Shown: positions 1 through 64,000 of the stretch, one piece after another | Layout of the letters: each line of letters starts with the position of its first letter | Position numbering within the stretch: position 1 is the first letter of the stretch | Source: Chryseobacterium aurantiacum | GTDB lineage: Bacteria; Bacteroidota; Bacteroidia; Flavobacteriales; Weeksellaceae | Length of the DNA stretch: 64,000 nucleotides | Assembly: GCF_003020585.1 (NCBI RefSeq) | Contig: NZ_PXUE01000001.1 | Span: 1,054,001-1,118,000, forward strand | Reading direction: 5' to 3' | Program-made: the position numbers and the translations under genes | The notes under the pieces: model-generated | Seen by the model: only the letters and a program-made list of their open reading frames with translations | The model's database searches: none | What the model was told of the DNA's origin: nothing

Positions 1-589
1 TTTAACCATAAATGAAATTTAATAATGATTTTTTAACAAAAAAATATTGATTGTTCAAATGCTATTAAAGTATGTGATTTATTTTCTTATTCATTGTAAA
101 CATGCCGGCACAATCTGTGTAATTATAATTATAACTAATTATAGTTAAAGAAATGTTAAGCAAAGATAGGAATAAAAAATAAAATATTTCAAAAAGTAGA
201 GATTTGTTTTTTTTATATTACGAAAAGATAACATAAATAATTACCCTTTAAAATCCATAAAAAATGGATGCTGTAAATTGGAAAAAATGATTATCAAATT
301 TGTATTAAATTGATTTATATGGTATTATTAACCATTGTGGGAATTATTTCACTTTCTCAATGGTGAATTGTTCTTCGCTAAGGAGTGAATTAAAAAAGAG
401 GTAACTTTATGAAAGAGTATTGAAATTATTAAGGAAATATGAAATTCGAGCATAAAAAAAGCAGCGAAAAGCTGCTTTAATTTATAAAAAACGTTAAAAA
501 ATAATCATATTATGGAGTTTCCACGAGGGAATTGGTTGATCCAAATAAGTTAATTTTCCGGTGTTGAATATTTAATGGAGTAAGTGAAA
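1..589. other. AT-rich intergenic region downstream of glsA
   Basis: No convincing coding sequence is visible on either strand. The one recognisable element is the hairpin at 458-478, which suits termination of the leftward glutaminase gene. The rest is low-complexity AT-rich DNA. Confidence 0.6.
458..478 (-). terminator. Rho-independent terminator for glsA
   Basis: The 8-bp arms AAAGCAGC and GCTGCTTT enclose the loop GAAAA. Read on the minus strand, the stem is followed by a run of seven T. It lies about 110 bp past the glsA stop codon, in the right orientation to end that transcript. Confidence 0.75.
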
Positions 590-1603
590 TTAAAAAATAC
601 TCAGATTATACTGTTTTACAAGGTCTAAAATCATATGATATCCCGCCAATGAATTTCCATGTTGATCTAATGCCGGACTGAATACTCCGATACCCATTTT
701 TCCAGGAACACTTACTGTAATTCCGCCGCCAACTCCGGACTTGCTCGGAAGGCCTACTGTTCTTGAATATTCTCCACTGAATTCGTACATTCCTGCAGTC
801 AGCATTTGGGATTCTATCAGTTTGGCAATTTCTGAATTTTTATAGGTAGAGTCTCCATCGAAGCGAACGCATTGATTGGCAAAGAAATATCCGATTTTAG
901 CCAGATCTTCTGCGGTTAGTTCAATGGAACATTGCTTAAAATAGTTATCCAGTTGATCTTCATTTCCGGAAATCAGGCCATTGTTTTTCATCAGATAGAA
1001 CATTCCACGGTTACGATGCCCTGTAGATTTTTCGGATTCATAAACAGACTTGCTGTAATCGATGGTAGAGTTCTTGGTAATATATCGAACCATATCCAGA
1101 ATCTTAAGGAAAGGTTTTTCTCCATCTCCGGAGATGAGAGAAGTGGTAAGGATTGCTCCTGCATTCATCATCGGATTAAGTGGTTTTCCTGTTGTTTCTA
1201 GGTTTGAAAAGTGATTAAAAGGTCTGTCAGAACCAAAATAACCCATTTTATCAAAAACATTGGCTTCACCTTTTTCGTTTACGGCAACCATTAATGCAAT
1301 GATCTTGGAGATACTCTGCATAGTGAATTTCTTTTGAACATCACCGGAATTAAAGACTTTACCATTTTTATCTACTACTGAAAAAGCAATTGCTTTAGCA
1401 TCCATTTTCCCCAATTCAGGAATATAGTCGGCAACTTTGCCCTGCGTGTAATATGTTCTGTTTTTTTCCAGAATACTACTTAAGGTTTTTTCAGAAATTG
1501 TTGAAATATCTGCTGCTTTTTGGGCATATATTACCGTATTTAGAGATAAAAACCCTGCAATAAGAATTCCTTTTGCAGAAAATAAAAAGCTATTTTTTTT
1601 CAT
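590..1603 (-). CDS. glsA: Glutaminase A, exported
   Basis: The 337-residue protein matches the serine-dependent glutaminase family, which hydrolyses L-glutamine to glutamate and ammonia and shares the beta-lactamase/PBP-like fold. Visible motifs are the catalytic SxxK (SISK, residues 97-100), NPMMNAGA (143-150) and the C-terminal SKSGVGGG substrate loop. Length is close to the usual ~310 residues plus an N-terminal signal peptide (KKNSFLFSAKG, a hydrophobic stretch, then an YAQ cleavage-type site), so a periplasmic enzyme is inferred. The gene is monocistronic, with a TAnnTTTG -7 element upstream and a hairpin terminator downstream. Confidence 0.93.
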   Translation of the reverse strand: MKKNSFLFSAKGILIAGFLSLNTVIYAQKAADISTISEKTLSSILEKNRTYYTQGKVADYIPELGKMDAKAIAFSVVDKNGKVFNSGDVQKKFTMQSISKIIALMVAVNEKGEANVFDKMGYFGSDRPFNHFSNLETTGKPLNPMMNAGAILTTSLISGDGEKPFLKILDMVRYITKNSTIDYSKSVYESEKSTGHRNRGMFYLMKNNGLISGNEDQLDNYFKQCSIELTAEDLAKIGYFFANQCVRFDGDSTYKNSEIAKLIESQMLTAGMYEFSGEYSRTVGLPSKSGVGGGITVSVPGKMGIGVFSPALDQHGNSLAGYHMILDLVKQYNLSIF

Positions 1604-1647
1604 GTAGAATGTTTTCGAATAAAAGTTTAATGATAAGCTTCGAAAAA

Positions 1648-1655
1648 CAAAGATA
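1648..1655 (-). promoter_or_regulatory. Putative -7 element of glsA promoter
   Basis: On the minus strand the sequence reads TATCTTTG, matching the Bacteroidota -7 consensus TAnnTTTG, about 45 nt upstream of the glsA ATG. No TTG -33 element is seen at the expected spacing. Confidence 0.45.
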
Positions 1656-1698
1656 AGATATTTCTAATTTTTGTGGAGAATTCTTCTTAACCTGAAAT

Positions 1699-3051
1699 TT
1701 ATTTTACTAATTCAAAATCTTTGTAGAACAATCTTCCATGTAGTTCAAGCATATGGGTTTGGTTATTTTCTATTTTGCCATCCACAGTATTGATATAATA
1801 AAGAGTATGTTTTTTATTGATAATGATATTTCTATCTTTTTGTGTAAGGTTTTTAACTATTTTGAGTTTATCATTCTTTTTAAAATTACCCATCAGTAAG
1901 ATCTGTTCAGAGAAATTTCCCACATGAAAGATTGCCGGTGTGTCTTTGGAAAGTATTTCTATTTTTTTTATCAAGTTCTTGCAGTATTCCAGTTCCTGAT
2001 CCTCATAGCCCTCATTCACAAATATAATTCCTTTAAGATCAACTTTCTTTGTGTTGATATGAATGAAAAAGGGAGAAATAAGTAATCCATATAATACAAA
2101 CTTCATCAGTTTCTGATCTAATATATTTTGTAAAAGAATAAGTACAAAAGGTATTGAGGGAATTAAGTATCCTGCTTCCAATGGGTATTTTATAAAGAAA
2201 ATCAAATTTGATAATATCATTATAATACAGAATAACATGAAATGATCCTTTTTTAGATTTTTTATCTTTTGCACGCCACCTTTGAAAAGTTGTATGATTA
2301 AGCTTAAGAATAATACTGCGATTCCAATAGTTCCATATATGTGAAGTGTTCCTAAGCTTAGTAAAGTAGGGTAGGAAACTTCTGAAGCTCCGGAGCTTTG
2401 CAAAAAATGAGTTCCGTATTTCAGAATAACAGGTAAAAAGAAAATACCAACGAAGAGTAGGGAGAGTATTACAAACTGAAAAACCTTCTTGACCTTTTGT
2501 CCGGTAAAGTAGTAGCTGAGGAAAAGAAATGCGGGAAAGAAAATGAGGTTGTTAAACCTTGTACTCACAATCAATCCAAAAAATAATGCGGCCACCCAGA
2601 GTTTTTTGTTCAAAATAGAGTAAGCGCTTCCGAGTAAAAAAAACAAAGACCAATTATATTCCATGGCTACAGTGCTATTAATATAGATAACCGGGATAAA
2701 AGAGAATGTTATGGAAATGAGAAAGGAAAGCTTTATTCTAAAGAATTCCAGTATTCTGAAAAAATAGAGGCAGCAGCCAGCAGTAAATAGAACTGACAAT
2801 AAATTGATACACCAATAAGGATAGTCATATATTAAGGAATAAATAAATTCTGAAAACGGGTACCCGGGAAATCGTGAAACATTATAAATATGTTCTTCGT
2901 TCCATATTTTTCCGGTATAGACTTCTCTCCAGGCATCTAAGTCAGAACCCAGGCTATTGAAAATAAAAGGCAATCGCGAAAGCACTACCACTAAAGTTAT
3001 TATGACTTCTTTAAGATATCTGGGCATTGTTCCTGTGCTTTTTTTTCGCAA
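1699..3051 (-). CDS. Multi-spanning GT-C-like membrane protein
   Basis: The 450-residue protein has about ten hydrophobic segments across residues 12-340 and a soluble C-terminal domain. The first periplasmic loop holds acidic residues (LGSDLDAWR, about 34-42), a position where GT-C glycosyltransferases (PMT/ArnT, family 39-like) carry catalytic acids. This suggests transfer of sugar from a lipid-linked donor in the inner membrane, but family assignment is by architecture only. The neighbours give no pathway context. It could instead be an uncharacterised polytopic membrane protein. Confidence 0.6.
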   Translation of the reverse strand: MRKKSTGTMPRYLKEVIITLVVVLSRLPFIFNSLGSDLDAWREVYTGKIWNEEHIYNVSRFPGYPFSEFIYSLIYDYPYWCINLLSVLFTAGCCLYFFRILEFFRIKLSFLISITFSFIPVIYINSTVAMEYNWSLFFLLGSAYSILNKKLWVAALFFGLIVSTRFNNLIFFPAFLFLSYYFTGQKVKKVFQFVILSLLFVGIFFLPVILKYGTHFLQSSGASEVSYPTLLSLGTLHIYGTIGIAVLFLSLIIQLFKGGVQKIKNLKKDHFMLFCIIMILSNLIFFIKYPLEAGYLIPSIPFVLILLQNILDQKLMKFVLYGLLISPFFIHINTKKVDLKGIIFVNEGYEDQELEYCKNLIKKIEILSKDTPAIFHVGNFSEQILLMGNFKKNDKLKIVKNLTQKDRNIIINKKHTLYYINTVDGKIENNQTHMLELHGRLFYKDFELVK

Positions 3052-3560
3052 AATAAGTTCTTTTTACTATATAAAGTCAATAATTTTAGATTTATCTCCT
3101 GATACTGGAGGCAGTTTTACATTTTAAACTGAGAGAAAAGCATATCTCTGCACAAAATTATTATCGTCAATTTTAAATTTTCTCATTTCTTTTTAGGGTA
3201 GAATGAGTGGTTTTTATTTTTTTATATCCCTATGTATTTCATTGCATTATGAAATTAAATAGAAATCTAAAATCTATTTTCGGGTTTTGAGTATCATTCT
3301 TATTCTATTTTACTCACCGTATTTTGATAAATATGAGGTTTATTTTTAATTTTTTAGGATTAATTTTTTTTAATTAAATTTTATTTTTATCGTGTAATGC
3401 GTTGTTTTTCATTGGATTAATTGTTTTGTTATATATGGATTTATAAATTCATACATACTCCTGTTTGATAAAAGTACTTACCCATCTATATTTGAAACAA
3501 CAATTTTGTTAGCGGAAACCGAAAAGCTTATAGAGTAGGAATTTTTTAAAAACAATTACA
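3052..3560. other. Long intergenic region before the leader-peptide gene
   Basis: This AT-rich stretch separates the leftward membrane protein gene from the rightward small peptide gene. It carries the promoter at 3465-3494. No other gene or hairpin is recognised. Confidence 0.6.
3465..3494 (+). promoter_or_regulatory. Bacteroidota-type promoter of the peptide gene
   Basis: TTG at 3465-3467 and TATATTTG at 3487-3494 are separated by 19 bp, matching the -33 TTG / -7 TAnnTTTG architecture. The ATG lies 66 nt downstream. This is the best promoter match in the window and suggests the peptide gene is strongly transcribed. Confidence 0.7.
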
Positions 3561-3734
3561 ATGAAAAAATTAACACTAGACGACTTTAAGAAAAGAGCAG
3601 AGTCTATGGATGGGAAAAAAGTTTTATCAACTATTAAAGGAGGACTTGCAGGACCAGATGATTGCCATGGTTGTCCAACATTGGAAGATAAAATTCGTGC
3701 AGTAATCAATGATGAATTAAAAGGACAAAACTAA
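3561..3734 (+). CDS. Double-glycine leader peptide, candidate RiPP precursor
   Basis: The 57-residue product starts MKKLTLDDFKKRAESM and reaches a double-glycine processing motif (TIKGG, residues 24-28). A 29-residue core with a CHGC motif (35-38) follows. The N-terminal KKL-type leader and GG site are typical of Bacteroidota natural-product precursor peptides, which are cleaved by C39-type peptidase transporters. It has its own promoter and is followed by a hairpin, then by an HExxH-like enzyme gene 60 bp downstream. The two cysteines could form a disulfide or be modified. No transporter is adjacent, so export would have to be encoded elsewhere. The product's activity is unknown. Confidence 0.8.
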   Translation: MKKLTLDDFKKRAESMDGKKVLSTIKGGLAGPDDCHGCPTLEDKIRAVINDELKGQN

Positions 3735-3737
3735 ATA

Positions 3738-3764
3738 ACAAGGACTGTTTTTACAGTCCTTTGT
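3738..3764 (+). terminator. Hairpin after the leader peptide gene (terminator or attenuator)
   Basis: AGGACTGT and ACAGTCCT pair around a short T-rich loop, and the flanking ACA/TTTGT extends the stem with one bulge. It lies directly after the peptide stop codon and 30 bp before the next gene. Partial read-through would give much precursor and little enzyme, as is common in RiPP operons. Confidence 0.65.
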
Positions 3765-3794
3765 TTTACATAAACAGTAAAATAATAAATAAAG

Positions 3795-4967
3795 ATGATA
3801 GCATTAATAGAAAGATTAGCATCAGAGGGAAATCAAAAAATGCTTGAAGCAATAAAGTTTTTGCTTTATAATGACAATGGAGATATTTTTGAAATTATTG
3901 ATTTTGAGAATGATTCGATCTATAAAGAGCCATTTTTATTTACTTATTTTAATGTTGAAGAATTTACCAATCTGGATTCAGTACTGTTTCCTTATTGCGA
4001 CACCCAGGATTTGAAACTAAAAACAGATGCTTACGGTAGGTTTTATATTCCACAAAAAGGATGGTTTACTACCAACTGCATTTCTGAAGAGATTACAATC
4101 TGTAAACCTGATTATGAAGTTTTCCTAAACGGTGACAAAATTGAAAGTGTTTATGAAGGTGTTGAATATCTGGATGATACTAAAATTGAACTTCTGAAAT
4201 ATCCATTACCTTTTCTGGAGCCTCTTTTTACAGATGCAGATTCTCAGGTAGTGCCTGTTGAAATCAGTACGGTAACACAGCAGCAGAGAAAAAACCTTGC
4301 AAAAGCGTATCAATTTATAAAAAAATATAATCCTGAATGCTTTGAACTGCTTGAAAAATTTGCCTTTAAGTGTGTAGTTTTCAATACTGATTTTATGAAT
4401 AAGAATTCTTTTTCTCATAAATATGCTCACGGGCTTACTTTCTATAACTCTTATCAGGAAGATTATGATGAAATATTCTTTATTGATGATATTTCCCATC
4501 AGTCTGCCCATGTCATTTTAACCAATATGCTTTTTGAGAATGATAATTTCTTTAAAATTGATAAAGAAACATCATTACAGGAACTATTAATAGGTAAGAA
4601 TATTGATGTTGTAGAAACCAGAACGCTGGAGGTGGTAGTGCATGCATTGTTTACTTATTATTTTATTTTTGATAACTTAGATAAGCTGTATTCAAATGTA
4701 AAGTTAAATTCCAGACAGGAGCATGAGGTGCTAGGCAGGATTTCCATATACATTCTTAAGTGCCAAAATGACTTATTGTTACTGGAGCATTTATTTGGAA
4801 AAGATGAAAATATATTTTATGAATATGGAATGCTTATTTTTACAGAGATGAAAAATAAATTATTGGAAATGAAGACTAAATACAAAGAAGTTTATCAATC
4901 CTATGATTTCAAGGATCATCCCTATAACTTTACCTATCAACAATTTGCTGAAAAAAATCCGATATGA
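3795..4967 (+). CDS. aKG-HExxH-like putative peptide-modifying enzyme
   Basis: The 390-residue protein resembles in layout the HEXXH-motif proteins now known to include 2-oxoglutarate/iron-dependent peptide beta-hydroxylases. The central segment ends in IDDISHQSAHVIL, giving H235 and H239 spaced as in HExxH, and a second conserved-type segment EVVVHALFTYYF supplies H283 as possible third metal ligand. The glutamate of HExxH is replaced by Gln236; in the hydroxylase subgroup the histidines bind the metal, so activity is still possible. The gene follows a double-glycine peptide gene, consistent with core-peptide modification. The next gene overlaps its stop codon (ATGA), implying translational coupling. 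The family call rests on spacing and context. Confidence 0.55.
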   Translation: MIALIERLASEGNQKMLEAIKFLLYNDNGDIFEIIDFENDSIYKEPFLFTYFNVEEFTNLDSVLFPYCDTQDLKLKTDAYGRFYIPQKGWFTTNCISEEITICKPDYEVFLNGDKIESVYEGVEYLDDTKIELLKYPLPFLEPLFTDADSQVVPVEISTVTQQQRKNLAKAYQFIKKYNPECFELLEKFAFKCVVFNTDFMNKNSFSHKYAHGLTFYNSYQEDYDEIFFIDDISHQSAHVILTNMLFENDNFFKIDKETSLQELLIGKNIDVVETRTLEVVVHALFTYYFIFDNLDKLYSNVKLNSRQEHEVLGRISIYILKCQNDLLLLEHLFGKDENIFYEYGMLIFTEMKNKLLEMKTKYKEVYQSYDFKDHPYNFTYQQFAEKNPI

Positions 4968-5782
4968 GAATCCTCTTTTTGCTTTCTTTCTTTCCAATAA
5001 TCATGTTTTCACAAAGTAGTACCATGACAAAGGACTTGAATGAGGCACAAAAGAAAGTCTTCCTGAATCTAATCAGGGAAGATTCCAAGGTTTCTATTTT
5101 TTCTGTTCAGCACCAGCAATATCTGGATTCTATTCTTGCTATTTTGCCTAAAGAAGCTTTTTTCTGGCAACAAAAGGCAATGCCCTTGTTCAAGCAAAAA
5201 AAGTATGAACTTGGGATGATGTATCTGGACAAAGCTGTGGAGCTGGACAAAACCAATCATTATAAAGAATATCGTGCATTCATAAAGTGTTTGTTTCAGA
5301 AAGATTATATAAGTGCCTTGAATGAATTTAAGGAATTGTCTAAGGAAAATGAGAATGGTGCTGTGATGGATCATCCCTATGGATTTTGGATGGGACTTTG
5401 CTATCTGCAACTGAACCAGTTTGATTTGTCCAGGCAGTTTATGGAAAAAGCGGTTTCATTTGGAAGAAAGTATAATGTGGTAAATCCGTATGAAATGTTT
5501 TATTCAGGAGTCATAGAGTATGAGACAGGAAACTATTCAAAGGCAATAGAATACCTTGATATTTCATTGAAGCACTATAAGGGTTTTGCTGATGCAACAT
5601 ATTATAAAGCTTTATCCTTAGCCAAACAAAACAAAGGAGAAGAAGCAAAGGCTTTATTTCTGGAATCAAAGGAAAGCTTTGAAAAAGGAATCTCATTTAA
5701 TGAAGGCAATTCTTTGTATGAAACCTTTCCCTATCAGGTTTCAAGGTTTACGTATGCTTATTCAGAGAAATTTTTCAAGTAA
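4964..5782 (+). CDS. Exported TPR-repeat protein
   Basis: The 272-residue protein begins with a short signal peptide (MRILFLLSFFPIIMFSQ). At least three TPR-like helical pairs follow, for example LFKQKKYELGMMYLDKAVEL, the unit around NQFDLSRQFMEKAV and NYSKAIEYLDISLKHY. It is predicted to be periplasmic or surface-associated and to mediate protein contacts. Its ATG overlaps the stop of the HExxH-like gene by 4 nt, so the two are co-translated. Whether it takes part in peptide maturation or export is unknown. Confidence 0.75.
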   Translation: MRILFLLSFFPIIMFSQSSTMTKDLNEAQKKVFLNLIREDSKVSIFSVQHQQYLDSILAILPKEAFFWQQKAMPLFKQKKYELGMMYLDKAVELDKTNHYKEYRAFIKCLFQKDYISALNEFKELSKENENGAVMDHPYGFWMGLCYLQLNQFDLSRQFMEKAVSFGRKYNVVNPYEMFYSGVIEYETGNYSKAIEYLDISLKHYKGFADATYYKALSLAKQNKGEEAKALFLESKESFEKGISFNEGNSLYETFPYQVSRFTYAYSEKFFK

Positions 5783-6281
5783 ATTATTAGTTATAATAGA
5801 TTTACGGGATTCCATTCTTAAATTTTAAAATAGAAGATCTTTTTTCGAATTTTAACTTTCCTTACGATCTAAACTTATACCTAAACACGCTTTTCAATTC
5901 TCTTTTTACCATTCCGGGTAGATTATTATTTCAATAGATCCATTTCATAATTGAAGTTAACTGTTTTGCTTTTTTGTGTGAAAATTTTATAACATTTTTC
6001 TTTTAATTATTTCAATTTCGTGTTTTATCGCATTAATTTGGTTAAATTTTTTCTTTAAAACAGCTTGAAAAACAAAAAAAATACACTGATTTCTTTTAAG
6101 AATGAAAAATAAATTGATCTTTATAGATAACTATAAAGGGCGTGAAATAACATATAAGCATGAATATAGGTATATTGTTGATGTTTAGTGTGTAAAATCT
6201 GTATCTTTTTCACTATTAAATGATTTTTGCGTTATTTTTTTTATTAATTTCCAAACGAAAATTAATACATTTTTAATAACC
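5783..6281. other. Intergenic region upstream of the PKD adhesin gene
   Basis: No coding sequence is recognised. A small perfect hairpin lies at 6119-6138 (CTTTATAG, loop ATAA, CTATAAAG). A weak promoter-like TATCTTTT lies near 6200, but no element is convincing enough to call. Confidence 0.5.
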
Positions 6282-9200
6282 ATGAAAAACACCACTTATT
6301 TGGGTAGGCATCACATTTTTAGATGGCTACTACTGTGTTGGCTTTTAGTACCGTGGGGACTACAAGCTCAAACATTAACCCACCTTACCTGGAACTCTCA
6401 AGTCGGATGCCAGGAATTCCGGGGAGAGAAAGGAGAAGATAACAACATCATTGGTTCTGCAATGATTAAACCTGGCGAGTGTGTCCGTGTCTGTGCGGGC
6501 AGTACAGTAAGGTACAAAGTAGTTGGCGGAAGTATTTCCAGTATACTATGGAGTGCCCCTGGAGGAACTTTAACAGTTGTTCCCGGTACTGGAAACACTG
6601 AAGCAGACGTCGCTTGGGGAAGCTCAGGAGGCGGTGCGATACAAGCAGTAATAACGTTTACCAACGGAAATACTGAAACCCAGAACATCTGTATTGAAAA
6701 GATCAATACTCCAATTGCGGAGTTCAAACTGATGAATCTGGAAAAAACAGCATGTAAAAATACCGAAATTCATTTTGATAATCTTTCTCAACAGAATGGT
6801 GGGGCTGATATTGTCAATTATTTTTGGGAATTTGGGGATGATAATAATACGACTTCAACGGCTTTTGAACCCTCATTTACTTATACTACTGCGGGACCAA
6901 AGCATATCAGGTTAACGGTAACCAACAAATGTGGATGTTCTCATACTTTTAAAAAAGATATTGAGATCCTTGAAGCTCCCCCTGTGCAAATTAACTGTGC
7001 CTCTGTTGTATGCGAAGGCAGTGTTGAAAAATATAGTGTGCAGGACGGATGTGAGAAAGGAGAGTGGGAAGTAATTGGAGGAGCAATTGTAAGCCATAAT
7101 GGTAATGAAATTGAAGTGAAATGGGATCATGTAGATCCTAAGGATGGTTTTGGATATGTAATGTACAGATCTGCTTGTGCTTGTCCAGAATGGACTACCA
7201 TTAAAATTCCTGTAATTTTAAAGAAAGCAGAAATTTTGGGAGAGGCTGTAGTATGTGCTAACACACAGTACAAATATTCACTTCCTCAGTGGCCAACGAC
7301 TAAGATTGATTGGAATGTAACGGGGCCAGGAGCTGGTCAGTTGACATTCAATCAACAAAGAAATGAAATCCTTTTCACAGGATCGCAGCCGGGTGTTTAT
7401 ACACTTACCGCTAAATATTTTAATACTTTATTATTATGTGGTGGCGAGGCTATAAAAACGATTGTTGTTGAGGAGCCGGTAGTAATAAGCGGGGGAGAAA
7501 GTGAAATTTGTAAAGGAGGAACCCAGACATTTACGGCAACACCTAACGTGCCTGTTGTTTGGGCTGTAACTTTAGGCGGGGTATCAGTACCTGTAACACA
7601 GCCGATAGGAACAACACCTTTTACATATGATTTCCCAGTAGCCGGGTCTTATGTAATTACTGCTACTAAGCAAGGAGGAGGTTGCGAAAGTAAACCACTT
7701 TTTGTTAAAGTAATAGAAACTCCAAATGCACCTTCTGGATCCATTGTAGGAGAGAGAACAGTGTGTCCTGGAAGACCGTATGTTTATACACTTAGTACAG
7801 TTGATCCAGGAATGGTACCTGTATGGAGCGTTACAAACGGTACGATCCAAGGGAGCAATGCCGGTGCTTCGGTAACGGTTATATTTAATGTGGGTGCTAC
7901 ACCATATGATATATCTGTACGTAACAGAACATTGGGAGTGGCAGGTTGTCTTTCTTCTGGAATAGGAATGAAAATTAAGGCAGTAGATCTTAAATCTATC
8001 ACCATTAGACCTAATCCGGGACCTTTCTGCCCGAGTAGTACGCAGACATTCATTGCTAATCTGAATGGTATTGTTCCTGACTTTATGGAATGGAGCTTTG
8101 ATAGTCCTAACTTCGGAAGTTTTGCATCAGGACAGGGAACTTCTGCTATTACTGTAAATTTAAATGAAATTGCAGGTTCACCGAATCCTACTTATTTAAA
8201 CCTAAAAGTTACGAAGTGTGGACAAACAAGAACTATTAAAATTCTTGTAACAAAATTAGAGCTTCCTGTAATAAGCTTTACAAATGTTGGAAAAGTTTGT
8301 TTAGGTTCTGATCTTACGTTCACTGTTAATCAGGGAACTATTACTTCAGCAACAGGTGTAACTTTCACTTTTAGTAATGGATCAACTCATCCGGCTAATT
8401 TTGATGCATCCGGAACCTATACTTTCCCAAATAACGGATATATCCAGAATAATACGGGAGTAGATATTTCTCAGTTGGTAACGGTATCTTACAGCGGAAC
8501 AAACGGATGTAGCTACAAGCCTACTGCAACAGCTAACTTTACTATACTTCCTGAAACGATCATTACGATTTCACCAGTATATAATATTATCGTTTGTGAT
8601 CCGGGGATGCTTTCTTATTTACTTACAGCAAACAGTTCTACAGGACTTACCAATATTGTTGAGTGGCAGTGGCAACATGACGGTGTAGATATACCGGGTG
8701 CTAATACTGAAGCTTACACTATTTCAGGGGGACCTATATTCGGAGCCTACAGAGTAAGAGCCAAAGATATCAACGGTTGTGTTGTTTATTCACAAAATGT
8801 GAATGTGATACAGTCTTGTGGAACAGGTACTGGTTGTACAGCGCCTCCTAAGGTATCATTTACTCCACAATGGACGGCTTGTAATACCATTAAGGTAAAT
8901 AATCTAAATGCTACCATTCCTCCAGATGAAATTCAGTGGGGGTCTGACAGCGTGCTTACTTTGGTGAGTGCACAAGGATTGAATACAGCTGAATTTAATA
9001 CTAATCTTGCAGGAGCGCATGTTGTTACTGTTCGTCTTAGATACGGTTCATGTTGGTACAGTTTCAATAGAGAAATAAAGAAACATTATGAACCTAAGTT
9101 TAATATTACTCAGGTTTGTAATGGAAATGGGTACAATGTTACTTTGTACAATAGTTCTACGATATTTGATATCGCTCCTGGTGATATTGTATATTCATTC

Positions 9201-11186
9201 AGCGGATCAGGGCTGCCTGTTCAGAACGGACAAACAGCTACTTACAATAATCTAGCGCCGGGTACATATACATTTACTATGACGATGTCTGCACCGTCAT
9301 TAGCAATACCTCCATGTACCGTGACGAAGACTATTACATTGAAGCCAGTTCCTAGTACGGGCTTCGTGGCTCCTGCTTGGCTTTGCGCAGGTGAAGTAGC
9401 TACTTTCTCTCCGGCAAATTATGACCCAGCTAATACATATACATGGTATTTTGACGGAACTTCTTATGTAGCTCCGGGACAATACTCTTATATTACATTT
9501 AATACTGCGGGGCCAAAAAGCATCAAATTAGAAGTTGTAACTCCTCAGGGATGTCGTTACACCTCATTAGAGAGAAATATTAGTATATTAAGTGCTGATT
9601 TTGGAGGGAACCTTTCTCCATTAAACTTCACAGGTTGTGAAGGAAGTGCTCAGCCTATTGTACATAATCCAACATTAGGTTTCCCATCAGCTTATGTATG
9701 GATGAACGGTTCTGTACAAGTGCCTGGAGCGCCTAACTCAATGTCTTTCACTCCTACACAGTCAGGAAGCTATTGGCCGGTACTTATATCTGCACAAGGT
9801 TGTAAAGACTTTAGTATGAGCCGTAATCCGGCAATAGTAACACTGAAAAGTGCACCATTTGTTAGTATATCAGGAAAATCCAATATCTGTGCAGGAAGTT
9901 CTGTAACATTAAACGGTATTGTAACTGATAATACATTGCAATATCAATGGAGTAACGGTTCTTCTGTAGTAGTGCCTTGGACATCAGCGCCATATCCAAT
10001 TAGCTATACTACACCAGGATTGGCAGCGGGTACTTATAACTATACCCTAGAAGTTCGTTATCCTGGAGTTGGAGGTTGTGTTGCATCTAAAACATTTACT
10101 GTTACTGTTAGCAATCCACCAGCACAGCCTTCTGTGTCTTATTTTAAAGAAAGCTGCCAGCCATACAAAATCAGGTTAACTGCATCAGGACCAGCTACAG
10201 GAGAATATAACTGGAGTAATGGAATGACCGGACAAACTATTTTTGTAAATGAGGGCGGTGTATATGAAGTAATCTATACAGCACCAAGTGGTTGTAAGGT
10301 ATCTAATCAGGTAACTGTACCATTAAGTATCGAAAGCTTGATGTGGGTATTCCCTACAGGTTGCTACGATGAGTGTAGAAGTAAAGATCGTTATATCTTA
10401 GGTCCAAAAGGTGTTTTTGATTCTCATCAATGGCAGCTGTTTGGAACTTCTATCCAAAGTGGACTTAATGATGTTATCCATCCATTATACTTTGGTGCAT
10501 TGGGAACTTACAATCTGCAGATAGGACATTTTGGATGTACATTCAAGTCAGGTCCAATGAACTATTTCCCAGGTAAAGAATGTGGAATTGAAACAGAATG
10601 TAGACTAAGTGCTGAAATTGTATCATTCAAATGGGATGGAGATCATTATAATGTTCACGGAAGCATATTCAATGGTGGTAACCAGCCGGTAACCCTTACA
10701 GTTTCCAGTCTTAATGGATATGGTACTTACTTCCCATCTATGATTACGATTCCGGCAGGAGGTACTTATGACATGAATGCTAATCCAATGGTTTTCTATC
10801 CAAATGCTAATTTCCCAGGAGGAAATGATGATATTTTGTTTATGGGTCAGGAAGATTGCAAGTTTGTTGCTCAGGTTGGTGTTATCGGTAAAGATGCTCC
10901 TACAAGAACCGAAAGAGTAGTAGGTGTTACTTCAGCTTCATCTCTGAAAATAATGCCAAATCCTGCAAAGGAAAAAGTGAAAATCTCATATAATACTGGC
11001 AATGAGAAAATGCTGGCAAAACAGGTTACAGTTTTTGATGCCATGGGCAATATCAAATTCCGTAAAGAAGTGAAAGCATCCTCCGGTGAGGTAGATGTAG
11101 AAGTTTCTGACTGGTTGCAGGGTGTTTACATTGTTATTGTACAAACGGGTGACACATCGCTGCAAGGCAAACTGATTAAAAATTAA
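6282..11186 (+). CDS. Giant PKD-domain surface protein with T9SS sorting domain
   Basis: The 1634-residue protein has an N-terminal signal peptide (hydrophobic WLLLCWLLVPWG, then LQAQ). A long array of Ig/PKD-like modules follows; a clear PKD unit is near residues 180-235 (YFWEFGDDNNTTSTAFEPS). Many modules start with paired cysteines and motifs such as VCEGS, ICKGG, ICAGS. The last ~75 residues (IMPNPAKEKVKI ... QGVYIVIV ... GKLIKN) form a type A T9SS C-terminal sorting domain, so the product should cross the outer membrane by the Por secretion system and be anchored or released. Adhesin or matrix function is inferred from architecture. A terminator follows the stop codon. Confidence 0.85.
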   Translation: MKNTTYLGRHHIFRWLLLCWLLVPWGLQAQTLTHLTWNSQVGCQEFRGEKGEDNNIIGSAMIKPGECVRVCAGSTVRYKVVGGSISSILWSAPGGTLTVVPGTGNTEADVAWGSSGGGAIQAVITFTNGNTETQNICIEKINTPIAEFKLMNLEKTACKNTEIHFDNLSQQNGGADIVNYFWEFGDDNNTTSTAFEPSFTYTTAGPKHIRLTVTNKCGCSHTFKKDIEILEAPPVQINCASVVCEGSVEKYSVQDGCEKGEWEVIGGAIVSHNGNEIEVKWDHVDPKDGFGYVMYRSACACPEWTTIKIPVILKKAEILGEAVVCANTQYKYSLPQWPTTKIDWNVTGPGAGQLTFNQQRNEILFTGSQPGVYTLTAKYFNTLLLCGGEAIKTIVVEEPVVISGGESEICKGGTQTFTATPNVPVVWAVTLGGVSVPVTQPIGTTPFTYDFPVAGSYVITATKQGGGCESKPLFVKVIETPNAPSGSIVGERTVCPGRPYVYTLSTVDPGMVPVWSVTNGTIQGSNAGASVTVIFNVGATPYDISVRNRTLGVAGCLSSGIGMKIKAVDLKSITIRPNPGPFCPSSTQTFIANLNGIVPDFMEWSFDSPNFGSFASGQGTSAITVNLNEIAGSPNPTYLNLKVTKCGQTRTIKILVTKLELPVISFTNVGKVCLGSDLTFTVNQGTITSATGVTFTFSNGSTHPANFDASGTYTFPNNGYIQNNTGVDISQLVTVSYSGTNGCSYKPTATANFTILPETIITISPVYNIIVCDPGMLSYLLTANSSTGLTNIVEWQWQHDGVDIPGANTEAYTISGGPIFGAYRVRAKDINGCVVYSQNVNVIQSCGTGTGCTAPPKVSFTPQWTACNTIKVNNLNATIPPDEIQWGSDSVLTLVSAQGLNTAEFNTNLAGAHVVTVRLRYGSCWYSFNREIKKHYEPKFNITQVCNGNGYNVTLYNSSTIFDIAPGDIVYSFSGSGLPVQNGQTATYNNLAPGTYTFTMTMSAPSLAIPPCTVTKTITLKPVPSTGFVAPAWLCAGEVATFSPANYDPANTYTWYFDGTSYVAPGQYSYITFNTAGPKSIKLEVVTPQGCRYTSLERNISILSADFGGNLSPLNFTGCEGSAQPIVHNPTLGFPSAYVWMNGSVQVPGAPNSMSFTPTQSGSYWPVLISAQGCKDFSMSRNPAIVTLKSAPFVSISGKSNICAGSSVTLNGIVTDNTLQYQWSNGSSVVVPWTSAPYPISYTTPGLAAGTYNYTLEVRYPGVGGCVASKTFTVTVSNPPAQPSVSYFKESCQPYKIRLTASGPATGEYNWSNGMTGQTIFVNEGGVYEVIYTAPSGCKVSNQVTVPLSIESLMWVFPTGCYDECRSKDRYILGPKGVFDSHQWQLFGTSIQSGLNDVIHPLYFGALGTYNLQIGHFGCTFKSGPMNYFPGKECGIETECRLSAEIVSFKWDGDHYNVHGSIFNGGNQPVTLTVSSLNGYGTYFPSMITIPAGGTYDMNANPMVFYPNANFPGGNDDILFMGQEDCKFVAQVGVIGKDAPTRTERVVGVTSASSLKIMPNPAKEKVKISYNTGNEKMLAKQVTVFDAMGNIKFRKEVKASSGEVDVEVSDWLQGVYIVIVQTGDTSLQGKLIKN

Positions 11187-11203
11187 TCAACTATTTAAAT
11201 AAA

Positions 11204-11232
11204 CAGTGTTCTCTTCGGAGGACACTGCTTTT
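11204..11232 (+). terminator. Terminator of the PKD adhesin gene
   Basis: CAGTGTTCTC and GAGGACACTG pair with one mismatch around a TTCG tetraloop. CTTTTT follows, 18 bp after the stop codon. Confidence 0.85.
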
Positions 11233-11280
11233 TATAATAAAGCTGTTTAAACTTTTTTATTAAACCACAAAGGATATACA

Positions 11281-11483
11281 AAAGCTTTTTAAACACTTAA
11301 GCTATTTAAGTGATATACTTTGTGTATAAGGAAGGACACTCAAGTTTTGTTGAAAATCAAAGATTTTCATCTTATGTGAACTTAATTGTGCCGTATTTCC
11401 TTACACTTTCTAAAGTGTACTAAAGTGTTAAAAACATAAAACCTTTTGTGACTTTTGCGGTTAAGTTTAAACAGACTTAATAT
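11281..11483. repeat. 203-bp intergenic repeat, copy 1
   Basis: This segment recurs in the same orientation at 13443-13646 with four substitutions and one extra T, about 97% identity. It holds three internal hairpins: CACTTAA/TTAAGTG, GAAAATC/GATTTTC and ACACTTT/AAAGTGT. It has no open reading frame. The copies bracket the 622-residue T9SS gene exactly. Confidence 0.9.
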
Positions 11484-11503
11484 GTAATAACTAAATACAA
11501 TTT

Positions 11504-13372
11504 ATGATACAATCTAAAAGCAAATTATGGATACTGTTTTTGATGTTACCATTATTATCCTTTAGCCAAAATTACCAATGGCAATGGGCAAAACAGGCTG
11601 GTGGACAAACGGGTACTGACTCAGATTTTTTTAATTATTTAGATGACGAATCCATAAGGGATATTGTAGTGGATAACAATAATAATGCTTATTATTTGGC
11701 AAGTATATGGGCACAAGGGCAAAATTTAGATGGTACACCCGTGACCAGCTATGGACTTCGTGATCTTCTTCTCTTCTCTACAGATTGTCAGGGAAATATA
11801 AGATGGTCAAGAACTATAGGCGGTGGCGGATTCAATGAATTTGCTTGGAACATAGAGGTCGATAATAATGGCGGATTATACATAATGGGGCGCTTCCTTA
11901 ATGAAGCATATGCAAGCGATCCAACTGCAGTGCCTATCCATTTTGATGATTCCCATGCTATGCCTTTTATTGATTTTGTTGATCAGAATACAGTAGATCC
12001 CGGAAGTAAAACAGGTCATTTGCTGAAATTTAATACAGCTAATGGGACACTGGCATGGAGTAAGCCGTTGCAGGGAGATGTAAGCCTGGCTTTACGTCAA
12101 TCTGATACCCAAATGATGTATATGGATGCTTCCAAAAATATTCATGCTATTTTAGGTTTTAGAGCAGGAACTCATTTAGGTGGGTTAATTACAGTGCCGG
12201 CTAGTTTTACTACATCATATCAATATTATTTAGTTAAATTCAATTATGATAATGGAAATATGACACCAGCCACCCCATTACTGCTTCCTATTACAGGAGA
12301 TTTAAGCTTAGGAGTAGTGGATGGAAAGGTGAATTTGATGTATGATGAAAGCTTAAACCGTTACTATCTGGCAGGTAAAAGAATGTATGGAGATTATGGA
12401 AGTACGTTGGCCAGCTTTTCCTATAATAATATTCCGTTTACAAAAGATGCTTATTTGCTGGCTTTTAATGGGAGTAATGGATCAGAGCTGTGGCGAAAAG
12501 AATTTACTACAGATTTACCGAACTTTATGGACGATGAAATTCACTCCATTATAAAAGATGCAGGTTCCTCAGATATTTATATTTCCGGGCGTTATTACAC
12601 AGGAACCACTGCCGCTACTTTTGGAAACTATACCTTTCCCGTACCTCCTTATCAGGGGCAGGTACCTTTTGTAATGAGGCTTACAGCAGATGGAGCTGTA
12701 AAATGGACAAAGATTCCTGATGGGCTAACAAGTTCCGTGGGGTATCGTTTTATGAAGGGAAAAATTGTTCTTAATGGAAACGAAATAGCATTTGCCAAGG
12801 CCAGTAAGAGTGATATTTGGGGAAGTTACTCCATGGTACGTCCTAACGGAGATTTATCAGATCCTTTATTAGTACGTCTTAATAAAGATAATGGAGCTGT
12901 GATAGGAGCAGAGGAAATTCATAGCAATTTTGAAGTTCAGGATGAGTTTACGGCCATTGCAGTAGATAAGGATGGCAATTATTTATTGGGTGGTTTTTTT
13001 CAGGACCAGTTATTTACCGCTTCTAATGATGGTGTAAATACCATGACTGTTAATGTAACGGGAGGTAAATCGCAATCTTTTTTTGCAAAATATGCCAAGT
13101 CTGCCTGCAGCCAGATGTCAGTAGTAGAAACTTCAGCTTCTCAGGCAGGAATACAGGTTTATCCAAACCCTGTGCAGGATGTTCTTTATATTAAAAGCAA
13201 AGAACCTTTGGTTTCCTATGAGATTTACGGAGCTACCGGACAATCTGTAAAACAGGGAACTTTAAGCATGGCTCAGGAACAATTAGGATTGTCCTCTCTT
13301 CAAACAGGAGTTTATTACCTTAAACTTACAACAAGATCCGCTACAGTAACGGAGAAAATAATGAAGAAATAA
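11504..13372 (+). CDS. Secreted T9SS protein with SBBP/propeller-like repeats
   Basis: The 622-residue protein has a short signal peptide ending LLSFSQ. Repeated blocks of the type 'actual W-S-R/K ... D-N-N/D-G-x-Y/L-x-x-G' (for example VDNNGGLYIMGRF and VDKDGNYLLGGFF) resemble SBBP or delta-propeller repeats found in secreted Bacteroidota proteins. The last ~75 residues (VYPNPVQDVLYI ... LQTGVYYLKL ... EKIMKK) form a type A T9SS sorting domain. The substrate or role is unknown. The gene and its terminator sit between the two 203-bp repeats, which suggests that a gene-plus-intergenic module was duplicated or inserted here. Confidence 0.82.
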   Translation: MIQSKSKLWILFLMLPLLSFSQNYQWQWAKQAGGQTGTDSDFFNYLDDESIRDIVVDNNNNAYYLASIWAQGQNLDGTPVTSYGLRDLLLFSTDCQGNIRWSRTIGGGGFNEFAWNIEVDNNGGLYIMGRFLNEAYASDPTAVPIHFDDSHAMPFIDFVDQNTVDPGSKTGHLLKFNTANGTLAWSKPLQGDVSLALRQSDTQMMYMDASKNIHAILGFRAGTHLGGLITVPASFTTSYQYYLVKFNYDNGNMTPATPLLLPITGDLSLGVVDGKVNLMYDESLNRYYLAGKRMYGDYGSTLASFSYNNIPFTKDAYLLAFNGSNGSELWRKEFTTDLPNFMDDEIHSIIKDAGSSDIYISGRYYTGTTAATFGNYTFPVPPYQGQVPFVMRLTADGAVKWTKIPDGLTSSVGYRFMKGKIVLNGNEIAFAKASKSDIWGSYSMVRPNGDLSDPLLVRLNKDNGAVIGAEEIHSNFEVQDEFTAIAVDKDGNYLLGGFFQDQLFTASNDGVNTMTVNVTGGKSQSFFAKYAKSACSQMSVVETSASQAGIQVYPNPVQDVLYIKSKEPLVSYEIYGATGQSVKQGTLSMAQEQLGLSSLQTGVYYLKLTTRSATVTEKIMKK

Positions 13373-13400
13373 TCTCTTCTGGTTCAGAAATTACGATTAA

Positions 13401-13434
13401 AAACTCAGCGGCCTCCTTGGAGGCCGCTGAGTTT
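13401..13434 (+). terminator. Strong terminator after the 622-residue T9SS gene
   Basis: The 16-bp perfect arms AAACTCAGCGGCCTCC and GGAGGCCGCTGAGTTT flank a 2-nt centre, and a T-run follows. The GC-rich stem stands out in this AT-rich DNA. Confidence 0.9.
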
Positions 13435-13442
13435 TTATAAAT

Positions 13443-13646
13443 AAAGCTTTTTTAAACACTTAAGCTATTTAAGTGATATACTTTGTGTACAAGGAAGGAC
13501 ACTCAAGTTTTGTTGAAAATCAAAGATTTTCATCTTATGTGAACTTAATTGTGCAGTATTTCCTTACGCTTTCTAAAGTGTACTAAAGTGTTAAAAAAAT
13601 AAAACCTTTTGTGACTTTTGCGGTTAAGTTTAAACAGACTTAATAT
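13443..13646. repeat. 203-bp intergenic repeat, copy 2
   Basis: This is the second copy of the element at 11281-11483 (four substitutions, one inserted T). It ends 20 bp before the stop codon of the convergent PLD-like gene. Its ends include GCGGTTAAGTTTAAAC, a type of phrase that recurs in intergenic DNA of flavobacteria. Confidence 0.9.
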
Positions 13647-13665
13647 AAAAAGATAATTTAATACA

Positions 13666-14472
13666 TTAATACATTTCCTCACTATAGATTTTCTTTCCAA
13701 GATAAAAAAGTTCATGCTTTTTAAGGTTGGTATTATCTTCAAAAATGTCATGAACAAAATGGACTAACTCATTTACTTTTTCCTTTTGGGTGATCCTGAT
13801 GCGGGATTCAAAATTAGTGGTAAAACCACTTTTAGTGTAATTCAGTGAACCTAGATAAGCAATTTTCCGATCAATTACATAGATTTTTGAATGAACGAAT
13901 TTGTTGTCATATCGGCTATTCCGAACATACTTGAAATTCAGTGTTTCAGAATAATGATAAGTATAGATTTCTGTTTTTTCAACGGCGGCTTTTATTTCCC
14001 AACATTTATAGAATCCATAGAAGGATCCTAGAGAAACAAGGATAGCCAGAAAGTTATTTGAATCTTTAAGGTCATCTATCACATGCATCCCGAAATAAAT
14101 AAGTGAGAAAACTCCTAAACAAAATAGGGCAATAGAAGATAAAAAGAGCATGTTTTTCTGACTTTCTCTTTTCTCTTTTTTCTTTACATCGGTCACTTTA
14201 TGCTGATGAATCAGCTTGCGGAGAATATTCTGGTATTGTTCTGGCCGCAGATCACTAAATGCCAGTCTTACATTTATATTCCTGTTTTTTAATGCGATGA
14301 GGTCATCCAGTTTTGTTTCATCTATATAAGGAGAAATAATTAAAACTTCCTCCTTTGCATTCAATATATCATTGTTCAATTGAGTCCCTGCGTTTTGCCC
14401 CACAAAAACTTCAATCGCTTCACTGGGTTCAGTATCAATTCTAAAATAAAATCTTTTGTTTTCTTTAAACAC
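13666..14472 (-). CDS. Membrane-anchored phospholipase D-like protein
   Basis: The 268-residue protein has one complete HxK(x)4D motif (H194-S-K196-I-Y-V-I-D201) followed by GSLNYTKSGF, the hallmark of the PLD/nuclease superfamily. Two hydrophobic helices lie around residues 105-150, between the N-terminal half of the PLD fold and the HKD motif. Only one HKD is present, so an active enzyme would probably dimerise as Nuc-type members do. Substrate (phospholipid or nucleic acid) cannot be told. The gene is convergent with the T9SS gene across repeat copy 2. Confidence 0.75.
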   Translation of the reverse strand: MFKENKRFYFRIDTEPSEAIEVFVGQNAGTQLNNDILNAKEEVLIISPYIDETKLDDLIALKNRNINVRLAFSDLRPEQYQNILRKLIHQHKVTDVKKKEKRESQKNMLFLSSIALFCLGVFSLIYFGMHVIDDLKDSNNFLAILVSLGSFYGFYKCWEIKAAVEKTEIYTYHYSETLNFKYVRNSRYDNKFVHSKIYVIDRKIAYLGSLNYTKSGFTTNFESRIRITQKEKVNELVHFVHDIFEDNTNLKKHELFYLGKKIYSEEMY

Positions 14473-14834
14473 GTTTGTATTTCTTAAGTTATATCCTGAT
14501 TACAGGGGGGCAAATATACATTTTTCTTAAAACAACTTATTGAATCTGTTTTTTTAAGATCGTTTTTTCTGTTACCAAAATTACAGGTATTTTCAACGGA
14601 TGTTTTACGGTTTTCCATAAAAGCATTCAGTTGTTGTATGGGACATAGGGATATATAAATTGGTATTCAAATAATAGTGTTTTAGAGAGAAAATACACTA
14701 TTTCACAATTCTTGAATTGCATGATGTACAGTTCGCTTATTTTTTTGTGATTATTTACCGATGAAGAACGTATAAAATTCCTTTATTCATTATTTTTGTC
14801 CGGAATTAAATGATTAGACATTTTTCTTAAATAT
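14473..14834. other. Divergent intergenic region
   Basis: This region lies between the leftward PLD-like gene and the rightward DUF1826-like gene. It contains one good -7 match at 14791-14798. Nothing else is recognised. Confidence 0.55.
14791..14798 (+). promoter_or_regulatory. Putative -7 element upstream of the DUF1826-like gene
   Basis: TATTTTTG matches TAnnTTTG and lies 36 nt before the ATG at 14835. No clear TTG -33 element is present at the usual spacing. Confidence 0.45.
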
Positions 14835-15533
14835 ATGGACAAGACCTTTGCCGAGAACAATCAAGTTGAAATGGTTTCTAGTTTTTCAGAACTGGTAAAT
14901 ACTGATTTTCATGGGATGAATAATGCACTTTGCTGGGGTAGAACTTTAAATGGAGACTTTAAAGAAATTGTGTCTAAACTTCAATTAAAAGATAATGTTA
15001 CAGAAGTGTCTGTTGAAGACCTTTTAGAATTGAAACTATCGGAAGATGGAAAGGCTGCGCGGGAAATTATTTTGAATGATTTACAGGCATTGACTGATTT
15101 TGGAGCATTGCCATCCCTCAATTTGCTTAAAAACTATGAACGGGATGAAGAGTTTGATTTTATTTCAACAGATGTGTATTCCTATCACGTAGATCGTTCA
15201 CCGGTAAGTACCGATACTTTTTTATGTACTTATCATGGTGCAGCAAGTGATATTTTGCCCAATGATCAGGCTATTCAAAAGATTTTGGTTCCGGAAGTTC
15301 GGGAAAAGATTAAAGAATTGTATGATGGCCCAGAGGCAGAATTTGAAACTTTCTTGAAAGACTGTTTTTTTGATCTTCATTACGAACCTAAACCCAATGC
15401 AGAGCCTATTAATTTAGGGATAGGACATCTTTGGCGCCTTGCTGTGGATCATCCCACGCAGCAGGTTTTACCTTGTGTTCATAGAGCGCCTGTAGAAAAC
15501 GATGGTGAATACCGATTACTGTTGATTTGTTAA
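14835..15533 (+). CDS. DUF1826-like protein
   Basis: The 232-residue soluble protein carries features of the DUF1826 family: YSYHVDRSPVSTDTFLCTYHGA in the middle and, at the C-terminus, VHRAPVENDGEYRLLLIC. DUF1826 genes often sit near zinc-homeostasis genes in other bacteria, but no metal gene is adjacent here. The conserved His/Asp residues could bind a metal. The biochemical function is unknown. Confidence 0.6.
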   Translation: MDKTFAENNQVEMVSSFSELVNTDFHGMNNALCWGRTLNGDFKEIVSKLQLKDNVTEVSVEDLLELKLSEDGKAAREIILNDLQALTDFGALPSLNLLKNYERDEEFDFISTDVYSYHVDRSPVSTDTFLCTYHGAASDILPNDQAIQKILVPEVREKIKELYDGPEAEFETFLKDCFFDLHYEPKPNAEPINLGIGHLWRLAVDHPTQQVLPCVHRAPVENDGEYRLLLIC

Positions 15534-15552
15534 ACCATTTGATGAATATTTT

Positions 15553-16035
15553 TTAATGGCCATAGCTGACAACTCTTGAAATTTTCCAACCCTCATTGGT
15601 GTTTTTCCAAATATGAACGAATTTAAAAGTTCCACAGTTGGTCATATTTCCATTTTCTAAACGACAGAATTGATGTAATCCTGATTGAATGGCTCCATAA
15701 TCTTTAATAGGATATACTTCCACACTTCCTGGTACAAGTATTCTTCTGGTGTATGCATAATTTTTAGCTACTCTACGAAAATTATCAACGGTTTCTTCAT
15801 ACCCTGCCAAACCACCAATATCGTGAAAGAATTCAAGATCTTTAGTGAAAAAAGTTTTAAGATGATCAATATCTCCCTTATTAGCAGCGCTGAAAAGTAT
15901 ACTGTCTTTCTCCATAATGGTATTATACAGTTCTTTGGAAACAGGTATATAAGGTTTTGTTTGTGAAATAGCTGTTGACCACAAGAAACAACACAGTGCA
16001 ATCGGGAAAAATTTCATTAATGTAATTCTTTTCAT
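15553..16035 (-). CDS. Exported SnoaL/DUF4440-like protein
   Basis: The 160-residue protein has a signal peptide (MKRITLMKFFPIALCCFLWSTAISQ). A compact NTF2-like domain follows, with DSILFSAANKGDIDHLKTFF, DLEFFHDIGG and the C-terminal strand segment FVHIWKNTNEGWKISRVVSYGH. These are typical of DUF4440/SnoaL-like proteins, a fold used for small-ligand binding or isomerase activity. The substrate is unknown. The gene is convergent with the DUF1826-like gene. Confidence 0.78.
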   Translation of the reverse strand: MKRITLMKFFPIALCCFLWSTAISQTKPYIPVSKELYNTIMEKDSILFSAANKGDIDHLKTFFTKDLEFFHDIGGLAGYEETVDNFRRVAKNYAYTRRILVPGSVEVYPIKDYGAIQSGLHQFCRLENGNMTNCGTFKFVHIWKNTNEGWKISRVVSYGH

Positions 16036-16394
16036 AGTTTCAATAGTAAATATTATTTCACTTCATTAGGTAAATCTAAGCATTAAATTTTCTACTGATC
16101 TAAAGTTTTCCACCAAATTAATAGAACCAATGAAAATTCGGAAAATACACATAACTCAAAGTAAAAGAGATTGATAGATTCATGTTAAAACTCAATGTAT
16201 GTTTTAAGAAAGTGACCTGAACGACTCTCTTCTCTGAATGGTATTGGTGACATTCTTTTGCATAATAAAAAAACTCTGAAAATGTCAATCTAATTTTTAT
16301 ATTTGCATCTGTCGGATTTTAAATCTAAAGAGATTATAAAGATTATAATAAAAGGTCTGAAAATAAACTAATAATAAACAAAGAATCGTAAGAA
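16036..16394. other. Divergent intergenic region before the AraC regulator
   Basis: Apart from the -7 element at 16298-16305 no feature is recognised. Confidence 0.5.
16298..16305 (+). promoter_or_regulatory. Putative -7 element of the AraC-family gene
   Basis: TATATTTG matches TAnnTTTG exactly. It implies a leader of about 80-90 nt before the ATG at 16395. Confidence 0.5.
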
Positions 16395-17534
16395 ATGGAT
16401 AAAATTAATTTATTAATTATTGTGAATATAATCTCTTTATTCATTTCACTATTTCTTGCATTTTTCCTGATTACACTTAAAACAAAGTACAAAACAAGCA
16501 ATTCTCTTTTTGCTGTTTTTTTATTGTTAAATGCAATAGATATTAGTGAACCTTTGTTTAACATGATGACAGATGGGCCATCGAATCTGGGAATGTTTAG
16601 AACCACTTTCGCTTTCCTGCAAATCCCGGTCTTTTATCTTTATATAATATCAGTCTGCTATTCAGATTTTAAGCTAAAGCCGAAATACCTGCTGCATCTT
16701 CTTCCTTTTTTAATTGTCAATCTAGTTTTACTACCTCGTTTTTATAGCGTAGATACAGCATCGAAGATCAGTTTTATTCAGAATCGTCAGAATATGATAG
16801 AGATCCAGTTCATTCATATTTTAATACATCTTCAGATTGTTATATACCTCATTGCTGTTTTTAGAGTACTGAGAAAATCAAAGAAACTCTATCTTGAAAA
16901 CTATGCAGGGAAAAGCATCAGTTCCTATAAGTGGTTATTTCAGTTTACTATTGTACTGACCATTTTATATGCGGTAGCTCTTTTAAAAAATATTTTTAAA
17001 TTTTCAGATTATCCATACATTTCTGAATGGATAAAAATCGGACTTTGGATATCTTCTCTTTTTATTTTTTGTTGGTATCTGTTCAAGGCATTAAATAATC
17101 CCGGTCTTTTTAGAAATATCGATTCGAAATTAAAACTTGTTTCCGAGATTGTTTCCGAAGAGAAAAGCAGTGAACAGTCAACAGTAAATGAAAAGGAATA
17201 TGATGAAGAACTCTTGAATTTGAAAAGATATATGGTTGAGAAAAAACCTTTTCTAAACTCTTCGTTAACCATTCAGGATATCTCCAAAGAAATTGACATT
17301 CCTGTTCGGGATTTATCTCTTTTAATCAATCATCAATTAGGGCAGCATTTTTATGACTTTGTTAATACCTATCGGATTGAAAGTGCTATGAATATCTTAA
17401 AAGACGATACAAAAAGTAAGGTAACAATCCTTGAAATTTTGTACGAAGTTGGTTTTAATTCAAAATCTTCTTTTAATACCGCCTTTAAAAAGCATACCGG
17501 AAATACGCCAACTTTCTATCGTAAAAGTATGTAA
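16395..17534 (+). CDS. Membrane-anchored AraC-family regulator
   Basis: The 379-residue protein has about six or seven transmembrane helices in residues 1-235. An acidic linker and a C-terminal AraC/XylS double HTH (about 275-379) follow, with IQDISKEIDIPVRDLSLLIN and ILEILYEVGFNSKSSFNTAF. Such fusions are thought to sense a membrane or periplasmic cue and act on nearby promoters. It lies 150 bp upstream of the serine-hydrolase run on the same strand and is a plausible regulator of it. Confidence 0.85.
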   Translation: MDKINLLIIVNIISLFISLFLAFFLITLKTKYKTSNSLFAVFLLLNAIDISEPLFNMMTDGPSNLGMFRTTFAFLQIPVFYLYIISVCYSDFKLKPKYLLHLLPFLIVNLVLLPRFYSVDTASKISFIQNRQNMIEIQFIHILIHLQIVIYLIAVFRVLRKSKKLYLENYAGKSISSYKWLFQFTIVLTILYAVALLKNIFKFSDYPYISEWIKIGLWISSLFIFCWYLFKALNNPGLFRNIDSKLKLVSEIVSEEKSSEQSTVNEKEYDEELLNLKRYMVEKKPFLNSSLTIQDISKEIDIPVRDLSLLINHQLGQHFYDFVNTYRIESAMNILKDDTKSKVTILEILYEVGFNSKSSFNTAFKKHTGNTPTFYRKSM

Positions 17535-17686
17535 TTCAGTATTTTGTAATTATTCGTACTTTTTTTCGAAAGATTCGAACCTATTTTTTTGAACAAATGT
17601 GATCGATTAATTTTATTCGGTCGCTTCGCATGATTCTCTTCTACATCTTTGTATCGAAATAAATTTTTAATCCAAAATACGATACA

Positions 17687-19150
17687 ATGAAAAGCTTCCT
17701 TTATTTACTAATTTTTATGGCACTGGCTTCAGGTTGCCAGACAAGTAAAAAAGTTTTTGCAGAAAAAAAAGATTACAGCTTTCTCACAGATAGCTTAAAG
17801 ATTGATCAACAATTAGGAAAGTACAAACTTCCAGGATTTAGTCTTGTTGTTTTTGAAAATTATAAGATTGTATATTCTAGCCAGGTAGGAGTGAAATCAA
17901 TGAACTCTAAGGAAAAACTGGATATAAATACTGCTTTTTCTACAGCATCAATCACAAAGCCAATCACAGCACTTCTTTGCCACATACTTGAAGAAAAAGG
18001 CTTAATTAAACTGGATGAGCCGATTGATAAATACCTAAAACGATGGCATTTACCAAAAAGTAAGTTTACTGAAAATAATGCTCCCACCTGGAAGCAGTTT
18101 TTTAATCATACTTCAGGTACCAACCAAGGCGGATTTTCAGACTATTACGAAGGAGATGTAATTCCAACCATAAAACAAAGCCTGTTGGGGCAAATACCAA
18201 GGTATGATAAGGAAATTGAGTTCCAGTTCACACCGGGAACCGATTTTGAATATAGCGGCGGCGGGTATGTAATTGTTCAAATGGCACTGGAAGATACCTT
18301 TAATAAATCTATCGCAGAACTGGCTCAGGAGCATCTTTTTTCACCCCTTGGCCTAACGAATACGACCATGATACAGCCTAATGAAAATGGATTTCCAACA
18401 AACGTTGCCTCTGTTCACGATAAAGATGGAAAAGTTATAAGAACAGGCTTGCCAATTACGCCACAAATTGGCGCATCGGGAGTATGGTCTACCCCTACAG
18501 ATTTAGCGAAGCTTTCTATTGAGATACAAAATGCTTTACGCAATAAAAACAACAAGGTGATTTCTTATCAGGTTGCCAAAAAAGTAACAAAAGTAACCGC
18601 CTTGAAAAATGCCGTTGGTGGTTGGAGCTATGGCTGGCAAAAGTCTGTTGCTTATAACAACTATGATTGGTTGATGTGCAGTGGTTCTAATACAGGAGTA
18701 GGTGGGAGTATTTTTGCGACTATGGAAGACGGGAATGGCTTTGTGATTCTTGCGAATGGGGAAAAACCTAATCGTATTCCGGTCATAAACAAAACCCGGA
18801 TAGAGATCCTGAAATTAATGAACTGGAGTAAAGAAACATCCAATGAAAGTATTCAGGAGCTTCCTTTGAATTTAAAAAAACAACTTATCGGAACCTATAA
18901 TGATTTTCTTTATGGACAGGGAGTGGAAACAAAAATTGTAGAACAGAATAACCGTCTGTATGTTGAATCTCCATTTTTAGAATATTTTAAAGGGAAGAAT
19001 GCTAATGAATTGCTGTATATGAAAGATGGAACCTTTAAAATTGTGGATTATCCGAATATATTAAAATTTGATTTCAGCAATGGAAAAATAAATTCTGTCA
19101 CCCTAACAAGAGATTCCATGAAGACAGAAGTTCAAATTATTAAAAAATAA
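17687..19150 (+). CDS. Lipoprotein serine hydrolase (class C beta-lactamase fold)
   Basis: The 487-residue protein begins with a lipoprotein signal (lipobox ASGC, Cys17). It has the SxxK catalytic motif S88-I-T-K91 and a YSG motif at Tyr189, as in the AmpC/DD-peptidase/esterase family (Pfam Beta-lactamase). A C-terminal beta domain (~390-487) resembles the extra domain found in many flavobacterial members. A true beta-lactamase role cannot be claimed; peptidase or esterase activity is as likely. It is the first gene of a same-strand run of four with gaps of 6-42 bp. Confidence 0.85.
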   Translation: MKSFLYLLIFMALASGCQTSKKVFAEKKDYSFLTDSLKIDQQLGKYKLPGFSLVVFENYKIVYSSQVGVKSMNSKEKLDINTAFSTASITKPITALLCHILEEKGLIKLDEPIDKYLKRWHLPKSKFTENNAPTWKQFFNHTSGTNQGGFSDYYEGDVIPTIKQSLLGQIPRYDKEIEFQFTPGTDFEYSGGGYVIVQMALEDTFNKSIAELAQEHLFSPLGLTNTTMIQPNENGFPTNVASVHDKDGKVIRTGLPITPQIGASGVWSTPTDLAKLSIEIQNALRNKNNKVISYQVAKKVTKVTALKNAVGGWSYGWQKSVAYNNYDWLMCSGSNTGVGGSIFATMEDGNGFVILANGEKPNRIPVINKTRIEILKLMNWSKETSNESIQELPLNLKKQLIGTYNDFLYGQGVETKIVEQNNRLYVESPFLEYFKGKNANELLYMKDGTFKIVDYPNILKFDFSNGKINSVTLTRDSMKTEVQIIKK

Positions 19151-19192
19151 AACAATACCTATTTCAACCCAAAAAACTTAAACAAAAAAACA

Positions 19193-19891
19193 ATGAACTT
19201 ATTATTTTTAATTCCAATCGTATTAATAATTGCAGGTGTAGCTTTCATGGTAATTATGAATAAAAAACACAAAACCGCAAAATCAGAAATTGATTTAAAT
19301 TCTGAAAGAACTAAATATAACCAGTACAAGCAGGAGCTTTTAGCTCAGGATTTTTCAAAATTAACACAATGGATGAATGGTAAACCCATTGATGCTTTTA
19401 CCTCTGCATCTGTTCCCCAGTCAACAACCCATAAAATACAAGAACTTGTAACTGACGGAATAAAAAATGTAGCATTATCCGCAATGGGTGTAAAGCTTAA
19501 ACGAATTGAAACAGATTGTTTTTGGGCTTTAAGCGGAAACGATCTCCATTTTTTCAGTACCGATACAGTGGGCAAACTAGATGAACACATTGTATTTGAT
19601 AATTTTAGAATTGAAACAGCCAGTCTTCAATATGGAGGGATCTTGAAATCGCAGCTAGGCGTTTATTCAAAATCATCAGAAGAATATTTACCTAAAACAC
19701 ACATTATTTCTTTTGACATCGATGGAAGTTCTTTATCTCTTGAAATTCATGACAGACTGAATTATATAGTTGATCCGCAAGATATGCTTAACCTTAAAAA
19801 GCAACTAGAAACCAGAGCAAAGTATCAGGTAGTTGGCGAAAAATTTGTAAAAATCTTACAAGATAAATTTCCTAACCTAAAAATAACTTAA
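19193..19891 (+). CDS. Unknown protein with N-terminal membrane anchor
   Basis: The 232-residue protein starts with one transmembrane helix (residues 2-22) and a basic stretch, then a mostly beta soluble domain. No family was recognised. It ends 6 bp before the DUF1266 gene, so the two are almost certainly co-transcribed and may act together. Confidence 0.7.
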   Translation: MNLLFLIPIVLIIAGVAFMVIMNKKHKTAKSEIDLNSERTKYNQYKQELLAQDFSKLTQWMNGKPIDAFTSASVPQSTTHKIQELVTDGIKNVALSAMGVKLKRIETDCFWALSGNDLHFFSTDTVGKLDEHIVFDNFRIETASLQYGGILKSQLGVYSKSSEEYLPKTHIISFDIDGSSLSLEIHDRLNYIVDPQDMLNLKKQLETRAKYQVVGEKFVKILQDKFPNLKIT

Positions 19892-19897
19892 TTTAAT

Positions 19898-20611
19898 ATG
19901 GGATTTTTCTCGAAATTTTTAAATGCATTTAAAAGCATAAGATTAAATGATAAAAACGCAGTAAGTGGTTATTTGTTAGATCATTTACTCATAGGTTCAA
20001 TGTATGCCGAGCAACAGTCGGCATACCTGAATTCTTATGAAACAGGTTTAAACAAATCCGATATTACAAAGTTAGTTGAAGCATATTGGGGAATATCAGG
20101 TCAAAATCAAGCCATAGAAATTCTCCAAAGCCTGCATAGTAAAAATCAAGATGAAAATCTTGATGTTGTATATAGAGCGTTTGAAAATTCAGATACCTAT
20201 TTTGATATTTTAAAATCAAATATATCCAATGAAGATGGAGTTTTTGACTACTATTTAGGTTTATTCAGAAAACTAAAAAATGTTGTTCCTGAATTGATTG
20301 AGCAAAATGTTATCACAGACTTCGCTCAGCTAAAAAAAGCAAAAGATAGCGGCTGGAATTATGGGAGAAGTGTATTTTTAGCACGTTGTTGCTACGAGTT
20401 AGGCTATATCTCTGAAAAAGAACTTATAGAATATTTAGCAAAATCTCATAAGGAACTTAAAAAATACTGCAGCACATGGAAAGAGTATACAACAAGTTAT
20501 ATATTTGGAAGGGCAACTTGGGGCGGAGGCCATAATAATGGAATGGTACAGATTGCAAATGACTTATTGAATAACAGCCGAAGCCCTCTTAAAAATAGAA
20601 CGTACATCTGA
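19898..20611 (+). CDS. DUF1266 domain protein
   Basis: In the 237-residue protein the C-terminal half matches the DUF1266 pattern: WNYGRSVFLARCCYELGYIS, then a helical linker, then STWKEYTTSYIFGRATWGGG. Some family members elsewhere are linked to contact-dependent or polymorphic toxin loci, but the molecular role is unknown. No signal peptide is present, so it is cytoplasmic. It is tightly linked to the membrane-anchored gene before it and lies 33 bp before the second serine hydrolase. Confidence 0.75.
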   Translation: MGFFSKFLNAFKSIRLNDKNAVSGYLLDHLLIGSMYAEQQSAYLNSYETGLNKSDITKLVEAYWGISGQNQAIEILQSLHSKNQDENLDVVYRAFENSDTYFDILKSNISNEDGVFDYYLGLFRKLKNVVPELIEQNVITDFAQLKKAKDSGWNYGRSVFLARCCYELGYISEKELIEYLAKSHKELKKYCSTWKEYTTSYIFGRATWGGGHNNGMVQIANDLLNNSRSPLKNRTYI

Positions 20612-20644
20612 TTAGAAAAATTTTATGTTCAAAATTTAATACGT

Positions 20645-22009
20645 ATGATCAACTCAAAATTATTATTTCTTTTAGGAATTAGCTTATTCTCTTTCAAAAG
20701 CTTTTCTCAAACCAAAACCATGGCGGTGAAAATTAGTGTAGCTGAGAACCGGGTGAAACTCTCTGAAAAATTGTCAAATTATATGCACGCTCAGGCAGGT
20801 ATCAATGGGTTCAGTGGGACTGTACTCATTGTGAAAAAAGATACCTTATTGCTACGAGAGGCTTATGGATATGCGAATTATGAGTGGAATATAAAATCAA
20901 CGGTCAATACGAAATATAGTTTGGCTTCAGTAAGCAAACAGTTTACTGCTGTGGCTATTCTTCAATTGGCAGAACGTAAACTTTTATCCGTGGATGATAC
21001 CCTCAATACTTATTTTCCGGGTTTTCCAAAAGGTGATCAGATCACCCTTCACATGATGTTATCCCATATGTCAGGGCTTTCAATGGATTTTGATGAACTT
21101 TACCTTAATCAAGTTTCTTTAACTCAGGATTATGTATTGAATTCTATTGCTCAAAAAGAACTTTTATTTACGCCGGGAAAGCAGACTGCATATAGCAATA
21201 TTGGGTATTATTTGCTGGCGCGTATCATAGAGAAAGTAAGTGGAAAGAGCTATTCGATGTATTTAAAAGAGAATATTTTTAATCTATTGAAAATGCATGA
21301 AACCGGCGTTATGACAAATGACGAAGTGATCCCCAATATGGCTGACCGATATACCAGAACAGGGAAAAATTATAATAGAAATCCCTATATCAACTGGATA
21401 TTCAATATAGGGCATGATGGTATCTATTCCACAGTAGATGATCTTTTAAAGTGGGATAGAGCTCTGTATGGTACGTCAATTTTAAGTGATACAATGAAGC
21501 GATTGATGTTTACTTCATATAACGAACAAAACTTCGGATATGGTTTTCTGATCAATCCATTTTATAATCAGGGACATCAATTGATTGCCCATGACGGTGG
21601 ATTTTTCGGAGCCATGACTTCCCTCAACCGTTATACAGATGATGATTTGCTTGTCATTGTTCTTTCTAATAATCAGTCGCCTGCTTACTTACTTGCCTAT
21701 GGACTGGCTGCAATATGCTTTGGTAAAGATGTTGAGCTTCCATACCATCATCAGAAAGTGAAAAACAACAGATCTTTTTACAAGCTTTTTACCGGGAATT
21801 ATGAGGGGATTAAAATTCTTGAAAACAATGGAAAACTCTATTATAATGACTTTGATATTGAACTATTCCCTGAATCAGATAATAAGTTCTTCAGGTCAGA
21901 TGATGATAACAGAACCGTTGAATTTATTAAAGATGCCAAAGGAAAATACTCTGGTATTAAATTGATTAAGGCCGGCGTGATGGAAATACGAAAAAAAAAC
22001 AGGTTTTAA
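20645..22009 (+). CDS. Exported serine hydrolase (beta-lactamase fold)
   Basis: The 454-residue protein has a signal peptide (LFLLGISLFSFKSFSQ). It carries the catalytic motif S95-V-S-K98 and Y183-S-N185, and HDGGFFGA fills the KTG-equivalent position (about residue 317). This is the Pfam Beta-lactamase family of DD-peptidase/esterase-like enzymes. It is a second, divergent member of the family in the same gene run as the lipoprotein hydrolase, which may mean different substrates in one envelope pathway. Confidence 0.85.
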   Translation: MINSKLLFLLGISLFSFKSFSQTKTMAVKISVAENRVKLSEKLSNYMHAQAGINGFSGTVLIVKKDTLLLREAYGYANYEWNIKSTVNTKYSLASVSKQFTAVAILQLAERKLLSVDDTLNTYFPGFPKGDQITLHMMLSHMSGLSMDFDELYLNQVSLTQDYVLNSIAQKELLFTPGKQTAYSNIGYYLLARIIEKVSGKSYSMYLKENIFNLLKMHETGVMTNDEVIPNMADRYTRTGKNYNRNPYINWIFNIGHDGIYSTVDDLLKWDRALYGTSILSDTMKRLMFTSYNEQNFGYGFLINPFYNQGHQLIAHDGGFFGAMTSLNRYTDDDLLVIVLSNNQSPAYLLAYGLAAICFGKDVELPYHHQKVKNNRSFYKLFTGNYEGIKILENNGKLYYNDFDIELFPESDNKFFRSDDDNRTVEFIKDAKGKYSGIKLIKAGVMEIRKKNRF

Positions 22010-22045
22010 ATAACAACTAGTTGCAGCAATTATCCTGATGTGATA

Positions 22046-23791
22046 TTAGTCTCTTAATATGGGGATTTTAACAAAGCTATCGTTGTACCATTTTACTTTT
22101 AGTGGTTCTTTAGCATCTTTTATGGTCTCATCGGTTACAGTTTTACCTGTTCCGTAATTTAATTCAGAAAAAGGATTTTTATTTACATTAAGGTAGATTA
22201 ATAATCTGCTTCCTTTGCTAAGTCGTTTACTTACTAAGTGAGTATTAGAGAATGGAATGCTCTCAATTGTATTGGGTTTTAGTAATTTTCTTTGAGTAAT
22301 ATCATTTGCATAGCTAGCCCGCCCAATGAAATAAGACAGATGAAAATATTCTCCATTCGGCATTACTTCGTATAAGGTTATGCCAATATCCATATCTAGT
22401 TTGTTAATACTTGCTTTAATGGTGCCTAGGAATGAGCCATTTATCAACATAGATTCTTTTAATGGCTCACTAATAAAATTAAACCCATTGGCTGTATCAA
22501 TTTGTTTCCGAATAAGAGGTTCCGGATAATAATCATTATTTGTTGTTTCTCTATCGGCAAAATCAACTTCTTGCGAAAGATAATTTTTCTTAACAGGTTT
22601 CTTTGGATTCAGCGTATAGAATTTTCCAGACTTGTTGTGAGTTAAGTAGAGCGTTAAAAAGCCATCATTCATTTTATCAATTGATGGGGCACTTCGCCAT
22701 TCGTTGGCACCCATAACCTCATAGTTGATCTTGTCTTTTAGGATTTCCGGTTTAGTACCATTTTTTAAAATATAATCAAACCACTGATAAGTAATTTTAT
22801 TGATGTCAAACAATGCAACCGGATCTACCTTGTATTCATACAAAATGCTTTCTCCACCGCTCTGTGTACCAAAATGTCCGTAAGGCCCAATGATAAGATA
22901 GGCCGGTGTTTGTGGACTATACTTTTGAAGTTCTCGTAGGTAATACAATCCGGAGCTTTGTCCATCATTATAATAACCGTCAAATGCCAAAACCGGAATT
23001 TTTATTTGGGCGAAATCTTCTTTATAAGGTGTCATTTTTTGCCAATAGCTATCAAATGATGGGTGGCTTATCCACCGCTGAAACCATTTATTAGGAACCC
23101 CATCTATGCTGTCTAATTTTTTGTAGGCAGCCCCTGTTTCCCACCATTTTTTTTGCATTTGTCGAAAACGTTTTCTATCATTTCCGGCTATAGTATCCAG
23201 ATACTTATTGTTTCCCACATAGAATGACCATTCATAATTGGGGTTTACGAAAATATTATTTTCTATGGGCAACCCTTGGCCTGGCCGTGCCGCTACTGAT
23301 GGTACAATTGTTTTGAGGGCAGGGTGTAGGGTTTTGCATGCGGCCCATTGAGTAAATCCATTATAGCTTCCACCATACATCCCAACACTTCCATTGCTCC
23401 ATTTTTGTTTACTTATCCAATCAATAACATCATAAGTGTCATTGGCGTCATTTTCATATGGAAATATTTCGTCAGGACTAAATCTTTTTCCTCTTGCATA
23501 GGCAATAACCCCTATATAGCCATTGTCTACAGATCTCTTTAATGATGCAATGTCTCGACCTGTATCTCTAACATATATTGTGGATTGAAGAATTACAGGT
23601 TGGGGAGTTTCATCACCTTTTTTTCTTACAATAATTAAAGATAGGGTGGCTCCGTCTCTTGTTTTTACAGAAACACTATCTTGTATATTATAGATGCTTT
23701 TTAAATCCTCCGATTTTACTTTTTTAGTTTGTTGTGCAGAACCAGTGAAAAATGCCAGAAATAGAACGATAAAATTCAAAAATACTTTCAT
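22046..23791 (-). CDS. Exported CocE/NonD-type alpha/beta hydrolase
   Basis: The 581-residue protein has a signal peptide ending GSAQQ. An alpha/beta-hydrolase domain carries the nucleophile motif GGSYNG with Ser142 and a late His in LIIGPYGHFG. A C-terminal jelly-roll (PepX_C-like) domain covers about residues 370-581. These features define the CocE/NonD family (X-Pro dipeptidyl-peptidase S15-like, acyl esterase, glutaryl-7-ACA acylase). The true substrate is unknown. The gene is convergent with the serine hydrolase and, before island insertion, lay immediately downstream of mnmE. Confidence 0.85.
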   Translation of the reverse strand: MKVFLNFIVLFLAFFTGSAQQTKKVKSEDLKSIYNIQDSVSVKTRDGATLSLIIVRKKGDETPQPVILQSTIYVRDTGRDIASLKRSVDNGYIGVIAYARGKRFSPDEIFPYENDANDTYDVIDWISKQKWSNGSVGMYGGSYNGFTQWAACKTLHPALKTIVPSVAARPGQGLPIENNIFVNPNYEWSFYVGNNKYLDTIAGNDRKRFRQMQKKWWETGAAYKKLDSIDGVPNKWFQRWISHPSFDSYWQKMTPYKEDFAQIKIPVLAFDGYYNDGQSSGLYYLRELQKYSPQTPAYLIIGPYGHFGTQSGGESILYEYKVDPVALFDINKITYQWFDYILKNGTKPEILKDKINYEVMGANEWRSAPSIDKMNDGFLTLYLTHNKSGKFYTLNPKKPVKKNYLSQEVDFADRETTNNDYYPEPLIRKQIDTANGFNFISEPLKESMLINGSFLGTIKASINKLDMDIGITLYEVMPNGEYFHLSYFIGRASYANDITQRKLLKPNTIESIPFSNTHLVSKRLSKGSRLLIYLNVNKNPFSELNYGTGKTVTDETIKDAKEPLKVKWYNDSFVKIPILRD

Positions 23792-24225
23792 GAGTTATTT
23801 TTACTTAGTTTCTTAGATTTATTATCTACTGTCCTATGCCTGCACTTAACAGATTTGTACATATAAGAAAACAGCCTTATTGCTTTTTTATTAATACAAA
23901 GTAATAAGTTTATTTTTTAAAGCACTAATGTAGTGTAATTTATAAAGATATAGCGGCTATATTTTATTCCTCAGTAAAATATCCGATATGTTGTGTTGAA
24001 GTGTGTTTTAAAGTAGATTATCATATGATCAAAACCGCAAAATTGACCGTTAAAGCACAGGAATCCGGGAAAATAGGTTTGATTCTTATTACGGAATATG
24101 ATGAGCCGTTTAATCCAAGTCCGAATCAAATAGAATTATAGTAGAGGTAGAGATACATGAAGGATCATAAAAATATTCCTGTAGGTAAGAGAGAACGGCA
24201 TCTTTTTTTAAGGGAAAGATATAAA

Positions 24226-24266
24226 AGAAAACAATATAATTTATCGCATACATTATATTGTTTTCT
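24226..24266. terminator. Perfect 15-bp hairpin, probably the native mnmE terminator
   Basis: AGAAAACAATATAAT and its exact complement ATTATATTGTTTTCT flank an 11-nt loop. It lies 26 bp beyond the stop codon of the mnmE relic at the left junction, on the host side, as expected if it ended mnmE transcription before the island arrived. Confidence 0.75.
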
Positions 24267-24292
24267 TTATTGTTTTTATAAAGATTTTGGAT

Positions 24293-24316
24293 CTACTTTC
24301 CAATACAAAACTTCGA
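24293..24316. other. Island attachment site, left (relic of mnmE 3' end)
   Basis: Read on the minus strand this encodes SKFCIGK-stop, the exact C-terminus of MnmE. It matches the site at 45304-45327 at 20 of 24 bases. All four differences are synonymous third-codon positions. The longest identical core is the 11 bp ATACAAAACTT on the plus strand. This is expected when an integrase uses the mnmE 3' end as attB and the element carries replacement codons. Confidence 0.85.
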
Positions 24317-24331
24317 GTTCAAAATAACCTA

Positions 24332-24344
24332 TTGTTTATCAGTG
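24332..24344 (+). repeat. 13-bp direct repeat near left island end
   Basis: TTGTTTATCAGTG occurs here and again at 45280-45292, in the same orientation and close to the attachment core at both ends (15 and 11 bp away). It is a candidate integrase arm-binding site. Confidence 0.6.
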
Positions 24345-24453
24345 TGTTATATTTTACGAGGGACAAATGGGTCACACGTTAATTCTAACCGTAATAAGTT
24401 GTTTCAAAGATAGTTATAATTCGGTTTGAATCCAAATTTGATTGAGTTAGCAA

Positions 24454-25071
24454 TTAGTAAGCATAAATGTCATCCAAATCATTAATAAAATAATCCTCAT
24501 TATGTACTGCTTCGATCTGATAATCAAAGAGTAGAAAAGCTTTGATTTCAGGTTGTAAAATTACACTTTCTTTAGTGATCCTTCCTAATCGGATATTCTC
24601 TCTTAGCTCCATTAAAAGCCTTCCTAAGGCATTTTTACCTTTTAGCAAGTTAGGTGAAGTGGGAATAGCTCCCCAAGTATCATCTTTTTTAGAAAATTCT
24701 ACAATTGTTTTACCCCCAGTATTTAATAACAATTTGGAAAATATATCAAAGTTTTGAATTAGTTTTACTTCAAGGCACCATTTCATTACTTTAAATTTGA
24801 CACTGTCCCAGTCTTGCCTTGTAAATTGATTATATTTTCTACTCACTGTTTTGGCATCCATAGGATTTTTTGTTTCGATAATCTCCTTTTGAATTGAAGG
24901 GAATAAAGGGAATTTGCATGCCTGATAAAGAATTTCTGAACTTTGAATATTCACTTCATTAATAAACAGTGAATAGCCTGGAGCCATATTGGATAAGCCT
25001 CCATATTCATTTTCAGTTTTTGCAAAAGAAATAATATCTTTTGTTTTATATTCTCTTATGCTGGGATTCAT
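24454..25071 (-). CDS. NADAR-domain protein (ADP-ribose/NAD-linked, YbiA-like fold)
   Basis: The 205-residue protein shows the NADAR signatures: EYGGLSNM (22-29), SSEILYQACKFP (44-55), DDTWG (130-134) and GKNALGRLLMELR (145-157). Known members include riboflavin-pathway N-glycosidases (YbiA) and enzymes that remove ADP-ribose from guanine in nucleic acid, where they neutralise DarT-like toxins. Its start lies 21 bp after the stop of the PRTase-like gene, so they form an operon. No DarT-like ADP-ribosyltransferase is adjacent, so the partner substrate is open. It is the outermost gene at the left island end. Confidence 0.85.
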   Translation of the reverse strand: MNPSIREYKTKDIISFAKTENEYGGLSNMAPGYSLFINEVNIQSSEILYQACKFPLFPSIQKEIIETKNPMDAKTVSRKYNQFTRQDWDSVKFKVMKWCLEVKLIQNFDIFSKLLLNTGGKTIVEFSKKDDTWGAIPTSPNLLKGKNALGRLLMELRENIRLGRITKESVILQPEIKAFLLFDYQIEAVHNEDYFINDLDDIYAY

Positions 25072-25092
25072 AATGCTAAATTAAACATTTTT

Positions 25093-26139
25093 TTATAAAC
25101 CTCTATTGGCAACAGGAAATAATGGTGTCCAATTGTGCCCTTCAACTTGCCACCAGTATACTAGTGGAGCGTTATTGGGAATATTTCGCCATGTAAAAAA
25201 ATGAGTTCCTAATCCGAAAATCTTGTATTGCGGATTTATAAGTCCCAGGGGGCGTATATTAGGAGAAATTGCACCTTGGATCATATTAATTATATCAATT
25301 CCTTTTTCAGTTATAATATTTTCAAATAGAATGCGATTTGAAGAACTAGTGAAAAAGGTTTCAATTAGAGGAGTATTAATATTTCTGTAGGCATAGTCTT
25401 CGTATTTTGTTGCGGTCAAACTTTGCAGGTAACTATTGATCTTTGGATTGTTTCCTTTAACTGGGATTGCAATATTTAGTTTTTGATCTGAGAATTTTCC
25501 ATGATTCTGAATTTCATAATTCCAGGACCAATTTATCTTTTTACTTAGCTTCTCATTGCATGTCTTATTGATTCTAAATTCTTGAAAAGAAAGTCCCCAT
25601 CTATGAGTACAAAATACACATACGGATAAGGTGATTTCATTTTCAAGAATTTTATCAGTATTATTTTTATTTTTTGTGTCCTTCTTTTCTAAAAACTCAA
25701 TTAGATGCTTGCCAATAGTACTACCAGATGCGAGTATATCATCAAAATATATAAAATGCTTTTTGGGAAATGTTAAGTAATCTAAGTATGATAATGAATA
25801 ATGCTCATTTAGTACCTCATCAATTAATTTTAGAATGGCGGGTTGACTTTTATGAGGTTGTTGCACATCCATAAACTCTGTATCCATTAAAAATTGGATT
25901 ATACTAGAGTAGTTGAACATCTTGTAATATTTACCCAAGTTACTCTTTACATATTCTTTAGCTTTTTCCCTAGAAATATAAACCTGTGGTAGGATATTGT
26001 TTAGTTCAGTAAGAATTAGTTTACTATCAGTTCCAAACTGTTCACCCCATTGTAGTATTTTTTCCGGAGTGATATATACGTTATCATGGTTACGATAGTC
26101 TTTCACAACTTCATATATACTATCTGCGAGTTCTTTCAT
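25093..26139 (-). CDS. Phosphoribosyltransferase-like conflict-system protein
   Basis: The 348-residue protein contains FIYFDDILASGSTIGKHL (FDDILASGST at 132-141), which fits the PRPP-binding loop of type I phosphoribosyltransferases. The N-terminal ~120 residues are helical, and a C-terminal region (about 230-348) has a WWQVEGHNWTPLF motif of unknown role. PRTase-like domains have been predicted in bacterial conflict systems. With NADAR next door, a nucleotide- or base-modifying reaction that NADAR reverses or completes is a reasonable hypothesis. The start is supported by a TATTTTTG element 23 nt upstream. Confidence 0.7.
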   Translation of the reverse strand: MKELADSIYEVVKDYRNHDNVYITPEKILQWGEQFGTDSKLILTELNNILPQVYISREKAKEYVKSNLGKYYKMFNYSSIIQFLMDTEFMDVQQPHKSQPAILKLIDEVLNEHYSLSYLDYLTFPKKHFIYFDDILASGSTIGKHLIEFLEKKDTKNKNNTDKILENEITLSVCVFCTHRWGLSFQEFRINKTCNEKLSKKINWSWNYEIQNHGKFSDQKLNIAIPVKGNNPKINSYLQSLTATKYEDYAYRNINTPLIETFFTSSSNRILFENIITEKGIDIINMIQGAISPNIRPLGLINPQYKIFGLGTHFFTWRNIPNNAPLVYWWQVEGHNWTPLFPVANRGL

Positions 26140-26162
26140 ATAGAAGATTTAGTAATAGAATT

Positions 26163-26170
26163 CAAAAATA
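26163..26170 (-). promoter_or_regulatory. Putative -7 element of the PRTase-NADAR operon
   Basis: The minus strand reads TATTTTTG, matching TAnnTTTG, 23 nt before the ATG at 26139. The -33 element is not clear. Confidence 0.5.
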
Positions 26171-26242
26171 GACAAAAAACACATACTACAGAAAGTCTTT
26201 CTTGTATCAGTCGGTAAATTAAATAGCTCTGTTCACGGGAGA

Positions 26243-26298
26243 AGTATGAAAATGTTCAAATAGAATGTATATACATTCTATTTGAACATTTTCATACT
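26243..26298. repeat. Perfect 56-bp palindrome
   Basis: The 28-nt arms (26243-26270 and 26271-26298) are exactly complementary with no loop; the centre reads GTATATAC. It lies 104 bp upstream of the PRTase start. It could extrude a cruciform, fold as an RNA hairpin, end transcription in both directions, or bind a dimeric repressor. Confidence 0.9.
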
Positions 26299-26621
26299 AT
26301 ACAATTAGCCATCTAAATTGTAAATATTAATATATGCCTTTATGAAGAAAATAACCAGTCTGCTATGAAAAATGCTCCATCCTTATTGCCTGTACTACTT
26401 TTGATAGGGGATTCGTATTCACGGATAAATTAATTTAAATAGATGTCAGAACAATGCTCTATATCCACTTTGGGAATTTAATATTTAATGCTCTATAAAA
26501 TATTTAAAACAAATTTTAAAATCCATCTATTTGTCTAAATTTTTAAATAAGTTAAAGTGTTTAAAATCAGGTATTTGTCTTTTTATTGTGAATTTAGTAC
26601 AAAAAATACTTTAATTTTTTA

Positions 26622-26651
26622 TTGGTGGTTGTGTGAAATTTTATATCTTTG
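26622..26651 (+). promoter_or_regulatory. Putative promoter of the CBASS operon
   Basis: TTG (26622-26624) and TATCTTTG (26644-26651) are 19 bp apart, matching the Bacteroidota pattern. The first gene starts at 26893, so the transcript would have a leader of about 235 nt. Confidence 0.5.
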
Positions 26652-26892
26652 TAATGTTATTACTAAACAAAAAAACCAAATCTATTGGCGTAGATCCGGT
26701 TTTAAATTTTTTATTGACTTACAAAAATCGGTATTGAGCTTACAATACAACCAGAGGTTGGTCACCTCATATGATTTGAGTATTATAGTCGTTTTCGTTC
26801 TGCAAACTTATGTATTATTTATCTATTACACAAGTTTTCATTGATTATAGTACTCCATTAAGCATTTTTATAAATTTTAAAAATCCACTTAA

Positions 26893-27663
26893 ATGGTAGT
26901 AAAAACAATTTTGGCAGTTTGCGGTAAAACTGCTGGTCAGGTTATTGTTAAAAAAGCCACAGAAGCGCTCATTGACAAATTTAACCTCTTTTATACGTAC
27001 GGGCTGTCCAATTTTACAAAAATTAGAAATCAGGATGTTCGTTTTTCAATCAGTTATTTAATCCGAATCAAAATTCCAGGTACTTCAAAGTTCTTATTGG
27101 TGCGAGGGCATCGGATAAAAGACCAGTTACAACCCGTTGGAGGTGTGTATAAAAAGTACAACTCCTTTTCTGAATTTAGAAAATGGGGCTATAAGGAAGA
27201 CTGTCCTCATAAAGGTATTAAAACAGATGATATCAGTAAGGATGATTTACGTTTTCGAGTAAAGGGTAAGTATGCTTTGGATGTGGTAAAGTGGTTTGAG
27301 TCGGAACTTGATAGAGAGTGTTCCTGGGATAGGGAGTTTGAGGAGGAGCTTATTGAGAGTAATATCCTGGATGAGAAAATCTTTCGCAAAAAAAGATTCG
27401 AAAAAGTATCTAAGATAATGAAGTTCCTTAATTACAGTACCTATCATCAGTGCTATGAAGTCTTAATTTATGACATTATCGAATTTTTGCCCACAGAGGA
27501 GCAGGAAGTCGCACTAAAAGGTTTTTTGGGCAGAGCGAGAAATTCGGGAGATGAACTAATGCTAGTCGATATCAATGAGATTGAAAGACTGATTGTTACT
27601 GAAAATGAGGAGCAAATAGCTAAAATTGGGGAACATACTAAATACTTAATCAATGAAAAATAA
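26893..27663 (+). CDS. SMODS-associated NUDIX-domain protein (CBASS)
   Basis: The 256-residue protein matches the SMODS-associated NUDIX family: YLIRIKIPGTSKFLLVRGHR (about 55-74), QPVGGVYKKY, and a NUDIX-box-like REFEEEL (147-153). The full GX5EX7REUXEEXGU box is degenerate, so hydrolase activity is uncertain. The N-terminal ~25 residues are mildly hydrophobic but not a clear transmembrane helix. It overlaps the CD-NTase gene by 11 bp and is the only candidate effector in the operon. It might bind or cleave the cyclic nucleotide signal or act on NAD-like molecules. Confidence 0.75.
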   Translation: MVVKTILAVCGKTAGQVIVKKATEALIDKFNLFYTYGLSNFTKIRNQDVRFSISYLIRIKIPGTSKFLLVRGHRIKDQLQPVGGVYKKYNSFSEFRKWGYKEDCPHKGIKTDDISKDDLRFRVKGKYALDVVKWFESELDRECSWDREFEEELIESNILDEKIFRKKRFEKVSKIMKFLNYSTYHQCYEVLIYDIIEFLPTEEQEVALKGFLGRARNSGDELMLVDINEIERLIVTENEEQIAKIGEHTKYLINEK

Positions 27664-28855
27664 TTTAAATAGATATACAGAGCAGGAACTAAAGAAAGAT
27701 GAACTTCTTGCTATAATTGCTTCCAATTTGGAGCTTGATGAAACTAGAAAAAGTCAGATGAAATCGGCATACAAGGCTGTTAATGATATTTTGGCTAAAG
27801 ATGAAAATTTTTTTAAGGGTTATACAATAAGTGTATATGCACAAGGGTCACTTTTGATTGGAACAACAATCAAACCTCTTGCTGGCAAGGAATTTGACCT
27901 AGATATCGTTCTGCATATTGAGGATTCTTACCTGAATCATACACCATCAGAGATTTATGATGAACTCTATCGTGTGCTTGCTGAGTATGAGACTTATAGA
28001 CCTCTTCTTCAGGAAAAAAACCGTTGTGTACGTATTAACTATAACAGTGATTTTCATATGGATATACTGCCCGGTTGCATCATAATGAAAGATAATACAA
28101 GATTGATGATTCCATTGGATAAAAAAAGAATCTTTTGGTCAAGAACAAATCCTAAGGGTTATTTTGAATGGTTTAATGAGATTTCTGAAAGAAATCGTAC
28201 GAGTTTTCTGCTTCAGGAAAGATATGGTATGCTTCTGGAAGCAAAGATTGAGACGGAAGATTTGCCTACAGATTTATATTTAAAAACCCCTTTGCAGAGA
28301 ACAGTTCAGATAGTTAAACGCTATCGGGATTTGTATTATCAAAATAAGAATACCGAGCGTACTCCTGCGATTTCAAGCATTGTGCTAACGACATTGCTAG
28401 CACAGATTCATGCTGGTAGTCACTCAATTCAGGAAGCTTTAAAGAATGCAGCGTCCAAATTAAAGGGACTTGCGGATGACTTTAAGTATAAGGGAGTAAA
28501 GTTCACGGTTTACAATCCGGTGGATAACCATGAAGATAAAAATGAAAGAGAAAATTTCACGGATTCTTGGGAGGATAGACATTATAATAGCTTTGTCGGC
28601 TTTGTCGAGGACTTTCAGAGAAAATTAAATACCTTTCTTGGGAATTCAACCAATGAGTTTAATTATAAGGACTTGTTTGGAAATGGTTATTATAAAGAGA
28701 ATATACAAGCGCTAGTTAAACTTGAGGAGAGTCGCAAAGGAAATCAAAAATTGGCAGCTTTGCTTGCTGGTACTGCTTACACAAGTGCAGATGGAATGAT
28801 TAACATGTCAACAGGGGTTAAAAATGGGAGTCATGGATTTTATGCTGAGTCCTAG
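27653..28855 (+). CDS. CD-NTase, cyclic oligonucleotide synthase of CBASS
   Basis: The 400-residue protein has the full nucleotidyltransferase core: QGSLLIGT (64-71, GS motif), FDLDIV with the metal-binding D82 and D84, and the third carboxylate D137 in HMDILPG. This identifies a cGAS/DncV-like (SMODS) enzyme that makes a cyclic di- or trinucleotide on phage infection. The product cannot be read from sequence. It overlaps the NUDIX gene (11 bp) and the E2-like gene (32 bp), so the three genes are translationally coupled. Its C-terminus ends ...GFYAES rather than Gly, relevant because E2-bearing CBASS conjugate the enzyme's C-terminus. Confidence 0.92.
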   Translation: MKNNLNRYTEQELKKDELLAIIASNLELDETRKSQMKSAYKAVNDILAKDENFFKGYTISVYAQGSLLIGTTIKPLAGKEFDLDIVLHIEDSYLNHTPSEIYDELYRVLAEYETYRPLLQEKNRCVRINYNSDFHMDILPGCIIMKDNTRLMIPLDKKRIFWSRTNPKGYFEWFNEISERNRTSFLLQERYGMLLEAKIETEDLPTDLYLKTPLQRTVQIVKRYRDLYYQNKNTERTPAISSIVLTTLLAQIHAGSHSIQEALKNAASKLKGLADDFKYKGVKFTVYNPVDNHEDKNERENFTDSWEDRHYNSFVGFVEDFQRKLNTFLGNSTNEFNYKDLFGNGYYKENIQALVKLEESRKGNQKLAALLAGTAYTSADGMINMSTGVKNGSHGFYAES

Positions 28856-29261
28856 CGAGCTGGCTCGGAAAAACTGGATGGGCTTTTTGTTCAAGACCAA
28901 ACTTGAATGCGAAAAAAAGTTTGACTGGATAGATTTTAAAGTTACAGGCCGGATGCTTGAAGGGACAGGTTCACTGCTGTTGAATGGTAGAAACTATTAT
29001 TTTAAAATTTTGTGCTCTCCATTTTTACGTGGTAGATTTGAACGTGTTACCGTTGAGACGAAAAATCTAAAAAAATGTGTGGATACACATTTTAATGGAG
29101 ACGGTTCTCTTTGCTTGTATCATCCTCTGTTTGATTTAAAGGGGCGTCCATACATGGATTTGGTCGATGTAATACCCTGGATATCTGAATGGGTGTATTA
29201 CTATGATAAATATCTGGAATATGGAACCTGGTTGGGACCTGAATATCCTCATGATATATAA
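28824..29261 (+). CDS. E2-like conjugating enzyme of short type II CBASS
   Basis: The 145-residue protein has a ubiquitin-E2-like fold signature, HFNGDGSLCLYHP (89-101), placing the candidate catalytic Cys at 97. Single-domain E2 proteins define short type II CBASS, where they attach the CD-NTase C-terminus to targets and prime signal production. No E1 or JAB gene is present, as expected for the short form. The start is within the CD-NTase gene; later ATGs at 28833 and 28842 are possible. Confidence 0.8.
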   Translation: MGVMDFMLSPSELARKNWMGFLFKTKLECEKKFDWIDFKVTGRMLEGTGSLLLNGRNYYFKILCSPFLRGRFERVTVETKNLKKCVDTHFNGDGSLCLYHPLFDLKGRPYMDLVDVIPWISEWVYYYDKYLEYGTWLGPEYPHDI

Positions 29262-29315
29262 TAATTTTCAAGTTCTCCGTTTCTTATGGAACGGGGACTT
29301 GCTTAAAAAATTGCT

Positions 29316-29912
29316 ATGAATAAAAAGTTTAAATTGTCAGACATTGTCAATATCCGGTCTGGGATGGTAGTGCCCAAAACTGTTAATAATGACGAGGATC
29401 AATTGACTGATGCCTATGTTAGAATGATCGGTACCTCGGACTACAGCGATGACGGGGTCTTACGAAAAGATCTTGAAGCAAATGTTTTGATTAAACCTGC
29501 TATTGAAAAAAATTTCTTGCAGGAAAATGAGATTTTGTTCAATTCGAAAGGAAGGCGTTTTTTTGCCGCTAGATTCCAGAATGAGTATTCCTATACAATC
29601 GCAAGTGCTTCTTTTCTAGTGCTTACCATAGCCAGTCCAGAAGTTTTACCTGAATTTTTGGTATGGTATTTAAATCATCCGGATACACTGAAGATTTTTG
29701 ATTCAAAAATGAATACCCAGGTGATGCCGTCGATCACTAAACAGGAATTGGGGGAATTAGATATTATTATTCCTAATTTTGCAACCCAAAAGCAGATCAT
29801 ACACTTAGATTCATTAAAAAAAGAGCAAATTGTGCTTCAGAAAAGGTTGATTGTTCTAAAAGAAAATTTCATCAACACCGTAACATATAAAAAACTAAAA
29901 AATGAGCAGTAA
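29316..29912 (+). CDS. Half-size HsdS-like specificity protein
   Basis: The 198-residue protein looks like one target-recognition domain plus one helical spacer of type I specificity subunits: KLSDIVNIRSGMVV at the start, QVMPSITKQELGELDIIIPN in the middle and a helical end (QKQIIHLDSLKKEQIVLQKR). Full HsdS has two such halves (compare the ~406-residue HsdS downstream). It overlaps hsdM by 11 bp and precedes it, so it is translated with the methyltransferase. It may dimerise to replace the full HsdS, or form an independent methylation specificity. It lies outside the invertible segment. Confidence 0.75.
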   Translation: MNKKFKLSDIVNIRSGMVVPKTVNNDEDQLTDAYVRMIGTSDYSDDGVLRKDLEANVLIKPAIEKNFLQENEILFNSKGRRFFAARFQNEYSYTIASASFLVLTIASPEVLPEFLVWYLNHPDTLKIFDSKMNTQVMPSITKQELGELDIIIPNFATQKQIIHLDSLKKEQIVLQKRLIVLKENFINTVTYKKLKNEQ

Positions 29913-31431
29913 AGTAACTCAAAAAGATATCAATAATACAGTATGGAAAGCATGTGATACTTTCCGTGGAACAATTGATCCTTCTCAATATAAAGATTAT
30001 ATCCTGACTATGCTATTCTTAAAATATGTTACAGATGTATTCATTGAAAAAAAAGAAGAATATGGGAGGAAATATGATGGAAATGTGGACCGTGTTAAAA
30101 GAGCATTGGAGAGAGAGAGGTTTATAGTTCCAGATGAGTCAAGCTTTTATTTTTTATATGAAAACCGTAATAATCCTAAAATTGGTGAAATGATCAACCA
30201 TGCTCTTGCTGAGCTGGAGGAGGCTAACAGGGAGAAACTCGGAGGACAAGATGGTTCAAATATTTTCAGGAACATTGATTTCAATAGCTCTAATTTAGGT
30301 GATGCGAAGGGTAAGGTAACAAGATTACGAAATCTTTTGAATGATTTTGTCACTTTGAATCTTTCATCGTCACATCTGGAGAATAATGATGTCATAGGGG
30401 GAGCTTATGAATTTCTAATAGCGAATTTTGCTTCTGATTCAGGTAAGAAAGCAGGAGAGTTCTTTACGCCGGCGGAAGTTTCTACTTTATTGGCTAAATT
30501 AACTAAATCAAAATCTGGTTCACGTATTTACGATCCCACATGTGGTTCGGGATCATTGCTGATCAAGGCTGGACGAGAGGTTGGTGATAATAATTTCTCG
30601 CTTTATGGACAGGAGGCTAATGGGAGCACATGGGCACTGGCTGTAATGAATATGTATCTACATGGTTATGATAGTGCAATAATACGTTGGGGAGATACCT
30701 TACGTAATCCTAAGCATAAAGATGGCGACAATCTCATGCTGTTTGATACGGTCGTAGCAAATCCTCCGTTTTCATTGGATAAATGGGGTGCGGACGAGTT
30801 GTTAAATGATACTTATAATCGTTTTTGGAGAGGAGTGCCACCAAAATCAAAGGGGGACTGGGCATTTATTTCCCATATGCTTGAATCTTTGAATAATACA
30901 GGGAAGGCTGGTGTTGTAGTTCCCCATGGTGTATTGTTTAGAGGTGCGGCAGAAGGAAAAATTCGTGCAAAAACTTTAGAAGAAGACCTTATTGAGGCAG
31001 TCATAGGGCTACCTTCAAATTTATTTTTTGGAACAAGTATTCCGGCTGCAATTGTTATTTTTAATAAGCAAAAAGTTAATAAGCAAAAAGTTCTGTTTAT
31101 CGATGCAAGTAAAGGATTTGTACCCGGTAAAAACCAAAATTCATTGGGCGACTCACATATTCAACGTATTTTAAACATTTTCTCGCACTTTCACGATGAG
31201 ATGACTGATGTGGGTGTTTTAGAGGATAAATTTGCATATGTATCAACGCTGGATGAAATTATCGAGAATGATTACAATCTTAATATTCCAAGATATGTTG
31301 ATACTTTTGAAGCAGAAGAGGAGGTAGATATTAAAGCTGTTATGCAGGATATCAAATCTTTGGAAGCTAAAAGAGATGAATTGGACAGGGAGATTGAAGG
31401 TTATTTAAAAGAGCTGGGTCTTGATTTTTAA
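29902..31431 (+). CDS. hsdM: Type I restriction-modification methyltransferase subunit
   Basis: The 509-residue protein has an N-terminal HsdM_N helical domain (about 10-155) and an N6-adenine methyltransferase domain with the SAM-binding DPTCGSGSLL (about 211-220) and catalytic VANPPFS (NPPF at about 287). A C-terminal helical tail probably contacts HsdS. It methylates adenine in the site chosen by the S subunit and protects host DNA. It is the anchor of a locus that also has four target-recognition domains in the switchable S region plus the half-S. Confidence 0.95.
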   Translation: MSSKVTQKDINNTVWKACDTFRGTIDPSQYKDYILTMLFLKYVTDVFIEKKEEYGRKYDGNVDRVKRALERERFIVPDESSFYFLYENRNNPKIGEMINHALAELEEANREKLGGQDGSNIFRNIDFNSSNLGDAKGKVTRLRNLLNDFVTLNLSSSHLENNDVIGGAYEFLIANFASDSGKKAGEFFTPAEVSTLLAKLTKSKSGSRIYDPTCGSGSLLIKAGREVGDNNFSLYGQEANGSTWALAVMNMYLHGYDSAIIRWGDTLRNPKHKDGDNLMLFDTVVANPPFSLDKWGADELLNDTYNRFWRGVPPKSKGDWAFISHMLESLNNTGKAGVVVPHGVLFRGAAEGKIRAKTLEEDLIEAVIGLPSNLFFGTSIPAAIVIFNKQKVNKQKVLFIDASKGFVPGKNQNSLGDSHIQRILNIFSHFHDEMTDVGVLEDKFAYVSTLDEIIENDYNLNIPRYVDTFEAEEEVDIKAVMQDIKSLEAKRDELDREIEGYLKELGLDF

Positions 31432-31470
31432 TTTATTTGAATCCTTAATGTTTTTACTAAAGAAAATTAA

Positions 31471-32691
31471 ATGATCGAGATGGCGGATAAAGAGTTAAAA
31501 GTAAGTAAGGTTCCTAATTTGAGATTTCCAGAGTTTAATGGGGAATGGGAAGTCAAAAAATTAGGTGAGATTGCTGTTTTTTCAAAAGGAAAGGGAATTT
31601 CTAAAAGCGATATTGATGGATCAGGGATAACTGAGTGCATAAGGTATGGTGAACTATATACGCATTATAAAGAGGTTATCATTGATATAAAATCAAAAAC
31701 AAATATTAATAAATCAGATTTAATTCTAAGTGAAGAGAATGATGTCATCATTCCCGCTTCTGGAGAAACAAAAATTGATATTGCAACAGCTTCTTGTATT
31801 TTAAAGTCTGGTATTGCTTTAGGGGGAGATTTGAATATCATCAAATCCAATAATATTAATGGGGTTTTTTTGGCCTATTATCTAAATAGTAAGAAGAAAA
31901 GGGAAATAGCTAATTTAGCACAGGGTATTTCAGTAGTTCATTTATATTCAAGTCAATTATCTTCTCTTCATATAATTCTGCCAGAGCTCAATGAGCAGCA
32001 GAAAATTTCTGGATTTCTGACGCTACTTGATGAAAGAATACAAACCCAAAACAAAATACTTAGAGAATTAATTGTATTGAAATCTAGTTTTGCAAAAAAA
32101 ATCTTCGAACGTGATCTTTTTTTTAAAAATGAAATGGGCTTTTCGTACGATGAGTGGAAAGAAATGAAATTAAGAGAGGTTGTAAATATTAACATGGGGC
32201 AATCGCCAGAATCATCTTCATATAACTTGGAAAATGTTGGTTATCCACTCATACAAGGAAACGCTGATATTGTTGATAGAGTTTCTGAGCCTAGGCAATA
32301 TACAAGTAAGCCCACAAAGTTTTGTGAGATTGGTGACATATTGTTAACTGTAAGAGCACCTGTTGGGTATGTGGCTAGATCTAAACATAATGCTTGTATT
32401 GGACGAGGTGTTTGCTCAATAAAGACTAAAGGGAATACCCAATTAGAATATGTGTATCAATTTTTACAATATTTTGAGATGAAGTGGAAATCACTTGAAC
32501 AGGGAAGTACCTTTACTGCTGTTAATAGCTCAGATATTGGATCAATAACTATTATGATACCATCAGTTTTAGAACAAAAAAAAATTGTTAATTTTCTTTC
32601 AGCAATTAATAAAAAAATTGTACTTGAGAAGTGCATATTAGAGGTTACAGAGAAACAGAAAAAAAAATTATTATCACAGCTGTTTGTATAG
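31471..32691 (+). CDS. hsdS: Type I specificity subunit, expressed copy
   Basis: The 406-residue protein has the usual two target-recognition domains (about 20-170 and 220-370), each followed by a conserved helix (ERIQTQNKILRELI and the C-terminal EVTEKQKKKLLSQLFV). The start codons MIEMADKE are upstream of the shared repeat, so this copy has its own start. It shares three sequence blocks in inverted orientation with the cassette at 32694-33834: 31506-31537, 32036-32058 and 32671-32690. Recombination there would exchange either half. Confidence 0.93.
   Translation: MIEMADKELKVSKVPNLRFPEFNGEWEVKKLGEIAVFSKGKGISKSDIDGSGITECIRYGELYTHYKEVIIDIKSKTNINKSDLILSEENDVIIPASGETKIDIATASCILKSGIALGGDLNIIKSNNINGVFLAYYLNSKKKREIANLAQGISVVHLYSSQLSSLHIILPELNEQQKISGFLTLLDERIQTQNKILRELIVLKSSFAKKIFERDLFFKNEMGFSYDEWKEMKLREVVNINMGQSPESSSYNLENVGYPLIQGNADIVDRVSEPRQYTSKPTKFCEIGDILLTVRAPVGYVARSKHNACIGRGVCSIKTKGNTQLEYVYQFLQYFEMKWKSLEQGSTFTAVNSSDIGSITIMIPSVLEQKKIVNFLSAINKKIVLEKCILEVTEKQKKKLLSQLFV
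31506..31537 (+). repeat. hsdS 5' inverted repeat, copy A
   Basis: These 32 bp encode the conserved LRFPEF start region. They are identical to the reverse complement of 33803-33834. Confidence 0.92.
32036..32058 (+). repeat. hsdS central inverted repeat, copy A
   Basis: These 23 bp, in the helix between the two recognition domains (coding RIQTQNKI), are identical to the reverse complement of 33270-33292. They would allow exchange of one recognition domain at a time. Confidence 0.9.
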
Positions 32692-32714
32692 TATTATACG
32701 AACAGCTGTGATAA
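32671..32714. repeat. hsdS 3' inverted repeat pair
   Basis: The 20-bp arms 32671-32690 and 32695-32714 match at 19 positions around a 4-nt centre. They form the shared tail LLSQLFV of both hsdS copies and could also act as a bidirectional hairpin between the convergent genes. Confidence 0.88.
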
Positions 32715-33821
32715 CAGATACTTTTTGTTCTGAATAAATTGTTTTAAAACCCTTTGTTCTACCTGTATTTTTTCTTCAATGCTACCTAAAATTGCTACAA
32801 TAGATTCCTGCTCATTTAAGGATGGTATTTGAATTCTTATCTTTTCAATAGTGGATTTTGAGAGGCTGGGAACGCCAGACGCTTCTTTGTATGCAAGCCA
32901 ATTTATTATTTTAAAAAGATGAAATACAAACTTAGGAATACAATTCTTAAAATTGTATGTGTAAAACAAGGTATCTACGGTCCAAATTTTTCCACTGTGA
33001 TACAGTGGCTTGTCGATTGTTCCTTTTCGTCCGATGCATACTGTTTCTCCATCGTAGAGAAAGCCATCAACAAACCTCATAATTCCTCCAGTACCAAATA
33101 CAGGAATTGTCCCTTTTTGTAAATGTTTATGATCTTTTCCATTTCCAATAGTCAAAATGTCGCTAATTATATATTCTTCCCATGAACTATGTGATTCAAT
33201 TCTTAAGCGTAGCTTTTTGTTAAATATTTGAAGACGAAGATTACTCATTAGGGTTTCTAGATCTTCAATTATTTTGTTTTGGGTTTGTATTCGTTGATTC
33301 AATAATTGCAATAGGCTGGCAATTTTATTTTGTTCAGGAATCTGTGGAAAAAATAATTCAACCGAATTCAAAGTTTCCTGCCCAACATTATATCTGGTAC
33401 TACCTCCCGACTTAGAGGTTATGCTATTTCTGGACGAGTTCGTTTTTAAAAGGTTATTAAAAAATGTAGGATTGTAGTCACCGATTTTTTTTCCTCTAAT
33501 TACAAACCCTCCAAATGTCGCTGTTCTATCATTATCTAAATAAACATTAGCGGTACCAACTTCTTCTCTAGTTTCAGAACTTCTTTGAAAGAGAATGTCT
33601 CCATACTCCACCAAGTATCTCGTATGAGTTGTGTGGTCAATATCAACAGAGCCCATAATATTATCATATGTAAGAAATTCATTATTAAGTATATCTGAGA
33701 CATTAACAAATTTCACTCCTTTGCCATATTGTTCCTTTGCCGCATTTATTCCGTTTTTAAATTGTAAAATATCACCCAATTTCTTCTTTTGCCATTCGTC
33801 GGTAAACTCTGGAAATCTCAA
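32694..33821 (-). CDS. Silent inverted hsdS cassette
   Basis: The reading frame of about 375 codons encodes a second two-domain specificity subunit, with different recognition domains from the expressed copy but the same helices and the same LLSQLFV end. In frame upstream there is only a TTG and then a stop codon, with no ATG, ribosome site or promoter, so it is probably not translated from here. It is a reservoir of two alternative recognition domains. The neighbouring tyrosine recombinase is the likely invertase. Confidence 0.88.
   Translation of the reverse strand: MRFPEFTDEWQKKKLGDILQFKNGINAAKEQYGKGVKFVNVSDILNNEFLTYDNIMGSVDIDHTTHTRYLVEYGDILFQRSSETREEVGTANVYLDNDRTATFGGFVIRGKKIGDYNPTFFNNLLKTNSSRNSITSKSGGSTRYNVGQETLNSVELFFPQIPEQNKIASLLQLLNQRIQTQNKIIEDLETLMSNLRLQIFNKKLRLRIESHSSWEEYIISDILTIGNGKDHKHLQKGTIPVFGTGGIMRFVDGFLYDGETVCIGRKGTIDKPLYHSGKIWTVDTLFYTYNFKNCIPKFVFHLFKIINWLAYKEASGVPSLSKSTIEKIRIQIPSLNEQESIVAILGSIEEKIQVEQRVLKQFIQNKKYLLSQLFV
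33270..33292 (-). repeat. hsdS central inverted repeat, copy B
   Basis: The 23-bp reverse complement of 32036-32058, located between the recognition domains of the silent cassette. Confidence 0.9.
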
Positions 33822-33834
33822 ATTAGGAACCTTA
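33803..33834 (-). repeat. hsdS 5' inverted repeat, copy B
   Basis: The 32-bp exact reverse complement of 31506-31537, at the start of the silent cassette. Confidence 0.92.
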
Positions 33835-33906
33835 AGGATATACTTACTCCAAAGATAAAATCTCCTTTATTTCTTTCCTTTGAGTTATTAATCAAATAAA
33901 ATTATA

Positions 33907-34833
33907 ATGAAACAACAGAAAAAGCTATCAGAAGTTATTGGTCTATGGAAAATAGATAAAAAGCAATATGTTAAAAAGTCAAGTTTTTCGGCTTATATAC
34001 TTTTGATAGAGAATCATATACTTCCCATCTTTGGGGAACTATATATAGTCGAAGAGTCAGAGGTACAGGGTTTTGTAATTAAAAAGTTGGAAGACGGATT
34101 GAGCCATAAGACTATTAAGGATATCCTGATTGTACTAAAGATGATTTTAAAATTTGGTGCAAAATGGAAATTTTTTGAATATGTACCATTTGATATTCAA
34201 TTCCCAACTGAAAGGGAGAGAAATGATATTGAAGTTCTAAGTAGGTCAGATCAGAAAAAGATAATGAACTATATTCAGGATCATTTTACATTTAAAAATT
34301 TGGGTGTTTATATTTGTTTGAGTGCTGGTATTAGAATAGGAGAAATCTGTGCGTTAAGCTGGGAAGATATTGATACAGATAATGCGATAATAAGTATTCG
34401 AAAAACAATTCAGAGGATTTATCTTATAGAAGATGGTGAAAGGAAAACTGAATTAATAATCGATACACCAAAAACTAAAAATTCAAATCGTGAAATACCC
34501 ATCAGTAAAGATCTATTAAAAATCCTAAAACCTTTTAAGAAGGTAGTAAATCCATCATTTTTTGTCCTTACAAATGATTCAAAACCGACTGAACCTAGAA
34601 CGTACAGAAGTTACTACAAGAGTCTTATGAATGAACTGGATATGCCGAATATAAAGTTTCATGGTTTAAGACATAGTTTTGCTACAAGATGCATAGAAAG
34701 TAATTGCGATTATAAGACTGTCAGCGTCCTTTTGGGGCACTCAAATATAAGTACCACGTTAAATCTATATGTGCATCCTAATATGGAGCAAAAGAAAAGG
34801 GCAATAGAACAAATGTTCAAAACCCTGCGATGA
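33907..34833 (+). CDS. Tyrosine recombinase, likely hsdS invertase
   Basis: The 308-residue XerC/D-type recombinase has an N-terminal SAM-like core-binding domain (about 5-100) and a catalytic domain with the tetrad residues in AGIRIGEI (Arg), HGLRHSFATR (His, Arg), LLGHSNISTT (His) and NLYVH (Tyr nucleophile). Its position, 73 bp from the silent cassette and between hsdS and hsdR, is typical of recombinases that shuffle hsdS genes. It is distinct from the 386-residue integrase at the right island end. Confidence 0.9.
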   Translation: MKQQKKLSEVIGLWKIDKKQYVKKSSFSAYILLIENHILPIFGELYIVEESEVQGFVIKKLEDGLSHKTIKDILIVLKMILKFGAKWKFFEYVPFDIQFPTERERNDIEVLSRSDQKKIMNYIQDHFTFKNLGVYICLSAGIRIGEICALSWEDIDTDNAIISIRKTIQRIYLIEDGERKTELIIDTPKTKNSNREIPISKDLLKILKPFKKVVNPSFFVLTNDSKPTEPRTYRSYYKSLMNELDMPNIKFHGLRHSFATRCIESNCDYKTVSVLLGHSNISTTLNLYVHPNMEQKKRAIEQMFKTLR

Positions 34834-34846
34834 ACTACAGGAGCTT

Positions 34847-34873
34847 GAATTACGAGCAAATTGCTCGTAATTC
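34847..34873 (+). terminator. Perfect hairpin after the recombinase gene
   Basis: The 13-bp arms GAATTACGAGCAA and TTGCTCGTAATTC flank a single central A, and TCTTTTA follows. It is likely a terminator that separates recombinase and hsdR transcription. Operator function is also possible. Confidence 0.65.
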
Positions 34874-34981
34874 TCTTTTATTTCCGTAATTTGCCACAGA
34901 AGAAAATATAGTCAAATTTTATTTCAATATTTACATTTTAAAAATGTAATAATTATATCAATGTGCTAAAACCAATAAACC

Positions 34982-37900
34982 ATGGCTTTTACAGAAGATA
35001 ATACATCACAAATTCCAGCTCTAAAATTACTTATAAATTTAGGTTATAGTTACTTGTCTCAGGAACAGTCTCTTGAGCTCCGCGATAGCAGAGAGAGTAA
35101 TGTCATATTGGGAAAAGTACTTCGGGAAAGATTGATGTTTATCAACGACATTAAAATAGGGAATAAGAGAACAAAATTTGAATCGGCAAATATTGATAAA
35201 GCAATTCAAAAAATTCAAGATATACCACTTTCAGAAGGTTTAGTACATTCCTGCAATCAGATCTATAACCTTTTGATTTTTGGACATGCGCTAGAGCAGT
35301 CGATTGAAGGCGACAAAAAAAGTTTTACGTTAAATTACATTGATTGGAATAATCCGAGTAATAATCATTTTCATGTTGCAGAAGAGTTTTCTGTACTTCG
35401 TACAGGTAGAAAAGAAAGCTATAGGCCAGATATAGTTCTCTTTGTAAATGGAATACCCTTAGCTATTATTGAGTGTAAAAGCCCTCTAATTAAAGATCCG
35501 CTAAAACAAGCTATTTCGCAACATATAAGAAATCAACAGGAGAATGGTATTTTGAGTTTGTATGTATATAGCCAAATTTTATTATCAACCTGTTTATTTG
35601 AGTCTAAGTATGCAACAACAAATACAAAAGAAGAATTTTGGTCGATTTGGAAGGAGAAAGACAATCATTTCAATGAGTTGCTGGATAATTTAGTCAATTC
35701 ACCTTTAAGCATAGAGGTGGAAAACAAGATTTTTTCAAATCCCGGTATTAGAAATTCAAAAGATCGAACGACATACATAGAAAAATACCAGCATTACGTT
35801 GCTCCGACCGCTCAGGATATCTGTATCCATGGCTTGTTGAGTCCTGAGCGTTTGCTGTCTATTATCAAAGATTTCATACTATTTGAAGGTGGTGTGGTTA
35901 AGAAGATTGCACGTTTTCAGCAGTTTTTCTCAATCAACAAAATAATTGAAAGAATAAAACCTCTCCGGAATGGTAAAAGGAAGGGTGGTGTAGTATGGCA
36001 TACGCAAGGAAGTGGTAAATCGTTGACTATGGCTATGTTAGCGCGTAAAATAAAGGAGGCAGTTCCTAATCCCCAGATCATACTGGTAACGGATAGAATC
36101 GATTTAGATAGGCAGATCACAGCGACATTGAAGAAAGTTGAAATTGAAGTAATTAATGCTGGTTCCGGAAAACAATTAGTTAGTTTACTCAAAGGAAATG
36201 GAGACTTGGTGATTACAACGATTATAAATAAATTCGATGCTGCTGTAAGGAGTCTGGAGGAAAATCAATTAACTAGTCCAAATATATTCGTATTGATAGA
36301 TGAGGCACATAGAACGCAGCATGGTATATTTAATGTGAACATGGAAAAGGTGTTGCCAAATGCTTGCTTTATAGTATTTACCGGAACACCATTAATGAAA
36401 AAGCAGAAGAATACCGCTAATAAATTTGGAGGAATCATAGATACTTATCCTATATCTGAAGCAGTTGAGGATGGAGCAATTGTACCTATTTTATATGAGG
36501 GAAGATTAGCGGTTCAAGATGTGAATAGAAGAGCATTGGATAATACTGTAAATATGGTGATTGAAGATCTTGAAGAGAAGCATCGAGCTGATCTCAAAAG
36601 AAAAATGAGTCAAGCTAACCTTATATCAAAAACGGAGCAGAATATTTATCAAATTGCATTTGATATAAGTAAGCATTTTCAATCTAACTGGGGGTATAAT
36701 GAAGAGGATATACACACTGGCTTTAGAGGGATGGTCGTATGTCCTGATAAACTAACAGCTGTAAAATATAAAAAGTGCTTTGATCTTATTGGTAAAGTTA
36801 AGACTGAGGTTGTGATGTCAGCGCCTGATACTAGGGAAAACAATGAAGATATACATAGCTCTGAATCTCCAGAAGTAACACAGTACTTTGAGCTGCTTAA
36901 AGCTAAATACGGTCCTGATATTGATAATACGATCATTCAGAATTATGAAAAGGGGGAAAGTATAGAGTTGTTGATCGTTATTGATAAACTACTGACTGGT
37001 TTTGACGTTCCACAAACTGTCGTGATGTATTTATGTAGAAAACTTAGGGAACACACTCTTTTACAGGCAATTGCTAGGGTGAATAGGGTTTATCCTGGAA
37101 AAGATTACGGGTTTATAATTGATTATGCTGGTATCATGGAAGAACTTAAAGAAGCTTTAGAAAACTATTCGGGTGATAGTTCTTTTGATCCTGAAGATAT
37201 TGTAGGATCTTTGACGAATATATCTGAAGAAGTAGGTAAATTACCACGTGTACATAAAGACTTACTAAACCTTTTTACGCAAGTAGTTAATGAGCATAAT
37301 ATTGATGAATATGTATATTTGTTATCAGATCAGGCAGTAAGAGAAGATTTTTATAGTAAGTTCAGTCTTTTTGCAAGGATACTAAAAATAGCCTTATCAT
37401 CAATAGATTTTCATAATAGCTCTTCGCAGGGAGAAATTCAGCAATACAAAGATGATTTAAAAAAATACGCAGGCATCCGAGTTGCTGCAAATTCACTTTA
37501 TTTAGATACAGTTAGTTTTACACAATATGAGAAGCAACTCCAAAAGCTACTGGATCAACATGTTATTACAGAAGAGATTATTCGCCTTGTTGAACCACTG
37601 GACATTTTGGATGCCGAGGCTTTTGCTGAAGAAGTAGAAAAGCTTGTAGGTCCAAGAGCTAAAGCAGAAAAGATTGCTGCGGCTACAGCTAAATATCTAT
37701 CCATAAACATAGATGCTAATCCCGCATTATATAAAAAGTTATCAGAGTTAATATCTGAAACTATAGCAGAAATGCGAGCTAATCGTTTGTCAGAGTTGGA
37801 GGCTCTTAAAAAGCTCAATGGTTTTAGAGATCAGATACTTAATGGATCATCATACCAAGTTCCCGACGAAATAAAAGGAAAGGAAAGAAATGTAGCTATT

Positions 37901-38134
37901 TATCAATTACTAAAGCAGGAAAAGTTCAAAGAGGGAAAAGAAACGGAGATTACTAAGGTTTTTGATGATTTGATTTCAAATTATGAAATAGTTGATTGGC
38001 ATAAACGTACAGATATTATTAACAAAATTGAATTAGATTTTGGTGATTATCTAATGGATGTATTTGATTTTCCTTTAGAAGAAGCTGATAAATTAACTAG
38101 GAAATTAATAGATATCGCAGTCGCAAATAAATGA
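34982..38134 (+). CDS. hsdR: Type I restriction endonuclease motor subunit
   Basis: The 1050-residue protein has an N-terminal PD-(D/E)XK nuclease (RPDIVLFVNGIPLAIIECKS, with D and ExK), then a superfamily 2 translocase with Walker A HTQGSGKSLTM, DEAH (IDEAHRTQHG) and QAIARVNR near the C-terminal motor motif. A helical C-terminal domain contacts the HsdM/S core. It cuts unmodified DNA after ATP-driven translocation. It lies after the recombinase gene and 1 nt before the YgjP-like gene, so the latter is co-transcribed. Confidence 0.95.
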   Translation: MAFTEDNTSQIPALKLLINLGYSYLSQEQSLELRDSRESNVILGKVLRERLMFINDIKIGNKRTKFESANIDKAIQKIQDIPLSEGLVHSCNQIYNLLIFGHALEQSIEGDKKSFTLNYIDWNNPSNNHFHVAEEFSVLRTGRKESYRPDIVLFVNGIPLAIIECKSPLIKDPLKQAISQHIRNQQENGILSLYVYSQILLSTCLFESKYATTNTKEEFWSIWKEKDNHFNELLDNLVNSPLSIEVENKIFSNPGIRNSKDRTTYIEKYQHYVAPTAQDICIHGLLSPERLLSIIKDFILFEGGVVKKIARFQQFFSINKIIERIKPLRNGKRKGGVVWHTQGSGKSLTMAMLARKIKEAVPNPQIILVTDRIDLDRQITATLKKVEIEVINAGSGKQLVSLLKGNGDLVITTIINKFDAAVRSLEENQLTSPNIFVLIDEAHRTQHGIFNVNMEKVLPNACFIVFTGTPLMKKQKNTANKFGGIIDTYPISEAVEDGAIVPILYEGRLAVQDVNRRALDNTVNMVIEDLEEKHRADLKRKMSQANLISKTEQNIYQIAFDISKHFQSNWGYNEEDIHTGFRGMVVCPDKLTAVKYKKCFDLIGKVKTEVVMSAPDTRENNEDIHSSESPEVTQYFELLKAKYGPDIDNTIIQNYEKGESIELLIVIDKLLTGFDVPQTVVMYLCRKLREHTLLQAIARVNRVYPGKDYGFIIDYAGIMEELKEALENYSGDSSFDPEDIVGSLTNISEEVGKLPRVHKDLLNLFTQVVNEHNIDEYVYLLSDQAVREDFYSKFSLFARILKIALSSIDFHNSSSQGEIQQYKDDLKKYAGIRVAANSLYLDTVSFTQYEKQLQKLLDQHVITEEIIRLVEPLDILDAEAFAEEVEKLVGPRAKAEKIAAATAKYLSINIDANPALYKKLSELISETIAEMRANRLSELEALKKLNGFRDQILNGSSYQVPDEIKGKERNVAIYQLLKQEKFKEGKETEITKVFDDLISNYEIVDWHKRTDIINKIELDFGDYLMDVFDFPLEEADKLTRKLIDIAVANK

Positions 38135-38135
38135 G

Positions 38136-38828
38136 ATGATAGAGAGTATTCAGTACGGGAAGGAAAGAATTGAATTTGAATTGAAATATTCAAAGCGCAA
38201 AAGTGTTGGAGTAAAAATATTACCTGACTCTTCTGTTGTTGTTGTTGCACCACTCGAAATATCTTTGGATAGGACAAAAGAACTGCTTCTGAAAAAAGCG
38301 AGTTGGATCATAAGACAAAAATCATTTTTTCTACAATTTGAACCTACAATTTTTGATTATGAAGTTAAATCAGGTTATTCCATTTATTATCTGGGTCGTC
38401 AATATAAATTTCTAGTGGAAAAATCTTATAGGGAAGAAGTTTCATACAAAGGAAATTTGTTTTTAGTATCTACAAGAAGTAAGGATAGAGCTCGAGATTT
38501 TTTTTTGGAATGGTTAAAGACTAAAGCTGCCAATAAAATATCGGAAATTGCAAAGCCTATTATCAAAAAGTTTTCCGAACGCTTTGAGGCACCAAAAAGC
38601 ATATATTTTCAGGACATGCCAACACGTTGGGGAAGCTGCACAGTAAAGAATAAGCTTATTTTTAATCCCAAATTAGTGCATACTCCCAAAAGATGCATTG
38701 AATATGTTGTAATGCATGAGCTGTGTCACATAGTACATAAACATCACGATCAGAATTTTTTTGATTTATTGACAGTTATGATGCCTGATTGGGAAAGGAG
38801 AAAAGCTAAATTAGACTCATTTGCGTAG
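38136..38828 (+). CDS. YgjP-like (DUF45) metallopeptidase of the RM locus
   Basis: The 230-residue protein has the zincin motif HELCH (194-198) with a downstream His (HKHHDQNF) and the family signature TRWGSC (about residues 165-170). These mark the YgjP/M48-like DUF45 family, which frequently accompanies type I restriction systems. Its substrate is not known; proteolytic control of HsdR is an unproven idea. It begins 1 nt after hsdR stops, indicating coupling. Confidence 0.88.
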   Translation: MIESIQYGKERIEFELKYSKRKSVGVKILPDSSVVVVAPLEISLDRTKELLLKKASWIIRQKSFFLQFEPTIFDYEVKSGYSIYYLGRQYKFLVEKSYREEVSYKGNLFLVSTRSKDRARDFFLEWLKTKAANKISEIAKPIIKKFSERFEAPKSIYFQDMPTRWGSCTVKNKLIFNPKLVHTPKRCIEYVVMHELCHIVHKHHDQNFFDLLTVMMPDWERRKAKLDSFA

Positions 38829-39067
38829 AATACATAGTTTAAAGGGACTGTTCCTTTTAAATTAAATAAGCAAAAATATGGTAGTGAAATTCGAAAGTAT
38901 CATGGGATTAAAACTTAAAAAAACTCTTTCAAGTTTGAGCCTATTACTAAATTTAAAGTAAACCTGCAATAAAGTCAAACTATAAATAGGCATTGTTCAT
39001 TTTTTAGAGATTTCGCTCAAAGCCAAAAATATTGATTGAATTACAATAATATTGTAGGAGATGAAAG

Positions 39068-39246
39068 TTTACTCTTTGTGTATTTCCGGATTTTTCCATT
39101 TACATCTTCGATGATATTGGTCGTATTGATAACTCTGGGATGTCAAGTGCAAATTATTAGAGACTTCAGTCGCTCCCTCCCAGTTCTCCAGCCTTGATTA
39201 CCTTCTTTCGCAAAACCAGTCAAAACAGCTTTGCAAGCTTTTTATG
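39068..39246 (-). pseudogene. IS256-family transposase remnant
   Basis: Minus-strand translation across 39071-39139 gives RVINTTNIIEDVNGKIRKYT, a clear match to the IS256-family IYTTNxIExxNxxxRK block. The upstream parts (NWEGATEV; KKLAKLF) continue the family pattern only after frameshifts. No terminal inverted repeats or intact transposase were found. Confidence 0.65.
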
Positions 39247-39423
39247 GTGAGTATTTTAAAAGGATTTCATGTGTGTTTTAAACCACTTTTTACCTTTCTA
39301 AACTACAAATATTTCGTTTATTGTTTATGGATACTAGTAACAATCTTTAGATAAAGCATAAATAAAATATGAGAAAGAAACTGATGTCTTAAATTAATGA
39401 ATTTTTACTATTCAAATCCATTT

Positions 39424-39712
39424 AGGTATTTTGGTACTCGACGAACCAGGACAACATGCTATGGCTTCAGGTGATTTAAAAATGCTTTTGCGGGAAGCTG
39501 CTAAAATAAAGGATAGACAGGTCATAATTGCAATATCTAAAGAAGATAAAGTTAAATTAGGAACATCTAATGAGGGGTCTCCCGTTGTTGAAAAAGAAAT
39601 CGACTTAATTTCGATGCTGTCAGATCCCGGATTAATCGAAGGAAAAGACTACAGATTGAATATGATTGATGGAAATGGAAGAAAAGATAAATGTATTCAA
39701 CCCCTAAACTAA
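39424..39712 (+). pseudogene. C-terminal remnant of an SMC/ABC-like ATPase
   Basis: The open frame reads ILVLDEPGQHAM (Walker B and following D-loop-like motif), then KDRQVIIAISKE (H-loop-like region without His) and a ~50-residue tail to a natural stop. Nothing corresponding to the N-terminal Walker A half is present upstream. It is probably the 3' end of a deleted defence ATPase. The ATG at 39431 is out of the natural start context. Confidence 0.55.
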
Positions 39713-39969
39713 TTTTATCAGAGCTTTTTGGTTTAAAAATGAATTGAATTACAAAAGTTTTTAAAAAGATTAGGGAATGATGTTTTTAATTACATTGGTT
39801 AGATTATAAAAGATAAGCTTTTATAAAAGAGGGTATAAAATTCTATAACAATTTTTCATCTAATTTAGTCATCGGTAATATTTAGTTTAATATCCTCAAT
39901 AGTCTGGAAACAGGAATAAATCTTAAAAAAATGAGAGAAATCAATAAATTAATGTATTTTGGTTTTCAT

Positions 39970-39977
39970 TATATTTG
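39970..39977 (+). promoter_or_regulatory. Putative -7 element of the caspase-helicase gene
   Basis: TATATTTG matches TAnnTTTG and lies 48 nt before the ATG at 40025. No TTG is found at the usual -33 distance. Confidence 0.5.
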
Positions 39978-40024
39978 TGTGAATAGTAATATGTTAAATA
40001 CATTACTTTATATTGAATTAATAA

Positions 40025-43000
40025 ATGAAAATCCACGGTATATTTATAGGCATTGACAGGTTTCAATCCCCTTCAATAAATTGGCTTTCTTGCGCAAGAC
40101 GAGATGCAGTTGCATTATATTCTTTGTTTTCTGATAATCTTCAGGGAAATTTTCATTTAATGTTCGATGAAAATGCAACAAGAGATTCGATAGAATACCG
40201 AATTAAGGAGCTATCCAATTGTGCAGAGGACGATATTGTAATATTTTCTTTTTCAGGACATGGTACAAATACCCATGAATTAGTAACCTATGATACAAAT
40301 ATTAATGATATAGGTTCAACGACAATCGCACTGGATACTTTAGCAGAATGGTTTAAAAATATTCCTGCGAGACAATTAATATGTATTATTGACTGCTGTT
40401 TTTCAGGAGGAATGGGAGCAAAAGCATTAGAGGTGAATTTTGCTTCAAGAGAATTTAAATCGGGAGAAGAACTAATAAAACAATTTTCAGGTAGTGGCAG
40501 GGTTATATTAACTGCCTCAAAGGCTACCGAACCTGCATGGGAAAATGGAAAGTTAGGTCATGGTTTATTGACTTACCATCTGCTAGAGGCACTGCAAGGA
40601 GCAAATGAGGTAAGAAAAGACCAAAAAATTGGCATTTACCGTTTACTAGAGTATGTTACATCCAGTGTTAAGAACTCTGCTGGTGAATTAGGTGCTGAGC
40701 AAAACCCCATGTTGTTAGGACAAATAACAGAAGAGATTAGCTTCCCTATTTTTAAACCAGGTAAACTGTACAAAGAAGCTTTTCCAGAAAGAAACCTTTC
40801 ACTGGCGGATTCAAGTATCGAATCCTTGCTGGAATTTGGATTTCCCAATGAAATTATAGAAGCATGGAAGCTGAAGATACCGTCATTAAATCAATTACAA
40901 GTAGATGCAATTAATGATTATGGTATTCTTACAGGTAATCATCTTGTAGTATCAGCTCCTACATCTTCTGGGAAAACAATGGTAGGAGAGCTTGCTGCTA
41001 TATTTGGGGTTTTACAAAGAAAAAGAGCTGTATTTCTTCTTCCTCTAAAAGCATTGGTAAATGATAAATTAAGGCATTTTGACGAAACATATGCATCTTT
41101 TGATATTAAAACAATCAAAGCTACTGGAGAAAGTGTTACTGATGATATTATACCATTGATGAAAGGTCAATATGATATATGCTTGATGACTTATGAAAAG
41201 TTTGCAGCCATTATATTAGCTAATCCTTATGTTCTTAATCAAATTGGAACTGTCATAGTGGATGAAGCTCAAATGATAGCTGATAAAAACAGAGGTTTAA
41301 ACTTAGAATTTATATTAACATTATTAAAACTCAAGCGTAGAGAAGGTGTTGAACCTCAGATTATAGCTTTGTCCGCAGTAATTGGTGATTTAAATGGATT
41401 AGAAAGATGGTTAGGTGGTCGTCTGTTATTACATACTGAAAGACCAATTCCTCTAAATGAAGGAATTATAAAGCTCAATGGTGATTTCCGATATATTGAA
41501 TCTGATACAGGGGATGAAATTACAACAAACCTTATAAGGCCCAGTTTTAGGAAGGGATCCAGTCAGGATATTATAATCCCTTTGGTTCAGAAGTTGGTCA
41601 ACGAAGGCAAAAACGTTATTGTTTTCCGAGAGACAAAATCAGAAGCACAAGCTTGTGCAATGTACTTGGCTAATAATTTAGATTTACAGCCAGCTTCTGA
41701 TGCAATCGATTTATTGCCACAAAATGACCCTTCTATTTCCACTCAGAAACTAATACAAACATTAAATAAGGGAGTTGCATTTCATATTTCGGATCTTGAC
41801 GCTGAGGAAAGATCTGTTATAGAGGATCAATTCAGAAGCAAACAATCAGGGTTAAAAATAATTGCAGCGACTACAACTTTAGCTATGGGAGTTAATACTC
41901 CAGCTGAAGCGGTCATCATTTCTGGTCTGACTCATCCGGGTAATATTCCTTATTCAGTTTCTGAATATAAAAATATTATAGGTCGAGCAGGTCGATTAGG
42001 ATTTGCTGATAGAGGATATTCTTTTTTGATTGCAACAACTTCAATCGCAGAACATACTTACTGGCAAGACTATGTTTTGGGAAGGCCAGAAGACATGCAG
42101 TCTAATTTTGTTTCAAAGAACACAGATAGTCGCTCATTAGTGTTAAGAGTATTGGCTGCATCCAAGTCTAAAAGAGGAATGAGCAGGTCTGAAATTATTG
42201 GATTTTTAACAGAAAGTTTTGGGGCTTATCAAGAGAAAATAAAATATAACACTTGGGACTGGAGTTCTAGAGACATTGATGATGCGTTAAATGAACTTAC
42301 TTATCATCAGCTAATAGAAATGGATAATGAAAGCTGTTTTCATACCACTATAATAGGAAAAATAGCAGGAGATTCAGGAATTGAAGTTGAATCAATTATT
42401 CGTATCATTGGTACATTGCAACAAATTCCTTCGGATTCCCTTTCTGATCCTGCATTATTGGGAATAGCACAGCTTACTACAGAGCTGGAGCAGGTATATA
42501 TGCCTATAAACAAAAAAAGTATTTATAAAGAGCCACATACATGGAGTGACGCCATACAAAGACAGCGAATTCCTTCCCAGTTGATAAATGCATTTTCAAG
42601 ATATTCAAAGGATAATATTGAAACTACATCTAAGTCAAAGAAAACGATGGCTTGCCTACTTTGGGTAACAGATATGCAATTGGTGGAAATGGAGGCTCTT
42701 CTTATGCAACACAACCGAGACAACTCTGCTGCAGGTGCAATACGAGGTATAGTTTCAAGAGCTTGTGATGTCCTTCCTATTATTGCCGGTATAACTGAGA
42801 TTTTAAAACCAGATATTAAGCTAACAGAAAGAATTCCCAAATTACTTTTAAGATTAGAATTAGGTGTTCCATCGTCTATTATAGATTTAGCAAAAGTTTT
42901 AGGGAGAACTTTAAATCGAGGCGAATATCTTGCGTTATTAAAAAGAGGAATAATGACTACTGATCAGTTTAGTACTACTGATGAGCGAATTTTATTAGAG

Positions 43001-43108
43001 ATATTTTCTAGTGATAAGGTTGAAGAAATAAGATTTAAGATTGAACAAAATATTCAAGAACAATCAACTAGAATAGAGCTTCCTGAGCTTCCACTTTATG
43101 AGGAATAG
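40025..43108 (+). CDS. Caspase-like peptidase fused to a Ski2-like helicase
   Basis: In the 1027-residue protein, residues 1 to about 230 form a C14 caspase-fold peptidase with the catalytic dyad His79 (SFSGHGT) and Cys125 (IDCCFSGG). Residues ~290-700 form a superfamily 2 helicase: Walker A APTSSGKT (311-318), DEAQ (413-416), SAVIGD, and the late motif IGRAGRLG (~651-658). The C-terminal ~300 residues look like winged-helix and helical-bundle domains of the Ski2/Hel308 type. Nucleic-acid sensing by the helicase could trigger the protease to kill the cell or cut a partner. No partner gene is adjacent. It is single-gene, between an IS scar and the integrase. Confidence 0.88.
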   Translation: MKIHGIFIGIDRFQSPSINWLSCARRDAVALYSLFSDNLQGNFHLMFDENATRDSIEYRIKELSNCAEDDIVIFSFSGHGTNTHELVTYDTNINDIGSTTIALDTLAEWFKNIPARQLICIIDCCFSGGMGAKALEVNFASREFKSGEELIKQFSGSGRVILTASKATEPAWENGKLGHGLLTYHLLEALQGANEVRKDQKIGIYRLLEYVTSSVKNSAGELGAEQNPMLLGQITEEISFPIFKPGKLYKEAFPERNLSLADSSIESLLEFGFPNEIIEAWKLKIPSLNQLQVDAINDYGILTGNHLVVSAPTSSGKTMVGELAAIFGVLQRKRAVFLLPLKALVNDKLRHFDETYASFDIKTIKATGESVTDDIIPLMKGQYDICLMTYEKFAAIILANPYVLNQIGTVIVDEAQMIADKNRGLNLEFILTLLKLKRREGVEPQIIALSAVIGDLNGLERWLGGRLLLHTERPIPLNEGIIKLNGDFRYIESDTGDEITTNLIRPSFRKGSSQDIIIPLVQKLVNEGKNVIVFRETKSEAQACAMYLANNLDLQPASDAIDLLPQNDPSISTQKLIQTLNKGVAFHISDLDAEERSVIEDQFRSKQSGLKIIAATTTLAMGVNTPAEAVIISGLTHPGNIPYSVSEYKNIIGRAGRLGFADRGYSFLIATTSIAEHTYWQDYVLGRPEDMQSNFVSKNTDSRSLVLRVLAASKSKRGMSRSEIIGFLTESFGAYQEKIKYNTWDWSSRDIDDALNELTYHQLIEMDNESCFHTTIIGKIAGDSGIEVESIIRIIGTLQQIPSDSLSDPALLGIAQLTTELEQVYMPINKKSIYKEPHTWSDAIQRQRIPSQLINAFSRYSKDNIETTSKSKKTMACLLWVTDMQLVEMEALLMQHNRDNSAAGAIRGIVSRACDVLPIIAGITEILKPDIKLTERIPKLLLRLELGVPSSIIDLAKVLGRTLNRGEYLALLKRGIMTTDQFSTTDERILLEIFSSDKVEEIRFKIEQNIQEQSTRIELPELPLYEE

Positions 43109-43194
43109 AAGTATTGTTGGCTTTAAGTGCTGTTGTTATAAGGGATTTAAAATATCGGATGAAATTTAAAAAATACGAGAAAGAAACTGATATT

Positions 43195-44355
43195 TTAATT
43201 TTTCTTATTCAAATCTAACTTAATTTTTTCTGAAGCCTCTTTTGTCAACTCATCTACAATTCTCACATACACTTCTGTAGTCTTAACATCTTTATGACCC
43301 AGTAATTTTGATACAGTATAGATGTCTGTGCCGGATGTCAGTTGCAACGTTGCGAATGTATGACGGAAACCATGGAATGTAAAATGTTTTTTTATTCCAG
43401 CATTTTTAAGCCAACCGGGGAGGAATTTGGTTACATCAGAATATGCTAGGCCTTCGAAAATTTTTGCATCATATTCACCATGAGGATTCAATAGCGAAAG
43501 GGTGTCATCTGAAATAGGGTAGTATTCTGCCTTTCCAGTTTTATTCTGCTTATATAGTATATAATAATTACCGGGAGTTCCCTGTATATTTCCCCACTTT
43601 AGATTTTCAATATCGCAAAAGCGAAGCCCTGTTAATGCAGAAAACAGGCCTGCTTTCTTAACAATTGGGGAGCTACATTCAGAATCGGCCATTTTTTGTA
43701 ATTCATCCTTAAAAAGGTAAGGTCTATGGGTATCATTTATTTTGATATTATAAATGGCATTTCCGAGATCTGTTGAAATGTATTTATTCCTATAGGCTTT
43801 TTTAAGGACGGATCTAAATCTTGAAAAATAAGTGGACGCTGTATTTTTTTGAATTTTTCTTTTTGAGCGCCCAACCGCAGGGGAAGATAATAGATAATTT
43901 TTATAGGCCTCACAGAGTGTTTCATTAAGATGTTTAAATAGAAATACGTTACCCACAAATTTTTTAAAATAGGCAACTGCCATACTCCAATGCACTGATC
44001 CTGGTCTTTTGTCAGCTTCTGTTTGAAAAAATTCTATGAAATCGGCATTAAATTTTGTTTTATTTAGAAATCCATAATCAGCGTTATCAAGGTCAATTTG
44101 TCGCTGGGCACGTATATGCTCAGCCAATGAAACGGTTTGTTTATTATGGATTTTTTCAGTCTCAGATCTTGGCCGATTGTAAATGTATAATTTAAGATAG
44201 AATTTTCTAAGCGGCTTGCCGGTTGTTTCACTTTGGATAGGGGGATAGATGTCTAAATACAAGCTTTTTCTTCCTTTACCTATCGGTTTATGGCGTAGGG
44301 TAACGTTTGCCATGATCTTGGTATTAGGGATTAGATTATAGTTGTCTTTTGTCAA
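43195..44355 (-). CDS. int: Tyrosine integrase of the island
   Basis: The 386-residue protein has an N-terminal arm/SAM-like domain of the Bacteroidota integrase type (about 1-190) and a catalytic domain with GLRFCDIE (Arg), HGFRHTFATL (His, Arg), LLGHKDVKTTEVYV (His, Tyr). Its size matches mobile-element integrases. It lies within 1 kb of the mnmE 3' end and 78 bp from its small partner, as expected for the enzyme that placed this island at mnmE. Confidence 0.92.
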   Translation of the reverse strand: MTKDNYNLIPNTKIMANVTLRHKPIGKGRKSLYLDIYPPIQSETTGKPLRKFYLKLYIYNRPRSETEKIHNKQTVSLAEHIRAQRQIDLDNADYGFLNKTKFNADFIEFFQTEADKRPGSVHWSMAVAYFKKFVGNVFLFKHLNETLCEAYKNYLLSSPAVGRSKRKIQKNTASTYFSRFRSVLKKAYRNKYISTDLGNAIYNIKINDTHRPYLFKDELQKMADSECSSPIVKKAGLFSALTGLRFCDIENLKWGNIQGTPGNYYILYKQNKTGKAEYYPISDDTLSLLNPHGEYDAKIFEGLAYSDVTKFLPGWLKNAGIKKHFTFHGFRHTFATLQLTSGTDIYTVSKLLGHKDVKTTEVYVRIVDELTKEASEKIKLDLNKKN

Positions 44356-44433
44356 ATTGACTTATAGCAAAAGCTATTGAGTCCTCAAAAGTATTATGAA
44401 GTCAATTTTGCTCTATTTTGGAGGTTATTGATT

Positions 44434-44784
44434 CTAATAAATTAGTGCTAGATCTAATACATTAATTCTTGTTTTTCTCACAGATAGGTTGATAGCTTTT
44501 AAACGGCCTGTCGTGATTAAGAAATAGACCATTTTTGTACTGCATTTTAATATTGCAGAAGTTTCTTTTACCGTAAGGTATATCGGAGGACTTATAGATT
44601 GGTACTTTAGTTCTTCAATATTTCGAACCGCATACCTTGTGTAATCTATTTTTTTATTTCTTTGTTCGAGTTTATAGGCTTTTCTATTGCAGGTGTGACT
44701 ACAGTATCTGGTAACTATAGTTTTGGCAATGAATTTTGTACCGCAATATTGGCAGACTCTTTCAATTCTGATATTTGAGCTCAT
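44434..44784 (-). CDS. Zn-ribbon/HTH excisionase-like protein
   Basis: The 116-residue protein has a treble-clef-like zinc motif (CQYCGTKF ... RYCSHTC, about 11-30). An HTH_17/excisionase-type helix-turn-helix follows (VKETSAILKCSTKMVYFLIT, about 73-92). It is upstream of and in line with the integrase gene. It probably bends DNA at the attachment site to favour excision, or represses int. The zinc motif fused to the HTH is seen in Bacteroidota mobile elements. Confidence 0.75.
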   Translation of the reverse strand: MSSNIRIERVCQYCGTKFIAKTIVTRYCSHTCNRKAYKLEQRNKKIDYTRYAVRNIEELKYQSISPPIYLTVKETSAILKCSTKMVYFLITTGRLKAINLSVRKTRINVLDLALIY

Positions 44785-45148
44785 AATCAGATTTTTTAAG
44801 TCTAAAAAAAATACTTATTCAGACCATAGGCTTCAATAATGGCATTAGGGATGTCATTATACTCCTTTATTCAGGGCAATACAATTAAATGGATACAAAA
44901 TTCATCCCAAAGAAGAGGTCAATCTGTGAAAAATAATTCTAAAATTTAGTTTTTTAGCTCATCCAGATGAAATTGGAAATTTTTAAATTGATTACAATTT
45001 TTAAAAATAGTCAAGCGATGGAGTTTGTAAAAAAAATAATTTCTCCAAATTAAGAGTATATAGAATACAATAGTCATCTTTAAAGACCATCTAATACTCA
45101 TTAGAGTATACTAGACCATGAAATTCTATAACCATTCTATTTTCTTTT

Positions 45149-45205
45149 GCTCAAATTTTTGTGATTTTATGCCAAGGGGACAAGAAAAGGGACAAAAATT
45201 TGAGC
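45149..45205. repeat. 14-bp perfect inverted repeat at right island end
   Basis: GCTCAAATTTTTGT (45149-45162) and ACAAAAATTTGAGC (45192-45205) are exact complements around a 29-nt loop that contains GGGGACAAG. It is a candidate protein-binding or transfer-related structure about 100 bp from the attachment core. Confidence 0.8.
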
Positions 45206-45279
45206 GTTCGAAACTTCAAAATTACATAAGTTGCATTAAATCAATACGTTATATAAATAATATTAAAACTTGCAACTTG

Positions 45280-45292
45280 TTGTTTATCAGTG
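45280..45292 (+). repeat. 13-bp direct repeat near right island end
   Basis: TTGTTTATCAGTG, identical to 24332-24344 in sequence and direction, 11 bp from the attachment core. Confidence 0.6.
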
Positions 45293-45303
45293 GTTTACGT
45301 GTT

Positions 45304-45327
45304 CTATTTGCCGATACAAAACTTAGA
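45304..45327. other. Island attachment site, right (functional mnmE 3' end)
   Basis: This encodes the current MnmE C-terminus SKFCIGK-stop on the minus strand. It pairs with the relic at 24293-24316; see that entry for the match. Bases left of the 11-bp core come from the island and restore the gene. Confidence 0.85.
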
Positions 45328-46692
45328 GAAAATATTCCCCAATACTTCATCATTCGTTACTTCTCCTGAGATTTCTCCAAGGTGTTCCAGTGCGTTCCTT
45401 AACTCGTAGGCTAGAAGTTCTGTAGAAATTTGGGAAGAAATAGCTTCTTTTACCCTATTTACAGCATCCAAAGATTTTTGTAATGCTTCAAAGTGACGCT
45501 GGTTGGTGATAATTACATTGTTTTCTGATGATTTTAGTTCCTCAACATAAGCAAACAATTCATCTTTCAATTCTTCCATATTCCAGTTCGCTTTTGCAGA
45601 AATACTGATAAAGGAAAACTCATTTTTAAGCGTGGCTGCAAGGTTGGTGAATAAATTGGAGCTGTCAAATTCTCCCTCATGCAGGTCAGCTTTGGTTAAA
45701 CAGATAACGATGTGTAGGTTGTCTCTTTCAAGTTCCTGGATTAATCTGAAGTCTTCATCCAGGTCTTTGCTTTTTGTGTCGATTAGATAAATCAAAACTT
45801 CAGCATTTTCAACCTTTTCCTTGGCTTTCTTTACTCCAATGGCTTCAATCTCATCGGCCGTTTCACGTAAACCTGCTGTGTCAATCAATCGAAATGCATG
45901 ACCTTTAATATGAAGAACCTCCTCAATGGTATCCCTTGTTGTTCCCGCAATATTGCTTACAATAGCTCTTTCCTCTTTCAGTAGGGCATTCAGCAATGTA
46001 GATTTACCGGCATTAGGTTTTCCAATGATGGCTACAGCAGTTCCGTTTTTGATGGCATTTCCGTACTGGAAACTTTCAATAAGAGAATTTAATTTGAGTT
46101 CTATTTTATCTAGTAACCCACTCAATGCAGTTCTGTCCGCAAACTCCACATCTTCTTCTGCAAAGTCTAATTCTAACTCAATTAAAGAAACAAAATTAAG
46201 AAGATCGGTTCTTAATAACGAAATTTCATTGGTAATTCCACCTTTTAACTGGTTGATTGCTACCTTTCTGGAAGCTTCATTTTCAGAAGCAATAACATCA
46301 GCAATAGCTTCTGCCTGGGAAAGGTCAATTCTTCCATTAATAAAGGCGCGAAGGGTAAATTCTCCTGCCTTAGCCATTCTGGCGCCGTTTTTAATAAGCG
46401 TTTCAAGAATACGTTTTCCAATGTGTGGTGAACCATGAAATGCAATCTCCACAGAGTTTTCTGTAGTGAAACTTTTTGGAGCCAGAAAAATAGAAAGCAT
46501 GATTTCATCAATAGCTTCTTCTCCATCCATAAAATATCCGTAGTGAATGGTGTGGGATTTCTGTTTTTCCAGTTTTTTTGCAGGAAAGCACTTTTGAACT
46601 ATGGGTAAGGCATTGTCTCCAGATACCCTGATAATGCCTAAAGCACCTATTCCATTAGCCGTAGCCAGCGCACAAATGGTCTCGTTATTCAT
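45304..46692 (-). CDS. mnmE: tRNA uridine-5-carboxymethylaminomethyl modification GTPase
   Basis: The 462-residue, full-length MnmE/TrmE has an N-terminal tetrahydrofolate-binding domain (1-~120), a helical domain interrupted by a Ras-like G domain with GKPNAGKS (about 224-231), GTTRDT, DTAGLRE and TKAD, and the invariant C-terminal FCIGK that activates the one-carbon unit. With MnmG it modifies the wobble uridine of several tRNAs. The last codons are supplied by the island, so the protein remains intact. The host terminator is now ~21 kb away at 24226-24266. Confidence 0.97.
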   Translation of the reverse strand: MNNETICALATANGIGALGIIRVSGDNALPIVQKCFPAKKLEKQKSHTIHYGYFMDGEEAIDEIMLSIFLAPKSFTTENSVEIAFHGSPHIGKRILETLIKNGARMAKAGEFTLRAFINGRIDLSQAEAIADVIASENEASRKVAINQLKGGITNEISLLRTDLLNFVSLIELELDFAEEDVEFADRTALSGLLDKIELKLNSLIESFQYGNAIKNGTAVAIIGKPNAGKSTLLNALLKEERAIVSNIAGTTRDTIEEVLHIKGHAFRLIDTAGLRETADEIEAIGVKKAKEKVENAEVLIYLIDTKSKDLDEDFRLIQELERDNLHIVICLTKADLHEGEFDSSNLFTNLAATLKNEFSFISISAKANWNMEELKDELFAYVEELKSSENNVIITNQRHFEALQKSLDAVNRVKEAISSQISTELLAYELRNALEHLGEISGEVTNDEVLGNIFSKFCIGK

Positions 46693-47213
46693 GTTGCAAA
46701 TTTACGCTTTTTAATGTTAATTTTTACCGCAAACAGTGATGTAGATTATCTATTATTTTGATTTTTAAAATTATAAAAAGTATATATAGTTTAAAACTAT
46801 CGGGGTGGTATAGATGATGTCTTTAATGTTATTGTTAATAATTGCGAATAAAATACTTATAATTTTGTTTTTTAACAAAATTCACAAATGTGAGCTTGCT
46901 TTTTTTTATTGCATAAAAATCAATAATAATGATAATAACATTGAAATTTTAAATAACATGAAAAAATACCTTGGATATGTGTTAATTTTATATCAATAAA
47001 ATAATGTTTTTCGATTTTTAGTACTTGTTTCCAAATTATATGTTGTAAAAAAATATTATTTAATAAATATCAATTTTTATGCATTATGGTATTGGTATTT
47101 AATGATTAAATGAAGTTTGGTATGTTAATTGTTGATTAGGCTTGCGGCGATATTAAAATGTTATATAATTGATATTAAATCGCTAATAATTTGTTAATTT
47201 AACTTAAATACAT
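46693..47213. other. Very AT-rich divergent intergenic region
   Basis: This separates mnmE (leftward) from the secreted protein pair (rightward). The open stretch at 46814-46999 is low-complexity and is not called. No convincing promoter or hairpin was identified. Confidence 0.5.
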
Positions 47214-48263
47214 ATGAATAGCTTAAATTTTTTCGAAATTTATAAAAAAATCATTTTTTTATTAATGCTCGCTTTTTATGGGGTAGTAAGTGCCCAATGC
47301 ACGGCCTATACCGGGCAGATTATGACAAGCGGAAATACATATTGTATCAATGGGAACTATACCATGGCAAGCGGTGTTACCATTCCTAATGGAGCTACTC
47401 TTATCGTTCAATCCGGACAATTTCAGGTTTCAGGGATTCAGGTAATGGGAGACCTGGAGATTAATGATGGGGCTAGTGTTATATCTACCGGATCTATTAC
47501 TATTGGAACGTTCGGGTCTAAGGTAGATTCAAAAATCAAATTAGGAACAAAAGCTTTTATATCTCTTACAGGATCTGTTATTCAGGGGGATCCCAGTTTT
47601 GGAGGTCTTTATACCGGAACTTCTATGATTGAAATGGGTAGCTGGAGTGCGGTGGAGATATGTGGGACATTTACCCAGCAGTCAACCACCTATCCATCCG
47701 TTAAATATGTGGGCGCTCCTAATGCTAAAGCGTATTGTATTGCAAAGGCAGATGTAAGTGGAGGAGGAAATGGGTCTGTAATTAGTGATGATAGTCAGAT
47801 TGTGACAATTGCTATGGGGTCTGTTGTAGGGCTTGGTGCCGGAGGATCAAGTTTCTGTGGTCCCAATGCTACCTCTGCTACATGTCCGTCTTTATGGCCA
47901 ACTGGGTTGTCAGATGATAAAAATGTGTGTGGTAATGCTCCTACAATTATTAACGAATTAGATTCATTCTGTACAAAGCCGGGTGCTACGGGAACTCCTG
48001 ATGGTTTTACCAAATTCGGAATTACAGTACAGCAGAAAGCAAACGCATGGCCTGAAAATGTTCCCAATGGTTTTCTTGCCATGGAATCAAAAAATAAAGG
48101 TTTTGTAATTACAAGAGTTCAGCACGTGAGCCAGACTCCACAAATAGGGGATGCTATTGCTGATCCTAAAGAAGGGATGCTATTGTATGATATTCAGGAT
48201 AAATGCGTAAAGCTCTATAACGGTACCGAATGGAAATGTGTAGAAAGAAGCTGTAATGATTAA
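47214..48263 (+). CDS. Secreted protein, unknown, with C-terminal YD-W motif
   Basis: The 349-residue protein has a signal peptide (FLLMLAFYGVVSAQ). A repetitive beta-rich region with parallel-helix or filamentous flavour follows (GNTYCINGNYTMASG and later blocks), plus cysteine-rich stretches. It ends with GMLLYDIQDKCVKLYNGTEW, a motif repeated in the next gene. No enzyme or known domain was recognised. Surface or extracellular structural function is inferred only from the signal peptide and composition. It lies 19 bp before its partner gene. Confidence 0.7.
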   Translation: MNSLNFFEIYKKIIFLLMLAFYGVVSAQCTAYTGQIMTSGNTYCINGNYTMASGVTIPNGATLIVQSGQFQVSGIQVMGDLEINDGASVISTGSITIGTFGSKVDSKIKLGTKAFISLTGSVIQGDPSFGGLYTGTSMIEMGSWSAVEICGTFTQQSTTYPSVKYVGAPNAKAYCIAKADVSGGGNGSVISDDSQIVTIAMGSVVGLGAGGSSFCGPNATSATCPSLWPTGLSDDKNVCGNAPTIINELDSFCTKPGATGTPDGFTKFGITVQQKANAWPENVPNGFLAMESKNKGFVITRVQHVSQTPQIGDAIADPKEGMLLYDIQDKCVKLYNGTEWKCVERSCND

Positions 48264-48282
48264 CCTAAACGGATAAGATAAT

Positions 48283-48798
48283 ATGAAAAATATAAAAAAT
48301 ATAAGTATAGCAGCTGCTCTTGTTGTTTTTAATGTATCGATTGCCCAAGTAGCAATCGGGAAACAAGTGGTAAATGGAACCAGTACAGTGTTGGATTTCG
48401 ATAATGTATCTGGAAATACTAAAGGACTTATTCTGCCCGCTACCTCAGGATTGTCCACTGGAGCCCTTGTTAATGGAACATTTGTATTTGATGTGACAGA
48501 TAATAAGGTTAAAGTATACGAAAATGATATCTGGAAACCCTTGTCTGATGCTGGAAGTTCTTCCGCTGTTTTTGCTAATAACTCTGCTGAGGTTGGAAAG
48601 GGTGTTGTTATTGGGGCTTCATCCAGCACCGCAGATGGGGTTTTGGTCTTGGAGTCTCAGGATAAAGCATTGGTCCTTCCTCAAATTGCAACTCCCCACG
48701 TGAATGTAAAAAATCCATATCCTGGAATGATGTGCTATGACACAACCAGTAAGACATTGGCTATATTTGATGGAGCAGTTTGGAATTACTGGAAATAA
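48283..48798 (+). CDS. Small secreted protein related to its upstream neighbour
   Basis: The 171-residue protein has a signal peptide (ISIAAALVVFNVSIAQ). Two copies of the tail motif seen in the preceding protein occur: FVFDVTDNKVKVYENDIW and GMMCYDTTSKTLAIFDGAVW. Residues LVLESQDKALVLPQI resemble the 'MESKNKGFVITRV' segment of the neighbour. The pair forms an operon that ends in a terminator at 48854-48889. Function unknown. Confidence 0.7.
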   Translation: MKNIKNISIAAALVVFNVSIAQVAIGKQVVNGTSTVLDFDNVSGNTKGLILPATSGLSTGALVNGTFVFDVTDNKVKVYENDIWKPLSDAGSSSAVFANNSAEVGKGVVIGASSSTADGVLVLESQDKALVLPQIATPHVNVKNPYPGMMCYDTTSKTLAIFDGAVWNYWK

Positions 48799-49455
48799 TT
48801 TGCTGTAAAATATCCGGAGAATACCGGTTTATATAAGTTTATAGTGTGTATTGAAGCAGTGGTATAACGTTTATGCCACTGCTTTTTTATGTATGAAAAT
48901 GATCATGGCATAAAAAATAAGAGATTGCAGCTTTAAAAGCGCAACCTCCTATGATTAAACAAATAATGTAGATGTAATATCCTTGGTTTGACTAACCTGT
49001 AGATATGGGGTCATCATAAAGTCTTGTGTTGATATAGGCCTCTTTTTTTCAGTTTGTGTCTTCTTGGTGCTATTTGTTTAATGTATTAAAAAAAATTCTT
49101 CTCCTTATTTCATTATTCATGTTTTATAAGATTTAAATTCAAGTGGTGTAAAGGAGAAGTTTCTTAGATGTAATCCCTGGTTTTATCATTAGGGTTTTAT
49201 TTTTCTAATGCTGCAAACATATTTAATAATGAAGGATATTACCAAAAAACACCCTACTACACAGCTACAACATGTAGATGATTTAAGTTTTAATTGGTTG
49301 ATTTTTAGTGTTTTATTTTTGATTTGAAAAAGTTGCTGAACAGATGGGCTTGGATTGCCGAAACAATGAAATAGCAGATGCCGTTTGGAGGTCTGTTAGG
49401 CTTTAGTGCAGATGAAATATTGAAATTTAAAACTTGAAAATACAGATATTAAAGC
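48799..49455. other. Intergenic region between the secreted pair and the Lrp gene
   Basis: This contains the terminator at 48854-48889. From about 48900 on, nothing was recognised; a short coding-like scrap near 49330-49420 could not be assigned. Confidence 0.5.
48854..48889 (+). terminator. Terminator of the secreted-protein pair
   Basis: AAGCAGTGG and CCACTGCTT pair around a 13-nt loop, and TTTT follows, 56 bp past the stop codon. Confidence 0.8.
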
Positions 49456-49926
49456 TTATACAATCTGGGCGCTTTCCTTAATGCTATTCATTACAAAAAT
49501 ACTTTTTGTCTGGCCAATTCCTTCTATTTCCGATAGTTTATTGATGAAAAACTCATGGAATTCATCCATATTGGGAGCCAGAATTTTTAACATAAAATCA
49601 AAATCCCCGCTGATGTTGTAAAACTCAACAACCTCTTTCAGCTTACCTACTTCTTCTATAAACTTTCCGGCAGTTTTTTTATTGTGAACATTCAGGGCAA
49701 TCATGCAGATAACCATCATTCCCTTGTTTACTTTTTTGCGGTCTACTACAGCAGTGTATTCCTTTATGATTCCCAGTTTTTCCATACGTTTAATACGCTC
49801 ATGGGTAGGAGTGGGGCTCAGGTTGATTCTTGCTGAAATGTCACGAACACTCATCTTGGCATCTTTCTGAAGAATTCTAAGAATAGAGAGGTCTTTTTCG
49901 TCTGGAATATAATTTTCTGTTGCCAT
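49456..49926 (-). CDS. Lrp/AsnC-family transcriptional regulator
   Basis: The 156-residue protein has an N-terminal winged HTH (ILRILQKDAKMSVRDISARI and TPTHERIKRMEKLGII) and a C-terminal RAM ligand-binding domain (about 75-150). Family members sense amino acids and bind DNA as multimers. The gene is divergent from the MFS exporter gene with ~140 bp between, so it is a likely regulator of that gene and of itself. Confidence 0.92.
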   Translation of the reverse strand: MATENYIPDEKDLSILRILQKDAKMSVRDISARINLSPTPTHERIKRMEKLGIIKEYTAVVDRKKVNKGMMVICMIALNVHNKKTAGKFIEEVGKLKEVVEFYNISGDFDFMLKILAPNMDEFHEFFINKLSEIEGIGQTKSIFVMNSIKESAQIV

Positions 49927-50004
49927 TTGTTCTGTTTTATATGATTTATTTTGCTATTTCAGGTATTTTGTTCTTTTTAGTGATTTTAAATTTTAATATT
50001 GTTC

Positions 50005-50012
50005 CAAATTTA
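50005..50012 (-). promoter_or_regulatory. Putative -7 element of the Lrp-family gene
   Basis: The minus strand reads TAAATTTG, matching TAnnTTTG, 79 nt before the ATG at 49926. Confidence 0.4.
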
Positions 50013-50044
50013 ACATAAAATTTTCACATATGTTCTGTTAATTT

Positions 50045-50052
50045 TAATTTTG
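50045..50052 (+). promoter_or_regulatory. Putative -7 element of the MFS gene
   Basis: TAATTTTG matches TAnnTTTG and lies 16 nt before the ATG at 50069. It overlaps the shared divergent control region with the Lrp-type gene. Confidence 0.5.
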
Positions 50053-50068
50053 CAGGAAATTTGAATAT

Positions 50069-51457
50069 ATGGATACAAGGAAGAATGTAATATTAATTTT
50101 AGCATCAGTAGGAACTTTTGTGGAAGCTTTGGATATTGCCATTATTAATTTAACAATTCCTTCTATTCAGGAGCAGTTTAATATTGATGCAGGTACGGTA
50201 CAATGGCTACAGACCCTTTATGTACTGTTTTTTGGAGGATTTTTAATTATTGGAGGAAAGCTTTCCGATCAGATAGGAAGAAAGAAAATGTTTCTAATGG
50301 GAGCTTTTATCTTTATGCTGACTTCGTTAGGAGCGGGGTTATCTTCCAATTTTGAAATGTTAGCCTTATTTAGAGCCTTGCAGGGATTGGGCGCCGCATT
50401 GGTAATGCCATCGGCACTGTCTATTGTAACCAATACATTCAGGGCAGAACAGGAAAGAAACCGGGCCATAGGAGTTTTCAGCTCTTTTGCGGCTATTGGG
50501 TCAGGAAGTGGGCTTTCTGTAGGAGGAATTATCAGTACTTATTTAAGCTGGCACTGGGTTTTTCTTATTAATGTACCCATCCTTTTAATCACATTGATAT
50601 TGTCCTATTATTACCTGCCAACTGATGAGAAAAATGAGACAGCACAAAAAACGGACGTTATCTCAGGGATATTAATGGTCGTTGGATTGTTAAGCCTTAC
50701 TTATGGAACACATGAATTGGTTCATATTAAAGAACAGCCTTTCCTCGTAATAGGTTCATTGGTGGTAGCAGTATTGCTTTTGGTCATGGTATTTTATAGA
50801 TTGAAATCCGTTGCAGAACCATTATTTGATCTGAAACTATTTAAACACGGTTCATTGGTAGTTTCTAATGCTGTATTTTTTACGCTAGGAGCATTTTTCA
50901 TCGGATTTTTATTCCTGATTTCATTAATGCTTCAGAAAGATATGGGATATAGCGCTGCTTCGGCAGGGTTAATGCTTGTTCCATTCAGTATTATATCTGC
51001 TTTAACGGCTAAGTTTATTTTGCCTCAAGTCTCAAAACGACTGAACTCATCCCAAATGGGAGTCTTTGGATGGTCTTTTATGTTGATGGGAGGATTGTTG
51101 CTGCTCATCTCAGTTTACACAGCACATCCATTGGCTGTTGTTTTACTGGGAGCTGCATGTATCTCAGGAATTGGAATGACATTTTGCTTTACAGCCCTTT
51201 CAGTAATGGGGATTCAGGATGTTGAACCTTCCAGCTACGGATTGGCATCAAGTTTGAGCTCTACAAGTTACTTCCTGGGTGCTGGGATCGGACTGTCTTT
51301 CATGACGTTAATGAGCCAGGTCTTTCCTTCAGAATTTTCAGTTGGAAGTCTTAATCTCATTATTTTGATAGGGTATGCTCTTTTAGCACTCGGAATGTTA
51401 TTCTATTTTATATTGAAAAGCTTAAAAATGAAGCAAAGAGAAATTGCCGTTTCATAA
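50069..51457 (+). CDS. MFS drug/solute exporter, DHA2 (14-TM) type
   Basis: The 462-residue protein has about 14 hydrophobic helices. Early signature motifs are LDIAIINLTIPSIQ (motif D1-like in TM1) and GGKLSDQIGRKK (motif A, loop 2-3), then GLGAALVMPSALSIV (motif B region). The EmrB/QacA group exports drugs or metabolites by proton antiport. The divergent Lrp-type regulator suggests an amino-acid-related substrate, but this is inference. Confidence 0.9.
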   Translation: MDTRKNVILILASVGTFVEALDIAIINLTIPSIQEQFNIDAGTVQWLQTLYVLFFGGFLIIGGKLSDQIGRKKMFLMGAFIFMLTSLGAGLSSNFEMLALFRALQGLGAALVMPSALSIVTNTFRAEQERNRAIGVFSSFAAIGSGSGLSVGGIISTYLSWHWVFLINVPILLITLILSYYYLPTDEKNETAQKTDVISGILMVVGLLSLTYGTHELVHIKEQPFLVIGSLVVAVLLLVMVFYRLKSVAEPLFDLKLFKHGSLVVSNAVFFTLGAFFIGFLFLISLMLQKDMGYSAASAGLMLVPFSIISALTAKFILPQVSKRLNSSQMGVFGWSFMLMGGLLLLISVYTAHPLAVVLLGAACISGIGMTFCFTALSVMGIQDVEPSSYGLASSLSSTSYFLGAGIGLSFMTLMSQVFPSEFSVGSLNLIILIGYALLALGMLFYFILKSLKMKQREIAVS

Positions 51458-51671
51458 TAAGCGGCCTTAAAATTACACAAACTATATGATGAGGGATCGG
51501 TGCTTATGTGTCGGTTCCTTTTTTTTGTTGAAAACTGTAAAACCATGGTGTGATAAAGAAACATAAAAATGGGAAGAAAATGTTTGGTTTTTCTCTTGTC
51601 CCAGGATATTATTCACCTTTTTATTCCTTTACAATTTTGAACTTTTGCCATTCCTTTATTATTTTTACACC

Positions 51672-52418
51672 ATGAAAATACAAATCATTAGCGATCTTCA
51701 TCAGGAGTTTGGGCAGACAGAATTATGTTTTGATAATGCGGATATGGTTATTTTGGCTGGTGATATTAATTTGGGAACCAAGGGTGTTGAGTGGATTAAA
51801 CATAAAATAGTAAATAAACCCGTTATCTATGTTCTGGGAAATCACGAATATTATAAAGGTTCATATCCTAAAACATTAGACAAAATTAAAGAAGCAGCTC
51901 AGAATTCAAATATTTTTGTACTCGAAAATTCCTCTGTAGATATTGATGGCATTCGTTTTCATGGTGCTACATTATGGACTGATTTTTCAATCTTTGGAAA
52001 TCCCGTGAAATATGGAATGCTTTGTCAGCCAAAAATGAATGACTATAAAAAAATCAGACGAGATCCCTCTTATTCAAAAATGAGAACCCTGGACACCTTT
52101 AAAATTCATCAGTTTTCAAAAGTATGGCTAAAAGAAAGTCTTGAAAATTCAAAAGAGCTCAAAAATATAGTGGTTACCCATCATGCACCCAGCATTCAAT
52201 CGGTGCCGGAACATTATAAAAATGATCCGCTGACTTCTGCCTATGCTTCCAATCTTGAAGAAATGATTGCTGAACATCAGCCTCTATACTGGATTCATGG
52301 GCATATTCATACACCATGCAGGTATAGTATAGGAAATACAGAAGTTATTTGCAATCCTCACGGCTATATTGATGAAAAATACAACGGCTACGAAAAAGAA
52401 TTATTTATTGAAGTGTAA
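51672..52418 (+). CDS. Calcineurin-like metallophosphoesterase
   Basis: In the 248-residue protein the metal-binding motifs are in order: ISDLHQE (D-x-H), ILAGDIN (GD), LGNHEYY (GNHE), VVTHHAPS (H) and WIHGHIHTP (GHxH). All dimetal ligands are present, so it is probably an active phosphoesterase. The ATG at 51672 is chosen over an upstream in-frame ATG at 51645 because MKIQIISDLH is the family N-terminus. Cytoplasmic; substrate unknown. Confidence 0.92.
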   Translation: MKIQIISDLHQEFGQTELCFDNADMVILAGDINLGTKGVEWIKHKIVNKPVIYVLGNHEYYKGSYPKTLDKIKEAAQNSNIFVLENSSVDIDGIRFHGATLWTDFSIFGNPVKYGMLCQPKMNDYKKIRRDPSYSKMRTLDTFKIHQFSKVWLKESLENSKELKNIVVTHHAPSIQSVPEHYKNDPLTSAYASNLEEMIAEHQPLYWIHGHIHTPCRYSIGNTEVICNPHGYIDEKYNGYEKELFIEV

Positions 52419-52537
52419 ATAGGAAAGTTCTAAAATTGGAAAACGGCAAATAAGATACCTGATCATCGTTTTTCGAGCTTAGCTTTCACCACTTTTATCG
52501 CTTTTTCATTACCTTCGCGTACCATAACCCATTTTCA

Positions 52538-53452
52538 GTGGCGAAAAAACCCCAAAAAGAACCCGGTTTTGTTTCACAATTGGCTTTTGATGAAGTATTG
52601 GAACAAGTAGAATTTGATCTTAGGATCAAAGAATTTGTTGTGATGGAAATTGACAGAACCAATTATATCATTAAACCCAATATGCCTTACCGATCAGATT
52701 ATTTCTGTATTTTTCTTGTGCAGAAAGGGAGTGTAGGCTTTAGGCTTGATGATAAAAGCTATGAGGTTTCAAAAGGAGATTTTGTTTTTTGTCCCATGGC
52801 TGAAACCTTTTGGGTGGAAAATATTGCAGATGATTACGATGCTAAATATATTTTCTTTTCGGTAGACTTTATTTCCCAGGCAGGGTTTAATTATAAATCC
52901 AATAATGTCCTGAAAAGCCTGTCGTCGGATCCTACTCATATTATCAGGAACGAACCTGAATTGTACAGAAAGCTGGATTTTCACCTTGATGAATTGAAAA
53001 TCTTGAATAACAAGGAGAAAGATAACTACTACTTCAATGAAATGATCTGGCATCACTTTTCCCTGGTTATTTATGAAATAGACAATTACTTTAAGAAAAT
53101 TGAAAAACCACATATCGTTACCCATAGAGAAGATGAGCTTACTACAAGTTTCTTTAAGCTGGTTCAGGAGCACTTCAAGGAAGAGCATAATGTACAGTTT
53201 TATGCTGACAAGCTATTTATCAGCCGAAAATATCTGACCAAAGTCATTAATAAAACAATGCTCAAAAGTCCACGGGATATTATTCATCAGGTGCTGGCTG
53301 TAGAAGCCAGATTATTGCTCAAAAATCCCAATCTCAACGTGAATGAAGTGGCGGCACAACTGAAATTCTCAGATCAGGCGTCTTTCAGTAAGTTTTTTAA
53401 AAAGCATACCGGAAGATCACCTTTAGAATATAGGAAAGATGATTTGTATTGA
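52538..53452 (+). CDS. AraC-family regulator, probable control of RND operon
   Basis: The 304-residue protein has an N-terminal cupin-like sensing domain (about 30-160, for example KGDFVFCPMAETFW) and a C-terminal double HTH (about 205-304: VQFYADKLFISRKYLTKVI and VNEVAAQLKFSDQASFSKFF). The start is GTG at 52538, near a TACCTTCG element at about 52511. It is immediately upstream of the RND efflux genes on the same strand, so it is the natural candidate activator. Confidence 0.88.
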   Translation: MAKKPQKEPGFVSQLAFDEVLEQVEFDLRIKEFVVMEIDRTNYIIKPNMPYRSDYFCIFLVQKGSVGFRLDDKSYEVSKGDFVFCPMAETFWVENIADDYDAKYIFFSVDFISQAGFNYKSNNVLKSLSSDPTHIIRNEPELYRKLDFHLDELKILNNKEKDNYYFNEMIWHHFSLVIYEIDNYFKKIEKPHIVTHREDELTTSFFKLVQEHFKEEHNVQFYADKLFISRKYLTKVINKTMLKSPRDIIHQVLAVEARLLLKNPNLNVNEVAAQLKFSDQASFSKFFKKHTGRSPLEYRKDDLY

Positions 53453-53667
53453 TAATGAGATTGTTGTATTACAGGTGTCTTTTTGATAAAATTACCGCAT
53501 AATTTTGATTTAAAATATGAAAATATCTTATTTATTTTGTCTATAAGTGATATTTCTCATGTTTTTAAAAATAAGGAGTCTTTTTGACAAAACAAGGAGT
53601 TTTTTGAATAATTCTATTGAATTTTTTTCGTTCGAATTTTGTGCGGAAATTTAAAAGGACTATTGTT

Positions 53668-54813
53668 ATGCAAAGATTTTTTATTCAGAAATCAACCATA
53701 TTTTTCCTCTCGCTCATCGTCTTGGCGGGATGTGGGAAAAACAACCAAAACCAATCTTATCAACAGCAGGCACCGGAACTTCCTGTAGAAATAGTAAAAC
53801 AGGGAGACGCTTCTGTTTCCAGAGAATATGCTGCATCTGTTGAAGGGATCTCCAATGTAGAAATAAGACCTCAGGTAACAGGATATCTAAGCAAAATTTT
53901 TGTAGATGAAGGTGACTATGTAAGAGCAGGACAGCCACTGTTTAAAATTGAAGACCAGATATTCGGGGAACAGTTGAAAAGCGCTCAGGCAGCTTTAATT
54001 ACAGCACAAGCTAATCTCTCGACTTCTAAAATTGATTTGGATAGAAAAAAGGAACTTTTTAGAAATAAAATGGTTTCCGATATTCAGGTGAAAGAGGCTG
54101 AGGCAGCATACAATGCAGCAAGAGGAGCCGTAAGCCAGTCATCATCTGCCATTGAATCTGCAAGGATTAATCTTAATTTCTCAACAATTAAAGCTCCGGT
54201 AAGCGGATTTATCGGAAGATTTAATTATCGTTTGGGAAGCCTGATGACTCCCGGCAATCAGGAACCTATTACCTTATTGTCAGATATTCATCAGGTGTAT
54301 ACCTATTTCAGCTTAAGTGAAAACGACTTTAATAATTTTCAGAAACAATATGTAGGAAGCAATATTAGTGAGGTAATTAAAAATACGCCCGCAGTATCCC
54401 TATTGCTTTCCGGTGGTGAAAAATATGCTGAAACAGGAAGAATTGATGCCGTGGAAGGACAGTTTAATAAAAGCACAGGTTCCATTACTCTTAGAGCAAA
54501 GTTCAATAACCCAAACAATCTTTTGAGAAGCGGAAATACAGGAAAGATCTTACTGGATCAGTTCTACAGCAATGTTGTTTTACTTCCGATTGCTTCTACC
54601 AGAACCATTCAGGATAAGGTTTTTGTGTTCACTATCAAAGATGGAAAAGCAGCAATGCTACCTGTAGAAGTTAACGGAAAAGCAGGAGATAACTTCATTG
54701 TATCCAAGGGGCTTAAAGCTGGTGATCAGTACATTGTTTCCGGTTTCGACAGATTACAGCCGGGTACGCCTGTAGTGGCACAAAAGAAAAATGCTCAACA
54801 GAAAAAATCGTAA
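53668..54813 (+). CDS. RND efflux periplasmic adaptor lipoprotein
   Basis: The 381-residue protein carries the lipobox LAGC in a signal peptide starting MQRFFIQKSTIFFL. A barrel-sandwich/lipoyl domain follows (VEIRPQVTGYLSKIFVDEGD), then an alpha-hairpin coiled coil (about 110-180), a beta-barrel and a membrane-proximal domain, the AcrA/MexA pattern. The ATG at 53668 is preferred to an upstream TTG because AAAAGGA lies just before it and it opens the signal peptide. It bridges pump and channel. The pump gene starts 9 bp later. Confidence 0.93.
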   Translation: MQRFFIQKSTIFFLSLIVLAGCGKNNQNQSYQQQAPELPVEIVKQGDASVSREYAASVEGISNVEIRPQVTGYLSKIFVDEGDYVRAGQPLFKIEDQIFGEQLKSAQAALITAQANLSTSKIDLDRKKELFRNKMVSDIQVKEAEAAYNAARGAVSQSSSAIESARINLNFSTIKAPVSGFIGRFNYRLGSLMTPGNQEPITLLSDIHQVYTYFSLSENDFNNFQKQYVGSNISEVIKNTPAVSLLLSGGEKYAETGRIDAVEGQFNKSTGSITLRAKFNNPNNLLRSGNTGKILLDQFYSNVVLLPIASTRTIQDKVFVFTIKDGKAAMLPVEVNGKAGDNFIVSKGLKAGDQYIVSGFDRLQPGTPVVAQKKNAQQKKS

Positions 54814-54822
54814 GAAGAAATC

Positions 54823-57800
54823 ATGTTAAAGAAAATTATAAAAAGACCCGTACTGGCAACGGTTATTTCCGTGTTGCTCGTTATTCTCGGGATTGTCGGT
54901 ATGGTCAGCCTGCCGATTACAAAATTTCCGGACATTGCGCCGCCTACCGTTATGGTAACCGCTGCCTATCCGGGTGCTAATGCTGAAACAATTGCAAGGT
55001 CTGTGGCTCCACCATTGGAAAACGCCATTAATGGAGTAGAAAACATGGATTACATCACTTCTACAGCGAGTAACGATGGTACATTAAGCATCACTGTCAT
55101 CTTTAAGTTGGGAACAGATCCCGATCAGGCAGCTATTAATGTTCAGAACAGGGTAGCACAGGTGACCAATCAGCTTCCTGCTGAGGTTATTCAGGCGGGA
55201 ATTACCACCGTAAAGAGACAGAACAGTATGATTGCGATGGTTTCTCTGACCAGTAAAGATGGTTCAATGAATGATCTTTTCCTTGAAAACTATGCAAAGA
55301 TCAATATTGTACCAGAGCTGAAAAGGGTGAAGGGAGTAGGAGATGCTATGGTTTACGGAAACAAAGATTACTCCATGCGTATCTGGTTGGATCCCAATAA
55401 ACTGACTTCCTATAATCTTACGCCATCTGATGTTTCGCGCGCAATTCAGACCCAAAACCTTGAAGCGGCACCCGGAAGATTGGGTGAGAGAAGTAAAGAG
55501 GTGATGGAATACGTTCTTCGATATAAAGGAAAATTTACCGAACCTGAACAGTATGAAAATATCACCATTAAAGCACTGAACGATGGTTCTGTTTTAAAAC
55601 TAAAAGATATTGCCAAGGTAGAATTTGGAGCCTACAGTTATACGGTTTCTTCCAATTTCAATAAAAAAGCTTCGGTAACGATGGCGATCTTCCAAATGGC
55701 AGGATCAAATGCCAATGAAGTACAGATTGCTCTTCAGGAAAGAATGAAAGAGCTTGAAAAATCCTTCCCGGAAGGAATGAGCTATGAAATTCCATATGCA
55801 ACGAAAGAAGCACTGGATCAATCAATAGAGCAGGTAATTCATACGCTGATAGAAGCATTTATTCTTGTATTTATCGTAGTGTATATTTTCCTTCAGGATT
55901 TCCGTTCTACGTTAATTCCGGCTATTGCGGTTCCGGTATCTATTGTAGGAACATTCTTCTTTATGAAGATTTTCGGATTCTCGATCAATATTTTGACATT
56001 GTTTGCATTGGTACTCGCCATTGGTATTGTGGTGGATGATGCCATTGTTGTGGTAGAAGCAGTTCATGCCAAGATGGAACATAAAAAACTGAATGCAAGG
56101 GCTGCAACCATGTCAGCCATGAGTGAGATTACAGGAGCGATTGTTTCCATTACCCTTATCATGTCTGCAGTATTCGTTCCGGTAGCCTTTATGAGTGGCT
56201 CTACAGGGTTATTCTACCAACAGTTTGCGCTAACATTGGCCATTGCAATTGTGATTTCAGCCATTAATGCATTGACGCTAAGCCCGGCTTTGTGTGCTCT
56301 GTTCTTAAAGCAAAATCACGGTGGGACTCATGAAAAGATGAACTTTAAAGACCGTTTCTTTGCAGGATTCAACGCTAGCTTTAATAAGCTGACATTCCGT
56401 TATGGGAAAGCGGTATTGTTCCTTTTAAAGAAAAAATGGATTGCATTGGCAATGATCGTTGTTTTCGGAGGATTGTTTGCATGGATGTCTATGACAACCC
56501 CAAAAGGATTTATTCCGGATGAAGACCAAAGCTTTATCATTGTTACAGCCAACCTTGCTCCCGGAGCATCCAAGGACAGAACTTCAAAAGTAGTTTCTGA
56601 TACAGAAGATCTTTTGATGAAAAATCCTGCAGTGGATAAAGTAATTTCGGTAGACGGACTAAACTTATTCAGTGGTTCCATGTCATCTTCAGCAGCTTCA
56701 ATTTTTGTTAAACTGAAAAAATCAGGAGCAAGAGGAGCTGTTAACAATATTAATGATATTATCGGGCAAACGCAGGGAATGCTTTCTCAGGATAAAAGAG
56801 CAAACTTCTTGGTTATCAATACACCAACAGTGGATGGTTTCGGGAATACCAGTGGGATGGAGCTTGTCCTTCAGGATCGTACCAACGGTGAGCTTCAGAA
56901 CCTAGGAAATATTTCCTACGGAATGATGGGAGCATTGATGCAAAGACCCGAAGTTGCAGTGGCTTTTACCACTTTTGATGTTACTTATCCGCAATTTGAA
57001 GTGCTTGTAGACGAGGTGAAATCTGCTCAGCTTGGAGTAAATGTTTCTGATGTTTTGGGAGTAATGCAAGGGTATTACGGAAGTATTCAGGCTTCGGACT
57101 TCAACAGATTCGGAAAATATTACAGAGTATTGGTACAGTCTACACCGGAAACGAGACAGGATAAGGAATCTCTGAACGGAATTTTCGTTAAGAATAACCT
57201 AGGCCAGATGGTGCCTATCAATACCTTAGTAAGCTTAAAGCAGGTAACAGGTGCAGAGGTAGTAGATCGTTTCAACCTTTTCAACTCATCCAATTTAACG
57301 GTAATGGCTGCTCCCGGTTACAGTACAGGTCAGGCTATGGCGGCAGTTGAAGAAGTAAGTAAGCAGGTGCTTCCTCCGGGATACACGTATGATTATAAAG
57401 GAATGAGTCGTGAAGAAGCAGGTTCCAGCTCACAGTCGGTAATGATTTTTGGGTTGTGTATTGTATTCGTATTCTTTCTTTTATCAGCTCAGTATGAAAG
57501 TTATATTCTTCCATTTGCCGTACTAATCGCTATTCCGGTAGGTTTATCAGGAGTATTTGTAGGGATTACTTTCGCAGAGCTATCTAATAATATCTACGTT
57601 CAGATTGCCCTGGTTATGTTGATCGGACTTTTGGCGAAGAACGGTATTTTGATTGTAGAATTTGCCATTCAAAGGCGTAGAGCAGGAAAGAGCCTTATCG
57701 CATCAGCGGTTGAGGGAGCCAAAGCCCGTCTGCGTCCTATTTTGATGACTTCACTGGCATTTATTACCGGATTATTGCCATTGATATTTGTAGTAGGTCC

Positions 57801-57963
57801 GTCTGCAATGGGGAACCATTCTATTGGATACGCTGCCATTTCAGGGATGCTTTTTGGAACCATCTTAGGGATTTTTATTGTTCCTGTTCTTTTCGTGGTA
57901 TTCCAGGCTTTACATGAAAAGATAAATGGAAGAGTGGTAACAGATGCGGATTGGGAATATTAA
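54823..57963 (+). CDS. RND multidrug efflux pump (AcrB/HAE1 family)
   Basis: The 1046-residue protein has the 12-TM layout with two large periplasmic domains. Proton-relay acids are in GIVVDDAIVVVEAV (TM4, about 400-413) and a conserved Lys in GLLAKNGILIVEFA (TM10). The N-terminus KRPVLATVISVLLV and the motif FPDIAPPTVMVTA are typical of HAE1 pumps. It exports drugs, bile-like detergents or dyes through the adaptor and the following outer-membrane channel. Confidence 0.95.
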   Translation: MLKKIIKRPVLATVISVLLVILGIVGMVSLPITKFPDIAPPTVMVTAAYPGANAETIARSVAPPLENAINGVENMDYITSTASNDGTLSITVIFKLGTDPDQAAINVQNRVAQVTNQLPAEVIQAGITTVKRQNSMIAMVSLTSKDGSMNDLFLENYAKINIVPELKRVKGVGDAMVYGNKDYSMRIWLDPNKLTSYNLTPSDVSRAIQTQNLEAAPGRLGERSKEVMEYVLRYKGKFTEPEQYENITIKALNDGSVLKLKDIAKVEFGAYSYTVSSNFNKKASVTMAIFQMAGSNANEVQIALQERMKELEKSFPEGMSYEIPYATKEALDQSIEQVIHTLIEAFILVFIVVYIFLQDFRSTLIPAIAVPVSIVGTFFFMKIFGFSINILTLFALVLAIGIVVDDAIVVVEAVHAKMEHKKLNARAATMSAMSEITGAIVSITLIMSAVFVPVAFMSGSTGLFYQQFALTLAIAIVISAINALTLSPALCALFLKQNHGGTHEKMNFKDRFFAGFNASFNKLTFRYGKAVLFLLKKKWIALAMIVVFGGLFAWMSMTTPKGFIPDEDQSFIIVTANLAPGASKDRTSKVVSDTEDLLMKNPAVDKVISVDGLNLFSGSMSSSAASIFVKLKKSGARGAVNNINDIIGQTQGMLSQDKRANFLVINTPTVDGFGNTSGMELVLQDRTNGELQNLGNISYGMMGALMQRPEVAVAFTTFDVTYPQFEVLVDEVKSAQLGVNVSDVLGVMQGYYGSIQASDFNRFGKYYRVLVQSTPETRQDKESLNGIFVKNNLGQMVPINTLVSLKQVTGAEVVDRFNLFNSSNLTVMAAPGYSTGQAMAAVEEVSKQVLPPGYTYDYKGMSREEAGSSSQSVMIFGLCIVFVFFLLSAQYESYILPFAVLIAIPVGLSGVFVGITFAELSNNIYVQIALVMLIGLLAKNGILIVEFAIQRRRAGKSLIASAVEGAKARLRPILMTSLAFITGLLPLIFVVGPSAMGNHSIGYAAISGMLFGTILGIFIVPVLFVVFQALHEKINGRVVTDADWEY

Positions 57964-57980
57964 TTCAAATGATTTTAAAA

Positions 57981-59393
57981 ATGAAAATTAAAAATATAGC
58001 ATATATCGCATTCATTTCAGGGACGGCCATTTCCTGCAAAGTTCAGAAGTATGAACAGCAGGATATGAAGATGCCTGAAGCTTTTCGAGGGGACAGTATT
58101 GTGGTAGAGCAAAGCGAAAACATAGCCAAGATCGGTTACAAGGATTTTTTCAAAGATCCGGTTTTGGTTGGGTTGATTGATAAAGCTATGGTGCAGAATA
58201 ATGATCTGCAGGTAGCCTTAAAGCAGATCGAATTTGCCTCATTGGCCTATACACAAAGCAAGTGGGGAAATGTACCTACAATAAGTGCCTCCGCAAATGG
58301 AAATATCAACCGCCCTTCGGATAATAGTATGAACGGGATGATGGCAGGACAATTTATGGGTAAAAGGTATATGGAAGATTATACCGCAGCCCTCAATTTT
58401 TCATGGGAAGCAGATATCTGGGGGAAAATTAAAGGAAGAAAGGAACAGGCATTAGCAGAGTATCTTAAAACCCAGGAAGCGGCAAAAGCAGTAAAAACAC
58501 AAGTGGTAGCAGCTGTGGTTCAGGGATATTATAACCTGTTGATGCTGGATACTCAATTAGAAATTACAAAATCTAACCTAACCTATGCTGATAATACACT
58601 GAAATTTTTGGTGAAACAGCAGGAACTGGGGTTGACAACTGCCTTGGCGGTACAACAGCAGGAAATTGTAAAAGATCAGATCCTAAAATCTATTCCCGCG
58701 ATTGAAAGCTCTGTTGCAACACAGGAAAATGCTTTGAGTCTGCTGACCGGATCTATGCCAGGTAAGATTGAAAGAAGTGCCAGCCTGAATACCATTCAGT
58801 CTCCGGACCATATTTCAGCAGGCGTTCCTTTAGAATTACTAAGTTACAGACCGGATGTGAAAACTGCCGAGCTTGAGGTTAGAAAAAGTGCAGCCGCAAT
58901 TCATGTTGCAAAAGTGAATATGTATCCGTCATTGAATATTACGGCTCAGGGTGGGGTGAATGCTTTTCAGATCAGCAAATGGTTCAGTGTTCCAGGATCT
59001 CTTTTCGGAATGGTTGCCGGGGCAATTGCCCAACCTATTTTAAATGGAAAGCAGTTGAAGACCCAGTATGAACAATCCAAGGTAATGGCTGATCAGGCTG
59101 AAATAGGCTTTAAACAATCTGTCTTAAAAGCTGTAGGAGAGGTTTCTGATGCTTTGGTGCAAATCCAAAAGCTGGAAGAACAGCAGAAAATTGCAGAAGT
59201 ATTGGTTGTAAAGTCAAATGAGGCTGTAAAGAAAGCTGATTTGTTATTCAAGTACAATTCAGCAACCTATGTGGAGGTGATCATGGCTCAAAGCAATAAG
59301 CTTCAGATTGAATTGGAGCTGGCTTCTTTGAAAGCTCAGCGATTGAATGCCATAACAGCTCTTTATCGTTCTGTAGGTGGCGGATGGCAATAA
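57981..59393 (+). CDS. RND efflux outer-membrane channel lipoprotein
   Basis: The 470-residue TolC/OprM (NodT) family protein has a lipoprotein signal ending SGTAISC. Two outer-membrane-efflux repeats follow with FSWEADIWGKIKGRKEQA (first, ~140-158) and LSYRPDVKTAELEVRKS. The ATG at 57981 is chosen over 57951 and 57969, because it directly opens the signal peptide. A terminator follows. The third part of a complete tripartite pump. Confidence 0.92.
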   Translation: MKIKNIAYIAFISGTAISCKVQKYEQQDMKMPEAFRGDSIVVEQSENIAKIGYKDFFKDPVLVGLIDKAMVQNNDLQVALKQIEFASLAYTQSKWGNVPTISASANGNINRPSDNSMNGMMAGQFMGKRYMEDYTAALNFSWEADIWGKIKGRKEQALAEYLKTQEAAKAVKTQVVAAVVQGYYNLLMLDTQLEITKSNLTYADNTLKFLVKQQELGLTTALAVQQQEIVKDQILKSIPAIESSVATQENALSLLTGSMPGKIERSASLNTIQSPDHISAGVPLELLSYRPDVKTAELEVRKSAAAIHVAKVNMYPSLNITAQGGVNAFQISKWFSVPGSLFGMVAGAIAQPILNGKQLKTQYEQSKVMADQAEIGFKQSVLKAVGEVSDALVQIQKLEEQQKIAEVLVVKSNEAVKKADLLFKYNSATYVEVIMAQSNKLQIELELASLKAQRLNAITALYRSVGGGWQ

Positions 59394-59402
59394 AGTAAAA
59401 TT

Positions 59403-59438
59403 AAACCTGCTTCGTCTGTAAGGATGCAGCAGGTTTTT
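59403..59438 (+). terminator. Terminator of the RND operon
   Basis: AAACCTGCT and AGCAGGTTT pair around a 16-nt loop, and TT follows. It lies 9 bp past the channel gene's stop codon. Confidence 0.8.
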
Positions 59439-59452
59439 AATCCATAATCATT

Positions 59453-60007
59453 ATGAAGAATACAAATATACAAGAGGGGATCATTTTAATTCCGGACTTC
59501 AGCGGATTTACCGAGTTTGTGTTCAATACAAAATTGTATACAGGAGAATATATTGTAAGACAACTACTTTCTACGCTGATCGACATGAATGATCAGTATT
59601 TTGAAATCTCAGAAATTGAAGGAGATGCTATTTTATTTTATCGCTACGATGAAAATCCATCGTTCCAGAGTATTTCAAAGATGCTTTTGAAAATGAGAAA
59701 TGCATTCAACAAAAAAATAAAGGAACTGAGTAAAAGCTTAAGTACAACAATAGATTTGTCTCTGAAATTTATTGTTCATTATGGAGCATTTTCACAGTAC
59801 AATATTGGGAATTTTAGAAAACTATACGGGAAAACAATTGTGGAAGCCCATCAGCTTTTGAAAAACGGTTGGGCAGAGCAGCCGTCTTATGCGTTATTCA
59901 GTAATTCATTTTTGGAAAACAGCAAAAATCAAGAGCCTGATTTTAATAAGGATAAACTTCATCTGCCGGAAGTAGGTGTTATCCAGTATTTTGAAAACTT
60001 AAACTAG
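59453..60007 (+). CDS. DUF2652 protein, nucleotidyl-cyclase-related fold
   Basis: The 184-residue protein carries IPDFSGFTEFVFNTK at the N-terminus and ISEIEGDAILFYRYDE (residues ~51-66), the DUF2652 signature, which resembles the metal-binding strands of class III cyclases. The catalytic set of a true cyclase is incomplete, so ligand binding or a non-cyclase enzyme is more likely. It is co-oriented 59 bp after the RND channel gene but separated by a terminator. Confidence 0.75.
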   Translation: MKNTNIQEGIILIPDFSGFTEFVFNTKLYTGEYIVRQLLSTLIDMNDQYFEISEIEGDAILFYRYDENPSFQSISKMLLKMRNAFNKKIKELSKSLSTTIDLSLKFIVHYGAFSQYNIGNFRKLYGKTIVEAHQLLKNGWAEQPSYALFSNSFLENSKNQEPDFNKDKLHLPEVGVIQYFENLN

Positions 60008-60329
60008 CATATTTTTTAATTTTTAATCCTTGTAAATTTGCTATTGCTAGCGGCCCGGGTGAGATCCGGGCTTTTTTTATAAATAAAATCAAAAAAATAT
60101 GTTAAAATTTTACTTTCGAAAATAATTGTTTTTAATAATTTATTACACATGTTTTTGACATAAGGTTAATTGATTATTTATTTTGTCTTAATAAATGTTA
60201 TTTATTTAAATTATTCCTAAATGTGAATTTGTAAATTGTTAAAGCATAGATATTTATTTCAATTTTCTGCATTTCTCGATGTAACAAATGTGAGGTCATA
60301 GTGGTCTTATAGATAAACTAAAATCTCTC
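60008..60329. other. Intergenic region before the TonB-type receptor
   Basis: This contains the terminator at 60053-60078. The rest is AT-rich, without a convincing promoter. Confidence 0.5.
60053..60078 (+). terminator. Terminator after the DUF2652 gene
   Basis: GCCCGG and CCGGGC pair around GTGAGAT, followed by seven T. It is unusually GC-rich for the region. Confidence 0.85.
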
Positions 60330-62501
60330 ATGAAAGTAATATTATTTCCAATTGCAGTATTGACGGGTTCCTTGGCATTGGCTCAAACCCAAGCTGCGAA
60401 GGATACGGTAAAGGCTGAGGCAAAAGAAATAGAAGCCGTTACGCTGGTTGCCAGAAAACCTACGGTAGAGTCTAAAGTAGACCGAACTGTCTTTAATGTG
60501 GCCAACAGTGCCATTGTAGCCGGAAATACAACATGGGATGTTCTGAGAATGACTCCTCTGGTAAGCATTGATAACAGCGACGCTATAAAGGCCGAAGGAC
60601 AGTCGGTAACTGTGTATATTAATGACAGAAAATCAGTTTTTACAGGAAAAGAATTAAAGGAATATCTTAAAACTATTCCCGCGGATAATCTATTGAAGAT
60701 TGAAGTGATCACTAGCCCGTCTTCACGATATGAAGCCACTGGTTCCGTTATTAATATTGTTTTGAAGAAACGTGATGATGAGGGATTGAAAGGAAGTATT
60801 TCACTAAGTAACAGGCAAAGTACGAAAAATACACAATATTCTAACTTTAACCTGAATTATCATAAGAAGAAATTTACTCAGACTCTGATTGGAAGTTATG
60901 CCCATAATAATTACGTACAAAAAGGCTCCAGTAACATTGTGTTTTATGCAGACAATACTTTGAACAGAGATTTAAGCTATGAAACTATTTCAAAAAGTGA
61001 AACTCCATCACTTTCCTCAACTTCCGAATTTGAATTGAATGATAAAAATAATATAGGGCTTGTTCTGGAATATTATCAGAGCAGAAACTTGTCATGGTCC
61101 AATACTGACGGAAGAGAGTATGATTATGATAAAAAAGACTTTGTAAATTATCATCAGGATCAAACGGCTAACGGTTTTTATCGTAACCTGGGTACCAATG
61201 CTTTTTATAAGTATTATGATAAGGAGAAAAACAGAATTCTGGATGTAAATCTGGGGACCAATTATTCCGGAAATGATAATAATGATCTCATCAATAAAAC
61301 AATAATGAACGATCCTAAGGTTAAAGAAATAGGATCCATAAACAATGCCCAGATGCGTAATTATTACCTGAAAGTGGATTATATCCAACCTTTAGGGAAA
61401 TCCTGGGGAACTATTGAAGTAGGAGCAAAAACAGAATTCAACAACCATGTTATCCCTAATAACCTTTATGGATACAGTCTTGGAACTTCTGAGTATGCAG
61501 GGCTTTCTACAGGGGACAAGTTCCATTATGAAGATAATATCACTTCTGTATATGCTAATTATAGTAAAACATTTTTTAAGAAGTTGGAAACCAGAATTGG
61601 ACTTCGATATGAATATATTGATTTTAAGACAAGACAAGATGTAGCAGGAACTGAAAGAAAAGATCGCTATGGCACTTTTCTTCCTAATTTATTGCTGAAA
61701 TACAGCTTCTCAGATAAATATGATTTGAGTCTTACTTACGACCGAAAAATCTGGAGACCCTGGTATTCGGAATTCAATCCTTTTTTAACACCATCCATTG
61801 ACGGGACGTATTCCAGAGGAAATATGGACTTGAATCCTAACCCTAATGACAGGCTTTACCTGAAGTTTGGAATCCTGAAAAAGTATTTTATTTCTGCAAG
61901 ATATATGTATACCAATCAGGATTACTGGACCACTTATGCCAGTGAAGGCGTAAGAAATGTGTCTTATCCCGGAAACTTCAATGGAAGAGTTGAGAAATAT
62001 TACATTTTTGCTAATACCAATCAGAATTTTCTTAAAAATAAACTGAATCTAAATGTCGGATTTGGATGGTATTATATCGATAATCATGATTTCAATTTGA
62101 AGAATGATATTGATGGAAAAGCTTATATTAATTATTGGGGTGGTTCTGCTAACCTTTCTTATACCAACCTTTTCAATAAGAACATCAATCTGAGCGCGTG
62201 GATGGAAATTTCCAATCAAAACAATGGAAATACCCAGGCTAATAACACCAACGTATTCCATAATATCTCCATCACTAAAATATTTCCTAAAACGCAAATG
62301 GAAGCCAGTGTACAGTTGATGAATATTTTCAAACGACCTTATTCTGATGATATCACTTACAATCAGGGAGGAACAGTAAGAAGATATGAATTATGGGACT
62401 GGTATGGAGTGAATATTACCTTTGTAAAACGTTTCGGAAACCAGAAAGTAAAAGAAAACACCAAAACAGATGTAGAGAAAAATGCTGGGGGAGCGAAATA
62501 G
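60330..62501 (+). CDS. TonB-dependent receptor-like outer-membrane barrel
   Basis: The 723-residue protein has a signal peptide ending ALAQTQ. It has a plug-like N-terminal domain (about 35-150: VYINDRKSVFTGKELKEYL and ITSPSSRYEATGS) and a large C-terminal beta-barrel rich in alternating aromatic strands (about 160-705), the outer-membrane beta-barrel (OMP_b-brl_3) type common in flavobacteria. No carboxypeptidase-like CarbopepD repeat is present. The substrate is unknown; there is no SusD-like gene next to it. Confidence 0.88.
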   Translation: MKVILFPIAVLTGSLALAQTQAAKDTVKAEAKEIEAVTLVARKPTVESKVDRTVFNVANSAIVAGNTTWDVLRMTPLVSIDNSDAIKAEGQSVTVYINDRKSVFTGKELKEYLKTIPADNLLKIEVITSPSSRYEATGSVINIVLKKRDDEGLKGSISLSNRQSTKNTQYSNFNLNYHKKKFTQTLIGSYAHNNYVQKGSSNIVFYADNTLNRDLSYETISKSETPSLSSTSEFELNDKNNIGLVLEYYQSRNLSWSNTDGREYDYDKKDFVNYHQDQTANGFYRNLGTNAFYKYYDKEKNRILDVNLGTNYSGNDNNDLINKTIMNDPKVKEIGSINNAQMRNYYLKVDYIQPLGKSWGTIEVGAKTEFNNHVIPNNLYGYSLGTSEYAGLSTGDKFHYEDNITSVYANYSKTFFKKLETRIGLRYEYIDFKTRQDVAGTERKDRYGTFLPNLLLKYSFSDKYDLSLTYDRKIWRPWYSEFNPFLTPSIDGTYSRGNMDLNPNPNDRLYLKFGILKKYFISARYMYTNQDYWTTYASEGVRNVSYPGNFNGRVEKYYIFANTNQNFLKNKLNLNVGFGWYYIDNHDFNLKNDIDGKAYINYWGGSANLSYTNLFNKNINLSAWMEISNQNNGNTQANNTNVFHNISITKIFPKTQMEASVQLMNIFKRPYSDDITYNQGGTVRRYELWDWYGVNITFVKRFGNQKVKENTKTDVEKNAGGAK

Positions 62502-62527
62502 AATAAATGTTAGATAAATTAAATATA

Positions 62528-62556
62528 AAAGCAGGTTTCAATTTGAAACCTGCTTT
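62528..62556. terminator. Bidirectional terminator between convergent genes
   Basis: AAAGCAGGTTTCAA and TTGAAACCTGCTTT form perfect 14-bp arms around a single T. The structure serves both the rightward barrel gene and the leftward glycosidase gene. Confidence 0.85.
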
Positions 62557-62611
62557 ACAAACATTTCTACAAATTAATTTCCGTCTTCATTCTATCCACT
62601 TCTTGTTTAGA

Positions 62612-64000
62612 TTATTTCAACGTAAACTTCACTTTTGTTTTAATGGCATCTGAAGAATTTCCGATTAATGCCTCAAAATCTCCAGACTCTGCAACCCAAT
62701 CGTGTTTACCGGCATCAAAATAGCTTAATGCGGTCTTATCAATTGTAAAAGTCACTTCCTTTTGCTCACCCGGGTTTAAATATACCTTTTCGAAACCTTT
62801 TAATTCCTTTGCAGGACGGGGAACGGATGATTTTAGATCGCTGATGTATAGTTGAGCAACTTCAGCACCGGCTTTCTTTCCTGTATTTTTAACCGTCACT
62901 GTGAAAGTGATGGTATCATTTTGTGACAGTGTTGTTTTATTCGCTTTTGCTTTACCAAATTCAAAGGACGTATAACTTAATCCATGCCCGAAGCTGAAAA
63001 GCGGTTTAATATTTTTGGTATCGTGCCAACGGTATCCTACAAAAACACCTTCATTATAAGTAATATTGATGGGGTTTTTCTGATCTTTTCCTTTTCCGGC
63101 AGCCAATTCTTCTTTATTTCCCGGATATTCCCCAAGCTGATGAGCAGAGTTGTCTTCAAGTTTTACCGGAAATGTAAACGGAAGCTTTCCTGATGGGTTG
63201 GCATCTCCTGCTAAAATAGAAGCGATGGAATTTCCTGCTTCAGAACCAAGGTACCACGATTGTAAAACAGTGGGAACTTCTTTGATCCAAGGCATGGCTA
63301 CCGCATTTCCTGAGACTAAAACTACAGCAAGGTTCTTATTTGCTTTTGCAAGAGCTGCAATAACGTTGTCCTGATTGTAAGGTAGCCCATAGCTTTTTCT
63401 GTCATTCCCTTCGCTGTCCTGAAAGTCTGCCTTATTTAATCCTCCAACAAAAATTACATAGTCAGATTTTTTTGCTAACTCTACAGCTTCGTTCAGTAGC
63501 TCGGCTTCAGAACGGGTATCTTTTAGATCCTGTCCGGATTTTACCCCATTATATTCTCCGCCAATATCTCCTACATAACCTCTTGCATATTGTACATCAG
63601 TTTGCTTTCCGAATCTGGACTTAATTCCGTCTAAAGGAAGCGTTTCATATTTTACCTTTAATGATGATGAACCACCACCTACAGTCATTATTTTAATGGC
63701 ATTTTCACCAATAACGGCAATTTTTTTAGCCTTATTGAGATCTATAGGAAGTACATTTCCTTGATTTTTAAGCAAAACAATTCCTTCTTCTCCAATTTCC
63801 TTTGCTACTGCCTTATGTTCTTCAGAAGCAACATTTCCGAAAGGTTTGTTTCTGTTCATTGTGGTTTTGTAGGCAAGACGGAGGAGTCGGGTTACTTTAT
63901 CATCCAGCTCAGTAGTTCCTACTTTTCCTGCTTTAATTAAATCAATATAGGGTTTTGCCAGATAATAATTATCGTAGGCATTTTTTGTTCCGGCAGAAAG
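62612..64000 (-). CDS. Glycoside hydrolase family 3 (beta-glucosidase type), 3' part
   Basis: The open frame continues past the window edge, so about 463 codons of the C-terminal part are seen. An internal ATG at 63859 is not the real start, because in-frame coding (VTRLLRLAYKT) continues upstream. The seen part covers the GH3 C-terminal (alpha/beta)6 domain (KKIAVIGENA, DYVIFVGGLNKAD, SWYLGSEAGNSIASIL) and a fibronectin III-like domain (FTVTVKNTGKKAGAEVAQLY) at the end. The catalytic Asp lies outside the window. Typical BglX-like enzymes are periplasmic and hydrolyse beta-glucosides or xylosides. Confidence 0.93.
   Translation of the reverse strand, partial: LSAGTKNAYDNYYLAKPYIDLIKAGKVGTTELDDKVTRLLRLAYKTTMNRNKPFGNVASEEHKAVAKEIGEEGIVLLKNQGNVLPIDLNKAKKIAVIGENAIKIMTVGGGSSSLKVKYETLPLDGIKSRFGKQTDVQYARGYVGDIGGEYNGVKSGQDLKDTRSEAELLNEAVELAKKSDYVIFVGGLNKADFQDSEGNDRKSYGLPYNQDNVIAALAKANKNLAVVLVSGNAVAMPWIKEVPTVLQSWYLGSEAGNSIASILAGDANPSGKLPFTFPVKLEDNSAHQLGEYPGNKEELAAGKGKDQKNPINITYNEGVFVGYRWHDTKNIKPLFSFGHGLSYTSFEFGKAKANKTTLSQNDTITFTVTVKNTGKKAGAEVAQLYISDLKSSVPRPAKELKGFEKVYLNPGEQKEVTFTIDKTALSYFDAGKHDWVAESGDFEALIGNSSDAIKTKVKFTLK

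Follow-up and report, generated by a model that had tools for sequence, protein, structure and literature searches.

Chryseobacterium aurantiacum carries a 21-kb block of mostly predicted virus-defence genes directly at the 3' end of mnmE, the gene for a tRNA-modification GTPase. How this block came to lie there, and how mnmE stayed whole, was investigated by sequence comparison in the window (the whole 64-kb stretch of DNA that was analyzed, to which all positions refer) and in related genomes.

Attachment sites and mnmE

The target gene mnmE (45304..46692, minus strand) is an ORF of 462 amino acids, and a homolog was present in all 98 genus genomes sampled. Two 24-bp sites on the minus strand, TCGAAGTTTTGTATTGGAAAGTAG (24293-24316) and TCTAAGTTTTGTATCGGCAAATAG (45304-45327), both translate to SKFCIGK-stop; four of the 24 bases differ, every change being synonymous, and the second site is the true end of mnmE. 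Allowing up to four mismatches, the mnmE copy was matched twice on the two strands of the 64-kb window, itself included. The mean for 300 simulated first-order Markov sequences of equal length was 0.0, with no equal matches, which bears out the original prediction that the shared coding sequence is beyond chance. Based on this match search and on family comparison, 45304..45327 (minus strand) was designated the proximal and 24293..24316 (minus strand) the distal attachment site.

Immediately inward of each site is a 13-bp direct repeat, TTGTTTATCAGTG, at 24332..24344 and 45280..45292, which occurs nowhere else in the window. Both copies are predicted arm-type sites, and at the right end the bases of sibling elements are partly similar by eye. 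The 24-bp sites are flanking direct repeats which keep the target gene whole, the arrangement expected of an island inserted by a site-specific tyrosine recombinase.

Integrase, xis and conserved ends

A tyrosine integrase gene (43195..44355, minus strand; domains Arm-DNA-bind_5, SAM_5 and Phage_integrase) lies approximately 0.95 kb from mnmE, beside its target as is typical of such islands. It is accompanied by a xis-like gene (44434..44784, minus strand) with an HTH_17 domain and an NCBIfam "excise" match below the cut-off; an integrase and an excisionase-like gene had been predicted at this end. No relaxase, transfer or conjugation domain, as would characterize an integrative conjugative element (ICE), was detected in a Pfam scan of the 16 named island ORFs, and the two TraG-type hits in the same genome are both on another contig (C8), outside the island.

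The right end of the element (43197..45303, minus strand), comprising the att flank, xis and int, is conserved, with blastn identities of 81-92% to G007, G089 and G074 and 78-91% to G153, G085, G052, G056, G152 and G251. The left end (24294..24438) shows 78-86% identity to G007, G077 and G074 and 84% to G251. The xis-int end (approximately 2.26 kb, 78-92%) and the left end (approximately 120-145 bp, 78-86%) recur at mnmE around different cargo, and both were found there in C. aurantiacum (G000, 21.0 kb), G007 (17.1 kb), G074 (11.9 kb) and G251 (10.6 kb). The search for other islands with this type of integrase at mnmE, recommended along with the original prediction, thus recovered siblings with the same ends. 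The cargo resembles defence genes in six of ten members and metabolic genes in three of ten. Three of the ten close integrase homologs are not at the mnmE junction: that of G085 is 78 kb from mnmE, inside the interval between mnmE and its native neighbour, that of G056 follows another integrase fragment in a stretch of contig that lacks mnmE, and in G052 the homolog and mnmE are on separate contigs. A broken copy 7.6-8.2 kb behind mnmE in G005 is outside this count. The cognate left end was missing in three of the seven members at mnmE.

At the proximal junction, TAG followed by AA was observed at the gene end in 7/7 family members at mnmE, and at distal junctions with a cognate left end in 0/5. 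The element therefore likely supplies the last ~9 bp of mnmE and displaces the original: the final 9 bp of the proximal site (45304-45312, GGCAAATAG) would be those of the element, and the final ~9 bp of the distal site (24293-24301, GGAAAGTAG) would be the former mnmE end. The distal-site sequence GGAAAGTAGAT also ends mnmE in G006 and G015, neither of which has an integrase ORF within 3.2 kb. Four right ends which are not behind mnmE, in three genomes, start by eye at GGGAAATA or GGGAAATG, suggesting an exchange point 5' of the last 9 bp. In G074 the distal tail belongs to the next element, and is not plain host DNA. The proposal that the left site is a relic of the host gene consequently holds in part: its last ~9-10 bp are likely displaced host DNA, but the bases before them are the conserved left end of the element.

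Empty sites

Insertion was inferred by comparison with other species. The distal flank was next to mnmE in no relative examined, so synteny with the gene at 14835..15533 (plus strand; DUF1826 match below the Pfam cut-off) was used instead. A homolog of this native downstream neighbour directly follows mnmE in G008, G041, G001 and G072, and the gap at these four empty sites is 7-99 bp, measured from where the protein match ends, which leaves out the stop codon. The gap computation comprised 90 of the 98 mnmE places, the own genome being left out and seven without a neighbour hit being dropped. Sixty-two were collinear, 18 had the genes on different contigs, five were otherwise arranged and five were without an entered neighbour among the matches listed; a gap of 892 kb in G073 was treated as a rearrangement.

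The island and the native neighbour are separated by a variable host-side stretch (15534..24292) with a peptidase S15 gene ("cocE"), two PF00144 serine-hydrolase-domain genes, DUF1266, AraC-type and other genes. G010 (L047) has the block 22009-15553, which excludes cocE, in common with this stretch. No blastn match to the sequence immediately outside the distal site was found in 97 genus flanks (up to 20 kb each) or in a set of 18 regions, and in its three closest matches cocE is inverted and 8-25 kb from mnmE. The original prediction had envisaged an empty site in which mnmE is followed by a hairpin at 24226 and CocE, and had taken a lack of continuity between mnmE and this hairpin to count against insertion. 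Such an arrangement was found in no relative examined; its absence, literally the outcome named, misses the intended point, since the DNA on the hairpin side was not the ancestral neighbour of mnmE. The readable junctions, sibling elements and empty sites nevertheless uphold integration of an island at the mnmE 3' end.

Cargo genes

The 16 named ORFs cover 18.2 of the 21.0 kb. Eleven are in predicted defence modules, two (an invertase and YgjP) adjoin the restriction locus, and the rest are int, xis and a relic ORF (39401-39712), so that the earlier description of the interior as almost purely immunity genes is fair.

Next to the left end, a NADAR protein (24454..25071, minus strand; NCBIfam DS32_2_antiphage, 263 bits against a cut-off of 240) and a PRTase-CE protein (25093..26139, minus strand; DS32_1_antiphage, 294 bits against 250) form a DS32 NADAR-PRTase pair, both equivalogs being above cut-off. 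The PRTase is carried by 10 of 320 family genomes, the own genome counted (E<=1e-15). A palindrome at 26243-26298 was considered as a regulator of this pair and rejected, none comparable being present in the 1.5-kb flanks of 13 other PRTase loci, some of which overlap.

A CBASS locus with an E2-like protein is complete in its effector, cyclase and E2 components. The effector (26893..27663, plus strand) has a SMODS-associated NUDIX domain by Pfam and is a 2TM effector by PADLOC (8.1e-83); the CD-NTase (27653..28855, plus strand) was identified by Pfam and PADLOC (8.2e-150), with NCBIfam cyclase models below cut-off, and the E2-like ancillary protein (28824..29261, plus strand) by PADLOC (5.1e-43) with no Pfam hit.

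HsdM, HsdS and HsdR of a type I restriction-modification system are all present. A half-size hsdS with one Methylase_S domain by Pfam scan (29316..29912, plus strand) precedes the methyltransferase gene hsdM (29902..31431, plus strand; PADLOC and Pfam), the specificity gene hsdS1 (31471..32691, plus strand; PADLOC and Pfam) and an inverted specificity gene, hsdS2 (32694..33821, minus strand; Methylase_S by Pfam). The hsdS pair has inverted repeat arms at 31506..31591 and 33749-33834 (77%), adjoined by a second tyrosine recombinase, a predicted hsdS invertase by domain match (33907..34833, plus strand). The restriction subunit gene hsdR (34982..38134, plus strand; PADLOC and Pfam) is followed by a YgjP-like metallopeptidase gene (38136..38828, plus strand; Pfam).

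Domain and profile matches at 40025..43108 (plus strand) indicate a single protein, a caspase-like protease fused to a Hel308-type helicase, with a predicted defence function. It is carried by 4 of 173 genus genomes, the own genome counted (E<=1e-100); with both present in few relatives, neither this protein nor the PRTase is core. The helicase half matches HamB models (5.9e-37, PADLOC) and the HamB chain 8vx9. Hachiman consists of the HamA nuclease with the HamB helicase, whereas here the HamB-like helicase is fused to a caspase-like domain. In the PADLOC scan, which covered ten ORFs, all Hachiman models among the matches listed were of HamB type.

Integrases at mnmE in relatives

In 46 of 92 genus flanks, an integrase ORF of this type and the same direction lies within 3.2 kb of mnmE, against no complete integrase ORF in 1.32 Mb at 5-20 kb from mnmE; the model was built from these relatives, and both counts miss other recombinase types. 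Of 20 chosen family loci with integrases 35-46% identical, 16 have mnmE directly upstream; these loci were hand-picked from a longer list, and the 71 of 85 rows at mnmE are no unbiased rate. In a tree that draws on the hand-picked loci the site labels cluster, and an undersampled subgroup of 415-418 amino acids was not at mnmE in the 3/3 examined. A TraG-type ATPase, a conjugation gene, is inside 8 of 13 mnmE-to-neighbour intervals longer than 60 kb. Integrases 58-59% identical are at mnmE in G004, G017, G025, G027, G042, G050 and G062, with intervals of 100-164 kb that contain a TraG-type gene. The end of mnmE is thus likely a common docking point in Weeksellaceae, where related integrases would serve both small int-xis islands and large conjugative elements.

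A search reaching close relatives of the integrase found none on viral contigs. Sixteen plasmid records were below 60% identity, with 34-40% in the best 10 of 16, all from Bacteroidales-type hosts, and no mnmE match was present in the stretches fetched for distant integrases (27-28%) of Ilyomonas and Bacteroides. In E. coli, the mnmE 3' flank was covered to less than 80% in 777 of 5374 matching genomes, the best 9 of 777 breaking at the gene end; this candidate for support from a second phylum was set aside, the three places opened holding one extra gene and no integrase.

Comparison with known islands

The SGI1 family and MGIVchHai6-type islands of Gammaproteobacteria use the same target, the 3' end of trmE/mnmE. 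Members of the SGI1 family are reported to have an 18-bp att of which the last 9 bp come from the element, with the host end displaced (PMC9035990), and tandem arrays of different islands are described at this site (PMC9035990, PMC7449626). That an integrase of Bacteroidota uses the target known from SGI1, as had been proposed, agrees with the siblings carrying different cargo at the same gene end, and in both systems the last ~9 bp are likely supplied by the element. The present host, however, belongs to the Bacteroidota, and its cargo is predicted defence rather than the drug resistance of SGI1. Of the SGI1 backbone as given in the available text (rep, traN, traG/H, mpsA/B; PMC9035990), no domain was found by Pfam in the 16 named ORFs.

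Reported ICEs of Chryseobacterium and Elizabethkingia (ICECspPOL2, ICECleSHZ29, ICEEaI-III) are from the same or a near host family and likewise have integrases and mostly 3' gene-end targets, but the targets given in the available parts of these reports are tRNA-Glu, tRNA-Met, tRNA-Leu, tRNA-Arg, tRNA-Asp and mutY (PMC8694125, PMC12561888), not mnmE, and conjugation genes are lacking among the named ORFs here. The 10K genomic island of Riemerella anatipestifer is similarly small and integrase-bearing with direct repeats, and its integration and excision were demonstrated; it differs in its reported tRNA-Arg target and 53-bp att (PMC6764341). No report of the mnmE 3' end as an integration site in Bacteroidota was found in the literature searched.

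Origin of the island

The island is probably compound, two elements having been fused by deletion. A relic of an integrase 3' end with the bases that follow (39370..39423, minus strand) is 87% identical to G007 around its int stop, and 39364-39395 matches 43170-43201 at 88% over 32 bp. At 39419-39423 this relic abuts a truncated gene (39419..39712, plus strand; no Pfam hit), the C-terminal remnant of a gene for a protein of about 700 amino acids (frames of 701 in G082 and 699 in G133) that is ATPase-like by eye. It is less probable, though worth serious consideration, that there was one element, into which a caspase-helicase module was inserted beside int, bringing with it the duplicated 32-54 bp at 39370-39423. 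A single pair of outer ends, a single intact int-xis and a repeat that flanks the segment 39396-43169 fit such an event, as does the occurrence of the 3.2-kb caspase-helicase block (93% DNA identity) elsewhere in G010 and G160, which shows that the gene moves on its own. However, 39370-39423 is closer to the int 3' end of G007 than to the island's own int, and it abuts a gene cut at 39419, the arrangement expected after a deletion between two elements.

Somewhat more doubtful is a decayed conjugative element of the CIME type, which would have lost tra, kept its ends and integrase, and moved only with an intact ICE at the site. The TraG-type genes in the 100-164-kb intervals of the seven genomes with 58-59% identical integrases are in keeping with this, and accretion and CIME formation are already reported (PMC5704250). 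Four members nevertheless have a compact layout in common, int-xis with a short left end, and their scanned ORFs (part of the cargo) contain no tra domain; this looks like an original plan and not like independent decay. In the accretion of CIME and IME islands, as described there, tandem integration at one att is accompanied by decay of one partner; in the present case, which is read from sequence alone, the scar connects an int relic with the relic of another gene. Old core or regional DNA, with the distal site a partial duplication of the mnmE end made without site-specific integration, is very improbable. That the distal flank adjoins mnmE in no relative examined would suit it, but the siblings' different cargo at the same place, the conserved ends, the empty sites, the integrase beside the gene and the rarity of the caspase-helicase (4/173 genus genomes) and PRTase (10/320 family genomes) all speak against it.

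The locus is very probably explained by site-specific insertion in which the island's own tyrosine integrase targeted the mnmE 3' end, with exchange of the gene tail and growth by accretion. Integration would replace the last nine or so base pairs of mnmE with an equivalent copy, and the original end would move to the far side of the island. Strand exchange, predicted between TTTTGTAT and the last 9 bp, would occur within the codons for the conserved FCIGK motif and leave mnmE intact, and the predicted arm repeats and xis gene would permit re-excision. A newer caspase-helicase element likely integrated next to an older one that carried CBASS, type I restriction and NADAR-PRTase, after which the two would have been fused by a deletion; this order of events, like transfer of the element, is deduced from the sequence.

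That DNA encoding the catalytic FCIGK tail of MnmE is a docking site across phyla, at which unrelated integrases in Gammaproteobacteria and Weeksellaceae converged on the same 18-bp window and the same partition, and which in Weeksellaceae is a main entry port for assembling defence islands, is put forward tentatively, at slightly less than even probability. The cysteine of the motif encoded at the target is reported to be crucial for the reaction (PMC12397908). The last codons of mnmE would hardly be changeable, so that unrelated integrases may choose the same window, the first half being left to the host and the last ~9 bp replaced; conjugative elements and int-xis-only islands would stack there and fuse by deletion into multi-system defence islands. 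Considered together, the SGI1 and Weeksellaceae cases could show why some protein-gene ends are chosen repeatedly. For the family, in which the ICE sites given in the available reports are tRNA genes and mutY, a precise and testable port of entry for defence genes, and likely also for conjugative elements, can now be named, and the sequence gives a view of how rounds of docking and deletion may build a multi-system defence island. The mnmE flanks are also worth searching for new defence systems like the caspase-helicase protein.

Attachment sites and ends of the island

The integrated island at the 3' end of mnmE (24293-45327) proved to be real and well delimited, as the original prediction had it, based on the att copies, the conserved ends and the empty sites in relatives. 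Two 24-bp sites (24293-24316 and 45304-45327, both on the - strand) encode SKFCIGK-stop with four differences, all synonymous, and the second was verified as the end of mnmE (ORF 45304-46692). No third copy with up to four mismatches was found in the whole 64-kb window, and the mean number of such matches expected by chance was 0.0 (300 Markov sequences). The 13-mer TTGTTTATCAGTG lies just inside both sites (24332-24344 and 45280-45292) and has no other copy in the window. The integrase (43195-44355, - strand) carries arm-binding, SAM-like and catalytic domains; the excisionase candidate (44434-44784, - strand) is an HTH_17 protein scoring under the curated cut-off of the "excise" model. Site-specific integration is well supported as the mechanism by comparison with relatives; excision and movement of the island are predicted only.

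Integrases of at least 77% identity were identified in 9 of 173 Chryseobacterium genomes (own included) and in G251, which is labelled another genus. Ten members were thus counted; the broken G005 copy, which lies 7.6-8.2 kb past mnmE, is not among them. Seven of these members directly follow mnmE (the own genome, G007, G074, G089, G152, G153 and G251). By blastn, members share 2.26 kb at the right end, from mnmE to just past the integrase gene (78-92%), as well as about 120-145 bp at the left end (78-86%). Between the two ends of the island, no blastn alignment of at least 40 bp with the genus flanks of other members was found except a 54-bp relic (39370-39423); for a further set of regions (G251, G152, G153, G085, G052 and G056 included) the comparison covered only ends and proteins. 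The own genome, G007, G074 and G251 have both ends, with total sizes of 21.0, 17.1, 11.9 and 10.6 kb, respectively; G077 has the left end only, 4.0 kb from mnmE. G089, G152 and G153 pair the right end with another distal att end, suggesting arrays that have recombined or undergone partial deletion. The G074 locus, as judged from its ORFs, is a tandem array: a second integrase, 33% identical and split in two ORFs, starts about 0.2 kb past the distal site. Right ends starting at GGGAAAT(A/G) in G052 (L216) and G056 (L217) are not behind mnmE; they are possibly secondary sites or deleted arrays.

Probable point of strand exchange

At the proximal junction the gene end TAG is followed by AA in all seven members at mnmE (7/7). 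Across the genus this TAG-AA was present at 10 of 98 mnmE ends, four of them among the seven members; in two (G010 and G054) of the remaining six genomes (also G083, G086, G095 and G035) right-end-like bases clearly continue after it. Distal junctions with a cognate left end number five, and their tails are TAG-ATCC, TAA-TTGA, TAA-TTAA, TAA-AAAC and TAA-CAAC. The distal tail of G074 forms the beginning of the next element; that of the own genome, GGAAAGTAGAT, recurs unchanged as the mnmE end of G006 and G015, two genomes lacking an integrase ORF within 3.2 kb of the gene. Four right ends lie elsewhere than behind mnmE (two in G052, one in G085, one in G056); in these, similarity to the right end starts, by eye, at GGGAAATA or GGGAAATG, the blastn alignment proper starting 10-38 bp further in. 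Based on the junction tails, the G006 and G015 ends and the starts of these right ends, it is likely that the last ~9 bp of mnmE are brought by the element and that exchange takes place just before them. The target end of SGI1 is partitioned in the same way, its last 9 bp (GGGAAGTAA or GGGAAGTGA) being element-derived and the host's own 9 bp displaced (PMC9035990, accessible text). Stability of the target is likely explained by the conserved C-terminal FC(V/I/L)GK motif of MnmE, the cysteine of which is crucial for the reaction (PMC12397908, accessible text).

Probable compound structure, and cargo

The relic at 39370-39423 is a copy of an integrase 3' end and following bases, 87% identical to G007. 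An integrase 3' end is repeated (39370-39423 and 43170-43201), which is read as the scar of a lost second integrase gene. Starting at 39419, the DNA matches the final portion of a 701-aa frame in G082 with 81% identity. The simplest reading of the relic and the truncated gene is that the island would be two elements in one. A newer element, carrying the excisionase, integrase and caspase-helicase genes and the gene truncated at 39419, would have docked between mnmE and an older element; a deletion would then have taken the rest of the truncated gene, the inner att site and the greater part of the old xis-int. Accretion accompanied by decay has been described (PMC5704250, accessible text).

The product of 40025-43108 is a caspase-like protease fused to a Hel308-type helicase, one conserved and widespread protein of 1027 aa. 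Of the PADLOC matches listed, none names the whole protein; they refer to its parts (HamB-type helicase, caspase). The protein's PDB sequence relatives include Hel308 and HamB. At least 1658 relatives were found at E<=1e-30 among the best 7989 candidates scored; most of the 120 listed match over its full length (52-95%), and those that are named span several phyla. In an alignment of 12 sequences, H79, C124, C125 and numerous residues of the helicase motifs do not vary. Copies of 95-96% identity occur elsewhere in G010 and G160. The fusion is absent from the accessible text of an account of caspase-nuclease defence loci (PMC12799240) and from the literature matches listed, which is a weak negative.

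In addition to this protein the island encodes a NADAR-PRTase pair (NCBIfam DS32, both over cut-off), a CBASS with CD-NTase, NUDIX-type effector and E2-like protein, and a type I restriction locus comprising an opposed pair of hsdS genes, half an hsdS and a neighbouring recombinase. The opposed pair (31506-33834) has 86-bp inverted repeats (77%) beside the recombinase, the half-size hsdS lying ahead of hsdM; a phase-variable specificity switch is predicted. A perfect 56-bp palindrome without loop (26243-26298) separates the NADAR-PRTase pair from the CBASS genes; 13 other loci that have this PRTase showed none comparable.

Other members carry a SMEK/PDC-M54A protein, weaker DzbA-, DzbB- and LmuA-like proteins and several ORFs without match (G007); a type I methylase-type gene, HsdS, PtuA-like and PtuB-like proteins (G251), matched in ORF size and start by G152, where one ORF was scanned; a type IIG enzyme, methyltransferase, GajB-like and split GajA-like proteins (G153); GHKL ATPase, Eco57I-type methylase, Mrr-type and HNH/PtuB-like proteins (G089); hydrolase, DJ-1, nitroreductase, epimerase and aldehyde dehydrogenase genes (G074); a hydrolase matching that of G074 and, by eye, a DJ-1 gene (G056); SDR-type and hydrolase genes (G085); and an AAA-subtilase pair (G052). 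In the subset of ORFs scanned, defence cargo appears common (6/10 members, the island counted), yet no rule of the element family.

mnmE as an integration hotspot

The gene mnmE was found in all 98 sampled genus genomes (98/98), and the flanks of the 97 other genomes were taken. With a search model built from these same relatives, a same-direction tyrosine-integrase ORF starting within 3.2 kb of mnmE was identified in 46 of 92 flanks that were 4.5 kb or longer (42 of the 46 being at least 300 aa), and none of at least 300 aa at 5-20 kb of the same flanks (1.32 Mb). Among 20 Weeksellaceae integrase loci (35-46% identity), hand-chosen from the list of relatives, mnmE lies directly upstream in 16. 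A tree was made of 85 recombinases, and the 71 at mnmE are spread over several of its clades; in a subgroup of 415-418 aa, 3/3 members examined are not at mnmE.

A convergent homolog of 14835-15533 (+ strand) lies 7, 17, 65 and 99 bp past mnmE in G008, G041, G001 and G072, respectively. The original prediction was of an empty site running from mnmE straight into the 24226-24266 hairpin and the CocE gene; these four empty sites have the 14835-15533 homolog there instead. Since this homolog adjoins mnmE at empty sites, the stretch 15534-24292, which includes cocE, separates the island from the native neighbour, and it too is variable. G010 has the genes of this stretch from 22009 to 15553, cocE excepted, in the same order, and CocE matches in G005, G006 and G054 are inverted relative to mnmE. 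The distance from mnmE to the native neighbour ranges from 7 bp to 164 kb in 61 collinear genomes (the four empty sites included, an 892-kb case left out), with a median of 21 kb over all 62; in the own genome it is 29.8 kb.

Conjugative elements (ICEs) likely use the site too, based on a TraG-type ATPase over the curated cut-off in 8 of 13 mnmE-to-neighbour intervals >60 kb, the 892-kb case again left out. The eight (G004, G017, G025, G027, G042, G050, G061 and G062) are 100-164 kb long; none was seen in such intervals of G013, G019, G035, G085 and G094. The own genome's TraG-type matches are on another contig.

At L247 and L229 (G272 and G199) a wider-clade integrase lies behind an MnmE only 47-49% identical to that of the window, and the host mnmE there may be a second type. 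The mnmE match at G063:C1:4011036-4012417 is in two parts with a stop inside; that genome is 75% complete and the split may be an assembly fault. The E. coli mnmE 3' flank is variable as well (777/5374 genomes <80% coverage); the three flanks opened (L251, L249 and L250) have one extra gene each and no integrase.

Reported ICE sites in Chryseobacterium and Elizabethkingia are tRNA genes and mutY, in contrast to mnmE for the island (PMC8694125 and PMC12561888, accessible text). No report of mnmE as an integration site in Bacteroidota was found among the literature matches listed, from a search largely outside subscription papers. The island is a known kind of element at a target for which that search gave no report in its phylum, and, as far as the genomes compared indicate, part of a much larger hotspot.
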